From positions 1 through 40,895 of the forward strand of contig CADAPM010000016.1 of the NCBI GenBank assembly GCA_902789795.1: a stretch of 40,895 nucleotides of DNA, read 5' to 3'. This stretch comes from an uncultured Eubacteriales bacterium. Its GTDB lineage: Bacteria; Bacillota; Clostridia; Christensenellales; Aristaeellaceae. A model generated the notes under the pieces. It had not been told where the DNA came from and made no database searches. It saw only the letters and a program-made list of their open reading frames with translations. Positions 1 to 40,895 of the stretch are shown in pieces; positions within the stretch are counted from its first letter, which is position 1, and each line of letters starts with the position of its first letter. A program made the position numbers and the translations under genes.

Positions 1-1
1 T

Positions 2-1948
2 ATCGTGCGCGGCGACGTGCCGGATACGCTGAAGGACCGCACCATCTTCTCCCTGGACATGGGCGCGCTGATCGCCGGCGCGAAGTTCCGCGGCGAGTTT
101 GAGGAGCGCCTGAAGGCGGTCCTGAACGAGATCAAGAAGTCTGAGGGCCGCATCATCCTGTTCATCGACGAGCTGCACCTGATCGTGGGCGCGGGCAAGA
201 CCGAGGGCTCCATGGACGCGGGCAACCTGCTGAAGCCCATGCTGGCCCGGGGCGAGCTGCACTGCATCGGCGCGACCACTCTGGACGAGTACCGCAAGTA
301 TGTGGAAAAGGACGCCGCCCTGGAGCGCCGTTTCCAGCCCGTCATGGTCAACGAGCCCACGGTGGAGGACACCATCTCCATCCTGCGCGGCCTGAAGGAA
401 CGCTATGAGGTCTTCCACGGTGTGAAGATCCAGGACGCCGCGCTGATCGCCGCCGCCACCCTGTCCAGCCGCTACATCCAGGACCGTTTCCTGCCGGACA
501 AGGCCATCGACCTGGTGGACGAGGCCTGCGCCATGATCCGCACGGAAATGGACTCCATGCCCACCGAGCTGGACGAGGTCAGCCGCAAGATCATGCAGCT
601 GGAGATCGAGGAGGCCGCCCTCCAGAAGGAGACCGACCCCATGAGCGCCGAGCGGCTGAATATGCTGCGCCAGGAGCTGTCCGAGGAGCGCGAAAAGTAT
701 AAGGAAATGAAGTCCCGCTGGGAGAACGAGAAGGCGGACATCGGCAAGGTCCAGCGCCTGCGCGAGGAGATCGAAAAGACCAACGCGGATATCGCCGCGG
801 CGGAGCGCAAGTACGACCTGAACAGGGCCGCAGAGCTGAAATACGGCACCCTGCCCAAGCTGCAGGATGAGCTGCGCCAGGCGGAGCAGACCGAAAAGCC
901 CGATAACGTGCTCCTGCGCGACAAGGTCACCGAGGAGGAGATCGCGCGCATCGTGGCCCGGTGGACGGGCATCCCGGTGAGCAAGCTGATGGAGACGGAG
1001 CGCGAGAAGCTGCTGCGTCTGCCGGAGGAGCTGCACCAGCGCGTGATCGGCCAGGACGAGGCGGTCCAGGCCGTGGCCGACGCCATCCTGCGTTCCCGCG
1101 CGGGCATCGCGGATGAGAACCGGCCCATCGGTTCCTTCCTGTTCCTGGGCCCCACGGGCGTGGGCAAGACGGAGCTGGCCAAGACCCTGGCCCAGGCGCT
1201 GTTCGACGACGAAAAGAGCCTGATCCGCATCGATATGTCCGAGTACATGGAGAAGTTCTCCGTCACGCGCCTGATCGGCGCACCTCCCGGATACGTGGGC
1301 TACGACGAGGGCGGTCAGCTGACCGAGGCCGTGCGCCGCAAGCCCTACGCCGTGATCCTGTTCGACGAGATGGAAAAGGCGCACCCGGACGTGTTCAACG
1401 TTCTGCTGCAGATCCTGGACGACGGCCGACTGACCGACGGTCAGGGCCGGGTGGTGGACTTCAAGAACACCATCCTGATCATGACCAGCAACCTGGGGTC
1501 TCAGCAGATCCTGGAGGGCATCGACGGCAGCGGCGCGCTGAGCGAAGAGGCCCGTGACCAGGTGACGAAGCTGCTCAAAATGTCCTTCCGCCCCGAGTTC
1601 CTGAACCGTATCGACGACACCGTGTTCTTTACGCCTTTGACCAAGGACCAGGTGGAGAAGATCGTGGACCTGCTGCTCAACCGCCTGCGCCTGAGGCTCA
1701 AGGAACAGCAGCTGGATCTCGAGCTGACCCAGGCCGCCAAGGACAAGCTGCTGGACCTGGGCTACGACCCGGTGTACGGCGCGCGGCCCATGAAGCGCGT
1801 GCTGCAGGCGAAGATCGAGACCCTGGTGGCCCGCAAGCTGATCGAGGGCGTCGCCCTGCCCGGCAGCACCCTGATTGCCGACGCCGCCGACAACGCGGAT
1901 GGCTTCGTGATCAGCGTGACCCAGCAGAAAAAGAGAATCGAGGAGTAA
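2..1948 (+). CDS. clpB: ATP-dependent disaggregase ClpB, 3' part (5' end outside window)
   Basis: ClpB is a hexameric AAA+ chaperone that rescues aggregated proteins in the cytoplasm together with DnaK. The frame is open to the window edge, so about 220 N-terminal residues, including the first Walker A, are missing. Counting from the GTG codon at 5, the NBD1 pore loop [12 protein letters not shown] lies at about 25-36 and Walker B IILFIDE at 50-56. A long charged coiled coil (about 190-300) is the M domain, which separates ClpB from ClpA and ClpC. NBD2 then shows Walker [10 protein letters not shown], pore loop [13 protein letters not shown] and Walker [14 protein letters not shown], ending in the C-terminal small domain. 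No frameshift is seen. A terminator follows directly. Confident call; no regulatory site is visible because the promoter is outside the window. Confidence 0.97.
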
Positions 1949-1971
1949 GAGCGGTTAATTTGGTATAAAAG

Positions 1972-2012
1972 AGCAGGGAGCTGTGTATAACGGCTCCCTG
2001 CTTTTGAGTTTT
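1972..2012 (+). terminator. Rho-independent terminator of clpB
   Basis: A perfect 10-bp stem, AGCAGGGAGC (1972-1981) with GCTCCCTGCT (1993-2002), has an 11-nt loop and is followed by a broken T run (2002-2012). It lies 23 bp after the clpB stop codon. Confidence 0.9.
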
Positions 2013-2019
2013 ATGAACG

Positions 2020-2216
2020 CCCTCATCCGTCACGCCTGCGGCGTGACACCTTCCCCCGAGATCGGGGGAAGGCTTTCTTTCGTTTCTTTACTTGATTGAG
2101 CGAATAAACGCACTGCAATCGCAGGCATATAATTCAAGAAGTGAACCAACCAGCCAAAAGCCTTCCCCCGTCCGCAGAGGGGGGAAGGTGTCAGGCGATA
2201 GCCTGACGGATGAGGG
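2020..2216. repeat. Palindromic intergenic repeat element (MITE-like)
   Basis: A 197-bp segment is bounded by a perfect 13-bp inverted repeat, CCCTCATCCGTCA (2020-2032) and TGACGGATGAGGG (2204-2216). Inside each arm are two further hairpins. The left arm has GTCACGCC/GGCGTGAC (2029-2036/2040-2047) and CCTTCCCCCGA/TCGGGGGAAGG (2049-2059/2062-2072). The right arm has a CCTTCCCCC/GGGGGAAGG hairpin (about 2161-2189) and TCAGGC/GCCTGA (2191-2206). The A+T-rich middle (2075-2155) has no coding signal. Elements with ends of the type CCCTCATCCGTC...CACCTTCCCCC are, from general knowledge, common in Clostridia genomes. A short minus-strand open frame across it is judged chance. With the terminator, promoter and leader it accounts for the 446-bp gap between clpB and the MATE gene. 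Confidence 0.75.
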
Positions 2217-2260
2217 TTGTATACTATAATGGAACCACCCATTCTCTTTTCAAAAAAGAT

Positions 2261-2288
2261 TTGACATTTTCCGAAACGATGGTAGAAT
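2261..2288 (+). promoter_or_regulatory. Sigma-A-type promoter of the MATE gene
   Basis: A consensus -35 TTGACA (2261-2266), a 16-bp spacer and -10 TAGAAT (2283-2288). It is about 107 bp upstream of the ATG at 2395, which implies a leader of roughly 100 nt carrying the hairpin described next. Confidence 0.8.
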
Positions 2289-2330
2289 AGCATCTGTTCA
2301 TCGGAGGGTGGATTATTCAGTGGAAATGAT

Positions 2331-2382
2331 CGACCGGATAAGGTGTCGGGCTGAGATGCCCGGTGTCTTGTCCGGTCGTTTT
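2331..2382 (+). promoter_or_regulatory. Leader hairpin with U run upstream of the MATE gene (possible attenuator)
   Basis: Positions 2331-2351 pair with 2358-2378 over 21 consecutive pairs around the hexaloop TGAGAT, followed by TTTT (2379-2382). Five of the pairs are G-U, including four in tandem (2343-2346 with 2363-2366). These pair only in the + strand transcript, since the opposite strand would have A-C mismatches. The hairpin ends 8 nt before the Shine-Dalgarno sequence, so it could act as a terminator or hide translation initiation. No known riboswitch class was recognised. Confidence 0.6.
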
Positions 2383-2394
2383 CATGGAGGTAGC

Positions 2395-3735
2395 ATGAGA
2401 GAAGAAAACAACTTTACGCAGGGGAAGATCCTGTCGCCGCTGATCCGGTTCATGGTGCCGGTGTTTCTGGCCATGTTCCTGCAGGCGATGTACGGCGCGG
2501 TGGACCTGCTGATCGTGGGCAAGTTCGCCCAGTCGGTGGACGTTTCGGCGGTTTCGACCGGCTCGCAGATCATGATGACCATCACGAACCTGGTGACCAG
2601 CTTTGCCATGGGCACGACGATCCTCCTGGGCCAACGGATCGGCGAGGGCCACGGCCGGGAGGGCGGCCAGGTGATCGGCAGCAGCATCTGCCTGTTCGGG
2701 GCGATCGCGGTGGTGTTCACCTTCCTGATCCCGCTGCTCAGCGGCAGCCTGAGCTCGGTGATGAACGCGCCTCGGGAGGCCTTTGCCGAGACCACCGCCT
2801 ATATCCGCATCTGCGGCTTCGGGTCGCTGTTCATTATCGCCTATAACCTGATCGGCAGCATCTTCCGGGGGATCGGGGATTCAAAAACGCCGCTCATGAC
2901 AGTCCTGATCGCGTGCGTCTGTAATATCCTGGGCGATCTGCTGCTGGTGGCGGTGTTCCACCTGGGGACCGCCGGGGCGGCCCTGGCCACGGTGGCGGCG
3001 CAGATGATCAGCGTGGTTATCTCCCTGCTGATCCTTCGCAGGAAGGAGCTCCCCTTTCAGGTGCAGCGCGCGGACCTGCGCTTTAACGGCAGGATCATCA
3101 AAAAGGTGACCGCCCTGGGCGTGCCCATCGCGCTGCAGGATTTCCTGGTGGGCATCTCCTTCCTGGTGCTGCTGGCCATCGTGAACGACCTGGGCCTGAT
3201 CGCGTCCGCCGGGGTCGGGGTCGCGGAAAAGGTGTGCGGATTCATCATGCTGATCCCGGCGGCCTTTATGCAGGCGATGGCGGCCTTCGTGGCGCAGAAT
3301 ATCGGCGCGGGCAAATACGGCCGGGCCCGGAAAGCGCTGGTCTACGCCATCGCGGTGTCCGCGATGCTCGCCGTGGTGATGTTTGCCGTCACCTTCTGGC
3401 GCGGCGACCTGCTGTCCGGCATCTTTGCGAACGATCCGGACGTGATCTTCGCGTCGGCGGACTATCTGAAGGCCTATGCGATCGACTGCCTGCTGACCTG
3501 CTTCCTGTTCTGCTTCATCGGCTTCTTCAACGGCCTGGGCATGACGCGCTTCGTGATGATCCAGGGGGTCATCGGCGCGTTCCTGGTGCGCATCCCCGTG
3601 GCGTTTTTCATGAGCCGGCAGGTGCCGGTCTCCATGTTCCATATCGGGCTGGCGACGCCGTGCTCCACCGTGCTGCAGGTCATCCTGTGCGTGATCTGGT
3701 TCAGGCGGGCGAACAAGAAATACGCGTCGCAATAA
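2395..3735 (+). CDS. MATE-family multidrug/metabolite efflux transporter
   Basis: Encodes a 446-residue integral membrane protein with about 12 hydrophobic segments arranged as two repeats, the usual size and form of MATE exporters, which expel organic cations and other compounds using an Na+ or H+ gradient. MATE-like sequence includes the N-terminal region LSPLIRFMVPVFLAMFLQ, the AVDLLIVGKF segment after TM1, and QNIGAGKYGRARKAL at the start of the second half. The ATG at 2395 is chosen because GGAGG sits 4-8 nt upstream. An in-frame GTG at 2308 would add 29 residues translated through the leader hairpin and lacks a well-spaced ribosome site. The gene stands alone between its own promoter and a shared terminator. 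The substrate cannot be told from sequence. Confidence 0.9.
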   Translation: MREENNFTQGKILSPLIRFMVPVFLAMFLQAMYGAVDLLIVGKFAQSVDVSAVSTGSQIMMTITNLVTSFAMGTTILLGQRIGEGHGREGGQVIGSSICLFGAIAVVFTFLIPLLSGSLSSVMNAPREAFAETTAYIRICGFGSLFIIAYNLIGSIFRGIGDSKTPLMTVLIACVCNILGDLLLVAVFHLGTAGAALATVAAQMISVVISLLILRRKELPFQVQRADLRFNGRIIKKVTALGVPIALQDFLVGISFLVLLAIVNDLGLIASAGVGVAEKVCGFIMLIPAAFMQAMAAFVAQNIGAGKYGRARKALVYAIAVSAMLAVVMFAVTFWRGDLLSGIFANDPDVIFASADYLKAYAIDCLLTCFLFCFIGFFNGLGMTRFVMIQGVIGAFLVRIPVAFFMSRQVPVSMFHIGLATPCSTVLQVILCVIWFRRANKKYASQ

Positions 3736-3754
3736 GTAAACAGCAACAGTAAAT

Positions 3755-3784
3755 ATCCGCTCCGGCGCTCCGGGGCGGATGTTT
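3755..3784. terminator. Terminator between the convergent MATE and XRE-AbrB genes
   Basis: An 11-bp stem (3755-3765 with 3770-3780, one G-T pair) around the loop CGCT, followed by GTTT on the + strand. On the minus strand it is followed by TATTTACTG. It lies 19 bp after the MATE stop and 17 bp after the minus-strand gene end, so it probably serves both, though the T runs are short. Confidence 0.65.
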
Positions 3785-3801
3785 GCATACAGACAGGGAG
3801 G

Positions 3802-4239
3802 TCAGCCTTCGGGAATGTCTTCGGGCGCGGGATCCAGCGCCATACTGATCACGGCTTCAAAGGCTTTGTCGGGGATCAGCGCGATGCCGTGCTCGTCGCT
3901 CAGCACGATCAGGCGCTGGCCGCCGGTGAGGCCGAACAGGTTTCGGGCGCCCTTGGGGATGACCAGCTGCCCGCGCTCGTTGATGGTGACGGAGCCCCAG
4001 ATGTTCTTGCCCCGGGGCGCCGGAGGAAACGTCCGTCCCTCCACCGTCTCGGTGCGGATCAGGCTGTCGATGGTGGTATCGTACACGTCCGCCAGCAGGC
4101 TGCACTTTTCGATGTCGGGGACGGTCGCACCGGTCTCCCATTTCGCGTAGGCCTGGCGGGAAATGCCGATCCTGCCGGCGATCTCCTCCTGGGAGAAGCC
4201 GCGCATCCTGCGCAGCATGATCAGATTGTCTTTCAGCAT
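3802..4239 (-). CDS. XRE-family regulator with C-terminal SpoVT-AbrB domain
   Basis: A 145-residue predicted DNA-binding protein. Residues 5-60 form an XRE/Cro-type helix-turn-helix (FSQEEIAGRIGISRQAYAKWETG), and residues about 82-125 form an AbrB-like swapped-hairpin domain (GSVTINERGQLVIPKGARNL), with a short proline-rich linker. The start at 4239 is chosen because GGAGG precedes it; a longer frame from 4278 reads through that ribosome site. It is the last gene of a three-gene operon, 10 bp after the permease, so it probably regulates the transporter and itself (inference). The AbrB part may add dimerisation or a second DNA contact. Confidence 0.88.
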   Translation of the reverse strand: MLKDNLIMLRRMRGFSQEEIAGRIGISRQAYAKWETGATVPDIEKCSLLADVYDTTIDSLIRTETVEGRTFPPAPRGKNIWGSVTINERGQLVIPKGARNLFGLTGGQRLIVLSDEHGIALIPDKAFEAVISMALDPAPEDIPEG

Positions 4240-4249
4240 GAGCCCTCCT

Positions 4250-4903
4250 TTACAGGTCGATCTTCTCGAAGCTTTCACACGCCCGGCGGCAGGAAAGCAG
4301 GGTCATCAGCAGGTATGCGAGGATCCCGCAGGCGAGCAAAGCCAGCTGCCTTCCCAGATCATCGGTTCCAAAGGCGTTCAGCCAGCTGAGGCCGGGGAAG
4401 TGATGCAGCGCTTCAAAAACGCCGATCGATACGAAGCCGACGATGATATAGGCGACGAAGGGGCGGGCGAATTTGTAGGCAGTTTTGAAAAAGCCTCCCA
4501 CGAAGATCCAGTTGAACAGCCCGAAAATGAAACAGGCCGCGCCCAGGGCGAAGGGATTCGCGTTCATCAGCGCATTGCTGCGGTACACGATGGAGTCCGA
4601 GAACAGCGTCATCCGGACCAGGGCAGATAGGGCCATCAGGAGGAAGCCGCAGGCCTCGATCAGGCAGACGAACAGGTATTTTCCTCGTACCACGTCCCTT
4701 TTCGCGATGGGCAGCAGGGCGGAAAACACCAGGTCGTTGGCCTCCCGGGCGCTCTGAAAGCTCTGGAAGATGCCCAGCGTCACAAAGAAGGCGCTGACGA
4801 GGATGGGGTAGCCGGGCAGGAGGAACATGAGCCCGAAGGCGATGAACAAATAGGATAGTATGGAAGCGCTGAGCTTCATTTCCTTGGCCAGGATGTTACG
4901 CAT
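4250..4903 (-). CDS. ABC-2 type transporter permease
   Basis: A 217-residue membrane protein with about six hydrophobic segments (for example YLFIAFGLMFLLPGYPILVS, FALGAACFIFGLFNWIFVGG and ALLACGILAYLLMTLLS). The hydrophilic stretch FSALLPIAKRDVVRGKYLFV is typical of ABC-2 permeases, which usually carry a P(I/V)KR.DVV.GKY-like sequence after TM2. Its ATG overlaps the end of the ATPase gene by 8 bp (4896-4903), so translation is probably coupled. Together they would form an exporter or a bacteriocin/cell-envelope stress transporter; the cargo is unknown. The start is fixed by the overlap and by a GGAGG in the 3' end of the ATPase gene. Confidence 0.85.
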   Translation of the reverse strand: MRNILAKEMKLSASILSYLFIAFGLMFLLPGYPILVSAFFVTLGIFQSFQSAREANDLVFSALLPIAKRDVVRGKYLFVCLIEACGFLLMALSALVRMTLFSDSIVYRSNALMNANPFALGAACFIFGLFNWIFVGGFFKTAYKFARPFVAYIIVGFVSIGVFEALHHFPGLSWLNAFGTDDLGRQLALLACGILAYLLMTLLSCRRACESFEKIDL

Positions 4904-5618
4904 GGGCGGCCTCCTTTTCCAGGCGGAGCATGGTCTCTTCCAGGGTCTCGCCGGGCAGGCTGTGCTTCGCGGCAAAATCCTCCCGGGGCAGAGCAGCGAT
5001 GATGCGCCCGTTGGAGATGTACACGATGTCGTCCGCGCACTTCTCGATGTCCGAGATGATGTGGGTGGAGAAGAAGACGGCCACGCCCTCATGCTTGAGG
5101 TCGGTGAAGATGTCCAGCAGCTCGCTGCGCGAGAAGGGATCCAGGCCGCTGGTGGGCTCGTCCAGGATCAGCACCCTGGCCCGATGGGACAGGGCCAGGA
5201 GCAGGTTGAACTTGACCTTCATGCCCTCGGACAGCTCCAGCGGGGTCTTGTCCTCCTCGAGGCTGAACAGGGTCATGTATTTCCGGTAGGCGTCCTCGTC
5301 CCAGGTGTCATAAAACCTTTTCACGATCCCGGTGATGTCCCGGATCCTTTTGCGCGGGTACCAGTTGACCGTGCCGGTAGAATAGCCGATCTGCTGCTTG
5401 ACCTCGTTCTCGTTCCCGATCAGCGGCTTGCCGAAATAGCGGACCTCGCCGCCGTCCAGATGGATCAGGTTCAAAAGGGCCTTGATGGTCGTGGTCTTTC
5501 CAGCGCCGTTCCGCCCGATGAAGCCGGTGATCCGGCCCTCGCTGATCGGGAAGGAGGCCTCCTTCAGCTCAAAGGAGGGATAGCGTTTGACCAGGCCGCG
5601 CGCTTCTGCGATGCTCAT
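4896..5618 (-). CDS. ABC transporter ATP-binding protein (BcrA/YtrB-like)
   Basis: A 240-residue nucleotide-binding subunit. Walker A is GRNGAGKT (35-42), Walker B VLILDEPTSGLDP (149-161), and the switch histidine lies in STHII (about 186). The signature is LSEGM (129-133) rather than LSGGQ, as often seen in BcrA/YtrB-type exporters. The start at 5618 follows GGGAGG; the frame can be extended 14 codons upstream without a ribosome site. It is first in the operon ATPase-permease-XRE regulator, with a promoter at 5651-5679. It is not the missing ATPase of the sugar importers downstream: sequence and neighbours both point to the ABC-2 permease. Confidence 0.92.
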   Translation of the reverse strand: MSIAEARGLVKRYPSFELKEASFPISEGRITGFIGRNGAGKTTTIKALLNLIHLDGGEVRYFGKPLIGNENEVKQQIGYSTGTVNWYPRKRIRDITGIVKRFYDTWDEDAYRKYMTLFSLEEDKTPLELSEGMKVKFNLLLALSHRARVLILDEPTSGLDPFSRSELLDIFTDLKHEGVAVFFSTHIISDIEKCADDIVYISNGRIIAALPREDFAAKHSLPGETLEETMLRLEKEAAHA

Positions 5619-5650
5619 ACATACCTCCCAAATGTTTGTTTTGTGTGAAT

Positions 5651-5679
5651 ATTGTAGCATACAGTTGCCTTCTTCACAA
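5651..5679 (-). promoter_or_regulatory. Promoter of the ABC-2/XRE-AbrB operon
   Basis: On the minus strand, -35 TTGTGA (5679-5674), a 17-bp spacer and -10 TACAAT (5656-5651), about 33 bp upstream of the ATPase start codon. Confidence 0.65.
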
Positions 5680-5786
5680 CCAACCGGAGCTCACATTTTG
5701 ATCAGTTATTTGTTATCTTTGGTTGCTGCGGAGCAATTTTTGATCACCGGCGGATAAAAAACGAGCAGTAACGGAAGAAAAATACC

Positions 5787-5815
5787 TTTTCAAACCGTTG
5801 TTGATATGTTATGAT
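5787..5815 (+). promoter_or_regulatory. Putative promoter of the GH5 gene
   Basis: A weak -35 TTTTCA (5787-5792), a 17-bp spacer and -10 TATGAT (5810-5815), 45 bp upstream of the GH5 start. A 9-bp direct repeat TTTTGATCA occurs upstream at 5696-5704 and 5738-5746 and might bind a regulator. Confidence 0.45.
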
Positions 5816-5860
5816 GTATGAAAACTGAGCTGAACACTGATCCGTGATCGGAGGGTAAAA

Positions 5861-7075
5861 ATGATGAAGAAGACTGTTTGTCTGCTGTTGAGCTGTATTC
5901 TGACCGTACTTTGCCTGATGGGCGCCGCTGCTGCGGAAGGGGAGATCACCGTGCCGAAGATCGAAACGGACACTTTTGAAGTGCCGGACAACGAGGCGAT
6001 GGCTTTCCTGCGCAAAATGGGGGTGGGCTGGAACCTGGGCAACACCTTTGATGCCTGGAACGACGCGATCCCCGCATCCGACGAGATGAAGATCGAGACC
6101 ATCTGGTGCGGTGCCATGACCACGGAAAAAATGATCGCCGCGGTGCATGACGCGGGCTTCACCACCATGCGCCTGCCGGTGTCCTGGCACAACCACGTGG
6201 ACGCGGACTTCAATATCAGCCAGCGCTGGCTCGACCGCGTGCAGGAGGTGCTGGACTGGGCCTACAGCCGCGGGATGTATGTGATCCTCAATACCCACCA
6301 CGACGAGGGGGAGAAGTACTTCTATCCCTCTTCGGAACACTATGAGACCTCGGAGCGCTACATCACCCGCATCTGGGAGCAGCTGAGCGAGCGCTTCAAG
6401 GACTATGACGAGCATCTGATCTTTGAATCCATGAACGAGCCGCGGCCCAAGGGGATCCCGGGCAATGCGGAGTGGAATTACAGCAGCCTGAACCCGGCCT
6501 GTGTGGATGCGGCAGACTGCATCAACAAACTGAACCAGGCCTTCGTGAACACGGTGCGGGCTTCCGGCGGCAATAACGCCACCCGTTACCTGATGGTGCC
6601 CGGCTACGCGGCTTCCCCGGATGGCGCGCTCAGAAGCAATTTTGTCCTGCCCGAGGATCCGGCGAATGACAATAAGATCATCGTGTCGGTGCACGCCTAC
6701 ACGCCCTACAGCTTTGCTTTGCAGGCCGGCGGGAGCAAACAGTTCAGCCATACCGCGCGCCGTCATACCCGGGATATTGACAGCTTCATGAACTCCTTGT
6801 ACAAAAAGTACATCAGCGCCGGCATCCCGGTGGTGATCGGCGAGTTCGGCGCCCGGGACAAGGACGGCAATCTGCAGGACCGCGTCAATTACGCCGCTTA
6901 CTATGCGGCGAACGCCACCGCGCGCAATATGCCCTGCTGCTGGTGGGATAATAACGCTTTTACCGGCAATGGGGAAAACTTCGGCCTCCTGCGCCGTATC
7001 CGGCATACCTTTAAGTACCCGGAGATCGTGGAAGCCTTGATGACGAACGCGCAGTTTGGAACAAAGGCACAATAA
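5861..7075 (+). CDS. Secreted GH5 endo-beta-glycanase (GH5_4-like: glucanase/xyloglucanase/glucomannanase)
   Basis: A 404-residue secreted enzyme predicted to hydrolyse internal beta-1,4 bonds of a plant glucan or glucomannan. Residues 1-26 are a signal peptide (cleavage near AAAA-EG), and the rest is one TIM-barrel domain with no added binding module. GH5 motifs are clear: GWNLGNTFDAW (56-66), TMRLPVSWHNH (102-112), LNTHHDE (143-149), acid/base Glu193 in MNEPR, VSVHAYTPYSFA (275-286) and nucleophile Glu328 in IGEFG. This combination resembles subfamily 4, so activity on glucan, xyloglucan or glucomannan is more likely than on pure mannan; that is inference. GGAGG precedes tandem ATG codons at 5861 and 5864, either of which may be used. 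It has its own putative promoter and sits before the GH26 operon. Confidence 0.9.
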   Translation: MMKKTVCLLLSCILTVLCLMGAAAAEGEITVPKIETDTFEVPDNEAMAFLRKMGVGWNLGNTFDAWNDAIPASDEMKIETIWCGAMTTEKMIAAVHDAGFTTMRLPVSWHNHVDADFNISQRWLDRVQEVLDWAYSRGMYVILNTHHDEGEKYFYPSSEHYETSERYITRIWEQLSERFKDYDEHLIFESMNEPRPKGIPGNAEWNYSSLNPACVDAADCINKLNQAFVNTVRASGGNNATRYLMVPGYAASPDGALRSNFVLPEDPANDNKIIVSVHAYTPYSFALQAGGSKQFSHTARRHTRDIDSFMNSLYKKYISAGIPVVIGEFGARDKDGNLQDRVNYAAYYAANATARNMPCCWWDNNAFTGNGENFGLLRRIRHTFKYPEIVEALMTNAQFGTKAQ

Positions 7076-7132
7076 GGGCGTCAGCTAAAACGATTTAATC
7101 AAATCTTAATAGTTTATCTGGTCAAAAAAAGC

Positions 7133-7161
7133 TTGCAATCGAAGCAAAACGGTATTATAAT
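7133..7161 (+). promoter_or_regulatory. Strong sigma-A-type promoter of the GH26/transport operon
   Basis: -35 TTGCAA (7133-7138), a 17-bp spacer and a perfect -10 TATAAT (7156-7161). No equally good promoter was seen before 23570, so this may drive a transcript of about 16 kb. Confidence 0.8.
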
Positions 7162-7171
7162 AAAGTTGTAT

Positions 7172-7196
7172 TTACTTAAATAAGTAATCTTATTTA
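7172..7196 (+). promoter_or_regulatory. Candidate operator: overlapping inverted repeats just after the promoter
   Basis: TTACTT/AAGTAA (7172-7177/7182-7187) overlaps TAAATAAG/CTTATTTA (7177-7184/7189-7196). Both lie within about 30 bp of the expected transcription start, where a repressor would block initiation or early elongation. Which protein binds is unknown; it does not look like the usual CG-centred LacI palindrome. Confidence 0.4.
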
Positions 7197-7270
7197 GCTT
7201 CGACTATGTTTTTCGGAACTGAATGTCCCCTGATAGGATGATACCGACCGTGATCTGCAGGAGGAAAACG

Positions 7271-8731
7271 ATGTACAGAAAACGCCCATGGATCCGTGCT
7301 GTGTGCCGGGCGCTGGCGCTTGCGGGCTGCATAGCGCTCATGCCTTTGTCTGCGCTGTCTGATGAGACCGCGCCTCTGCGCCTGGAGGCGGAGGAGGGCG
7401 AGATGTCGGGCAGCGTCAAAGCGGTGCAGACCTGGGCGGAAGGATTTAGAGCTGCGGGGGACAGTGTGGCCATGAAGATCACGATCTGCGACGAAGGCAT
7501 GTATGATATCACCGCGATCCTGGCCAGCATGGACGGCAGCCACAAGGAGAACCCCGTGCTGCTGGACGGTGAGAACATAGGCTCGGTGATTGCGGAGGGC
7601 AAGGACTTCATCCGCAGCTCCCTGCCGCACGTTTACCTGACCGCAGGGGAGCACACCCTGAGCCTCGGCACCAGCTGGGGCTGGATCAAGCTGGATGCGC
7701 TGGAGCTCGCGCCCGCCGAGCCGCTGCCGGAGGACCTGTACGACGTGGAGCCGGTGCTGGTGAACCCGGACCCGACCCCCGAAGCGCAGCGGCTGTTTAA
7801 CTGGCTTTGCGAGTGCTACGGAAAAAAGATCATTACCGGCCAGTACTGCGACGGCGGCATGTACGGCCTGGAGAACCAGGCCATCTGGCGGGCCACGGGC
7901 GGCGCTTATCCCGCGATCCTGGGCCTGGACATGATCGAGTATACGCCCTCCCGGGTCGAGCATGGCGCCCAGGGCAAGTCCGTGGATCAGGCGATCGAAT
8001 ACTGGGACAAGGGCGGTATCGTGACCTTCTGCTGGCACTGGAATGCCCCAGGCCCCTACCTGCAGGCTCACCGCTGGTACTCCGGCTTCTATACCCAGTA
8101 CACGAGCTTCGACCTGGGCAAGGTGATGAGCGGGGAAGACCAGGTGGGCTACGACCTGTTGATCCGGGACATCGACGCCATCGCCGCCCAGCTGAAGCGC
8201 CTGAAGGACGCGGGCGTGCCGGTCTTGTGGCGGCCCCTGCACGAGGCCAGCGGCGGCTGGTTCTGGTGGGGCGCTTCCGGGCCGGAAAACTACAAGAAGC
8301 TGTGGAACCTGCTGTACGACCGGCTGACCAACCTCCACGGCCTCAACAACCTGATCTGGATCTGGAACGGCCAGAAGGCGGACTGGTACCCCGGGGACGC
8401 CACGGTGGACATCATCGGCGAGGACATCTACCCCGGCGAGCGGGTGTACAACTCCCAGAGCGCCAAGTTCATCGAATGCCTGGGGTATACGGACGCGCGC
8501 AAGATGATCATCCTGTCCGAAAACGGCTGCGTGCCGGATCCGGACCTGCTGTTCCGCGACGGCACGGTGTGGGGCAGCTACTGTACCTGGGGCGGGGATT
8601 TCGTGCTCAAGAGCAACAAGTTCAACAAGCCCAGCGAACAGTATACCGAAGTCTGGCTGCTCAAAAAGATGTACGATGACGAGCGTTCGGTGACCCGGGC
8701 GGATATCCCGGATCTGAAGAGCGGAGAATGA
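7271..8731 (+). CDS. Secreted GH26 endo-beta-1,4-mannanase with N-terminal CBM35-like domain
   Basis: A 486-residue enzyme predicted to cut the beta-1,4-mannosyl backbone of mannan or glucomannan outside the cell. After an N-terminal export signal, residues about 36-147 form a beta-sandwich beginning LRLEAEEGEMSG, typical of CBM35-like mannan/uronate-binding modules. The catalytic domain spans about 170-470, with acid/base Glu325 in WRPLHEASGGWFWWG and nucleophile Glu417 in ILSENG, both characteristic of GH26 mannanases. LAGC at 17-20 could be a lipobox, which would tether the enzyme to the membrane, but the hydrophobic stretch before it is short, so free secretion is also possible. The ATG at 7271 has GGAGG 6 bp upstream; an upstream ATG at 7223 does not. 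It is the first gene of the transport operon, 38 bp before the binding-protein gene. Confidence 0.93.
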   Translation: MYRKRPWIRAVCRALALAGCIALMPLSALSDETAPLRLEAEEGEMSGSVKAVQTWAEGFRAAGDSVAMKITICDEGMYDITAILASMDGSHKENPVLLDGENIGSVIAEGKDFIRSSLPHVYLTAGEHTLSLGTSWGWIKLDALELAPAEPLPEDLYDVEPVLVNPDPTPEAQRLFNWLCECYGKKIITGQYCDGGMYGLENQAIWRATGGAYPAILGLDMIEYTPSRVEHGAQGKSVDQAIEYWDKGGIVTFCWHWNAPGPYLQAHRWYSGFYTQYTSFDLGKVMSGEDQVGYDLLIRDIDAIAAQLKRLKDAGVPVLWRPLHEASGGWFWWGASGPENYKKLWNLLYDRLTNLHGLNNLIWIWNGQKADWYPGDATVDIIGEDIYPGERVYNSQSAKFIECLGYTDARKMIILSENGCVPDPDLLFRDGTVWGSYCTWGGDFVLKSNKFNKPSEQYTEVWLLKKMYDDERSVTRADIPDLKSGE

Positions 8732-8769
8732 CCCTCCGATATAGAACCAACTGACAGGAGCGGGTTAGC

Positions 8770-11757
8770 ATGAAGAAATGGATTGGTCTGGCGTTGGCGC
8801 TCATGCTGCTGGGCATGGTCCCATCGGCGCTGGCGGTCACGGATCTGTCTGTGGAAGCGTACGAAAAGCTGGTCAGCACCTACTCGATCGATGAAAGCAT
8901 TCCGGCTTACGATGAGTATATGGAGCTGCATCCCGGCGCGCATCCGGAGGCCGAGATCGTGATCGAAGGCGCCCAGGCGGTGCGCTATGAGGAAGAGGGG
9001 CAGGCGGGCCCCACGGTGCTCACCGATTATGAAGGCATGGCGGGCGACGCCCTGCTGACCGGTGAAGAAGCGCTGGCGGAATGGGAATTCCAGGTCGCCG
9101 AGCCTGGCTGGTACGACCTGCACGTGACCTACTACCCCTACGCGGGTAAGAACTCGGAGATCCAGCGCGCCTTCTTCCTGGACGGGAAGCTGCCCTATGA
9201 CGAGCTGTCCCTGATTGCCTTCACCCGCGTGTGGCGCAACGATACCCATGAGGGCGTCGCCCGCGTCACGGACGATAAGGGCGTCCAGGTGATCACCTGG
9301 CTCAAGGACAACCAGGGCAACGACCTGAAGCCCTCGCCGGAGGAAGCCCCCGAATGGGTGGAGACCGCCGTGTACGACAGCAACGGCTACATCACCGACT
9401 GCCTGAGCGTCTACCTGGAGGCAGGCGGGCACACCCTGAGCATGCTTTCGCTGCGCGAGCCCATGCTGGTCAGGAGCCTGACCTTTAAAAATGAAGGCCG
9501 CCCCGCCGCCTATGCTGAGACCACATCGGCCACAGGCTCCGGGGCCAGCGGCGTTTCCGTGCGCATCGAGGCCGAGACCGCGCAGAAGACCTCCTCCCAG
9601 ATGCTGTACCCGGTACAGGACCAGGCGAGCGCGGCGGTGTACCCGTCCAGCGCCAGGTACCTGCTCAATAATACCATCGGCGGCAACGCCTGGAAGAACG
9701 CGGGCCAGTGGATCGAGTGGGAGTTCGAGGTGCCCGCGGAGGGCGATTACTGCCTGACCTTCTACGACAAGCAGAACTTCGTGCGAGGCATCGACATCTA
9801 CCGCAAGATCTATGTGGACGGGAAGGTGCCCTTCGCCGAGTTCGGCGCCCTGGCCTTCCCTTACGGCCAGAACTGGCGCATGGAGACCGCGTCGGATGAG
9901 AGCGGCAAGCCCTTCCGGGTGCACCTGACCGCCGGCCGCCACACCCTGCGCATGGAGGTGGTGCTGGGCAAAATGGCCGGCATCATCAGCCAGGTGCAGC
10001 AGTGCGTGCTGCAGCTGAATGCCATTTACCGCCAGGTGCTCTACATCACCGGCGTTTCCCCGGACCAGTACCGCGACTACCAGATCGAGCGCAGCCTCCC
10101 GGGCCTGAAACAGGAGCTCGTGGACGTGCAGGCCGACCTGCGCAAGGCCATCACCGTGCTGGAAGCCACGGCGGGACATTCGAGCGACAAGCTGACCGTG
10201 CTCAGGACCATGGACGACCAGCTGGACGAGCTGATCGAGGACCAGGAGCGCTTCACGGAGGTCCTTTCTTCCTATAAGACGAACGTGCGCGCCTGCGGCA
10301 ACTGGATCACCCAGGTGCTGGGGCAGCCCTTGCAGATCGACCGCATTTACGTGCACACCGCCGATGTGAAGCCCGCGGTGGAGAACGGCGGCTTCCTGGC
10401 CGGCCTGGCCCATGAGGCCGAGCGCCTGTTCAGCTCCTTCGTGATCGACTACAACCAGGTCGGCAATGTGGCCGAGACCGGGGGAGAGGCCAAGGTCATC
10501 ACCCTCTGGATCGGCACCGGCCGCGACCAGGCCAACGTCATCAAGTCCATGATCGACGAAAACTTCACGCCGGAGACCGGCATCAGCGTGAACGTGCAGC
10601 TGGTGGATATGAACACCCTGCTGCGCGCCACCCTGTCCGGCCAGGGCCCCGACGTGGCGATCCAGGTGGCCAACACCACCGGCATCGCCGGCGCGGTCAT
10701 GAACACCGGCAACGATACGCCCATGAACTACGGTCTGCGCCACGCCGTCCTGGACCTGACCAAGTTTGCGGACTTTTCCGAGGTCGCGTCCCGGTTCATG
10801 CCCAGCGCCCTGGTGCCCTTCTCCTTCAACGGCGCCACCTACGCTCTGCCCGACACCCAGACCTTCCCCATGATGTTCTACCGCAAGGACATCCTCGCGG
10901 AGATCGGCATGGAGGTGCCTGAGACCTGGGACGACGTGAAGGTGTCCATGAGCGTGCTTTCCAAGAACCAGATGGAGTTCGGCATGCTGCCGGGCGAGCA
11001 GACCTTCGCCATGCTTCTGTACCAGGCGGGCGGCGAGTATTACACCGAGAACGGCGACGCCTCCGCGCTGGACAGCGATGTGGCCATCAACGTGTTCCGC
11101 CGCTACTGCGAGTTTTACACCGACTACCGGCTGGACCGCGCCACCAGCGTGGAGGAGCGCTTCCGCACCGGCGAGTGCCCCATCATCATTTCTGACTATA
11201 CTACCTATAATAACCTCCAGGTCTCTGCGCCTGACATCAAGGGCCTGTGGGACTTCACCCACGTACCCGGCACCCTCGCGGCGGACGGCACGCTGGACAC
11301 CACCACCGGCTGCAGCGGCCTGGCGGACATCATCATGAGCGCCACCAAGGAGCCGGAAGCCTGCTGGGAGTTCCTCAAGTGGTGGACGAGAGCGGACACC
11401 CAGACCCTGTACGGCCGCGAGATGGAATCCCTGATGGGCTCCTCCGCCCGCGTGGCCACGGCCAATCAGGAGGCGCTGGCCAACCTGTCCTGGCCCATCC
11501 GCGACTACAAGGCCCTGGCGGAACAGTTCCAGCACGTCAAGGGCATCCCGCAGGTGCCCGGCGGCTACTACACCTGGCGTAACGTGAACAACGCCTTCTA
11601 CGCGGTGACCACGGACAACGCCAGCAAGGGCCGCAACGAGTCCGGCAACACGCCCCGCGAGGAGCTGATGGACAAGATCTACTACATCAATGCTGAGATC
11701 ACCTACAAGCGCACGGAATTCGGCCTGCCGACCGCGCAGGTCAGAGAGGAGGAGTAA
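8770..11757 (+). CDS. Extracellular solute-binding protein fused to two carbohydrate-binding-like domains
   Basis: A 995-residue exported protein, more than twice the usual length of a CUT1 binding protein. Residues 1-22 are a signal peptide (SALA-VT) with no lipobox cysteine. Two beta-sandwich domains resembling CBM or galactose-binding folds follow at about 62-240 and 264-420, each ending in a sequence like EAGGHTLSM or TAGRHTLRMEV. A helical, partly coiled-coil stretch lies at about 430-570. The C-terminal domain (about 575-990) is a family-1 sugar-binding protein (VITLWIGTGRDQANVIKSMI, GQGPDVAIQV, YALPDTQTFPMMFYRKDIL, ACWEFLKWWT). The likely role is to hold a polysaccharide and pass oligosaccharides to the permeases. 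The start has AGGAG 9 bp upstream, and the stop is 1 bp before the first permease gene. Confidence 0.85.
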   Translation: MKKWIGLALALMLLGMVPSALAVTDLSVEAYEKLVSTYSIDESIPAYDEYMELHPGAHPEAEIVIEGAQAVRYEEEGQAGPTVLTDYEGMAGDALLTGEEALAEWEFQVAEPGWYDLHVTYYPYAGKNSEIQRAFFLDGKLPYDELSLIAFTRVWRNDTHEGVARVTDDKGVQVITWLKDNQGNDLKPSPEEAPEWVETAVYDSNGYITDCLSVYLEAGGHTLSMLSLREPMLVRSLTFKNEGRPAAYAETTSATGSGASGVSVRIEAETAQKTSSQMLYPVQDQASAAVYPSSARYLLNNTIGGNAWKNAGQWIEWEFEVPAEGDYCLTFYDKQNFVRGIDIYRKIYVDGKVPFAEFGALAFPYGQNWRMETASDESGKPFRVHLTAGRHTLRMEVVLGKMAGIISQVQQCVLQLNAIYRQVLYITGVSPDQYRDYQIERSLPGLKQELVDVQADLRKAITVLEATAGHSSDKLTVLRTMDDQLDELIEDQERFTEVLSSYKTNVRACGNWITQVLGQPLQIDRIYVHTADVKPAVENGGFLAGLAHEAERLFSSFVIDYNQVGNVAETGGEAKVITLWIGTGRDQANVIKSMIDENFTPETGISVNVQLVDMNTLLRATLSGQGPDVAIQVANTTGIAGAVMNTGNDTPMNYGLRHAVLDLTKFADFSEVASRFMPSALVPFSFNGATYALPDTQTFPMMFYRKDILAEIGMEVPETWDDVKVSMSVLSKNQMEFGMLPGEQTFAMLLYQAGGEYYTENGDASALDSDVAINVFRRYCEFYTDYRLDRATSVEERFRTGECPIIISDYTTYNNLQVSAPDIKGLWDFTHVPGTLAADGTLDTTTGCSGLADIIMSATKEPEACWEFLKWWTRADTQTLYGREMESLMGSSARVATANQEALANLSWPIRDYKALAEQFQHVKGIPQVPGGYYTWRNVNNAFYAVTTDNASKGRNESGNTPREELMDKIYYINAEITYKRTEFGLPTAQVREEE

Positions 11758-11758
11758 G

Positions 11759-12691
11759 ATGAGCCAGGCACAAGCCAAGCGGTTACCCAAGACTCAGCGC
11801 TATGACCTTCGGCATGAGATCTGGAAGAGCAGAGCTTCCTACATGCTGATCGCGCCGTACTTCATCCTGTTCTTCCTGTTTACGGTGCTGCCGGTGCTGA
11901 TGTCCGTGTACCTGTCCTTCACCTACTTCAATATGCTGGAGCCGCCCCGCTTCGTGGGCTGGGCCAACTATGTGAAGCTCTTGCTGGAGGATGACATCTT
12001 CATCATTTCTCTGCGCAATACCCTTTTGTTCGCGGTGATCACGGGCCCGGTCAGCTACATGCTGTGCCTGCTCTTCGCCTGGATCATCAACGAATTCAAG
12101 CCCAAGGTGCGCGCGCTGTTGACCCTGGTCTTCTACGCACCGTCCATCTGCGGCAACGCCTACATGGTCTGGAACCTGATCCTGACCGGCGACCGCTACG
12201 GCTACCTGAACGGCTTCCTGCTGCGCCTGGACCTGATCAACGAGCCCATCCTGTGGATGCAGACGGAAAAGTACATCATGCCGGTGCTGATCGTGGTCCA
12301 GCTGTGGCTGAGCCTCGGTACGGGCTTCCTGTCCTTCATCGCCGGTCTGCAGACCGTGGATAAGGGCATGTATGAGGCTGCGGCCATCGACGGTGTCAAG
12401 AACCGCTGGCAGGAATTGTGGTTCGTGACCCTGCCGGCCATGAAGCCCCAGCTGCTGTTCGGCGCGGTCATGCAGATCACGCAGTCCTTCGCAGTGGCGG
12501 ATATCTCCATCTGGCTGGCGGGCAACCCGTCGGTCAACTACGCGGGCGCCACGGTGGTCACCCACCTGCTGGACTACGGCTCCACGCGTCTGGACATGGG
12601 CTACGCCTCCGCTATCGCCACCATCCTCTTCCTGCTGATGGTGGGCACCAACCAGCTGGTGCAGAGGATCCTGAGAAGGGTGGGTGAGTGA
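11759..12691 (+). CDS. CUT1 sugar ABC transporter permease, MalF-type (pair 1)
   Basis: A 310-residue membrane protein with six predicted transmembrane segments. The ATPase-docking EAA loop is EAAAIDGVKNRWQELWFVTLP (about 208-228), as in permeases of the carbohydrate-uptake-transporter-1 family. The ATG at 11759 follows GGAGGAGTAAG and comes 1 bp after the preceding stop; a longer frame from 11690 runs inside the binding-protein gene and is rejected. It pairs with the next gene to form the translocation channel for the 995-residue binding protein. No ATPase of the MsmX/MalK type is encoded in the window, so a shared ATPase elsewhere is inferred. Confidence 0.93.
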   Translation: MSQAQAKRLPKTQRYDLRHEIWKSRASYMLIAPYFILFFLFTVLPVLMSVYLSFTYFNMLEPPRFVGWANYVKLLLEDDIFIISLRNTLLFAVITGPVSYMLCLLFAWIINEFKPKVRALLTLVFYAPSICGNAYMVWNLILTGDRYGYLNGFLLRLDLINEPILWMQTEKYIMPVLIVVQLWLSLGTGFLSFIAGLQTVDKGMYEAAAIDGVKNRWQELWFVTLPAMKPQLLFGAVMQITQSFAVADISIWLAGNPSVNYAGATVVTHLLDYGSTRLDMGYASAIATILFLLMVGTNQLVQRILRRVGE

Positions 12692-12692
12692 G

Positions 12693-13622
12693 ATGCCGGC
12701 GACTGCAGTCAAACGTCCCGCTGAGACCGAGCCCGTCCGCAAGGTGAAACCCAAGAGGATCAAGAAGCTCAGGACCGGCAGCGGCAAGCTGAACCGATCC
12801 CTGGCGGGCAACACCCTGCTGTTCATCCTGATGGGCATCTGCGGCGTATTCATGGTCTTGCCGCTGGTGATGATCGTCAACAACGCGCTGAAGCCGCTGG
12901 ACGAGATCTACCAGTTCCCGCCCCGCATCTTTGTGCGCAACCCCACTCTGACCAACTTCAGCGACCTGTTCGTGCTGATGAACGAGAGCTGGGTGCCCTT
13001 CTCCCGGTACGTGTTCAACACCATCATCATCACCCTGGGCGGCATGATCGGCCACGTCATCATCGCTTCCATGGCCGCCTATCCGCTGGCGAAGCACAAG
13101 TTCCCAGGCCTCAAGCTGCTGTTCTCCATGGTCGTACTGTCCATGATGTTCTCCTGGACCGTCACCCAGATCCCGCAGTACCTGATCATCTCCTGGCTGG
13201 GCATCAACAACACCTACGCGGCGCTGATCCTGCCCGCCTGGTCCTACGGCATGGGCCTGTACCTGATGAAGCAGTTCATGGAGCAGCTGCCCGACTCGCT
13301 GATGGAGAGCGCGCGTCTGCAGGGCGCCAACGAGTGGCAGATCTTCTGGAAGATCGTCATGCCCAACGTGCGTCCCGCCTGGCTGACCCTGGCTATCTTC
13401 CAGTTCCAGGCCATGTGGGGCAACACCGGCGGCATGTTCCTGCGCTCTGAGGAACTGAAGCCCCTGCAGTACGCGCTGCAGCAGATCACCTCCGGCGGCG
13501 TGAGCCGCGCCGGCGCGGGCGCAGCGGTGACCTTCATCATCGCAGCCATCCCCATCACCTTCTTCCTCATCTGCCAGAGCTCCATTCTTGAGACCATGAC
13601 CACCTCGGGCATGAAAGACTAA
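12693..13622 (+). CDS. CUT1 sugar ABC transporter permease, MalG-type (pair 1)
   Basis: A 309-residue permease with six hydrophobic segments after a basic N-terminal tail (KVKPKRIKKLRTGSGK). The EAA loop reads MESARLQGANEWQIFWKIVM. It partners the MalF-type gene just upstream. The ATG at 12693 lies 1 bp after the previous stop; an overlapping GTG at 12684 is a possible alternative that adds three residues. The next gene begins 14 bp downstream, so it belongs to the same operon. Confidence 0.92.
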   Translation: MPATAVKRPAETEPVRKVKPKRIKKLRTGSGKLNRSLAGNTLLFILMGICGVFMVLPLVMIVNNALKPLDEIYQFPPRIFVRNPTLTNFSDLFVLMNESWVPFSRYVFNTIIITLGGMIGHVIIASMAAYPLAKHKFPGLKLLFSMVVLSMMFSWTVTQIPQYLIISWLGINNTYAALILPAWSYGMGLYLMKQFMEQLPDSLMESARLQGANEWQIFWKIVMPNVRPAWLTLAIFQFQAMWGNTGGMFLRSEELKPLQYALQQITSGGVSRAGAGAAVTFIIAAIPITFFLICQSSILETMTTSGMKD

Positions 13623-13636
13623 GGGAGGCGACAGAC

Positions 13637-15133
13637 GTGAGAATGAGAAAATGCTTCCCCCGGACGCTCTGCCTGGCCGCGGTGCTGTGTCTGATCGCCT
13701 CCTGCGCCTGGGCCAACGACAGCCTGCCCTATGACTGCTACAATTACGACTACTGGAACAACATCCTGTACACGCCCGCGCCCTACGTGCCGGATGGCAG
13801 TATTTCCGGTGCGACGCTGGAGTGGCAGGGCCAGCCCCTGGGCGCGTTCCGCATGCCCCAGGACCTGTGCGTGTCCCCGGAGGGGAACGTCTACATCGCC
13901 GATACGGGCAATAACCGCATCGTGGTACTGTCCGGCGATTTGAAGACGGTGCTCCAGGTGATCACCGACTTTGACGCCAACGGCAAAAAGGAGACCTTCA
14001 GCTCTCCCTACGGTGTGGCGGTATCCCAGAACGAACAGCTGTACGTGGCGGACTCCCAGAACCACCGCATCGTAGTGCTGGAGCTGGACGGCTCCTTCGT
14101 CAAGTACGTGCAGGACCCCAAGAGCGAGGTCCTGGACGAGAAATTCGTGTTCACGCCTCTCAAAGTCAGCGTGGACTATGCCGACCGCGTGTACTGTGTG
14201 GCCCAGAACATGTTCCAGGGCATCATGGTCTTCACCGCGGAGGGCGACTTCACCGGCTTCTTCGGCACCATCAGCGTCAAGATCAGCCTGTGGGAAAAGT
14301 TCTGGCGCAAGGTGTCCACCAAGGAAGAGCGCTCCAAGCAGCAGCTCTTCATCCCGACGGAGTTCACCGGTATCGACGTGGACGACGAGGGCTATGTGTA
14401 CACGTCCAACAAGGATACGGACGGCATCCAGGCGGTGCGCCGCCTGAACCCCAAGGGCGAGGACGTCATCCGCAAGGGCGCCAAGGAGAACCTGGGCGGC
14501 GACCGCGTGTTCGGCACCGTGGGCAACTATTCCGGCCCGAGCCAGATCGTGGACGTGGTCTACCGCGACCACGGCATCTACTCCCTGCTGGACGCCCGCA
14601 GGGGCAGGGTCTTCACCTATGATCACGAAGGCAACCTGCTGTACATCTTCGGCGGCATCGGCACCCAGGAGGGCACCTTCCGCGTGCCCGCGGCCATCGA
14701 GCACCTGGGCAGCCGGCTGATCGTGCTGGACAGCCAGCAGGCCAATGTCTGCATCTTCTCCGAGACCGAGTACGGGCGGCTCATCAACCAGGCGGTGAGC
14801 CTGCGCTACGACGGCGACGAGAGCCAGGCCGTGCCCCTCTGGCAGGAGGTGCTGCGCCTGGACGAAAACAACGAGCTGGCCAACAGCGGCATCGGCAAGG
14901 CCTACCTCTCGGCCGGGGACAACGAAAAGGCCCTGACCTACCTGCGCCGGGGCATGAACCGGGCGTACTACTCCGTGGCCTTCAAGCGCTGGCGCAATGA
15001 GATGCTTGCCGGCAACATCAGCTGGATCCTGACCCTGGTGGTAGTGCTGGTGATCCTGCTCATGGTCTGGAAGCGCGTGCTGAAGCCCAGACTTGCCGCG
15101 GCCAGAACAGCGAAAGGGGGGAGGACCGCGTGA
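13637..15133 (+). CDS. Exported NHL-repeat/TPR protein with C-terminal membrane anchor
   Basis: A 498-residue protein predicted to act on the outer face of the membrane. An N-terminal signal segment contains IASC (20-23), a possible lipobox, or may be cut at AWA-ND. Residues about 60-380 form a beta-propeller of NHL repeats (for example RMPQDLCVSPEGNVYIADTG and SSPYGVAVSQNEQLYVADSQ). Residues about 385-450 look like one or two TPR helices (VPLWQEVLRLDENNELANSG), and about 455-478 is a transmembrane helix followed by a basic cytoplasmic tail. The GTG at 13637 is chosen because GGAGG lies 8 bp upstream; ATG at 13643 is possible. Its end overlaps the Yip1-like gene by 4 bp. NHL propellers bind proteins or glycans; a role in assembling or sensing for this transporter is inference. 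Confidence 0.82.
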   Translation: MRMRKCFPRTLCLAAVLCLIASCAWANDSLPYDCYNYDYWNNILYTPAPYVPDGSISGATLEWQGQPLGAFRMPQDLCVSPEGNVYIADTGNNRIVVLSGDLKTVLQVITDFDANGKKETFSSPYGVAVSQNEQLYVADSQNHRIVVLELDGSFVKYVQDPKSEVLDEKFVFTPLKVSVDYADRVYCVAQNMFQGIMVFTAEGDFTGFFGTISVKISLWEKFWRKVSTKEERSKQQLFIPTEFTGIDVDDEGYVYTSNKDTDGIQAVRRLNPKGEDVIRKGAKENLGGDRVFGTVGNYSGPSQIVDVVYRDHGIYSLLDARRGRVFTYDHEGNLLYIFGGIGTQEGTFRVPAAIEHLGSRLIVLDSQQANVCIFSETEYGRLINQAVSLRYDGDESQAVPLWQEVLRLDENNELANSGIGKAYLSAGDNEKALTYLRRGMNRAYYSVAFKRWRNEMLAGNISWILTLVVVLVILLMVWKRVLKPRLAAARTAKGGRTA

Positions 15134-15762
15134 AAGACATGTTCAGCAAGGAGCGGTGGAAGTACCTCTTTTATACCGTGAGCCATCCCTCTGACGGCTT
15201 CTACTGGATCCGTCACCAGGAGCGCGGCAGCATCGGCATCGCCATCCTGCTGGTGGTGCTGTACGGCGTCGTCTTCTCCATGAACCGGATCTACGCCAGC
15301 TTCGTGGTCAACGACATCGAGCCCCGTACCGTCAATTCCGTGGCGGAGCTGGCCGGCGTGCTGATCCTCTATCTGGTGCTCTGCGTGGGCAACTGGTCCG
15401 TGACCTGTCTGATGGAGGGCGAGGGCCGCTTCAAGGATATCCTGATCGCCGTGGGCTACTCCATGCTGCCCATGGTGGTGGGCACGGTGCTGGCCACCAT
15501 CGTCTCCCAGGGTGTGGCGGAGAATGAAGAAGCCTTCTATTCCATCATCATGGGCCTGGGCACGGCCTATACCGTCATCATGATGCTCATCGGCATCATG
15601 CAGGTGCACAATTATACGCTGGGGAAGACGCTGACCACATTGTTCCTGACCGTGGTGGCGATGTTCATCATCATCTTCCTGGCGCTGCTGGTTTTCAACT
15701 TCATCACTCAGGTGTATAGCTTCTTCAGAAGCATCTACACCGAGCTGGTCTTCCGTGTGTGA
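15130..15762 (+). CDS. Yip1-domain integral membrane protein
   Basis: A 210-residue membrane protein with about five hydrophobic segments (GIAILLVVLYGVVFSM, LAGVLILYLVLCVGNW, LIAVGYSMLPMVVGTVLA, IMGLGTAYTVIMMLIGIM and TTLFLTVVAMFIIIFLALLV). The pattern matches the Yip1 family. An N-terminal segment, YTVSHPSDGFYWIRHQERGS, is typical of bacterial members found beside polysaccharide transport genes. It starts at a GTG overlapping the NHL gene stop (GTGA) and ends 16 bp before the DUF5696 gene, so the three are translationally linked. Bacterial Yip1 proteins have no firm biochemical function; scaffolding of the neighbouring membrane proteins is a guess. Confidence 0.8.
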   Translation: MKDMFSKERWKYLFYTVSHPSDGFYWIRHQERGSIGIAILLVVLYGVVFSMNRIYASFVVNDIEPRTVNSVAELAGVLILYLVLCVGNWSVTCLMEGEGRFKDILIAVGYSMLPMVVGTVLATIVSQGVAENEEAFYSIIMGLGTAYTVIMMLIGIMQVHNYTLGKTLTTLFLTVVAMFIIIFLALLVFNFITQVYSFFRSIYTELVFRV

Positions 15763-15778
15763 GAGGGGGTCTGGGATA

Positions 15779-18373
15779 ATGCAGCAAGCAGAAAATACCT
15801 GGAGCCTTCCTCCGAAACTGAAGCGCGCCCTCTGGATCCTGCTGGCGGTGGTGCTCGTGGCGGCCGCCGCGGTGATCTGGTGGTTCGTCACCAATTATCG
15901 TGGCTATAACGTATACCGTTCCATGGTCAAAGCTCCGGAGACCATGGCAGCGGGCACGGAATTCACCGCCCTCAAGGACGAACTGAAGGCCGTGCCGGGC
16001 TTCAAGCTGGCGGCGGAGAACGACCGCGCGGCCCTGTATGTGAAGACCGAAACGGCCGAGGTCGCCCTCTATGACAAGGAGAGCGGCGTCACCCTCTACT
16101 CCAACCCGCAGGACGCGGAGAAGGACCCCATCGCCAAGGCTACGAACCAGGAACGCCTGAAGAGCCAGTTCATCCTGAGCTACCTGGACTCCAACGCCAA
16201 GGAAGGCACGGCCTGGTCCAGCTACGCCAAGTCCGTCGCCAACGGTCAGGTGGAGTATGAGAACATCGAAAACGGCGTGCGGGTGATCTACAATCTCTCC
16301 AACGAGCGCATCCTGCTGGTGTCCGACCAGCTGACCGCCGAGTGGTACGAGATCCTGTCCAACGCCGGAAAGAAGCAGGCGGCCAAGTCTTACGTCCTGA
16401 ATGAAGAAAACGGCCTGTACGAGATCAAGACCAAGGGCGTCACCTCCCGCAACAAGCAGCAGATCGACCAGGACGCCCGGACGGCGGGCTTCACCCTGGA
16501 CGATTATGAAGAGATGCAGGCCCTGATCGTCAAAGAGGTCGAAGAAGAAGAGACGGAGAACCTTTCCTTCAGCATCACGCTCGAATGGAGACTGACGGCG
16601 GACGGCGCTCAGGTGACCCTGCCCTATGAAGGCCTGCAGGAATTCGGCGGCGGCCAGATCCGAGCCGTGCAGCTGCTGCCCTTCTTTGGCGCGGCGGGCA
16701 CGGGGGAGACCGGCGACCTGGTGCTGCCCGACGGCAGCGGCGCCCTGATGCACTTCAACAACGGCAAGAGCGCTTTCCCGCAGTACAACAAGAGTGTCTA
16801 CGACCTGGACCTGGTGGACAGCGATTACGCCGCGCCCCAGAATGCCCAGACGGTGCGTCTGCCCTTGTACGGCATCTGCCGTGAGAACAGCAGCCTGCTG
16901 GCGACCTGCGAACGGGGCACGACCCTGGCCAGCGTGGTGGCGGACGTGGCGGGCCGCAACAACAGCTACAACTTCGCCTACTTCACCTTCAACCTGCGCA
17001 GGACGGATACCCTGATGGTGGCCGGTGAAGAGGTGATCGTGGCCGAGCGCGACCTGTACCCGGTGGACTGCGTGGTGCGCTACACCATGCTGAACAGCGA
17101 CTATAAGGGCTACAGCGGCCTGGCCCGGGCTTACCGGGAACGGCTGATCTCCGAAGGCCGGCTCAAGGCCTCGGAAGCCAAGGAAGCGGATATCCCCTTC
17201 TATTATGACCTGATCGGCGGCGTCAAGGAGACCGCCCACTGGCTGGGCGTGCAGTACCTGCGGGTGCTGCCCATGACCACCTTCGCCGACGCGGAGAACA
17301 TCGTTACCGAGCTCAAGCATGAGAATATCTCCAACCAGCAGGTCAACCTGCAGGGCTGGATGAACGGCGGCTACTATCACGACGTCGTGAAGAAGGCCAG
17401 GGTGCTCAAACAGCTGGGCGGTGAAAAGGGGCTGAGCGATCTGAACGCTGCCCTGGCCCGCAGCGGCGGCGCGCTCTATCCCGATGCCGCGCTGCAGCTC
17501 GTCACCAGCATCACCAAGGGCTTCTTCCCCAGCGAGGAGGCTTCCCGCTACTATGCCGAGGGCTATGTGGTGGAGCTGGGCGTGGTCAATCCCGTGTCCC
17601 TGCGCCGGGCGGCTACCCTGGGCTATAACGAGCTGGGCTACATGCTGCTCTCGCCCAAGTTCCTGCCCCGGTACGCGGAAAACCTGAACCGGGAAGCCGA
17701 ACGGCTGAAGCTCAAGAATCTGAGCCTGCGCGACCTGGGCAGCGAGCTCCACGCGGACAAGCGCCGCACCAACGTGATCAACCGCGAGATGGACCTGGAC
17801 ATCGTGGACGAGGCCTTCAAGACCCTCGCGGGCGGGGGCCGCAGCCTGATGGTGACCGGCGGCAACGATTACGCTTTCGCTTATGCGGACCATGTCCTGA
17901 ACGCGCCGGTCATGTACACGCCCTATCCGATCCTGGATGAAGAGATCCCCCTGTGGGAAATGATCGTGCACGGCTCCATCGATTATGCCGGCAGCGCCAT
18001 GAACCTGACCCAGAGCGAAGACAAGGTCCGGGACCTGCTGCGCCTGGTGGAATACGGCGCCTCCGTCCATTACACCTTCACCTGGAGAGACGCGGCGGAG
18101 ATGAAGTACACCGGCCTGAACAGCAAGTTCGCCACGACCTTCGAAGCCTGGAAGGACGACGCGGTATCTGACTACCGTTTCGTGAACGGCGCCCTGCGCG
18201 CGGTGAACGGCGCGCAGATGGAGGAGCATGAACGGCTCACTGAGACCCTGAGCCGCGTCACCTATTCCAACGGTGTCACCATCTATGTGAACCAGGGGAA
18301 TGAGGAAGCGCAGGCGGATGGAAAATACATTCCGGCACTGAGTTACCTGGTCGTGGGAGGTGAAGCGCAATGA
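15779..18373 (+). CDS. DUF5696 membrane-anchored extracellular protein
   Basis: An 864-residue protein with a short cytoplasmic N-terminus, one transmembrane helix (about 18-38) and a large outer domain. Residues about 60-300 look beta-rich (ALYDKESGVTLYSNP, VEYENIENGVRVIYNL), as in a glycosidase-like beta-sandwich. The remainder, containing VLPDGSGALMHFNNGK and YKGYSGLARAYRERLISEGRL and ending in a possible alpha/beta barrel, fits the DUF5696 family as I know it. No catalytic pair can be named with confidence. The ATG at 15779 follows AGGGGG; its stop overlaps the next permease start (ATGA). Its place between two permease pairs points to glycan capture or handover at the cell surface, but an enzymatic role is equally open. 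Confidence 0.78.
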   Translation: MQQAENTWSLPPKLKRALWILLAVVLVAAAAVIWWFVTNYRGYNVYRSMVKAPETMAAGTEFTALKDELKAVPGFKLAAENDRAALYVKTETAEVALYDKESGVTLYSNPQDAEKDPIAKATNQERLKSQFILSYLDSNAKEGTAWSSYAKSVANGQVEYENIENGVRVIYNLSNERILLVSDQLTAEWYEILSNAGKKQAAKSYVLNEENGLYEIKTKGVTSRNKQQIDQDARTAGFTLDDYEEMQALIVKEVEEEETENLSFSITLEWRLTADGAQVTLPYEGLQEFGGGQIRAVQLLPFFGAAGTGETGDLVLPDGSGALMHFNNGKSAFPQYNKSVYDLDLVDSDYAAPQNAQTVRLPLYGICRENSSLLATCERGTTLASVVADVAGRNNSYNFAYFTFNLRRTDTLMVAGEEVIVAERDLYPVDCVVRYTMLNSDYKGYSGLARAYRERLISEGRLKASEAKEADIPFYYDLIGGVKETAHWLGVQYLRVLPMTTFADAENIVTELKHENISNQQVNLQGWMNGGYYHDVVKKARVLKQLGGEKGLSDLNAALARSGGALYPDAALQLVTSITKGFFPSEEASRYYAEGYVVELGVVNPVSLRRAATLGYNELGYMLLSPKFLPRYAENLNREAERLKLKNLSLRDLGSELHADKRRTNVINREMDLDIVDEAFKTLAGGGRSLMVTGGNDYAFAYADHVLNAPVMYTPYPILDEEIPLWEMIVHGSIDYAGSAMNLTQSEDKVRDLLRLVEYGASVHYTFTWRDAAEMKYTGLNSKFATTFEAWKDDAVSDYRFVNGALRAVNGAQMEEHERLTETLSRVTYSNGVTIYVNQGNEEAQADGKYIPALSYLVVGGEAQ

Positions 18374-19293
18374 CGGTGAAAGAGAGGAAAAAAGGCTTTC
18401 GCCTTTCCTATGAGCAGCGCAACTCCGTGCGCGGCTACGCGTTTATCCTGCCGTGGCTGATCGGCTTCCTGGTGTTCTATGTGGGCTGTCTGATCCAGTT
18501 GGTGCAGTTCAGCTTCCTGGACATCAAGATCGACGCGGCCACCGGCAGCCGGATCGACAACTTCGTGGGCCTTGGCAACTATATCGAGGCGTTCACGGCC
18601 CACGCCACCTTCAAGCAGGTGCTGACCTCCTCGGTCATGGATATGCTCATCGACCTGCCCATGATCATCTTCTTCAGCCTCTTCGTGTCCCTGATGCTGA
18701 ACCGGAAGTTCAAGGGCCGTGCCGTGGTGCGCGCCATCTTCTTCCTGCCGGTCATCCTGAGCGCGGACGCGGTGGGCGCGGCCATCACCAGGGCCATGGA
18801 ACTGATGAACGTGGGCGTATCCTCCACCTCCCAGGAGATGACGATGGCGGGCGGCGTATCCGTGTCCTACTACATCCAGCTGTTTGGAGACCTGGCGCTG
18901 CCGCCGGCCCTGCTCGAATACATCGTGGGCGCGGTCAACCGCATCGCGACCATCATCAAGGGCTCCGGTGTCCAGATCATCCTGTTCATCGCGGCGCTGC
19001 AGTCCATCCCCGGCTCTTTGTACGAGGTGGCGAAGATCGAAGGCGCCACGGGCTACGAGACGCTGTGGAAGGTGACCATCCCCATGCTGATGCCGCACAT
19101 CATCACCAACACGATCTACACCTTGGTGGACCGCTTTACCACGAGCCAGGTCGTGCAGCTGGCCAATGAAACGTACCAGCGCTACAATTACGGCCTGTCC
19201 TCCGTGTTCTCGCTGACCTCCACGATGATCACCATCCTGATCCTGGGCCTGATCGTGTACCTGCTCAACAAGCGGGCCTTCTACTACAACTGA
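18370..19293 (+). CDS. CUT1 sugar ABC transporter permease, MalF-type (pair 2)
   Basis: A 307-residue permease with six hydrophobic segments. The EAA loop is EVAKIEGATGYETLWKVTIP (about 218-237). A loop of about 45 residues (VGVSSTSQEMTMAGG onward, about 142-185) between the middle membrane segments is absent from the first MalF-type permease and is typical of a subgroup of Clostridia CUT1 permeases. The start overlaps the DUF5696 stop by 4 bp. It pairs with the gene at 19307. The low similarity to pair 1 argues against a recent duplication. Confidence 0.92.
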   Translation: MTVKERKKGFRLSYEQRNSVRGYAFILPWLIGFLVFYVGCLIQLVQFSFLDIKIDAATGSRIDNFVGLGNYIEAFTAHATFKQVLTSSVMDMLIDLPMIIFFSLFVSLMLNRKFKGRAVVRAIFFLPVILSADAVGAAITRAMELMNVGVSSTSQEMTMAGGVSVSYYIQLFGDLALPPALLEYIVGAVNRIATIIKGSGVQIILFIAALQSIPGSLYEVAKIEGATGYETLWKVTIPMLMPHIITNTIYTLVDRFTTSQVVQLANETYQRYNYGLSSVFSLTSTMITILILGLIVYLLNKRAFYYN

Positions 19294-19306
19294 GGAGGCG
19301 GAGAAA

Positions 19307-20278
19307 ATGGAAAAAACGAAAAAAAAGCTGGACGCCTGGCAGGAATTCCGTACCTCCCCGAAGTATTATGCAAAAAGAATACGCATGCGCAACAACCTCA
19401 AAAACTTCCTCCTGGGGCTGTTCAGATTCATCATCATCGTCGGCATCAGCTACGTCATCCTGGCGCCGGTCATCGGCATCATCACGCAGTCCTTCTTCTC
19501 CAGGCAGGACTCCATCAACCCCATGGTGTTCACCATCCCCATCAATCCCACTCTGGAACGCTATGAGATGTCCCTCAAGTATATGGACTATCTGCCCATC
19601 CTGGGCCGGACGCTCCTGTACGTAGGCGGGGTGACGGTGCTCCAGCTGCTGATCTGCTCCATGGTGGGCTACGGCTTCGCGCGCTACAACTTCCCGTTCA
19701 AAAAGCTGCTCTTCGGCTTCGTGGTGGTCATGATCGTGGTGCCGCTGAACACCATCCAGTTCCCGCTGTATGTCACCTTCCGCTACTTCGGCATCGGCAG
19801 CCATACGGTGAACCTGCTCAAAACGCCCTGGCCTACCATCATCCTGACCGCTTTCGGCTGCGGCCTGCGCTCGGGACTGTACATCTACATCTTCAACCAG
19901 TTCTTCCGCGGCCTGCCCAAGGAGATCGAGGAAGCCGCCCTGGTGGACGGCGCGAGCCCGTGGTACACCTATTTCGGCATCATGCTGCCCAACGCCTCTC
20001 CGGCCATCATCACGGTGGCGGTGTTCTCCATCGTGTGGCAGTACAATGATTCCTTCTTCGCCAATACCTTCAACATCTCTGATTCCATCCTGATCACCCG
20101 CAAGCTCGATACCCTGATCAACGTCATCGCCAACGGTGAGAAAATCTATACGATCCGCGAACAGCAGCTCTACTTTAACGCCGGCGTGGTGCTGGTGCTG
20201 CTGCCGGTCGTGATCATCTACCTGCTCCTGCAGCGCCGCTTCATCGAAGGCGTCGAACGGTCCGGTATCGTCGGCTGA
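19307..20278 (+). CDS. CUT1 sugar ABC transporter permease, MalG-type (pair 2)
   Basis: A 323-residue permease with a basic N-terminal tail (KTKKKLDAWQEFRTS), six membrane segments and the EAA loop EEAALVDGASPWYTYFGIML. GGAGG lies 10 bp before the ATG. It completes the second channel and most likely works with the binding protein at 22212, though binding proteins and channels could be exchanged between the pairs. A stem-loop region follows before the next gene. Confidence 0.92.
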   Translation: MEKTKKKLDAWQEFRTSPKYYAKRIRMRNNLKNFLLGLFRFIIIVGISYVILAPVIGIITQSFFSRQDSINPMVFTIPINPTLERYEMSLKYMDYLPILGRTLLYVGGVTVLQLLICSMVGYGFARYNFPFKKLLFGFVVVMIVVPLNTIQFPLYVTFRYFGIGSHTVNLLKTPWPTIILTAFGCGLRSGLYIYIFNQFFRGLPKEIEEAALVDGASPWYTYFGIMLPNASPAIITVAVFSIVWQYNDSFFANTFNISDSILITRKLDTLINVIANGEKIYTIREQQLYFNAGVVLVLLPVVIIYLLLQRRFIEGVERSGIVG

Positions 20279-20292
20279 TCCCTGTTTCCCAT

Positions 20293-20316
20293 CGTACCTG
20301 ATGCGGTACGCCGCAT
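20293..20316 (+). promoter_or_regulatory. Small mutually exclusive stem-loops between permease and module-protein genes
   Basis: CGTACC/GGTACG (20293-20298/20305-20310) overlaps ATGCGG/CCGCAT (20301-20306/20311-20316), so only one can form at a time. There is no T run, so it is not a standard terminator. It may be an RNA processing or stabilising element that allows higher expression of the downstream binding proteins. Confidence 0.3.
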
Positions 20317-20344
20317 ATAGGATAAAGAAAAGGAGGAGATTCTC

Positions 20345-22177
20345 TTGAAAAAAGCACTGTCCTTTTTCCTGATCGTGTGTCTCGCGATCACCATGTGCAT
20401 GTCGAGCTATGCCGACACCTTCAACTGGGCCCCCGCGCCGCAGGCTGAAGAAGCGGCAGCCGAGCCCGAAGCCGTAGCCGAAGCGGCCCCTGAGGCTGAA
20501 GCGGAAGCCGAACCCGAAGCCGAAGCGCCGGCAGCCACTGCTGAAGTGATCGACTTCGAAGACGGCAACTTCGCCTTCCTCGGCGTATCCACCCTCAAGG
20601 GCAACGCCGATCCGGCCGCCGTGCTCTCCGTTGTGGATTTCAACGGTTCCAAGGCGCTGAAGGTCGAAGCTCCCGCGAAGTTCCCCTACGTTGCCCTCAA
20701 CGTGGAAGGCCTGCTGGGCGACCGGCTCGCCGATGTGGCGGCCATCAGCGCTTCCTTTGGCGCGGACAGCGCGTCCGACGGCAACTTCTACGCGGTCTCC
20801 GGCAAGATCTATACCTACACCGGAGAAGCCAACGATGAGACGGTTGCGGGCTGGTCTGTCTACATGGCCAAGAAGAACCCCCGCACCATCGTCACCCAGC
20901 TGCCCGCCTTCGTGGCCGGTGCCGGCAACGCTCTGGTGATCTGCAAGGACGACCAGGCCGGCGGCGATCCCGAGGCCATCTACCTGGATGACATCAAGTT
21001 CCTGGATGCGGAAGGCAATGCCCTGCCTCTGGATTTGAGCGCTGAGTATGTCTCTGCGGACTCCGGCAAGGACCTGTCCAACCTGGTCGCGCTGGTCAAC
21101 CCCGTCGAATTCGCGGGCTTCACCGGCATCGCCGGCAGCGGCTGGGGCCAGAACGGTCTCGAAATGCCTGAAGACTTCCTGAACGCGCTGGTGCCCGGCT
21201 CCGTGGTGGAGATAGAGTACGAGAGCGCCGACGGCACTATCTGGGCGGTCATGCCTTGGGCTACCGCTGGCTGGAGCCGCATCGCGCAGGGCCAGGCTGC
21301 CATCAACAACTCCAAGAATATCGCCCAGATCCCCTACGAAAAGTTCGTGGAAGTCTGCGGCGAAGACAAGTCCACCTGGGGCGCCATGTTCCAGTGTGAA
21401 GCCCAGACCGACTGGACCGTGTACGCGGTGCGCGTCGGCCAGAGAGCCAACCAGATCGTGCTGAAGAACGCGGTCGAATTCCCCGGCTTCCAGAAGTCTG
21501 CCGGCGCCTGGGCGCAGGATGGTCTGGAAATGCCGCAGGAGATCGTGGACGCGCTGGTTCCCGGCTCCGTGGTTGAATTCACCTTTGAATCTGAAGACGG
21601 CAACCTGTGGCTGGTCATGCCGTGGGCGACCGCCGGCTGGAGCCGCGTTGCGCAGGGCAGCGCCACCATCATCGGTGACAAGTGCTATGTGACCTATGAG
21701 CAGATCGCCGAAGTCTGCGGCGAAGACAAGTCCACCTGGGGCGCCATGATGCAGGCTGAAGGCTCCTCCGCCTGGTCTGTGTACGGCGTGCGCGTCGGCC
21801 AGAAGGCTGAATTCTACGGCCTGACCAACCTGGTCGAGTTCCCCGGCTTCCAGAAGTCTGCCGGCGCTTGGGCGCAGGACGGCCTGGAAATGCCGCAGGA
21901 GATCGTGGACGCGCTGGTTCCCGGCAGCGTCGTGACCTTCACCTACGAGTCTGAAGACGGCAATCTCTGGCTGGTCATGCCCTGGGCGACCGCCGGCTGG
22001 AGCCGCGTGGGCAATGACGGCAAGGACGTGGCGGACGGCCACACCGCGCAGGTCACCTATGAGCAGATCGCTGAAGTATGCGGCGAAGACAAGACCACTT
22101 GGGGCGCCATGATGCAGGCTGAGGGCTCCTCTGCCTGGACGGTCTACAGCGTGGCTGTCGGCCAGGCGATCAAGTGA
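20345..22177 (+). CDS. Secreted protein of repeated Trp-rich carbohydrate-binding-like modules
   Basis: A 610-residue protein with no recognisable catalytic domain. Residues 1-23 are a signal peptide without a lipobox. Residues 34-66 are an Ala/Glu/Pro-rich linker. Residues about 67-225 form a beta-sandwich starting IDFEDGNF and ending IYLDDIKFLD, as in carbohydrate-binding modules. Three modules of about 112 residues follow (253-366, 376-486, 496-607), sharing GLEMPQEIVDALVPGSVV, LWLVMPWATAGWSRV and VCGEDKSTWGAM. Modules 2 and 3 are almost identical, also in DNA. The start is TTG at 20345, supported by GGAGG 8 bp upstream and by the signal peptide starting there. The likely role is binding polysaccharide at the surface for the adjacent transporter. 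The carbohydrate-binding family is not identified. Confidence 0.8.
   Translation: MKKALSFFLIVCLAITMCMSSYADTFNWAPAPQAEEAAAEPEAVAEAAPEAEAEAEPEAEAPAATAEVIDFEDGNFAFLGVSTLKGNADPAAVLSVVDFNGSKALKVEAPAKFPYVALNVEGLLGDRLADVAAISASFGADSASDGNFYAVSGKIYTYTGEANDETVAGWSVYMAKKNPRTIVTQLPAFVAGAGNALVICKDDQAGGDPEAIYLDDIKFLDAEGNALPLDLSAEYVSADSGKDLSNLVALVNPVEFAGFTGIAGSGWGQNGLEMPEDFLNALVPGSVVEIEYESADGTIWAVMPWATAGWSRIAQGQAAINNSKNIAQIPYEKFVEVCGEDKSTWGAMFQCEAQTDWTVYAVRVGQRANQIVLKNAVEFPGFQKSAGAWAQDGLEMPQEIVDALVPGSVVEFTFESEDGNLWLVMPWATAGWSRVAQGSATIIGDKCYVTYEQIAEVCGEDKSTWGAMMQAEGSSAWSVYGVRVGQKAEFYGLTNLVEFPGFQKSAGAWAQDGLEMPQEIVDALVPGSVVTFTYESEDGNLWLVMPWATAGWSRVGNDGKDVADGHTAQVTYEQIAEVCGEDKTTWGAMMQAEGSSAWTVYSVAVGQAIK
21101..22165 (+). 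repeat. Three tandem in-frame repeats of about 340 bp in the module-protein gene
   Basis: Repeat 1 is 21101-21442, repeat 2 is 21470-21802 and repeat 3 is 21830-22165. Repeats 2 and 3 share long identical DNA stretches, including the part coding for VEFPGFQKSAGAWAQDGLEM, which suggests recent duplication or gene conversion. Repeat 1 is older and more diverged. Confidence 0.85.
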
Positions 22178-22211
22178 TCCCTGTGGATGAATTCAAAGGA
22201 GGTTTGAATCA

Positions 22212-23570
22212 ATGAAACGTATCGTTGCTCTGATCCTGACCCTGGCGATGGTGCTGTCTCTGCCCGTATTCGCGAGCGCTGAGCGCCACCTGACGTACGG
22301 CATCTGGTGGGACGTGTACTACAATTCCGGTGATGCGGACCTGTCCGCGAACCCCGCTGTGGATCCTGAAGATCCCACCGATCAGGACGTTGCCATGTTC
22401 GAGAACGTCAAGCTGATCGAGGATGAGTATGACGTGACCTTCGAGTGGGCCAACCTGACCTATCAGGGCGTTCAGGACTCCATCAATTCTTCCATCCTGG
22501 CCGGTGATCCGGACTGCGATGTGTACACCGTTGAGCTGGGCTGGGGCGTGCCTGCCGCGATGAACGGCCTGGCCACCGACCTGCGCGATGTGCTGCCTGC
22601 TGACGATCCCCTGTTCAAGGGCGAAGACACCGTATTCAACATCGTCTCCCTGCCCGATGGCAGCGCCAAGATCCTGGCGGTCAAGAGCGGCCAGGCTCAG
22701 GCCGAAGCTACCTATCCGCTGGCCTTCAACCTGCAGATGATCCAGGAAGCCAACCTGGAAGACCCCCGCGACCTGGTGGAACGCGGCGAGTGGACCTGGG
22801 ACAAATTCCGTGAGTACTGCGAAGTCCTGACCAAGGACACCGACGGCGACGGTGTGACCGACGTGTACGGCTACGGCGCCTGGGCCAATGACGCCCTGAT
22901 GTACTGGATCATGTCCAACGGCACCTACATTGCTGCGACTGAAAAAGAGAACCTGTCTTCCCCCGAAGTGGGTGAGACCCTCAAGTTCCTGCAGGATCTG
23001 TACCTGGATGGCCTGGCCTACCCGATCCCCGCGGAAAACGGCTGGGACGTCTGCCGCTGGCTGTACCGCGACAAGAAGGTTGCCTTCACCACCACCGCTA
23101 CTTGGATCCTGTCCAACTATGACGACTATAACTATGACGGCAAGGCCGAGACCACGCTGGACTTCGACATGATCTTCGTCGATTATCCCATTGGCCCCTC
23201 CGGCAATGCCGAGACCAACGCCACCAAGATCGCCTACTCCAACTACTACATGATCCCCGCCGGCGTTAAGGATCCCAAGCTGGTCTACGACGCCTTCCGC
23301 GCCTACTGGAACTGGTATCATGATGATACCGAACTGCGCGACGAACTCACCGACTGGTGGTACACCGCTGTCTCTGACAAGCTGGAGATCCAGGATTGGA
23401 ACGTCAGCGTGGAGATGAAGATGGGCGAGCGCGAGACCGTCGACTTCTATAAGCTGGTCGAAAACGACGTTCCGATCCTTCAGTTCCTGAACGGCGAGTA
23501 CACCCCGGCTCAGCTGCAGGAATCCTACAAGCAGGTGGTCCAGGACGCGCTGGACAATCTCTATAAGTAA
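22212..23570 (+). CDS. CUT1 extracellular sugar-binding protein
   Basis: A 452-residue solute-binding protein of the usual family-1 size. It has a signal peptide 1-23 (VFASA-ER) and, unusually for a Gram-positive importer, no lipobox cysteine. Typical features are ILAGDPDCDVYTVELGW, GEWTWDKFREYCEVLTKDTDGDGVTD (a calcium-loop-like DxDxDG motif common in this family, 209-217) and a C-terminal helical region. The nearly perfect ribosome site AAAGGAGGT (22195-22203), 8 bp before the ATG, is the strongest in the window, in line with the excess of binding protein over permease usual in ABC importers. It is probably the main binding protein of permease pair 2. The ligand is inferred to be manno- or gluco-oligosaccharide from its neighbours. 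Confidence 0.92.
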   Translation: MKRIVALILTLAMVLSLPVFASAERHLTYGIWWDVYYNSGDADLSANPAVDPEDPTDQDVAMFENVKLIEDEYDVTFEWANLTYQGVQDSINSSILAGDPDCDVYTVELGWGVPAAMNGLATDLRDVLPADDPLFKGEDTVFNIVSLPDGSAKILAVKSGQAQAEATYPLAFNLQMIQEANLEDPRDLVERGEWTWDKFREYCEVLTKDTDGDGVTDVYGYGAWANDALMYWIMSNGTYIAATEKENLSSPEVGETLKFLQDLYLDGLAYPIPAENGWDVCRWLYRDKKVAFTTTATWILSNYDDYNYDGKAETTLDFDMIFVDYPIGPSGNAETNATKIAYSNYYMIPAGVKDPKLVYDAFRAYWNWYHDDTELRDELTDWWYTAVSDKLEIQDWNVSVEMKMGERETVDFYKLVENDVPILQFLNGEYTPAQLQESYKQVVQDALDNLYK

Positions 23571-23586
23571 TAAAGCCAAGCATCAT

Positions 23587-23624
23587 CGGCCGGGGGTGTA
23601 AGAACAACCCTGAGCCCCCGGCCG
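23587..23624 (+). promoter_or_regulatory. GC-rich stem-loop after the binding-protein gene
   Basis: CGGCCGGGGG (23587-23596) pairs with CCCCCGGCCG (23615-23624), with an 18-nt loop and no T run. It may protect the 3' end of the binding-protein message. Confidence 0.5.
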
Positions 23625-23641
23625 GCGGCGCAAAACCTGAG

Positions 23642-23693
23642 GCGCCGCGCGCCCCGTACCGGCTTGCCGGCTGCGGCGCGCGGCGCTTTTTAT
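23642..23693 (+). terminator. Strong terminator-like hairpin just before the GH130_2 gene
   Basis: A perfect 12-bp stem, GCGCCGCGCGCC (23642-23653) with GGCGCGCGGCGC (23675-23686), has an inner CCGGC/GCCGG stem and the T run TTTTTAT. It ends 18 bp before the phosphorylase start codon, leaving no room for a promoter between. It should end the long operon, with partial read-through into GH130_2 and lacI (inference). Confidence 0.85.
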
Positions 23694-23711
23694 GAAAGGG
23701 AATTGAACGAC

Positions 23712-24734
23712 ATGAGCAAATACCAGATCATTGCGCCTGCGCTCAAAAGCATGCCCTGGCAGGAGCGGCCGGACGAGCCCTCCAATTCCCCGCTGTGGCG
23801 CTGGAACGACAATCCCATCATCGGCCGGAACCCCCTGAAAGGGGTCGCCCGCATTTTCAACAGCGCTGTCATGCCCTATGAGGACCGCTTTGTCGGCGTG
23901 TTCCGCGGCGAGCAGTGCGACGGCGTCTCCTTCATCTACCTGGGCTGGTCCGAGGACGGCGTACACTGGCAGTTCGAGCCGGACAAGATCCAGTTCGTGG
24001 ATGAATCCGGCGCGCCCTTCCAGCCCGTCTATGCCTACGATCCCCGCCTGGTCAAGGTGGAGGACACCTACTATATCATGTGGTGCCAGGACTTCTACGG
24101 TGCGGCCATCGGCGTGGCGAAGACGCAGGACTTCAAGACCTTCACCCGGGTCGAGAACCCCTTCCTGCCCTTCAACCGCAATGCGGTGCTGTTCCCGCGC
24201 AAGATCAACGGCAACTTCGTGATGCTGTCCCGCCCCTCTGATTCGGGGCATACGCCCTTTGGGGATATCTTTATCTCCGAAAGCCCGGATATGCACTTTT
24301 GGGGCAATCACCGCCACGTGATGGGCCGCTCCGGCGAATGGTGGGAGAGCCTGAAGATCGGCGGCGGCGCTGCGCCCATCGAGACCAGCGAGGGCTGGCT
24401 GATCTTCTACCACGGCGTCAGCGGCACCTGCAACGGCTACGTCTATTCCATCGGCGGCGCGATCCTGGATATCGACGAGCCCTCCAGGGTCAAATACCGC
24501 TGCGCCAACTGGCTCCTGACGCCTGAAAAATGGTATGAGGAGCGGGGCTTTGTGCCCAACGTGACCTTCCCGTGCGCCACGCTGCAGGATCCCGCCACCG
24601 GCCGTATCGCCATCTATTACGGCTGCGCGGACAGCTATGTGGGCCTGGCGTTCGGTCAGGTGGACGAGATCATCGATTACATCAAGGAAAACAACCGTCT
24701 GTCCGGTTCGGATACGGAGCTGGGACGCCGGTAA
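23712..24734 (+). CDS. GH130_2-type beta-1,4-manno-oligosaccharide phosphorylase
   Basis: A 340-residue cytoplasmic enzyme with no signal peptide. GH130 members split beta-1,4-mannosyl bonds with phosphate, releasing alpha-mannose-1-phosphate. The five-bladed propeller motifs are visible: RIFNSAVMPYEDRFVGVFRGE (48-68), the conserved acid Asp110 in YDPRL, RNAVLFPRKINGNFVMLSRP, and the phosphate/ligand region GGGAAPIETSEGWLIFYHGV. Length and motifs fit subfamily 2 (manno-oligosaccharide phosphorylase, like RaMP2) better than subfamily 1. The ATG at 23712 has AAGGG 11 bp upstream; a longer frame from 23664 would start inside the terminator hairpin. It acts on products imported by the upstream transporters and is followed by lacI after 24 bp. 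Confidence 0.9.
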   Translation: MSKYQIIAPALKSMPWQERPDEPSNSPLWRWNDNPIIGRNPLKGVARIFNSAVMPYEDRFVGVFRGEQCDGVSFIYLGWSEDGVHWQFEPDKIQFVDESGAPFQPVYAYDPRLVKVEDTYYIMWCQDFYGAAIGVAKTQDFKTFTRVENPFLPFNRNAVLFPRKINGNFVMLSRPSDSGHTPFGDIFISESPDMHFWGNHRHVMGRSGEWWESLKIGGGAAPIETSEGWLIFYHGVSGTCNGYVYSIGGAILDIDEPSRVKYRCANWLLTPEKWYEERGFVPNVTFPCATLQDPATGRIAIYYGCADSYVGLAFGQVDEIIDYIKENNRLSGSDTELGRR

Positions 24735-24758
24735 CAGGGATAAACGCGGAGGAAATGA

Positions 24759-25769
24759 GTGGCTATGGCGGAGTTGGTCAGGATGGCGGATATCGCCGCA
24801 CGGCTCGGCATCAGCACGGTGTCGGTCTCCAAGGCGCTGAATGGCGACAAGGGCGTCAGCGAGGAGACCCGGCAGCGCGTGCTGGACACCGCCGCGCAGA
24901 TGGGCTATCAGGGCCCGCTGCGCCATCGCAAAGAGCCTGAAAGGCAGTATGTGCTCAGCATCCTGATCCCCGCGCGCTACCTGGACACCACGGAGACCTT
25001 CTATCTGCACCTGTACCAGCACGTGCTCAAGCAGGCGGCGCTCATGAATTGCGTGCTCCTGATGGAAACGCTGGAGGACGCCCAGGCGGAGCGCGGCGAC
25101 CTGCCCCGGCTGATGGCCGACAGGCACACGGACGGACTGATCCTGCTGGGGAACCCGCCCTTCGACTATGCCAAGCGCATGCGCGGCAAGTGGCAAAAGC
25201 CGGTGATCTACCTGGACTTTATCTCCCCGGGCGCGGACAGGGACGCGGTGATCTCCAACAACGTGTACGGCACCGCCGCCCTGACGGAGTACCTGGCTTC
25301 CAAGGGCCACCGCAGGATCGGCTTTCTGGGCACGCTGAACGTGACCGACTCCATCAATGACCGCTATCTGGGCTACTGCCGGGGGCTCATGCAGAATCAT
25401 CTGCCCTTCCGCCGGGACTGGTGCCTGGATGACCGCGACCAACGGACGGGCGAATACTGCGAGATCCGGCTGCCGGAGGAGTTGCCCACCGCCTTCGTGT
25501 GCAACTGCGACATGGCGGCGAACCGGATGATCGAGGTCCTGAACGGCCACGGCCTGCGCGTGCCGGAGGATATCAGCGTCGTCGGCTTTGACGATTACCT
25601 GCCTCCAAACGCCAGCGTGTCCGTGACCACCTGGAACGTGGACGCGGAGGAGATGGCTCGCTTGACGGTGCAGACCATCGTGGCCCGCATCCGGCATGAA
25701 AGCGGCTATCCCAGCCAGCAGATCGTCAGCGGACACCTGGTGATCCGGGATACGGTGCGGGAGATCTGA
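24759..25769 (+). CDS. LacI-family transcriptional regulator
   Basis: A 336-residue regulator. The N-terminal LacI headpiece reads MADIAARLGISTVSVSKALN followed by GVSEETRQRVLDTAAQMGY, and the rest is a periplasmic-binding-protein-like sensor domain (GLILLGNPPF, AALTEYLASKGHRRIGFLG, VPEDISVVGFDDY). The GTG at 24759 is chosen because GGAGG is 6 bp upstream; an ATG two codons on is possible. Its position right after GH130_2 suggests it senses a mannan-derived sugar and controls the locus (inference). A terminator follows. Confidence 0.93.
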   Translation: MAMAELVRMADIAARLGISTVSVSKALNGDKGVSEETRQRVLDTAAQMGYQGPLRHRKEPERQYVLSILIPARYLDTTETFYLHLYQHVLKQAALMNCVLLMETLEDAQAERGDLPRLMADRHTDGLILLGNPPFDYAKRMRGKWQKPVIYLDFISPGADRDAVISNNVYGTAALTEYLASKGHRRIGFLGTLNVTDSINDRYLGYCRGLMQNHLPFRRDWCLDDRDQRTGEYCEIRLPEELPTAFVCNCDMAANRMIEVLNGHGLRVPEDISVVGFDDYLPPNASVSVTTWNVDAEEMARLTVQTIVARIRHESGYPSQQIVSGHLVIRDTVREI

Positions 25770-25792
25770 TACCGAATCGTCCTTTGATCAGG

Positions 25793-25820
25793 CTGCCCCT
25801 CAATGATAGGGGCGGTTTTT
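25793..25820 (+). terminator. Rho-independent terminator after lacI
   Basis: CTGCCCCT (25793-25800) pairs with AGGGGCGG (25808-25815; one T-G pair), 7-nt loop, then TTTTT (25816-25820), 23 bp after the lacI stop. Confidence 0.85.
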
Positions 25821-25826
25821 CTGTTC

Positions 25827-25873
25827 TTTTACAAAAAAAGTTCCTGCATGTTTTTACAAAAAAAGTTCCTGCA
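25827..25873 (+). repeat. Two perfect 22-bp direct repeats, 25-bp period
   Basis: The copies at 25827-25848 and 25852-25873 are identical. Each begins TTTTACA, carries seven A residues and ends GTTCCTGCA. They lie 28 bp upstream of an extended -10, on successive turns of the helix, as expected for a tandem operator. Confidence 0.85.
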
Positions 25874-25897
25874 GAAATAGCCTTTTGGAAAAGTTTA

Positions 25898-25906
25898 TGG
25901 TATACT
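25898..25906 (+). promoter_or_regulatory. Extended -10 promoter element of the pseudo-M1 operon
   Basis: TGG followed by TATACT (-10 at 25901-25906), with no good -35 at the proper distance. It is 47 bp upstream of the TTG start at 25954. The weak -35 and the repeats upstream suggest activator dependence (inference). Confidence 0.45.
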
Positions 25907-25953
25907 GAAACTGGTATGCCCTGCATGGGCCGTACCGCGGAGGGATTGATCTT

Positions 25954-27420
25954 TTGCAACACCGCGATTCAACGCAGAAGGGCCTGGAGGGGCTGAAACG
26001 CCGGGCGGCCGAGCTGCTGGCGGCAGTCGCGCTGCTGGCAGCGCTGATGGCAGGAGCGTGGATGCTCCTCACCCGCAAAGGTCCCGCAGCCGGACCCATC
26101 ACTCTGCCGGAAGCAAACAGGCCCTCCTACACGCTGCACCTTCGCACCACCGACGACGGAAGGACGCTGACGGTATCGGAGGAGATCCGCTGGACGAATC
26201 AGGAAAGCGGCAGGATCGACGATCTTTGCCTCCGGTTCGACGCGGCGGCCTATGTACAGGAGAGCACTTCTCCGGCTGCGGCGGAGGATCTGGCGGAGGC
26301 AGCCTACCCGGACGGCTTTGAAGCGGCGAGCATCGCCCTGGAGGGCTGCTGGGTGAACGGCGTCCTGACCGATGCGCGCTTTGACACAGACCGCCCTTTC
26401 CTGCTCCGGATCAAAAGCCCTCTGGAACCGGGAGAAACGGCGGAGATCACGCTGAACCTCCGTCTCGGGGTGCCCGAATGCGCCTCGCTGTTCGGCAAGA
26501 CGGGGGATACGATCCGCCTTATACAGGCGCTCCCCGCCGTGGCAGCCCGGACGGACAAGGGCTGGGACGTGTCACCGATGAGCCCCTATGCGGAGCCCCA
26601 GGACATGGATCTTTCCGACGTCCGGATCACAGCGGACCTGCCGGAAGGCTGGCAGCTCATCACAGGCGCGGATACGGGCAGCAATGTCATCGCTGCGCTG
26701 ATCGTGACGGGCGAGCGTTCCAAGGCTTCCGCCCGGGTGAATGGCCTGACCGTGACCGCATGGGCGGAAACAGATCAGCGTTCCCGGGCCTTGTTGGACG
26801 CTGCCAGGAAGATCCTGCCGGTGTATATGCGGCTCTACGGACAGCTGCCGCTGCAGGAGCTGACGCTCATGGACCTGGCCCTGACGGATACGGGGGCTGC
26901 CGCGCCGGGACTGGTGCTGGTGGATGACAGTCTGACCGGTGCTGACCTGGAGCACCGCCTGGCCTACTGGCTGGCGGGGCAGTGGTTCGGCTGGGCGCTG
27001 AGGGCCGACCGGTATGCGGAATCCTGGATCCTCTGCTCCCTGCGGCAGCGGGCGGCGCTTAGGTACATCCGCGAGACGGCCGGAGCGGACGCGGAAGCGG
27101 ACCTGAGGACCCTATGGGTGGAACTGCCGATGCGGGAAAACCTGCACGCGGCAGTCACGCCGGGTACCGCGGCGGACGGCTTCCCGGACCTGTATACCTT
27201 CCGGGCGGTTATGGACGGCAGGGGCACCGCCTTCCTGTACGCGCTGGACACCTGGATGGACGGCAGGCTGGACACTTTGATCACAGAGCTCTTCCGGGAG
27301 CGCGCCTTCACCCGCATCGGGCGCAAAACGCTGGCTGACGGGATCATGAAAGCGACCAGCCGGGATATCGGGCCGCTGATGCTCGACTGGCTGGATACCT
27401 ACATACAAGAAAAGCCATAA
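25954..27420 (+). CDS. Membrane-anchored M1-like peptidase homologue lacking the zinc site
   Basis: A 488-residue protein with a transmembrane anchor at about 21-40 and an outer part shaped like an M1 (gluzincin) aminopeptidase: an N-terminal beta domain (SYTLHLRTTDDGRTLTVSEE) and then a helical domain. Where active enzymes have HELAHQWFG, this protein has YWLAGQWFG (338-346), so both zinc-binding histidines and the catalytic glutamate are gone. The later WLxEG motif is also replaced (SWILCSLRQRA). It is thus probably a non-catalytic binding protein or receptor. The start is TTG at 25954 with GGAGGG 10 bp upstream; no ATG fits. The gene is intact, with no frameshift. It heads an operon, with the glycosyltransferase 17 bp downstream. 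Confidence 0.75.
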   Translation: MQHRDSTQKGLEGLKRRAAELLAAVALLAALMAGAWMLLTRKGPAAGPITLPEANRPSYTLHLRTTDDGRTLTVSEEIRWTNQESGRIDDLCLRFDAAAYVQESTSPAAAEDLAEAAYPDGFEAASIALEGCWVNGVLTDARFDTDRPFLLRIKSPLEPGETAEITLNLRLGVPECASLFGKTGDTIRLIQALPAVAARTDKGWDVSPMSPYAEPQDMDLSDVRITADLPEGWQLITGADTGSNVIAALIVTGERSKASARVNGLTVTAWAETDQRSRALLDAARKILPVYMRLYGQLPLQELTLMDLALTDTGAAAPGLVLVDDSLTGADLEHRLAYWLAGQWFGWALRADRYAESWILCSLRQRAALRYIRETAGADAEADLRTLWVELPMRENLHAAVTPGTAADGFPDLYTFRAVMDGRGTAFLYALDTWMDGRLDTLITELFRERAFTRIGRKTLADGIMKATSRDIGPLMLDWLDTYIQEKP

Positions 27421-27437
27421 AGGAGAAAGGTTTTTAT

Positions 27438-28553
27438 ATGGACAGAAAAAACTGCTGCGTGCTGATCCCTTCCCTGGATCCGGACGAGAAGCTGCCGGCC
27501 TATGTGAAAGAGCTGATCAAGGCGCAGTATGGGCTGATCCTGGTGGTCGACGATGGGTCGAGCGCGGATCATCAGCCGATCTTTGATCGCATCGCCTCCT
27601 GGCCGGGCTGCCAGGTGCTGCACCATGAGGTGAACCGCGGCAAGGGCGCGGCCCTCAGGACGGGCTTTGCCTATATCCTGGAGCATACGGACCTGGAAGG
27701 CGTGATCACCGCGGATTCCGACGGCCAGCACACCGTGACGGACACCGCCAAACTGGCGGAGAAACTGGACGGGAGCAAGGCCGAGCTGCTGCTGGGTTCC
27801 CGGGACTTTTCCCGGCACTCCACCCAGGTGCCGCCCAAGTCCCGCCTGGGCAACCGCATCACCTCCGGCGTTTTCGCCCTGCTGTACGGGAACTGGCTGC
27901 CGGACACCCAGACCGGCCTTCGGGCCATGAGCCGCCCGATGCTTCACGACTGCCTGGAAATCACGGGCGATCGCTTCGAGTATGAGATGAACCAGCTGAT
28001 CTGGTGCTCCCGCCATCATATCCCCATGACGGTGGTGCCCATCGAGACGGTGTACCATAACGAGAACCAGGGCACCCATTTCCATCCGGTCCGGGATTCC
28101 TGGCGCATCTACAAGCTGATCCTGGGCAACTTTCTCCGCTTCACTTACGCGTCGCTGATCTGCTGGCTGGTGGACTTCGTGCTGTTCACCCTGCTCAAGC
28201 GTATCCCCTTCCTGGCCCAGCTGGAGCTGGATACCCCCTGGCTGCACGCCCTGAGCCAAAGCGCGGAGGCGATCCTGCTGGCGACGGCCATCGCGCGCGT
28301 ATGCTCGGCCACGCTCAACTTCTTCCTGAACAAAGGCATGGTCTTCCACATCCGGAAGAGCAAGGGCGCCGTGTGGCGCTACATCGCGCTCTGCATTGCT
28401 GTGATGCTGGTGTCCGGCATCACGGTCAGCGCTCTGCACGCCCTGCTCGGCATCAACTCCAGCGTCATCAAGCTGGTGGTGGACCTGATCCTTTTCGTGG
28501 TCAACTACAGAATTCAAAGAAACTGGGTCTTTGCCCAGACTGAAGGAGACTGA
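27438..28553 (+). CDS. GT2 glycosyltransferase fused to a GtrA-type membrane domain
   Basis: A 371-residue protein. Residues 1-230 are a GT-A-fold family 2 transferase like dolichol/polyprenyl-phosphate mannosyl- or glucosyltransferases, with VVDDGS (36-41), a DSDGQH metal motif (93-98) and DTQTGLRAMSR. Residues about 235-365 form a GtrA domain with four hydrophobic segments, as in flippases for polyprenyl-phosphate-linked sugars. The fusion suggests synthesis of a lipid-linked sugar on the inner face and its transfer outward for decorating an envelope polymer. The start has AGGAG about 13 bp upstream. It belongs to the operon with the pseudo-M1 protein and the phosphodiester-glycosidase-domain protein. 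Confidence 0.88.
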   Translation: MDRKNCCVLIPSLDPDEKLPAYVKELIKAQYGLILVVDDGSSADHQPIFDRIASWPGCQVLHHEVNRGKGAALRTGFAYILEHTDLEGVITADSDGQHTVTDTAKLAEKLDGSKAELLLGSRDFSRHSTQVPPKSRLGNRITSGVFALLYGNWLPDTQTGLRAMSRPMLHDCLEITGDRFEYEMNQLIWCSRHHIPMTVVPIETVYHNENQGTHFHPVRDSWRIYKLILGNFLRFTYASLICWLVDFVLFTLLKRIPFLAQLELDTPWLHALSQSAEAILLATAIARVCSATLNFFLNKGMVFHIRKSKGAVWRYIALCIAVMLVSGITVSALHALLGINSSVIKLVVDLILFVVNYRIQRNWVFAQTEGD

Positions 28554-28558
28554 AGCCT

Positions 28559-29560
28559 ATGAAACTGCCTGTACGTATTGCCCTTTGGGTGCTTTGCGCC
28601 GTCATGATCCTGGCGACGCCCTTCATCATTTCCTCCCCGCAGATCCTGGAGGACGCGCGGTGGGAGATCACCGACGCGATCGAGGAGAGCGGCCATTGGT
28701 CGCTGTTCCCCACCGCCTGCGCGGAATCCGAGTGGGAAGAGGCCGCGCCGGAATATGAGCTGCCCATCGACCGCAGCCCCGGCATGAAGCCGAACCCGGC
28801 CAACTTTACCGAAAGCGGCTATGAGGACGAGAGCATCAGCGTCCGGATGGAGACCCTCGAAGAGGAAGGCGTCGTATGGCGCATCGCATGGGTGAACATC
28901 GCGTCCCCGACCCAGCTGCGCACGAATTTCTATGCCAAGAACATCAAGAGCGACAAGGGCTACGGCTATGTGACCAAAATGGCGGCTGAAAACAACGCCA
29001 TCGTCGCCATGAACGGCACCGCCTTCACTCGGAGCGCCAAGCTGCACTCCTTCGAGGTCCGCATGGGCATCGTGCGCCAGACCAAGATCAACAAGAGCCT
29101 TGATATCCTGATCATCGACGAGAACGCCGACTTCCACGTGTTCCCGAATTCTGTGGGCGCGGACACCTTTGAAAAGGACACCGGGCACAAGATCATCAAC
29201 GCGTTCATGTTCGGCCCGGCGCTGGTGAAGAACGGCGAGGTACTGACCCTACCCAAGAAGTACGGCAATTACAACGCCAGCGGCAATGAGCCCCGGGCCG
29301 CCTTTGGCCAGACGGACGCGCTGAACTACGTGATGGTGATCGCCGACGGCCGCGGCAAATCGGGCAGCGAGGGCTGCACCCTGCAGGAGCTGGCGGATTT
29401 CATGGGCCGCCTCGGCTGCACCCAGGCCTATAACTTTGACGGCGGAAACTCTGCCATCATGGTATTCAACAACGAGATCTACAACTACAAGAGCCAGGAG
29501 CGCGACCTGAACGACCTCATCTATTTTGCGACGGCTGTGCCTGAGGAGGCTTGGAACTGA
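28559..29560 (+). CDS. Phosphodiester glycosidase (NAGPA) domain protein, membrane-anchored
   Basis: A 333-residue protein with an N-terminal hydrophobic anchor (about 5-26) and an outer NAGPA-type domain. This domain is named for the enzyme that removes GlcNAc from phosphodiester-linked glycans; bacterial relatives act on envelope sugar-phosphodiesters or exopolysaccharide. Family motifs are EPRAAFGQT (244-252), IADGRGKSGSEGCTLQELA (261-279) and FDGGNSAIMV (293-302, usually DGGGSS). GAAGGAG lies 10 bp before the ATG. It follows the GT2-GtrA gene by 5 bp and touches the Lgt-like gene, so the encoded proteins may add and trim sugars on the same polymer (inference). Confidence 0.85.
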   Translation: MKLPVRIALWVLCAVMILATPFIISSPQILEDARWEITDAIEESGHWSLFPTACAESEWEEAAPEYELPIDRSPGMKPNPANFTESGYEDESISVRMETLEEEGVVWRIAWVNIASPTQLRTNFYAKNIKSDKGYGYVTKMAAENNAIVAMNGTAFTRSAKLHSFEVRMGIVRQTKINKSLDILIIDENADFHVFPNSVGADTFEKDTGHKIINAFMFGPALVKNGEVLTLPKKYGNYNASGNEPRAAFGQTDALNYVMVIADGRGKSGSEGCTLQELADFMGRLGCTQAYNFDGGNSAIMVFNNEIYNYKSQERDLNDLIYFATAVPEEAWN

Positions 29561-30513
29561 TGCCTGCAGTGCGTGAAGACGCGGTCCTGACCCAGGTACT
29601 GGGCATCCAGACCTATACTTATGGCCTGTACATCTGCGCAGGCCTCGCCATGGCGGCGCTGATGCTTTGGCTGCTCTCCAGGCATCTCCGCCTGAAAGAA
29701 GGCACGGCGCCTGTACAGATGGCGCTGAGCCTGGTGCTGGGGCTGATCCTGTCCCGGGTCTTTTACGGGCTTTTGGATGAGACCCTGGGCTATGTGATGC
29801 CCGTCTGGGCCATGGTGCGCCTGAATACGGGCGGCTACTCCCTGTACGGCGCTCTGGCCGGGGCCTGCCTGGCGGCGGTGGTGGCTGCGAAAATCGTGAA
29901 GGAGAAGCCGGCGCGCTGCCTGGATGTCCTGGCGCCCGCCTTCCTGGCGTTCACGGCGTGCGAGCGCCTGGGGGAACGCTGGATCGAGACCTTCGGCCTG
30001 AGCCGCGGCCTGACATTGGAAGTGTTCTTCCAGCCCTGGATCGCGGTGGTGGACGACTATGAGACCTGGTTTTTGATGACCTGGCGCATCGAATTCGTGA
30101 TCGCCGTGCTCCTGTGCGTGATCCTGACCATCAAGCTGCTCAAGCCGCACCGGGACGGGAACATATTCCTCATGTACATGCTCCTGTTCGGGGCGACCCA
30201 GGTCATCATGGAGAGTCTGCGCTATGACGGGCATATGACCGTGCGCAGCTTCGTGCGCATGGAGCAGATCCTGTCCATGGTGCTCTTGGGCGTGGCGGTG
30301 ATCATCCTGGCGGTCAGGAATTGGAACAAGCGCCGGGCCCTGGCCCTGGCGGTGCTCATCAGCATCCCGGTGGTGACCGGCATCGCGGTGGGCATCGAGT
30401 TCATGATCGACCGCACGGACATCAGCCGGCTGCTGCTGTACGCAGTATTCATCATCCTCGTGGCTGTGCCCGCGGTGCTGGGCTTCCGCCTGATGAAGGA
30501 GGACAAGGCATGA
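29560..30513 (+). CDS. Divergent prolipoprotein diacylglyceryl transferase (Lgt)-like membrane protein
   Basis: A 317-residue protein with at least seven hydrophobic segments. Lgt-like signatures are visible but altered. GGYSLYGALAG (91-101) has Tyr in place of the essential His of GG.S.HGG. ERLGERWIETFG (135-146) replaces R.GN..N.E, losing the conserved Asn. MESLRYDGHMTVRSFVRMEQILSM retains the C-terminal pattern. Whether it still moves diacylglyceryl to lipoproteins is doubtful. ATG at 29560 overlaps the previous stop (TGATG), with GAGGAGG 10 bp upstream; TTG at 29551 is too close to that site. The end overlaps the DUF896 gene by 4 bp. Confidence 0.75.
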   Translation: MPAVREDAVLTQVLGIQTYTYGLYICAGLAMAALMLWLLSRHLRLKEGTAPVQMALSLVLGLILSRVFYGLLDETLGYVMPVWAMVRLNTGGYSLYGALAGACLAAVVAAKIVKEKPARCLDVLAPAFLAFTACERLGERWIETFGLSRGLTLEVFFQPWIAVVDDYETWFLMTWRIEFVIAVLLCVILTIKLLKPHRDGNIFLMYMLLFGATQVIMESLRYDGHMTVRSFVRMEQILSMVLLGVAVIILAVRNWNKRRALALAVLISIPVVTGIAVGIEFMIDRTDISRLLLYAVFIILVAVPAVLGFRLMKEDKA

Positions 30514-30719
30514 CCAAGGAGCAGATCGAGCGCATCAACGAGCTGGCCCGCACAGGCCGCGAGCGGCCGCTGACGGCGGAAGAACAGGAGGAGCAGAAGG
30601 CCCTCCGCCGCCGGTATATCGATGAGTTCAAGGCGAACGTGAAGGCGACCCTGGACCATACTTGGATCCAGGAGCCGGACGGGACCAAGCGCCCCCTGCG
30701 GCGCAGGGAACCGCAGTGA
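30510..30719 (+). CDS. DUF896 (YnzC-type) small protein
   Basis: A 69-residue protein starting MTKEQIERINELARTGRERP and containing LTAEEQEEQKALRRRYIDEF, the two-helix signature of the DUF896/YnzC family of small cytoplasmic Bacillota proteins. Function is not established. AAGGAGG precedes the ATG, which overlaps the Lgt-like stop. A longer in-frame reading from 30321 runs inside the Lgt-like gene and is rejected. Confidence 0.92.
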   Translation: MTKEQIERINELARTGRERPLTAEEQEEQKALRRRYIDEFKANVKATLDHTWIQEPDGTKRPLRRREPQ

Positions 30720-30725
30720 AGTTTT

Positions 30726-30754
30726 TTGAAATTTTCCTGAAATTCCGGGATAAA
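30726..30754 (+). promoter_or_regulatory. Putative promoter of the sigma-factor operon
   Basis: -35 TTGAAA (30726-30731), a 17-bp spacer and a weak -10 GATAAA (30749-30754), 22 bp before the sigma gene start. It may instead be read by the ECF sigma factor itself. Confidence 0.4.
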
Positions 30755-30776
30755 TCCGAAGGGGTATTACGTCTGT

Positions 30777-31292
30777 ATGAATGAGTGGGAACCGTCGACG
30801 GGCCAACGTCCGCCCATGTCGTATTACGACGGGCTGTACCACGAGTACGCGACGGGTATTCTGCGGCTGTGCTATTACTACCTGGGCAACCGTGAACAGG
30901 CGGAGGATGTGGTGCAGGACGTGTTCGTGCGCATCATCACCGCGGGGGTCACAATCAAACCCGGCAGTGAAAAGGCCTACCTGCTGAAGGCGGCCATGAA
31001 CCGCTGCAAGGACCTGTGGCGCAGCGCGTGGGTGCGGAGGACCGTGTACGGCAGTCCGGCCATGGAGCTGACGCCGGATCCGCACCGGGTGGAGGAAGGC
31101 CTGGAGCAGGCGGAGCTGATGGCTGCCGTCAACAAGCTCAGGCCGGACTACCGGGAGGTGATCCTGCTGTTCTACTACCAGCAGCTCACGATCGAGCAGA
31201 TCGCGCAGGTCCTGACGGTGCCGTCGGGCACCGTATCCAGCCGCCTGACCCGCGGACGCAAAAAACTCAAGGAGATTCTGGAAGGGAAGTGA
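30777..31292 (+). CDS. ECF-type RNA polymerase sigma factor
   Basis: A 171-residue sigma-70-family factor with only regions 2 and 4, the ECF layout. Region 2 is ILRLCYYYLGNREQAEDVVQDVFVRI (about 28-53). Region 4 (about 118-165) contains LRPDYREVILLFYYQQLTIEQIAQ and an SRLTRGRKKLKEIL recognition part. It directs polymerase to envelope-stress or similar promoters when released from an anti-sigma factor. The next gene, 7 bp downstream, has the right form to be that partner. The ATG at 30777 has AAGGGG about 11 bp upstream. Confidence 0.9.
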   Translation: MNEWEPSTGQRPPMSYYDGLYHEYATGILRLCYYYLGNREQAEDVVQDVFVRIITAGVTIKPGSEKAYLLKAAMNRCKDLWRSAWVRRTVYGSPAMELTPDPHRVEEGLEQAELMAAVNKLRPDYREVILLFYYQQLTIEQIAQVLTVPSGTVSSRLTRGRKKLKEILEGK

Positions 31293-31299
31293 ATCGTCT

Positions 31300-32226
31300 G
31301 TGACATTGGAAGAACGCCTGAATAACCTGCCCCAGGCCGCTGATGAGCTGGCAGCCGATGTCCGGGCGGATGATAAGCTGTTTGAAAAGATCCGCTACGA
31401 GGCCGCGAAAGCGCAGCAGCAGCCCAGGAGGAAGCCTCTTTTGAAGGCGCTGATCCCCGCGGGCGCGCTGGTGATGGCCGCCGTGCTGGCGATCCTGATC
31501 TGGCCCGGCGCCGCGGGCGGAAAGAACCCGCTGAACATCCAGAGCGTGACCGCCGGCAACGGCGAGCCTCAGCCGCTGCCCTCTACCCGGGCTGATCTGC
31601 CCGCGGGCAGCATCACCGTGGATACCCCTGCGGGAGCGCCGTCCTTTAGGAACATCTGGGCGGGCAGCTCCGACAGCAGCTTCCCCATGGTGATGGTGAA
31701 CGGCGCGTATTACCGCCTGCTCTCTTCGCCGAAAAACCTGTCTGACGGACAGCTCGCCAACGCCCTTGGCACGGTGGAGCAGTATATCAGTGGGATGAAC
31801 GGCAGCGGTCTCTGCTCCAACACGGTGCTCCAGGGCGAGACGGTGTGGCAGGTGCGGGGGATGGGCTCCTCCGCGGTGGCCGCCCGCATCGACGGCAGCC
31901 TGAGGGTCTTCCAGCGGGTCACGGCCAACGGCCAGGGCGCCGCTCCGGGCAGCCTCTCGGAGGCCATTGCGCAGACCGGCGTCAAGGAGCTGAGCCTCTC
32001 CGGCGTGGGCCGCGTGCGCGACAGCGGGAAGGCCCAGCAGCTCCTGAACACCCTCGTATCCGGAGCCAGCTATCAGGGCAGCGGATGCTCCAAGACCAGC
32101 CAGGTGCTGCATATCGTATTCAATAACGGCATCACCCTGCAGATGTACGTGCAGGACAACAGCCTGTCTTCGGGCGGCACCTGGTACTGCCCGGCCTTCT
32201 TTGAACAGTTCAGGCTTGCAATTTGA
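31300..32226 (+). CDS. Probable membrane-bound anti-sigma factor
   Basis: A 308-residue single-pass protein with a cytoplasmic N-terminus of about 49 residues, a transmembrane helix at 50-68, a Gly/Pro/Ser-rich stretch and an outer domain (about 105-305) with no family I recognise. That domain has Cys residues at about 171, 266 and 290. The role is assigned from topology and from position 7 bp after the ECF gene, not from a clear zinc-binding anti-sigma motif, which is absent. The start is a GTG at 31300 with GAAGGGAAG upstream. Confidence 0.65.
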   Translation: MTLEERLNNLPQAADELAADVRADDKLFEKIRYEAAKAQQQPRRKPLLKALIPAGALVMAAVLAILIWPGAAGGKNPLNIQSVTAGNGEPQPLPSTRADLPAGSITVDTPAGAPSFRNIWAGSSDSSFPMVMVNGAYYRLLSSPKNLSDGQLANALGTVEQYISGMNGSGLCSNTVLQGETVWQVRGMGSSAVAARIDGSLRVFQRVTANGQGAAPGSLSEAIAQTGVKELSLSGVGRVRDSGKAQQLLNTLVSGASYQGSGCSKTSQVLHIVFNNGITLQMYVQDNSLSSGGTWYCPAFFEQFRLAI

Positions 32227-32245
32227 TAAAATACAAGGAGAAACA

Positions 32246-32695
32246 ATGCGCAAAACAGTTCTGCTCTCCATCACCGGCGTGAGCAAGACAAACGGCGTCC
32301 CCGACGACGCGATCAAGATGTTCACCACCGGCTACCTGAGCGGTGAAGGCGACAGCTGGAAGCTGCGCTACAGCGAGACGTCGCCGGAGGATATAAAAGA
32401 CAAGAACCATGTGACCCTGACCATGAACAACGGCACCGTCACCATGACCAACAGCCAGAACAAGGGCGCGGACATGATTTTCGTCCGCGGCAGCCGCTAT
32501 CAGGGCGTGTACCGCACTCCCTACGGGGATCTGGACCTGGCGGTGTTCCCCAGCGTGGTGGATTATAGGATCGGCCAGGACAGCGGCGAGATCAACCTGA
32601 GCTACCAGCTGGACTTCGACGGCCAGTACGCTTCTGACCATGAACTGCACATCCTGTATGCTGACAAATCCAATGGCCGGACAGCCGCTTCTTGA
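32246..32695 (+). CDS. DUF1934 (YwiB-like) beta-barrel protein
   Basis: A 149-residue cytoplasmic protein with strand-rich sequence (VLLSITGVSK, WKLRYSET, VTLTMNNGTVTMTN, GDLDLAVFPSVVDYRI, GEINLSYQLDFDGQ) matching the DUF1934/YwiB calycin-like family. In Bacillus the homologue lies near argS; no argS is seen here. Function is unknown. The start has AAGGAG about 5-6 bp upstream. A frame from 32201 would overlap the previous gene and lacks a ribosome site. Confidence 0.88.
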   Translation: MRKTVLLSITGVSKTNGVPDDAIKMFTTGYLSGEGDSWKLRYSETSPEDIKDKNHVTLTMNNGTVTMTNSQNKGADMIFVRGSRYQGVYRTPYGDLDLAVFPSVVDYRIGQDSGEINLSYQLDFDGQYASDHELHILYADKSNGRTAAS

Positions 32696-33188
32696 GCCAT
32701 TACGGGACTCCCTGCGCGTTTTGCTGGGAGTTCCTTGCTTTATACGCCGGAGCCGGGAGCCCGGATTTCTGTTCGTGACCGACGTCCTCAGCCGGGCAGA
32801 GGAAGCGGACCAGGTGCTGGACCGGCTGAGCCGGGACGGGAGCTGGCGCTTCCGGCGCGAGGGAGGGCTCATGCAGCTGGACCCCGGGCAGGAGCTGTGG
32901 CAGAAGATCATGGCGTCTGCCCCGGCTGCAGCGCCGATACCCATGGGCGAGGGCACGGCCTACCCCTTTCTGCAGTCCTGCGCCAACCGCCTGGTATCGG
33001 AAACGGTGCCGCCTGAAAGACAGCCGGTCAGACCGCTGCGGCTGACGCTCAAATGCCTGGAGGCGGGGGAGCTCAGCCGCCTGCAGGAGGAGCTGCCTAT
33101 GGAGATCGCCGTGCTTCAGAGAAAACACGAGCCCCTGCCGACGGCGGCGGGGCTGTATATCCTGGCATATCTGAAATCGTTGAATTGA
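32673..33188 (+). CDS. Unknown small cytoplasmic protein
   Basis: A 171-residue protein without signal peptide or membrane segment, and I do not recognise its family. It contains LFVTDVLSRAEEADQVLDRLSRDGSWRFRRE and ends in a helical part with PLPTAAGLYILAYLKSLN. The start at 32673 overlaps the DUF1934 gene by 23 bp without a clear Shine-Dalgarno, so translational coupling is likely; an upstream ATG at 32640 is possible. Reading in the operon direction with a normal codon pattern and a 13-bp gap to the MBL gene supports a real gene. Confidence 0.7.
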   Translation: MAGQPLLEPLRDSLRVLLGVPCFIRRSREPGFLFVTDVLSRAEEADQVLDRLSRDGSWRFRREGGLMQLDPGQELWQKIMASAPAAAPIPMGEGTAYPFLQSCANRLVSETVPPERQPVRPLRLTLKCLEAGELSRLQEELPMEIAVLQRKHEPLPTAAGLYILAYLKSLN

Positions 33189-33201
33189 GGGAGGAAAACC
33201 T

Positions 33202-33852
33202 ATGCTGCTGTATTGGAACGGACATTCCGAATTCCTGCTGGAGAGCGCGGACGGCTACCGCGTGCTGACCGATCCCTTTGACGACCATGTGGGCTATCCC
33301 ATGCGCCGGGTGAAGGCGGACGCGGTGACGGTGTCCCACGGCCACGGAGACCACAGCTATACCGCAAAGGTATCTGGCCAGCCCATGATCCTGACCCAGC
33401 CCGGCACCACCTTCCTGACGCCCGACGTGACCGTAAGCTCCGTGAGCGCCTACCACGACGACGCGGAAGGCATGAAGCGGGGGAATACCCTGCTGACCGT
33501 CATTGAGATGGATGGCCTGCGCATCGCCCACCTGGGGGATCTGGGCTCTCCGCTCGATCAAGACCAGGCGGCCTTCCTGAAGGATGTGGACATCCTGCTG
33601 GTGCCTGTGGGCGGGTACTATACCATCGACGCGCGTCAGGCGGCGGAGACCGTGCGGGTCATCCGGCCGAAGGTAGTGATCCCCATGCATTATAAAACCC
33701 GGTATAACGCGGGCTGGCCCATCAGCACGGTGGATCCCTTCTGGGAAGCCCTGGGCGTGTCCGTCCCCGTGCCGGTGCCCCTGCTGCGCGTCACCCGGGA
33801 AGATATCGAGTGCTGCCGGCCCTATTACATCTTTGAAGAGCCGAAGGTGTAA
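33202..33852 (+). CDS. MBL-fold metal-dependent hydrolase (UlaG/UPF0173-like)
   Basis: A 216-residue metallo-beta-lactamase-fold protein. The metal motif is HGHGDH (46-51), with further ligand candidates in SAYHDD, Asp of HLGDLG and His of IPMHYK. The short size and the opening YWNGHSEFLLES resemble UlaG-like or UPF0173 hydrolases rather than beta-lactamases. The substrate is unknown. GGAGG lies 8 bp before the ATG. It is the last gene of the sigma-factor operon. Confidence 0.9.
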   Translation: MLLYWNGHSEFLLESADGYRVLTDPFDDHVGYPMRRVKADAVTVSHGHGDHSYTAKVSGQPMILTQPGTTFLTPDVTVSSVSAYHDDAEGMKRGNTLLTVIEMDGLRIAHLGDLGSPLDQDQAAFLKDVDILLVPVGGYYTIDARQAAETVRVIRPKVVIPMHYKTRYNAGWPISTVDPFWEALGVSVPVPVPLLRVTREDIECCRPYYIFEEPKV

Positions 33853-33857
33853 AGATC

Positions 33858-34018
33858 ATACTAAATTCCATCTGAAAAATGTACAAATGTCAGAAGTATT
33901 TTGTGTCAGGTCAAGGAAGACGCCCGAAAGCGTACCCGAAGGTACGGTGAGGGTGGCTGACGCAGAGATGGCGCAAAATCCTCTGACAGTTGTGCATGGT
34001 TTAGATAAAATTTAGTAT
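33858..34018 (+). ncRNA. Candidate structured non-coding RNA
   Basis: The 165-bp gap between two convergent genes is almost wholly taken up by nested pairing. The closing stem is 33858-33867 with 34009-34018 (10 perfect pairs). The second helix is 33880-33893 with 33983-33996 (14 positions: one A-G mismatch, one G-U). The third is 33898-33907 with 33970-33979 (10 pairs, two G-U). Inside are GTCA/TGAC (33910-33913/33958-33961) and a perfect hairpin CGTACC-CGAA-GGTACG (33931-33946). The G-U pairs are valid only for a + strand RNA. No open frame of note and no T run. I could not match a known family. A structured 3' end or terminator of the upstream operon is the main alternative. Confidence 0.6.
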
Positions 34019-34581
34019 CAGTTGAATTTTCCGGTCAGCAGCAGCCTCGCGCAGGCTGCAGCCTGATCATCCACAGCCCCCTCCTGACTGCTCAGGTGGA
34101 GGCTGTTTTTTCCGAAACAGAGATAGTAGGTTTCCTGGTCACCAAAGCTGATAAGGCCGCGGAAAGGATCGTAAGACCGGATGGGGGTATAGACCATCTG
34201 CCCGTAGCACACCCCTTCGTGCTCCCAGGCGGGCATCAGGCTCTCAAAGTCATCAGGGTAAGGCACGAACCAGCTGAGATAGATCTCCAGCTCGGAGGCC
34301 TTCACGATGTACAGGTCCGCATTGGTGATGGTGGAGGTGTCGAGCATGGCATAGGTGAAGGGGTGCACCTGGACCATCCGGATGCCGTCCTTGAGCAGGG
34401 GCTGGAGCTTCGTTTCCAGCTCGGCGGCCCCGGGCGTTTCGGCGTCGACGAAGATGACGATCTTGTTTTCCCGGGCTGTATCGGTGATCCGGGTGAACAC
34501 GAAGCCCCAGATGAGGGCGCTGGCCATGAGCCAGAGGATCAGCAGGGGGATCAGCCGGGTGAAGCGTCTGAAGCCGTTCAT
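34018..34581 (-). CDS. Unknown single-pass membrane protein
   Basis: A 187-residue protein with a basic N-terminus, a transmembrane helix at about 10-30 and an outer domain with alternating strands and helices (ENKIVIFVDAETPGAAELET, ADLYIVKASELEIYLSWF, CYGQMVYTPIRSYDPF). The pattern is slightly reminiscent of a substrate-binding fold, but no family is recognised. Its ATG overlaps the preceding gene by 4 bp. It is last in the epimerase/GH130_1 transcription unit. Its stop codon lies at the edge of the candidate RNA. Confidence 0.75.
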   Translation of the reverse strand: MNGFRRFTRLIPLLILWLMASALIWGFVFTRITDTARENKIVIFVDAETPGAAELETKLQPLLKDGIRMVQVHPFTYAMLDTSTITNADLYIVKASELEIYLSWFVPYPDDFESLMPAWEHEGVCYGQMVYTPIRSYDPFRGLISFGDQETYYLCFGKNSLHLSSQEGAVDDQAAACARLLLTGKFN

Positions 34582-35060
34582 GGTTCTACCTCGAAGGCGG
34601 TGATAAAGCTGCCCCTGCAGCGCACACGAACGCGCGTGCCACTGTCCGGCAGGAGGCGGCGCTTCCGGGCGTCCACATGCAGGGTGCGCGAACTTTCCCC
34701 CTCACGCAGCACGACCTTCTGGACCGTGATGCTGCCGGGGATCTGGAACAGGAGCTCGCTTTTCTCCATCGTCCCGCTGTATTCCGAGACTTCCTCCGTT
34801 TCGATCCGCCGGATGTGCCGGGCCGCGCCGTTCAGCGGGCGATAGCCGATGCACGTGAGCAGTATCACGCCCCAGCCGGTCAGGGTGCTGACGGAAATGA
34901 CAGCGATCAGCCGCCGGACCGTGTTGGTCGGACGCACGCCTGTGCACAGCCAGACGCAGAGGATGAGCCCCAGCACGCCTGCGATCCATGCCGCAGCGCG
35001 GCAGAGGGAGGCGCGGGACGCCAGGCGTTGTGCCTCATCGGGGGAATAGAGCTCAGTCAC
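34578..35060 (-). CDS. Unknown two-helix membrane protein
   Basis: A 160-residue protein with predicted transmembrane helices at about 22-41 and 51-71 and a C-terminal strand-rich domain (SELLFQIPGSITVQKVVL, TRVRVRCRGSFITAFEVEP). I do not recognise it. It begins 21 bp after the GH130_1 gene and overlaps the next gene, so it is expressed with mannan catabolic enzymes, but no role can be assigned. Confidence 0.75.
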   Translation of the reverse strand: MTELYSPDEAQRLASRASLCRAAAWIAGVLGLILCVWLCTGVRPTNTVRRLIAVISVSTLTGWGVILLTCIGYRPLNGAARHIRRIETEEVSEYSGTMEKSELLFQIPGSITVQKVVLREGESSRTLHVDARKRRLLPDSGTRVRVRCRGSFITAFEVEP

Positions 35061-35081
35061 GGATGTATCTCCTGTTCAGGA

Positions 35082-36245
35082 TCATTTGCCAAGGTACTCT
35101 AAGTTCTTGCGGATGAAATCGACCCGCTGCTTCACGCAGTCGACGCTGCGGCCGGGATCGGCAGGGGTGTTGAACACATAGTCAGTCAGGCGGTCGATGT
35201 CGGTGATGGCCACGTGCAGGCGGGTATCGCTGGAGGCGTAGTAGATATAGACCTTCCCGTCCGGGGCCGCGATGGCGCCGTTGGTGAAGACCACATTGCT
35301 CACGTCGCCGACCCGCTCGCCGCCCAGGGGCGCGATCAGATAGCCGCCGGGCTCCGCGATCACTTTGGACGGATCATCGAGGGCGGTGGCGAAGGCGTAG
35401 ATCACATAGCGCAGGCCCGCGGCGGTATTGCGCACGCCGTGGGCGATGTGGATCCAGCCTTTGTCCGTCTTGATCGGCACAGCGCCGGCACCGTTTTTGC
35501 TCTCGGTGATGGTGTGGTACTTGCGCACGGAGGTCATCTTTTCCTCGTCAATGACGGCGTTGGTGATGTCATCGCAGAGGCCGAAGCCGATGCCGCCGCC
35601 GGAGCCGGTCTCGATGAAATCATCCATGGGGCGGGTGTAGAAGGCGTACTTGCCGTTCACGAACTCCGGATGCAGGACCACGTTGCGCTGCTGGGGCGAG
35701 CGCAGCGTCCTGAGGTTGGGCAGGCGTTCCCAGGTCTTCAGGTCCCGGGTGCGCACGATGCCCGCGGCGGCGGTGGCGGCCGAAAGGTCGTTGACGGTGG
35801 TATCCTTGCTTTCCGAGCAGAATACGCCGTAGATCCAGCCGTCTTCGTGCCGGGTCAGGCGCATGTCGTATACGTTGGTTTCTTCCGGGCAGGTGTCGGG
35901 CAGCAGGATGGGCTCGTCCCAGAAGCGGAAGCCCTCCGTGCCGCTGTCGGACTGGGCGACCGCGAAGAAGCTTTTGCGGTCGTTGCCTTCGACGCGGGCC
36001 ACCAGGGTGAACTTGCCGTCCAGCAGGATCGCGCCGGAGTTGAAGACCGCGTTGACGCCCAGCCGCTGCATCATGTGGGGATTCGCGGCGGGATCCGGAT
36101 CGAACATCCAGAAGGGCGGGATATGCTCCCGGGTCAGCACGGGATAGAGGTAGCGGTCATAAATGCCATTGTAGAAGTTGGGATCGACTGTGTTTTTGCG
36201 TCCGATCAGCGCTTCGTAACGGGTAATCAGTTCCTGATAAGTCAT
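35082..36245 (-). CDS. GH130_1-type 4-O-beta-D-mannosyl-D-glucose phosphorylase
   Basis: A 387-residue cytoplasmic enzyme with the length and motifs of GH130 subfamily 1. Established members convert Man-beta-1,4-Glc and phosphate to mannose-1-phosphate and glucose. Visible motifs are [23 protein letters not shown] (65-87), the conserved acid Asp127 in [30 protein letters not shown], and [20 protein letters not shown] in the phosphate-binding region. GGGAGG lies 6 bp before the ATG. It lies downstream of the 2-epimerase, which would supply its substrate, but a repeat element separates the two genes. Confidence 0.92.
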
Positions 36246-36261
36246 AAAGCCTCCCTCTTTT

Positions 36262-36467
36262 CAATTAGGAATTAGGAGTTAGTAATTGGAATTAGGAATT
36301 AGGAATTAGGAATTAGGAATTAGGAATGAGGAGTTGTGGTGGAAACTGCGCGGAGCGCAGTTTCTGTTGATTTTGAATGGAGAGCCGCTAAAACCGAAGA
36401 ATACTCTGAAGCGCAGCGGAGGAGTTTCTTCCAGAACTCCTCATTCCTCATTCCTCACTCCTCATTA
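36262..36467. repeat. Repeat element with inverted heptanucleotide arrays at its ends
   Basis: The left arm (36263-36335) is an array of AATTAGG-type heptads ending in AATGAGGAG. The right arm (36431-36466) read on the other strand is an array of AATGAGG/AGTGAGG heptads ending in the same AATGAGGAGTT. The arms are therefore inverted copies around a centre of about 95 bp that contains a 10-bp hairpin (36342-36351/36355-36364, loop GGA). It has no coding capacity and looks like a non-autonomous or slippage-prone intergenic element inside the epimerase/GH130_1 operon. Confidence 0.75.
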
Positions 36468-36469
36468 AC

Positions 36470-37642
36470 TCATATGTTTTCTTCTCTCGCCAAAAACTCC
36501 ATGCACATCCGCCCGTTGTGGTAGGGGCATTTCCAGGGCTCCACGATGGGCTTGTCCGTGCTGGGGGTCCCGTCCTCGTTCACGTACCAGAACCATTCGG
36601 AGTTCGGGCGCGGGTCGTCCACATAGGCGCGGATATACTTCCACTGGGTCAGGACGGCGTCCTTGTACCGGGCTTCTCCGGTCTTTTCCCAGGCGTTCAG
36701 GAAGCCCATGAAGGCTTCCGCCTGCACCCACCAGATGCGGATCTGGCTGACCTTCCCGCGCTCGCACTCGTTGGCGAAGCCGTGGTCCGTGAAGGCGGCG
36801 TGATAGGTGTGGTCCGCCATCTCCAACAGCAGGGGCCGGATACGGGCGGTCAGGGCGGGATCGTTGATCGCGTCCAGGGTCTTTTCCGCCAGCCAGCTGG
36901 TCTCGATGTCGTGGCCGTAGGAGTGCAGGTCGATCAGGGTGTGGTACTCATGATCGAAGAAGACCTCCTGCCGCCTGAGCTCGCGGTTATAGACCTTCTT
37001 TTCAAAGATGTCCATGATCTCGACGAGTCGGTCCCGGAGCTCGGGATCCGGCCAGACGGTATACAGCCCCGTGTACCCCTCCATCACGTGCAGCAGGGTG
37101 TTCATGGTGCGGGTGGCCATGACGCCGTTTTCGCTGAGCTTCTCATTGCTCTCCGGCTGCCAGTCGGCGGTGAAGGCCTCCAGATAGCCGCCCTCGTCCC
37201 GGCAGCGGCCCTCGATCAGGCGGAACAGCGCCTGGGCCTGGGCGAGCGCTTCCTGATCGCCCGAAGCGCGGGTGTAGGCGGCCAGGGCATAGATGGCGAA
37301 GGCCTGGTTATAGGTGTGCTTGGTGGTGTCCGCGGGGCTTCCGTCCGCGTGGAGGGACCAGTACATCCCGCCGTTATCCGTGTCCGTCATGCGTTGGAGC
37401 ATGGCGTAGGCGTGGCGGGCTTCGTCGAGCAGGCTCTCGTCCTTGAGCAGCATGTAGGCTTCGGAAAAGAACCAAAGGATCCGGCTGTTCAGGATGCAGC
37501 CCTTGTCTGCCTCCGGGTGCCGGGTCAGGTCATAGTCGACCAGGCCGATATAGCCGCCGTTCTCATCATCGCGGAGCCCCTTCCAGAAGGGGATGATCCG
37601 CTCCGTCAGTTCCTGATAGATCTCGTTTCGGATGCCGGGCAT
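36470..37642 (-). CDS. AGE-family epimerase (mannobiose/cellobiose 2-epimerase)
   Basis: A 390-residue (alpha/alpha)6-barrel enzyme of the N-acylglucosamine 2-epimerase superfamily, the size of Ruminococcus albus cellobiose 2-epimerase. Signature parts are LWFFSEAY (56-63), HSYGHDIETSWLAE (240-253, His244 and Glu247), IWWVQAEAFMGF (303-314) and WKCPYHNGRMCMEF (370-383, His375); the two histidines sit where the known enzymes have their acid/base pair. In mannan users this enzyme converts Man-beta-1,4-Man to Man-beta-1,4-Glc, the substrate of GH130_1 encoded next. GGGAGG lies 7 bp before the ATG and a good promoter lies upstream. Plain cellobiose epimerase activity is possible too. Confidence 0.9.
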   Translation of the reverse strand: MPGIRNEIYQELTERIIPFWKGLRDDENGGYIGLVDYDLTRHPEADKGCILNSRILWFFSEAYMLLKDESLLDEARHAYAMLQRMTDTDNGGMYWSLHADGSPADTTKHTYNQAFAIYALAAYTRASGDQEALAQAQALFRLIEGRCRDEGGYLEAFTADWQPESNEKLSENGVMATRTMNTLLHVMEGYTGLYTVWPDPELRDRLVEIMDIFEKKVYNRELRRQEVFFDHEYHTLIDLHSYGHDIETSWLAEKTLDAINDPALTARIRPLLLEMADHTYHAAFTDHGFANECERGKVSQIRIWWVQAEAFMGFLNAWEKTGEARYKDAVLTQWKYIRAYVDDPRPNSEWFWYVNEDGTPSTDKPIVEPWKCPYHNGRMCMEFLAREENI

Positions 37643-37675
37643 AGGCCAACCTCCCGATCATTTGATATTCACGGT

Positions 37676-37704
37676 ATTCTATCATGAAAAGGAAAGAATA
37701 GCAA
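37676..37704 (-). promoter_or_regulatory. Promoter of the epimerase/GH130_1 unit
   Basis: On the minus strand, -35 TTGCTA (37704-37699), a 17-bp spacer and -10 TAGAAT (37681-37676), 34 bp upstream of the epimerase start. Confidence 0.7.
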
Positions 37705-37743
37705 CGGTCCGGACGCATTTTGAACGGTACAAAATCCTTTGGT

Positions 37744-37788
37744 GTAAGCACAAAAATGCTTGCGTTTAAGGCGTTTTTTTGATATTGT
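37744..37788 (+). promoter_or_regulatory. Putative promoter of the acyltransferase gene with adjoining inverted repeat
   Basis: -35 TTGCGT (37760-37765), a 17-bp spacer and -10 TATTGT (37783-37788). An inverted repeat GTAAGCA/TGCTTGC (37744-37750/37757-37763, one G-T pair) overlaps the -35 and lies between two divergent promoters, a usual place for an operator. Confidence 0.4.
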
Positions 37789-37851
37789 ATTACGGAGTCA
37801 GCTAAGATCCATCCAGGCCGCGGGCCGCAAGGCTCCGGCAGAAAGGACAGT

Positions 37852-39081
37852 ATGAGCTCAACAGTTGAGGAGGGGACAAGGACCGCACCATGGGTGCGTC
37901 CGCGGCACCGTGTGGTGACGCGGACGGCGCTGGCGCTCCTCGATCCGATCGTGCGCCGGAAGTACGGGGTAGAGGCGGAGCCCTTTGAACGGTTCAGGGA
38001 CGAGCCCTGCCTGATCTTATATAACCACCAGACCCCTTGCGACCAGTTTTTTGTCGCCATGTCCTTCCGCAGGCCCATTTATTACCTGGCCACGGAAGAT
38101 ATCTTTTCCAAGGGCTGGATCTCCGCCTTGCTGCGTTGGGCGGTGGCGCCTATTCCCTTCACCAAGCAGACCACGGATGTGAGCGCCCTGGCCTCCATGA
38201 TGAAGGTGGCCCACGAGGGCGGTACCATCGCCATCGCACCGGAGGGCAACCGCACCTACAGCGGCAAGACGGAATACATGAGCCCGGCCATCACTTTCCT
38301 GGTCAAGCGCCTGCGCCTGCCCGTGGTCCTGTACCGTATCGAGGGCGGCTACGGGGTGCAGCCCCGCTGGAGCAACGGCATCCGCAAGGGCAGGATCCGC
38401 GCCTATACCTCCCGGGTCATCGAGCCGGAAGAGTATGCAAAGATGACCAACGCGGAGCTGTTCAGCCTGATCCAAGACGGACTTTATGTCAATGAAGCGA
38501 CGGCGGACGCGCGCTTCATATCGGACGCGAAGGCGGAATACCTCGAGCGCATGGCCTATATCTGCCCGTTCTGCGGGCTTTCCCGCTTCGAGAGCCATGG
38601 AGACGAGATCCGCTGTCTCACCTGCGGTAAAGGCATCCGTTACGGGGAGGACAAGCGCCTGATCGGTCTGGACGGCGACTGGCCCTTCGCCTTCGTCAAC
38701 GACTGGTATGAGTACCAGAAGGACTATATCAACCATTTGGATGTGTGCGCGCTCTGCGAGACGCCGGTCTATGAGGACCGGGCAGACGTCTACGAGGTCA
38801 TTCTGTACAAGCGGAAGGAACTGCTGGATCAGGGCCAGACCCTGCGCCTGTATGGCGATCGGATCACCCTCAAGGGACAGGTGGAGGAGCGGGTCATGCC
38901 TTTCAGCCAGATCCAGGGCATGGCGCTGATCGGGCGCAACCGCCTGAACGTCGCCTGGGAGGGCAAAACCTACCAGCTGCGGGGGGACGATCGCTTCAAC
39001 GCACTCAAATACATGCATTTTTATCATCGCTGTCTGAATATGTCGAAAGGGGAACCCTATGGAGAATTTCTGGGACTATAG
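37852..39081 (+). CDS. PlsC-like acyltransferase with C-terminal zinc ribbon
   Basis: A 409-residue protein. Residues about 35-210 form a PlsC/lysophosphatidic-acid acyltransferase domain with the HX4D motif (His59-Asp64 in NHQTPCD) and IAPEGNRTYSG (128-138) in place of the usual FPEGTRS. It would transfer an acyl chain to a glycerolipid at the inner membrane face. Residues 236-262 hold a four-cysteine zinc ribbon (CPFC...CLTC). The last 110 residues are a strand-rich, PH-like region (QTLRLYGDRITLKGQ, VMPFSQIQGMALIGRN). This tail is unusual for PlsC. The gene overlaps the GltS-like gene by 23 bp. Confidence 0.85.
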   Translation: MSSTVEEGTRTAPWVRPRHRVVTRTALALLDPIVRRKYGVEAEPFERFRDEPCLILYNHQTPCDQFFVAMSFRRPIYYLATEDIFSKGWISALLRWAVAPIPFTKQTTDVSALASMMKVAHEGGTIAIAPEGNRTYSGKTEYMSPAITFLVKRLRLPVVLYRIEGGYGVQPRWSNGIRKGRIRAYTSRVIEPEEYAKMTNAELFSLIQDGLYVNEATADARFISDAKAEYLERMAYICPFCGLSRFESHGDEIRCLTCGKGIRYGEDKRLIGLDGDWPFAFVNDWYEYQKDYINHLDVCALCETPVYEDRADVYEVILYKRKELLDQGQTLRLYGDRITLKGQVEERVMPFSQIQGMALIGRNRLNVAWEGKTYQLRGDDRFNALKYMHFYHRCLNMSKGEPYGEFLGL

Positions 39082-40441
39082 TGTGTGGGGCGGCCTGAAC
39101 CTGATCGCGGTGCTGCTGATCAGCCTGCTTCTGGCCAATGTGCTCCTGAAGGTGATCCGCCCGCTGCGCGGCTCGCTGATCCCGACCTCGGTGCTGGGCG
39201 GCATGATCCTGCTGATCATCTCCGCGGTCTACCGGAATATCACCGGGGTGGACCTGTTTGATACTCCGTTTTTCGGCGGCCGGGGCATCACCAACCTGGA
39301 GATCATCACTTATCATACCCTGGCCCTGGGCTTCATCGCCTCCACGTTCAAATCGAGCCAGGGGAGACTGACCGGCCAGCGGATGAACGAGATCTTCAAC
39401 ACCGGCGTGACCACGGTGGGCACCTACCTGCTGCAGGGCATCTGCGGCCTCATCATCTCCCTGATCGCGGCGGCGGTGCTGCCGGGCTTCTTCCAGGCGG
39501 CGGGCATCCTTTTGCCCTTCGGCTATGGCCAGGGCACCGGCCAGGCCCTGAACTACGGCGGCATATTCGAGGCGGATTACGGCTTCACGGGCGGCAAGAG
39601 CTTCGGCCTCACCATTGCGGCCCTGGGCTTCCTGAGCGCCAGCGTGGGCGGCGTCATCTACCTGAACATCCTGAAGCACAAGGGCAGGATCGCTGTGGAC
39701 ATCGGCGGGGAAAAGGCGCTGCGCTCCGAGGACGTGCAGCGCGCGGACGAGATCCCCATGCAGGAGAGCATCGACAAAATGACGATCCAGGTGGCGCTGG
39801 TGGCGGTCACCTATCTGGTGACGTACCTGCTCATGTCCCTGCTGGGCTCGCTTTTGCCCGGCATGCGCTCCGTGATCTTCGGCTTCAACTTCCTGCTGGG
39901 CGTGCTCAGCGCCATCCTGGTGCGCAACCTGGTCAAGGGCATGCGCAAGGTCGGCATCGTCAAGAAGGAGTATGTCAACAATTTCCTGATGACCCGCGTG
40001 AGCAATTTCTTTTTCGATATCATGGTGGTGGCCGGCATCGCCGCCATCCGCCTGCACCTGCTGGAGAACTACTGGGGCGTCATCCTGATCATGGGCACGG
40101 TGGGCCTGGTCATCACCTTCGTCTATAATCATTATGTGGCGAAGCGCCTCTTCTCCGAATACCGCATCGAGCAGTTCCTGATGATGTACGGCATGCTCAC
40201 GGGCACCGCCAGCACCGGCATCATCCTGCTGAGGGAGGTGGACGGGGACTTCCGCACCCCCGCTTCGGAGAACATGGTCTACCAGAACCTGCCCGCCATC
40301 GTCTTCGGCTTCCCCATGATGATCCTGGCCACCCTGGCCCCGCGCAATCCCGGCCTGACTCTCCTGATCCTGACGGTGCTGTTCGTGGTGATGAACGTGA
40401 TCCTGTTCAGGAGCAAACTGTTCAAGAAAAATATAGCGTAA
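39059..40441 (+). CDS. gltS: GltS-type sodium/glutamate symporter family protein
   Basis: A 460-residue membrane protein of about ten to twelve segments in two inverted halves. Family motifs are IPTSVLGGMILL (early), LPFGYGQGTGQALNYG (in the first re-entrant region) and GMLTGTASTGIILLREVDGDF (second re-entrant region), characteristic of Na+-coupled glutamate carriers. GAAAGGGG lies about 5-6 bp before the ATG. Overlap with the acyltransferase gene implies co-transcription and perhaps coupled translation, although no shared function is obvious. Substrate specificity beyond the family is not certain. Confidence 0.85.
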   Translation: MENFWDYSVWGGLNLIAVLLISLLLANVLLKVIRPLRGSLIPTSVLGGMILLIISAVYRNITGVDLFDTPFFGGRGITNLEIITYHTLALGFIASTFKSSQGRLTGQRMNEIFNTGVTTVGTYLLQGICGLIISLIAAAVLPGFFQAAGILLPFGYGQGTGQALNYGGIFEADYGFTGGKSFGLTIAALGFLSASVGGVIYLNILKHKGRIAVDIGGEKALRSEDVQRADEIPMQESIDKMTIQVALVAVTYLVTYLLMSLLGSLLPGMRSVIFGFNFLLGVLSAILVRNLVKGMRKVGIVKKEYVNNFLMTRVSNFFFDIMVVAGIAAIRLHLLENYWGVILIMGTVGLVITFVYNHYVAKRLFSEYRIEQFLMMYGMLTGTASTGIILLREVDGDFRTPASENMVYQNLPAIVFGFPMMILATLAPRNPGLTLLILTVLFVVMNVILFRSKLFKKNIA

Positions 40442-40466
40442 CGGGGGAGAACTTCCTCATTTCCGG

Positions 40467-40497
40467 AAAAACGACGCTGTCAAAGGCGCCGTTTTTT
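40467..40497 (+). terminator. Terminator after the GltS-like gene
   Basis: ACGACGC (40471-40477) pairs with GCGCCGT (40486-40492) with one A-C mismatch, preceded by an A run and followed by TTTTTT. The 70 bp after it, up to the next promoter, show no feature. Confidence 0.7.
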
Positions 40498-40569
40498 GCT
40501 GTGGGTGCACTGCATGTTTTCGATATCCAGTGGTCAAAAATCCGTAGTTTGAGCGGCCAGTACTTGTAA

Positions 40570-40598
40570 TTGACCCTTTTTTCGGCCTGTTGTATAAT
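40570..40598 (+). promoter_or_regulatory. Strong sigma-A-type promoter of the papain-family gene
   Basis: -35 TTGACC (40570-40575), a 17-bp spacer and a perfect -10 TATAAT (40593-40598), 51 bp upstream of the ATG at 40650. Confidence 0.8.
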
Positions 40599-40649
40599 GA
40601 TTTCCGGCGATTACAGCCAACAGAAGCTTTGATAGAAGGATGTGCGACG

Positions 40650-40895
40650 ATGAAAAAAACGATCCTGCTGCTGATGATCATGAGCCTGCTCCTGACCGTG
40701 TGCCTGCCCGCAGGCGCTCTGGATGCTCAGGCCGAAGGGACGGCTGAAGCGGAGCTCCCCGCGTCCTTTGACCTGAGGAGCGTCGATACGGACGGGGACG
40801 GCGTCGGCGACCGCTGCTATGTGACCCCGGTCAGGTTTCAGAATCCCTTCGCCACCTGCTGGGTCTTTGCGGGGATATCCGCCGCGGAAATCAGC
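40650..40895 (+). CDS. Secreted papain-family (C1) cysteine peptidase, 5' part (runs off the window)
   Basis: The first 82 codons are present, with the frame open to the window end. Residues 1-29 are a signal peptide. LPASFDLRSVDTDGDGVGDR (36-55) matches the start of the mature C1A domain, normally P.sfDWR, but carries a calcium-loop-like DTDGDG insert. RFQNPFATCWVFAG (62-75) supplies the oxyanion Gln64 and nucleophile Cys70 followed by Trp71, at papain spacing. The enzyme would cut proteins at the cell surface or outside. There is no propeptide of papain length between signal and domain, as in many bacterial C1 proteins. GAAGGA lies 9 bp upstream of the ATG. The catalytic His and Asn are beyond the window. 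Confidence 0.85.
   Translation, partial: MKKTILLLMIMSLLLTVCLPAGALDAQAEGTAEAELPASFDLRSVDTDGDGVGDRCYVTPVRFQNPFATCWVFAGISAAEIS

Follow-up and report, generated by a model that had tools for sequence, protein, structure and literature searches.

Conserved NHL-TPR, Yip1 and DUF5696 genes between two CUT1-type permease pairs: a candidate glycan-capturing module for ABC import

Introduction

Little has been described of how long glycans are retained at the cell surface of Gram-positive gut and soil bacteria and delivered from there to ABC importers. SusCD of Bacteroidota, a surface module that lies beside varied glycan enzymes and reaches many copies in some genomes, serves here as an analogy only. 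In contrast with SusCD, the locus described below uses ABC permeases, and no Pfam match to SusC or SusD homologues was found among 20 proteins scanned in our window (the whole stretch of DNA analysed, 40,895 nucleotides from an uncultured Eubacteriales bacterium).

Among shared-ATPase CUT1 importers, MosABC with MsmK of Caldicellulosiruptor bescii comprises, in the accessible part of the source, a binding protein and two PF00528 permeases in a catabolic locus where no ATPase gene adjoins the permeases (PMC8579813). Our locus shares these traits but has two permease pairs with three accessory genes between them, and its first binding protein, SBP1, reaches 995 aa through extra N-terminal domains. 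The mannan loci MULL and MULS of Roseburia intestinalis likewise encode GH26, GH130 and LacI proteins and take up mannan products by ABC import; they differ in that the accessible text describes one binding protein and two permeases and names no NHL-TPR, Yip1 or DUF5696 protein (PMC6385246). In Bacillus YknWXYZ, the Yip1-family protein YknW is encoded with, and required by, the ABC transporter YknXYZ, whose assembly it modulates according to the part of the report available (PMC4887032). A Yip1-domain protein is also encoded with ABC transporter genes here, but YknWXYZ is an exporter of the MacB type and includes a membrane fusion protein, whereas our locus has importer permeases and a Yip1 protein that is coupled to an NHL-TPR protein or forms one chain with it. 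In the 20 window proteins scanned, Pfam detected neither a membrane fusion protein nor a MacB-type permease.

Results and Discussion

The window contains a mannan-type locus whose genes, all on the + strand, follow the order SBP1, permease pair 1, NHL-TPR, Yip1, DUF5696, permease pair 2, triple-CBM65 protein and SBP2. It is preceded by genes for a GH5 enzyme with a hydrophobic N terminus (5861-7075; Cellulase PF00150, Pfam E value 9.7e-68) and a GH26 enzyme with a CBM35 (7223-8731; GH26 2.3e-76, CBM35 8.8e-13). SBP1 (8770-11757), with its binding-protein domain at about residues 591-881, and SBP2 (22212-23570; 2.9e-13), which is of ordinary size and shows no lipobox, both match PF01547, as do family 1 type extracellular binding proteins. 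Pair 1 consists of permA1 (11759-12691; PF00528 3.1e-11) and permB1 (12684-13622; PF00528 1.2e-16), and pair 2 of permA2 (18370-19293; PF00528 9.2e-8) and permB2 (19307-20278; PF00528 6.2e-16). Between the pairs lie the genes for the NHL-TPR protein, with an NHL beta-propeller and TPR (13637-15133; Pfam NHL 6.8e-17), a Yip1-domain membrane protein (15130-15762; PF04893 2.7e-15) and the DUF5696 protein, which starts with ATG (15779-18373; PF18952 1.3e-185). A GH130 phosphorylase-family gene, for which a later ATG may be the true start (23664-24734; PF04041 5.4e-70), and a LacI-family regulator (24759-25769; PF13377 5.1e-30, PF00356 3.3e-9) follow SBP2. Pfam thus recovered all the parts that a first-pass annotation had placed in 8770-23570, namely, the two binding proteins, the two permease pairs and the NHL-TPR, Yip1 and DUF5696 proteins. 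The segment 11759-20278 is almost without gaps, the spacings from SBP1/permA1 through permA2/permB2 being +1, -8, +14, -4, +16, -4 and +13 bp. The earlier description, with gaps of 1 to 16 bp or overlaps of 4 bp, therefore holds except at permA1/permB1, where the overlap is 8 bp with the GTG start adopted in this analysis. Within the annotated range, a secreted protein with a hydrophobic N terminus and three CBM65 domains (20345-22177; PF18259 3.4e-65, three stretches) had gone unmentioned.

We then compared this arrangement with other loci. Outside the window there were 63 strong DUF5696 places (>300 bits), of which 60 were examined (all but G295, G187 and G373:C49); another 53 loci from nearer relatives were recruited with the window's own DUF5696 and hence favour the mannan version, and the loci are phylogenetically non-independent. 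In all 105 loci with at least 2.5 kb of upstream sequence, NHL-TPR was encoded at most 3 kb upstream of DUF5696. A Yip1 gene was assigned by rule in 103 of these, and the other two (L065 and L074) carry a Yip1 open reading frame overlapping that of DUF5696, so the NHL-TPR-Yip1-DUF5696 core is present in all 105. Two permeases follow DUF5696 in 104 of 109 loci, and the complete order SBP1-pair 1-NHL-TPR-DUF5696-pair 2 is found in 66 of the 81 loci with at least 8 kb upstream and at least 2.2 kb downstream. This conservation of gene order is far beyond chance. The expectation that the three proteins accompany CUT1-type permeases was thus borne out within the one phylum surveyed, where they adjoin such permeases in nearly every locus examined. 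Moreover, NHL-TPR and Yip1 are fused in 37 of the 105 loci with room and in 41 of all 114 loci (39 among the 60 survey loci, 2 among the 53 nearer relatives), which argues for one shared unit.

At the genome level, 41 of the 398 genomes sampled from the phylum contain all three of the DUF5696, NHL-TPR and SBP1 families, while NHL-TPR occurs in one further genome and SBP1 in two; the 41 carriers span 19 family labels, and Fisher tests, which ignore the relatedness of the genomes, gave 3e-55 and 6e-54. These searches scored the best three candidates per genome for DUF5696 and NHL-TPR and the best two for SBP1. For SBP1, the cut-off was 750 bits, which left out G075, a genome without DUF5696 (653.5 bits, profile positions 537-974 only), and retained G097 (786 bits, positions 427-975), whose match ends at the contig end. 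Plasmid pNP243 of Butyrivibrio fibrisolvens shows the same order in an independent annotation, and a plasmid of Paenibacillus cellulosilyticus also carries the module; with such named carriers and concrete genes, the function of the module is directly testable. Among 30 scanned neighbour genes, from 69 picked, 14 encode glycoside hydrolases or polysaccharide lyases, and the remaining 16, including one lectin and one GDSL esterase-like protein, encode neither.

On balance, we lean slightly towards reading NHL-TPR, Yip1 and DUF5696 as an accessory complex that sits on CUT1 permeases and captures glycans, dedicated to oligosaccharide or polysaccharide import. In such a scheme, secreted GH26 and GH5 would cleave mannan, and SBP1, through its carbohydrate-binding-module (CBM)-like and binding-protein domains, would keep the chains at the surface together with the CBM65 protein. 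Membrane-anchored DUF5696, deprived of a canonical nucleophile, would bind glycan ends at the channel mouth without classical hydrolysis, while NHL-TPR and Yip1 would form a membrane scaffold docking SBP1, DUF5696 and the permeases. The products handed over would enter through both pairs, energized by a CUT1 ATPase encoded elsewhere, and be phosphorolysed inside the cell by GH130.

The DUF5696 protein has a single N-terminal hydrophobic segment followed by a GH129-like fold. Its AlphaFold2 model (mean pLDDT, 90.6) retrieved GH101/GH129-type structures with Foldseek (5opq, E value 2.0e-32, TMt 0.69; 5wzn, 3.3e-27), and the modelled structure identifies DUF5696 as having a GH129 glycosidase fold, a result new in this analysis. 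The first-pass annotation knew of no described function for DUF5696. No paper naming it was found in the literature searched; a GH129-type fold can now be recognised. Like GH129 (NagBb) and ZGAL_3152, DUF5696 comprises an N-terminal beta-sandwich, a barrel and a C-terminal beta domain, but it differs by its putative N-terminal hydrophobic anchor, an identity of 12-14% and the absence, in most members, of the nucleophile. PF18952 was the sole Pfam match of the window protein at E<=0.001, with none to the GH129 family PF11308. As a bridge family, PF11308 occurred in 1 of 12 chosen genomes, and its score of 0/249 was obtained with silent controls too and is thus no evidence of absence. At the column aligned with the NagBb catalytic nucleophile, which we take to be Asp330, 50 DUF5696 sequences have Tyr in 22 cases and Asp in 3, so most lack the canonical GH129 nucleophile. 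Residue mapping stops at this position, as profile A4 of the C-terminal barrel had no match among PDB chains.

These data also bear on the idea that DUF5696 is an active, unconventional glycosidase that trims glycans at the transporter mouth before import, which would fit the import machine but oppose its pseudo-enzyme step. The closest solved relatives (5opq, 8rzk and 5wzn) are enzymes, and two acids are conserved in DUF5696 (D660 in 47/50 sequences, E758 in 45/50). As far as the accessible part of the source describes it, ZGAL_3152 is an active alpha-1,3-(3,6-anhydro)-D-galactosidase that lacks the canonical nucleophile; of the two catalytic residues of NagBb it retains only one, and its Asp486 is equivalent to the second, Asp435 (PMC5698469). 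However, ZGAL_3152 catalytic Asp202 aligns with a Lys in the window protein (column counted on the alignment), Asp is rare at the nucleophile column, and the genes adjoin those of enzymes for many unrelated glycans, a poor fit to one specific exo-enzyme. We therefore regard an active DUF5696 as rather unlikely and retain glycan binding as its proposed role.

The NHL-TPR protein has a hydrophobic N terminus and, at its C terminus, a hydrophobic segment with a basic tail, and the Yip1 protein shows five hydropathy peaks, consistent with a membrane location for both. The NHL domain resembles that of PknD (1rwi; E value, 1.8e-31). Together with the precedent of YknW as an assembly factor (PMC4887032, in the part available), this resemblance would suit a sensor or a permease assembly chaperone in which NHL-TPR, Yip1 and DUF5696 make no contact with the substrate. 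But one would not expect a pure chaperone to contain a carbohydrate-enzyme fold of 600 residues, Pfam detected no cytoplasmic signalling domain in the three proteins, and separate regulators exist, LacI here and a two-component system in the Butyrivibrio locus. Such a role thus appears improbable in comparison with the glycan-capturing complex. No relevant paper on the combination of NHL repeats, Yip1 and a binding protein with permeases was found in the literature searched, subscription papers and preprints lying outside it.

SBP1 consists of two beta-sandwich domains, a helical segment and a C-terminal sugar-binding protein. The second beta-sandwich resembles a domain of cycloisomaltooligosaccharide glucanotransferase (E value, 2.5e-7) and is CBM35/6-like, which is also new in this analysis; among 40 members, Pfam assigned this domain to Golvesin_C in 12, CBM35 in 5 and CBM6 in 2, and gave no match for the window's own copy. 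We considered the missing lipobox of SBP1 as a special trait and rejected it, since the motif is mostly absent from SBP2 too and apparently also from other binding proteins of this genome: the lipobox pattern was negative in 83 of 96 open reading frames assigned to SBP1 and 76 of 100 assigned to SBP2, and was present in 3 of 27 other binding-protein loci, many of which were read on the wrong strand.

Across 48 loci, pairwise distances of eight components correlate with r of 0.89-0.97; in the 27 that also have GH26 and CBM65, the components correlate mutually at 0.79-0.97 and with GH26 or CBM65 at 0.63-0.82. The locus might instead hold two ordinary CUT1 importers in one operon, each with its own products, where NHL-TPR, Yip1 and DUF5696 serve pair 2 only, or neither. 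DUF5696 indeed correlates less with permA1 and permB1 (0.89-0.90) than with permA2, permB2 and SBP2 (0.96-0.97), and SBP1 with pair 1 is sometimes found downstream of pair 2 (7 of the 81 loci above) or elsewhere in the genome, and 5 of the 81 show a single permease pair in the stretch, with pair 1 not nearby. Furthermore, DUF5696 outnumbers SBP1 (600 bits each) in four of the eight genomes counted (9:4 in G058, 7:4 in G150, 7:4 in G124 and 13:9 in G077). In the other four, however, the copies are equal (6:6, 3:3, 3:3 and 2:2), SBP1 is present in all 41 DUF5696 genomes, and the module sits between the pairs in the 66 loci with complete order. NHL-TPR correlates equally with SBP1 and SBP2 (0.97 each); that it tracks SBP2 as well as SBP1 shifts slight weight from one machine to two importers, which we still consider unlikely overall. 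The proposal of a single two-channel machine made in the first-pass annotation is thus partly supported by the conserved order, the co-inheritance and the fusion, whereas the mobility of pair 1 with SBP1 and the excess of DUF5696 argue against a fixed two-channel machine.

As a broader and more tentative proposal, the module may represent an unnamed class of surface glycan-import machine, with a CBM-armed binding protein, two ABC channels, a GH129-fold receptor and an NHL-TPR-Yip1 scaffold in conserved order. It could have been re-tooled for mannan, pectin, xylan/arabinan, alginate-like and other glycans (the range beyond mannan is judged from neighbouring glycoside hydrolase and lyase genes alone), with amplification to 6-13 complete copies in certain small genomes, and might be a functional SusCD counterpart in cells with ABC permeases. 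The module would also alter how to annotate those loci that are at present taken for two importers separated by unassigned genes.

The paired PF00528 permeases have the EAA loop characteristic of CUT1 importers, and it is retained in all four window proteins. Its glycine is present in 66 of 67 permA1 (the remaining one is X), 67/67 permB1, 104/104 permA2 and 104/104 permB2 sequences. The strict pattern matched 43/67, 66/67, 80/104 and 59/104, respectively; inspection of single alignment columns shows that the E-A-x-x-x-G core is preserved, and the final loop Pro is absent from permB2 in 38/104. These importer-type loops, the two binding proteins, the catabolic enzymes and GH130 led us to reject, as very improbable, an export or surface-polymer assembly system, for which the exporter YknWXYZ would be the Yip1 precedent (PMC4887032, in the part available).

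A single transcription unit over the locus is plausible on sequence grounds. The only + strand terminator-like match in 8731-23570 lies within permA2 (18718). The best + strand promoter-like site of the region, a weak TTGCAA-17-TATAAT (7133-7161, 10/12 consensus matches), lies upstream of GH26, and four weaker + strand sites (9/12) are inside the operon (13716, 16266, 16815 and 19160). Such matches occur about as frequently as in shuffled sequence (promoter-like, 6 versus 4.8 in shuffles; terminator-like, 9 versus 12.2).

For the MsmX/UgpC-type ATPase of a CUT1 importer, PF00005 gave 79 matches genome-wide. A single one falls within the window, on the minus strand at 5148-5567, where it adjoins an ABC-2 membrane gene, and a UgpC gene stands at the head of the Paenibacillus cellulosilyticus locus.

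Organization of the locus

The window, of 61% GC, belongs to a 2.59-Mb assembly of 64 contigs that is 88% complete. By Pfam, it carries a beta-mannan-type locus with the order GH5, GH26-CBM35, the sugar-binding protein SBP1, the CUT1 permeases permA1 and permB1 (pair 1), NHL-TPR, Yip1, DUF5696, permA2 and permB2 (pair 2), a triple CBM65 protein, a second sugar-binding protein (SBP2), GH130, and LacI. From SBP1 to permB2, the intergenic distances are +1, -8, +14, -4, +16, -4, and +13 bp. The best promoter-like site lies on the + strand upstream of GH26, four weaker ones occur on the same strand inside the locus (13716, 16266, 16815, and 19160), and, of the terminator-like stems detected, the longest lies downstream of LacI (25790-25818). 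Since such promoter-like and terminator-like matches are about as frequent in shuffled sequence, the single transcription unit claimed by the first-pass annotation is no more than plausible. Directly past the promoter-like TATAAT 5' of GH26, we spotted by eye an inverted repeat, TTACTTA-AA-TAAGTAA (7172-7187), absent from the list of the automated palindrome scan; it is possibly a LacI operator.

Conservation of the gene order

A PF18952 (DUF5696) search of 398 genomes of the phylum returned matches in 52, 43 of them above the cut-off, and 41 genomes spread over 19 family labels exceeded 300 bits. We assembled 114 loci, comprising the window, 60 of the 63 strong survey places outside it, and 53 named contigs from one contig scan queried with the window's DUF5696, and read their gene orders with profiles grown from the window's own proteins. 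NHL-TPR was found at most 3 kb upstream of DUF5696 in all 105 loci having at least 2.5 kb upstream. Yip1 was called by rule in 103 of these; in the two exceptions (L065 and L074), a Yip1 ORF is present and overlaps the DUF5696 frame. Downstream of DUF5696, two permeases were present in 104 and one in 5 of the 109 loci with at least 2.2 kb of sequence. Among the 85 loci with at least 8 kb upstream, 72 had a permease pair upstream of DUF5696 and 79 had SBP1 within the fetched stretch. The full order SBP1-pair 1-NHL-TPR-DUF5696-pair 2 was kept in 66 of the 81 loci satisfying both the 8-kb and the 2.2-kb limits; the second pair was downstream instead in 7 (leaving out L077, with pairs on both sides) and absent from the stretch in 5. 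The arrangement noted at first pass is thus borne out, and more strongly than one locus could reveal.

Independently of our profiles, the RefSeq-type annotation of a Butyrivibrio fibrisolvens plasmid gives the same module order. Over positions 1-19940, this 243-kb plasmid, pNP243, carries the complete system together with GH43 and a two-component pair of histidine kinase and response regulator. The order recurs on a Paenibacillus cellulosilyticus plasmid, where the locus begins with a UgpC ATPase gene and includes a "YIP1 family protein" that, at 719 residues, is as long as the NHL-TPR-Yip1 fusions. The stretch on this plasmid (3552-25175) additionally encodes several flavin oxidoreductases of the LLM class, which may point to a nonstandard substrate.

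NHL-TPR, which matches NHL propellers and TPRs, formed a single open frame with Yip1 in 37 of the 105 loci; the full set of 114 has 41 such fusions, 39 among the 60 survey loci and 2 among the 53 nearer relatives. The DUF5696 proteins of these two relatives (L104 and L120) share 65% and 68% identity with that of the window, so what is a 4-bp NHL-TPR/Yip1 overlap in the window is a genuine fusion in closely related loci. The C-terminal hydrophobic segment and basic tail of NHL-TPR, together with the basic N terminus of Yip1, would be consistent with the two being joined on the cytoplasmic side.

Co-inheritance of the components

The NHL-TPR profile exceeded 190 bits in 42 of the 398 genomes, namely, the 41 with DUF5696 and G223, in which the matched frame has 284 residues and starts at the contig end (7685-8536); DUF5696 was not found on the rest of this 8.5-kb contig, and the fragment is possibly a remnant. 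At E ≤ 0.001, the profile matched 152 genomes in total; among those listed, the remaining matches were a fragment in G373 or below 75 bits. The SBP1 profile exceeded 750 bits in these 41 genomes and in two more (43 in all), G098 and G140, which have SBP1 and the start of permA1 on short contigs (3.8 and 4.3 kb); in G075, which lacks DUF5696, an SBP1-like match of 653.5 bits was partial and confined to the C-terminal part. Thus, DUF5696, NHL-TPR, and SBP1, three unrelated families, mark an almost identical set of genomes (Fisher P = 3e-55 and 6e-54, ignoring kinship and with few candidates scored per genome).

Pairwise distances between the eight components correlated at r = 0.89 to 0.97 in the 48 loci having all eight, with a contribution from relatedness. 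For the 27 of these that also have GH26 and CBM65, r was 0.79 to 0.97 between components, 0.71 to 0.81 against GH26, and 0.63 to 0.82 against CBM65, relatedness again contributing.

Binding protein, permeases, and DUF5696

In the SBP1 model (mean pLDDT, 86.6), two beta-rich domains at the N terminus are followed by a helical segment (about 402-517) and, at the C terminus, by an SBP part matching oligosaccharide-binding proteins, including CpMnBP1 with mannobiose or mannotriose. The second domain matches one in cycloisomaltooligosaccharide glucanotransferases (E = 2.5e-7), which we take to be CBM35. Against Pfam (E ≤ 1), 40 members gave Golvesin_C 12 times, CBM35 5 times (best, 3.1e-5), and CBM6 twice (best, 8.8e-6); the window's own domain gave no match at this threshold. 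All four permeases retain the EAA-loop core E-A-x-x-x-G, so neither pair resembles an inactive subunit. The strict EAA pattern, however, was found in only 43/67 permA1, 66/67 permB1, 80/104 permA2, and 59/104 permB2 sequences, the final Pro being absent from 38/104 permB2.

A 50-sequence DUF5696 profile matched the solved structures of ZGAL_3152 (5opq, 8rzk, and 8rzg; E ~2e-12) and the GH129 enzyme NagBb (5wzn and 5wzq; E ~1e-9). The AlphaFold model (mean pLDDT, 90.6; pTM, 0.88) likewise matched 5opq (E = 2.0e-32; TM by target, 0.69) and NagBb, and GH101 and GH36 more weakly. The NagBb motif GWAQPGYD aligns with GWMNGGYY in the window. At the column of Asp330, presumably the NagBb nucleophile, the 50 sequences have Tyr in 22 and Asp in 3, which supports loss of the canonical nucleophile. 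The alignment does not support loss of all activity, and some may remain, because ZGAL_3152 is described in excerpts of PMC5698469 as active though only one of the two catalytic residues of NagBb is retained.

A candidate surface import apparatus

We favor a surface import apparatus in which mannan fragments would be held by SBP1 and the CBM65 protein, DUF5696 would be a membrane-anchored glycan receptor descended from an enzyme, NHL-TPR with Yip1 would form the scaffold, both permease pairs would import, and GH130 would act inside the cell. MsmK of Caldicellulosiruptor bescii offers a precedent for a shared ATPase (excerpts of PMC8579813). The Roseburia intestinalis mannan locus MULL is described, in excerpts of PMC6385246, with one binding protein and two permeases, whereas the window locus has twice its channels and three extra genes. 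A term search found neither NHL nor Yip1 in the main texts of PMC5320581, PMC6344614, and PMC4765114. The locus represents a new variant of CUT1 import and possibly reflects a machine of a new class.

Eight genomes were fully scored for copy number with a 600-bit cut-off for both profiles. DUF5696:SBP1 was 9:4 in G058, 7:4 in G150 and G124, 13:9 in G077, 6:6 in G037, 3:3 in G095 and G306, and 2:2 in G062; with the DUF5696 cut-off lowered to 400 bits, so that partial copies are included, its counts were 10, 8, 9, 15, 10, 3, 3, and 2, respectively. The core of NHL-TPR, Yip1, and DUF5696 can therefore outnumber SBP1-pair 1, which makes a fixed two-channel machine of 1:1 composition less likely and suggests that SBP1-pair 1 is shared or that the core is used independently. 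The genomics support, without demonstrating, the proposal of a single machine capturing and handing over long glycans, and the copy numbers favor a degree of modularity.

The genomes G058, G150, G124, G037, and G077 are 2.2 to 3.0 Mb in size, with 6 to 13 full DUF5696 matches each (8 to 15 with partial ones), an expansion that, by analogy, is reminiscent of SusCD. Among neighboring genes (69 picked and 30 scanned), 14 were glycoside hydrolases or lyases (two GH2, GH3, GH5, GH28, GH35, GH42, three GH43, GH106, a GxGYxYP putative hydrolase, a pectate lyase, and an alginate lyase); the other 16 included a ricin-type lectin and a GDSL-type esterase. On the 53 named contigs, the mannan version predominated (CBM65 in 50 and GH26 in 43), as the window-DUF5696 query would lead one to expect.

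In the window's genome (loci L191 to L214), several SBPs have signal-like N termini without a lipobox and therefore may be secreted or anchored by other means in this lineage. At 29584-30312, the window also contains another match resembling a prolipoprotein diacylglyceryl transferase (PF01790, 77.5 bits), near a GT2-GtrA protein (27438-28553); the best Lgt match of the genome is on another contig (C21).
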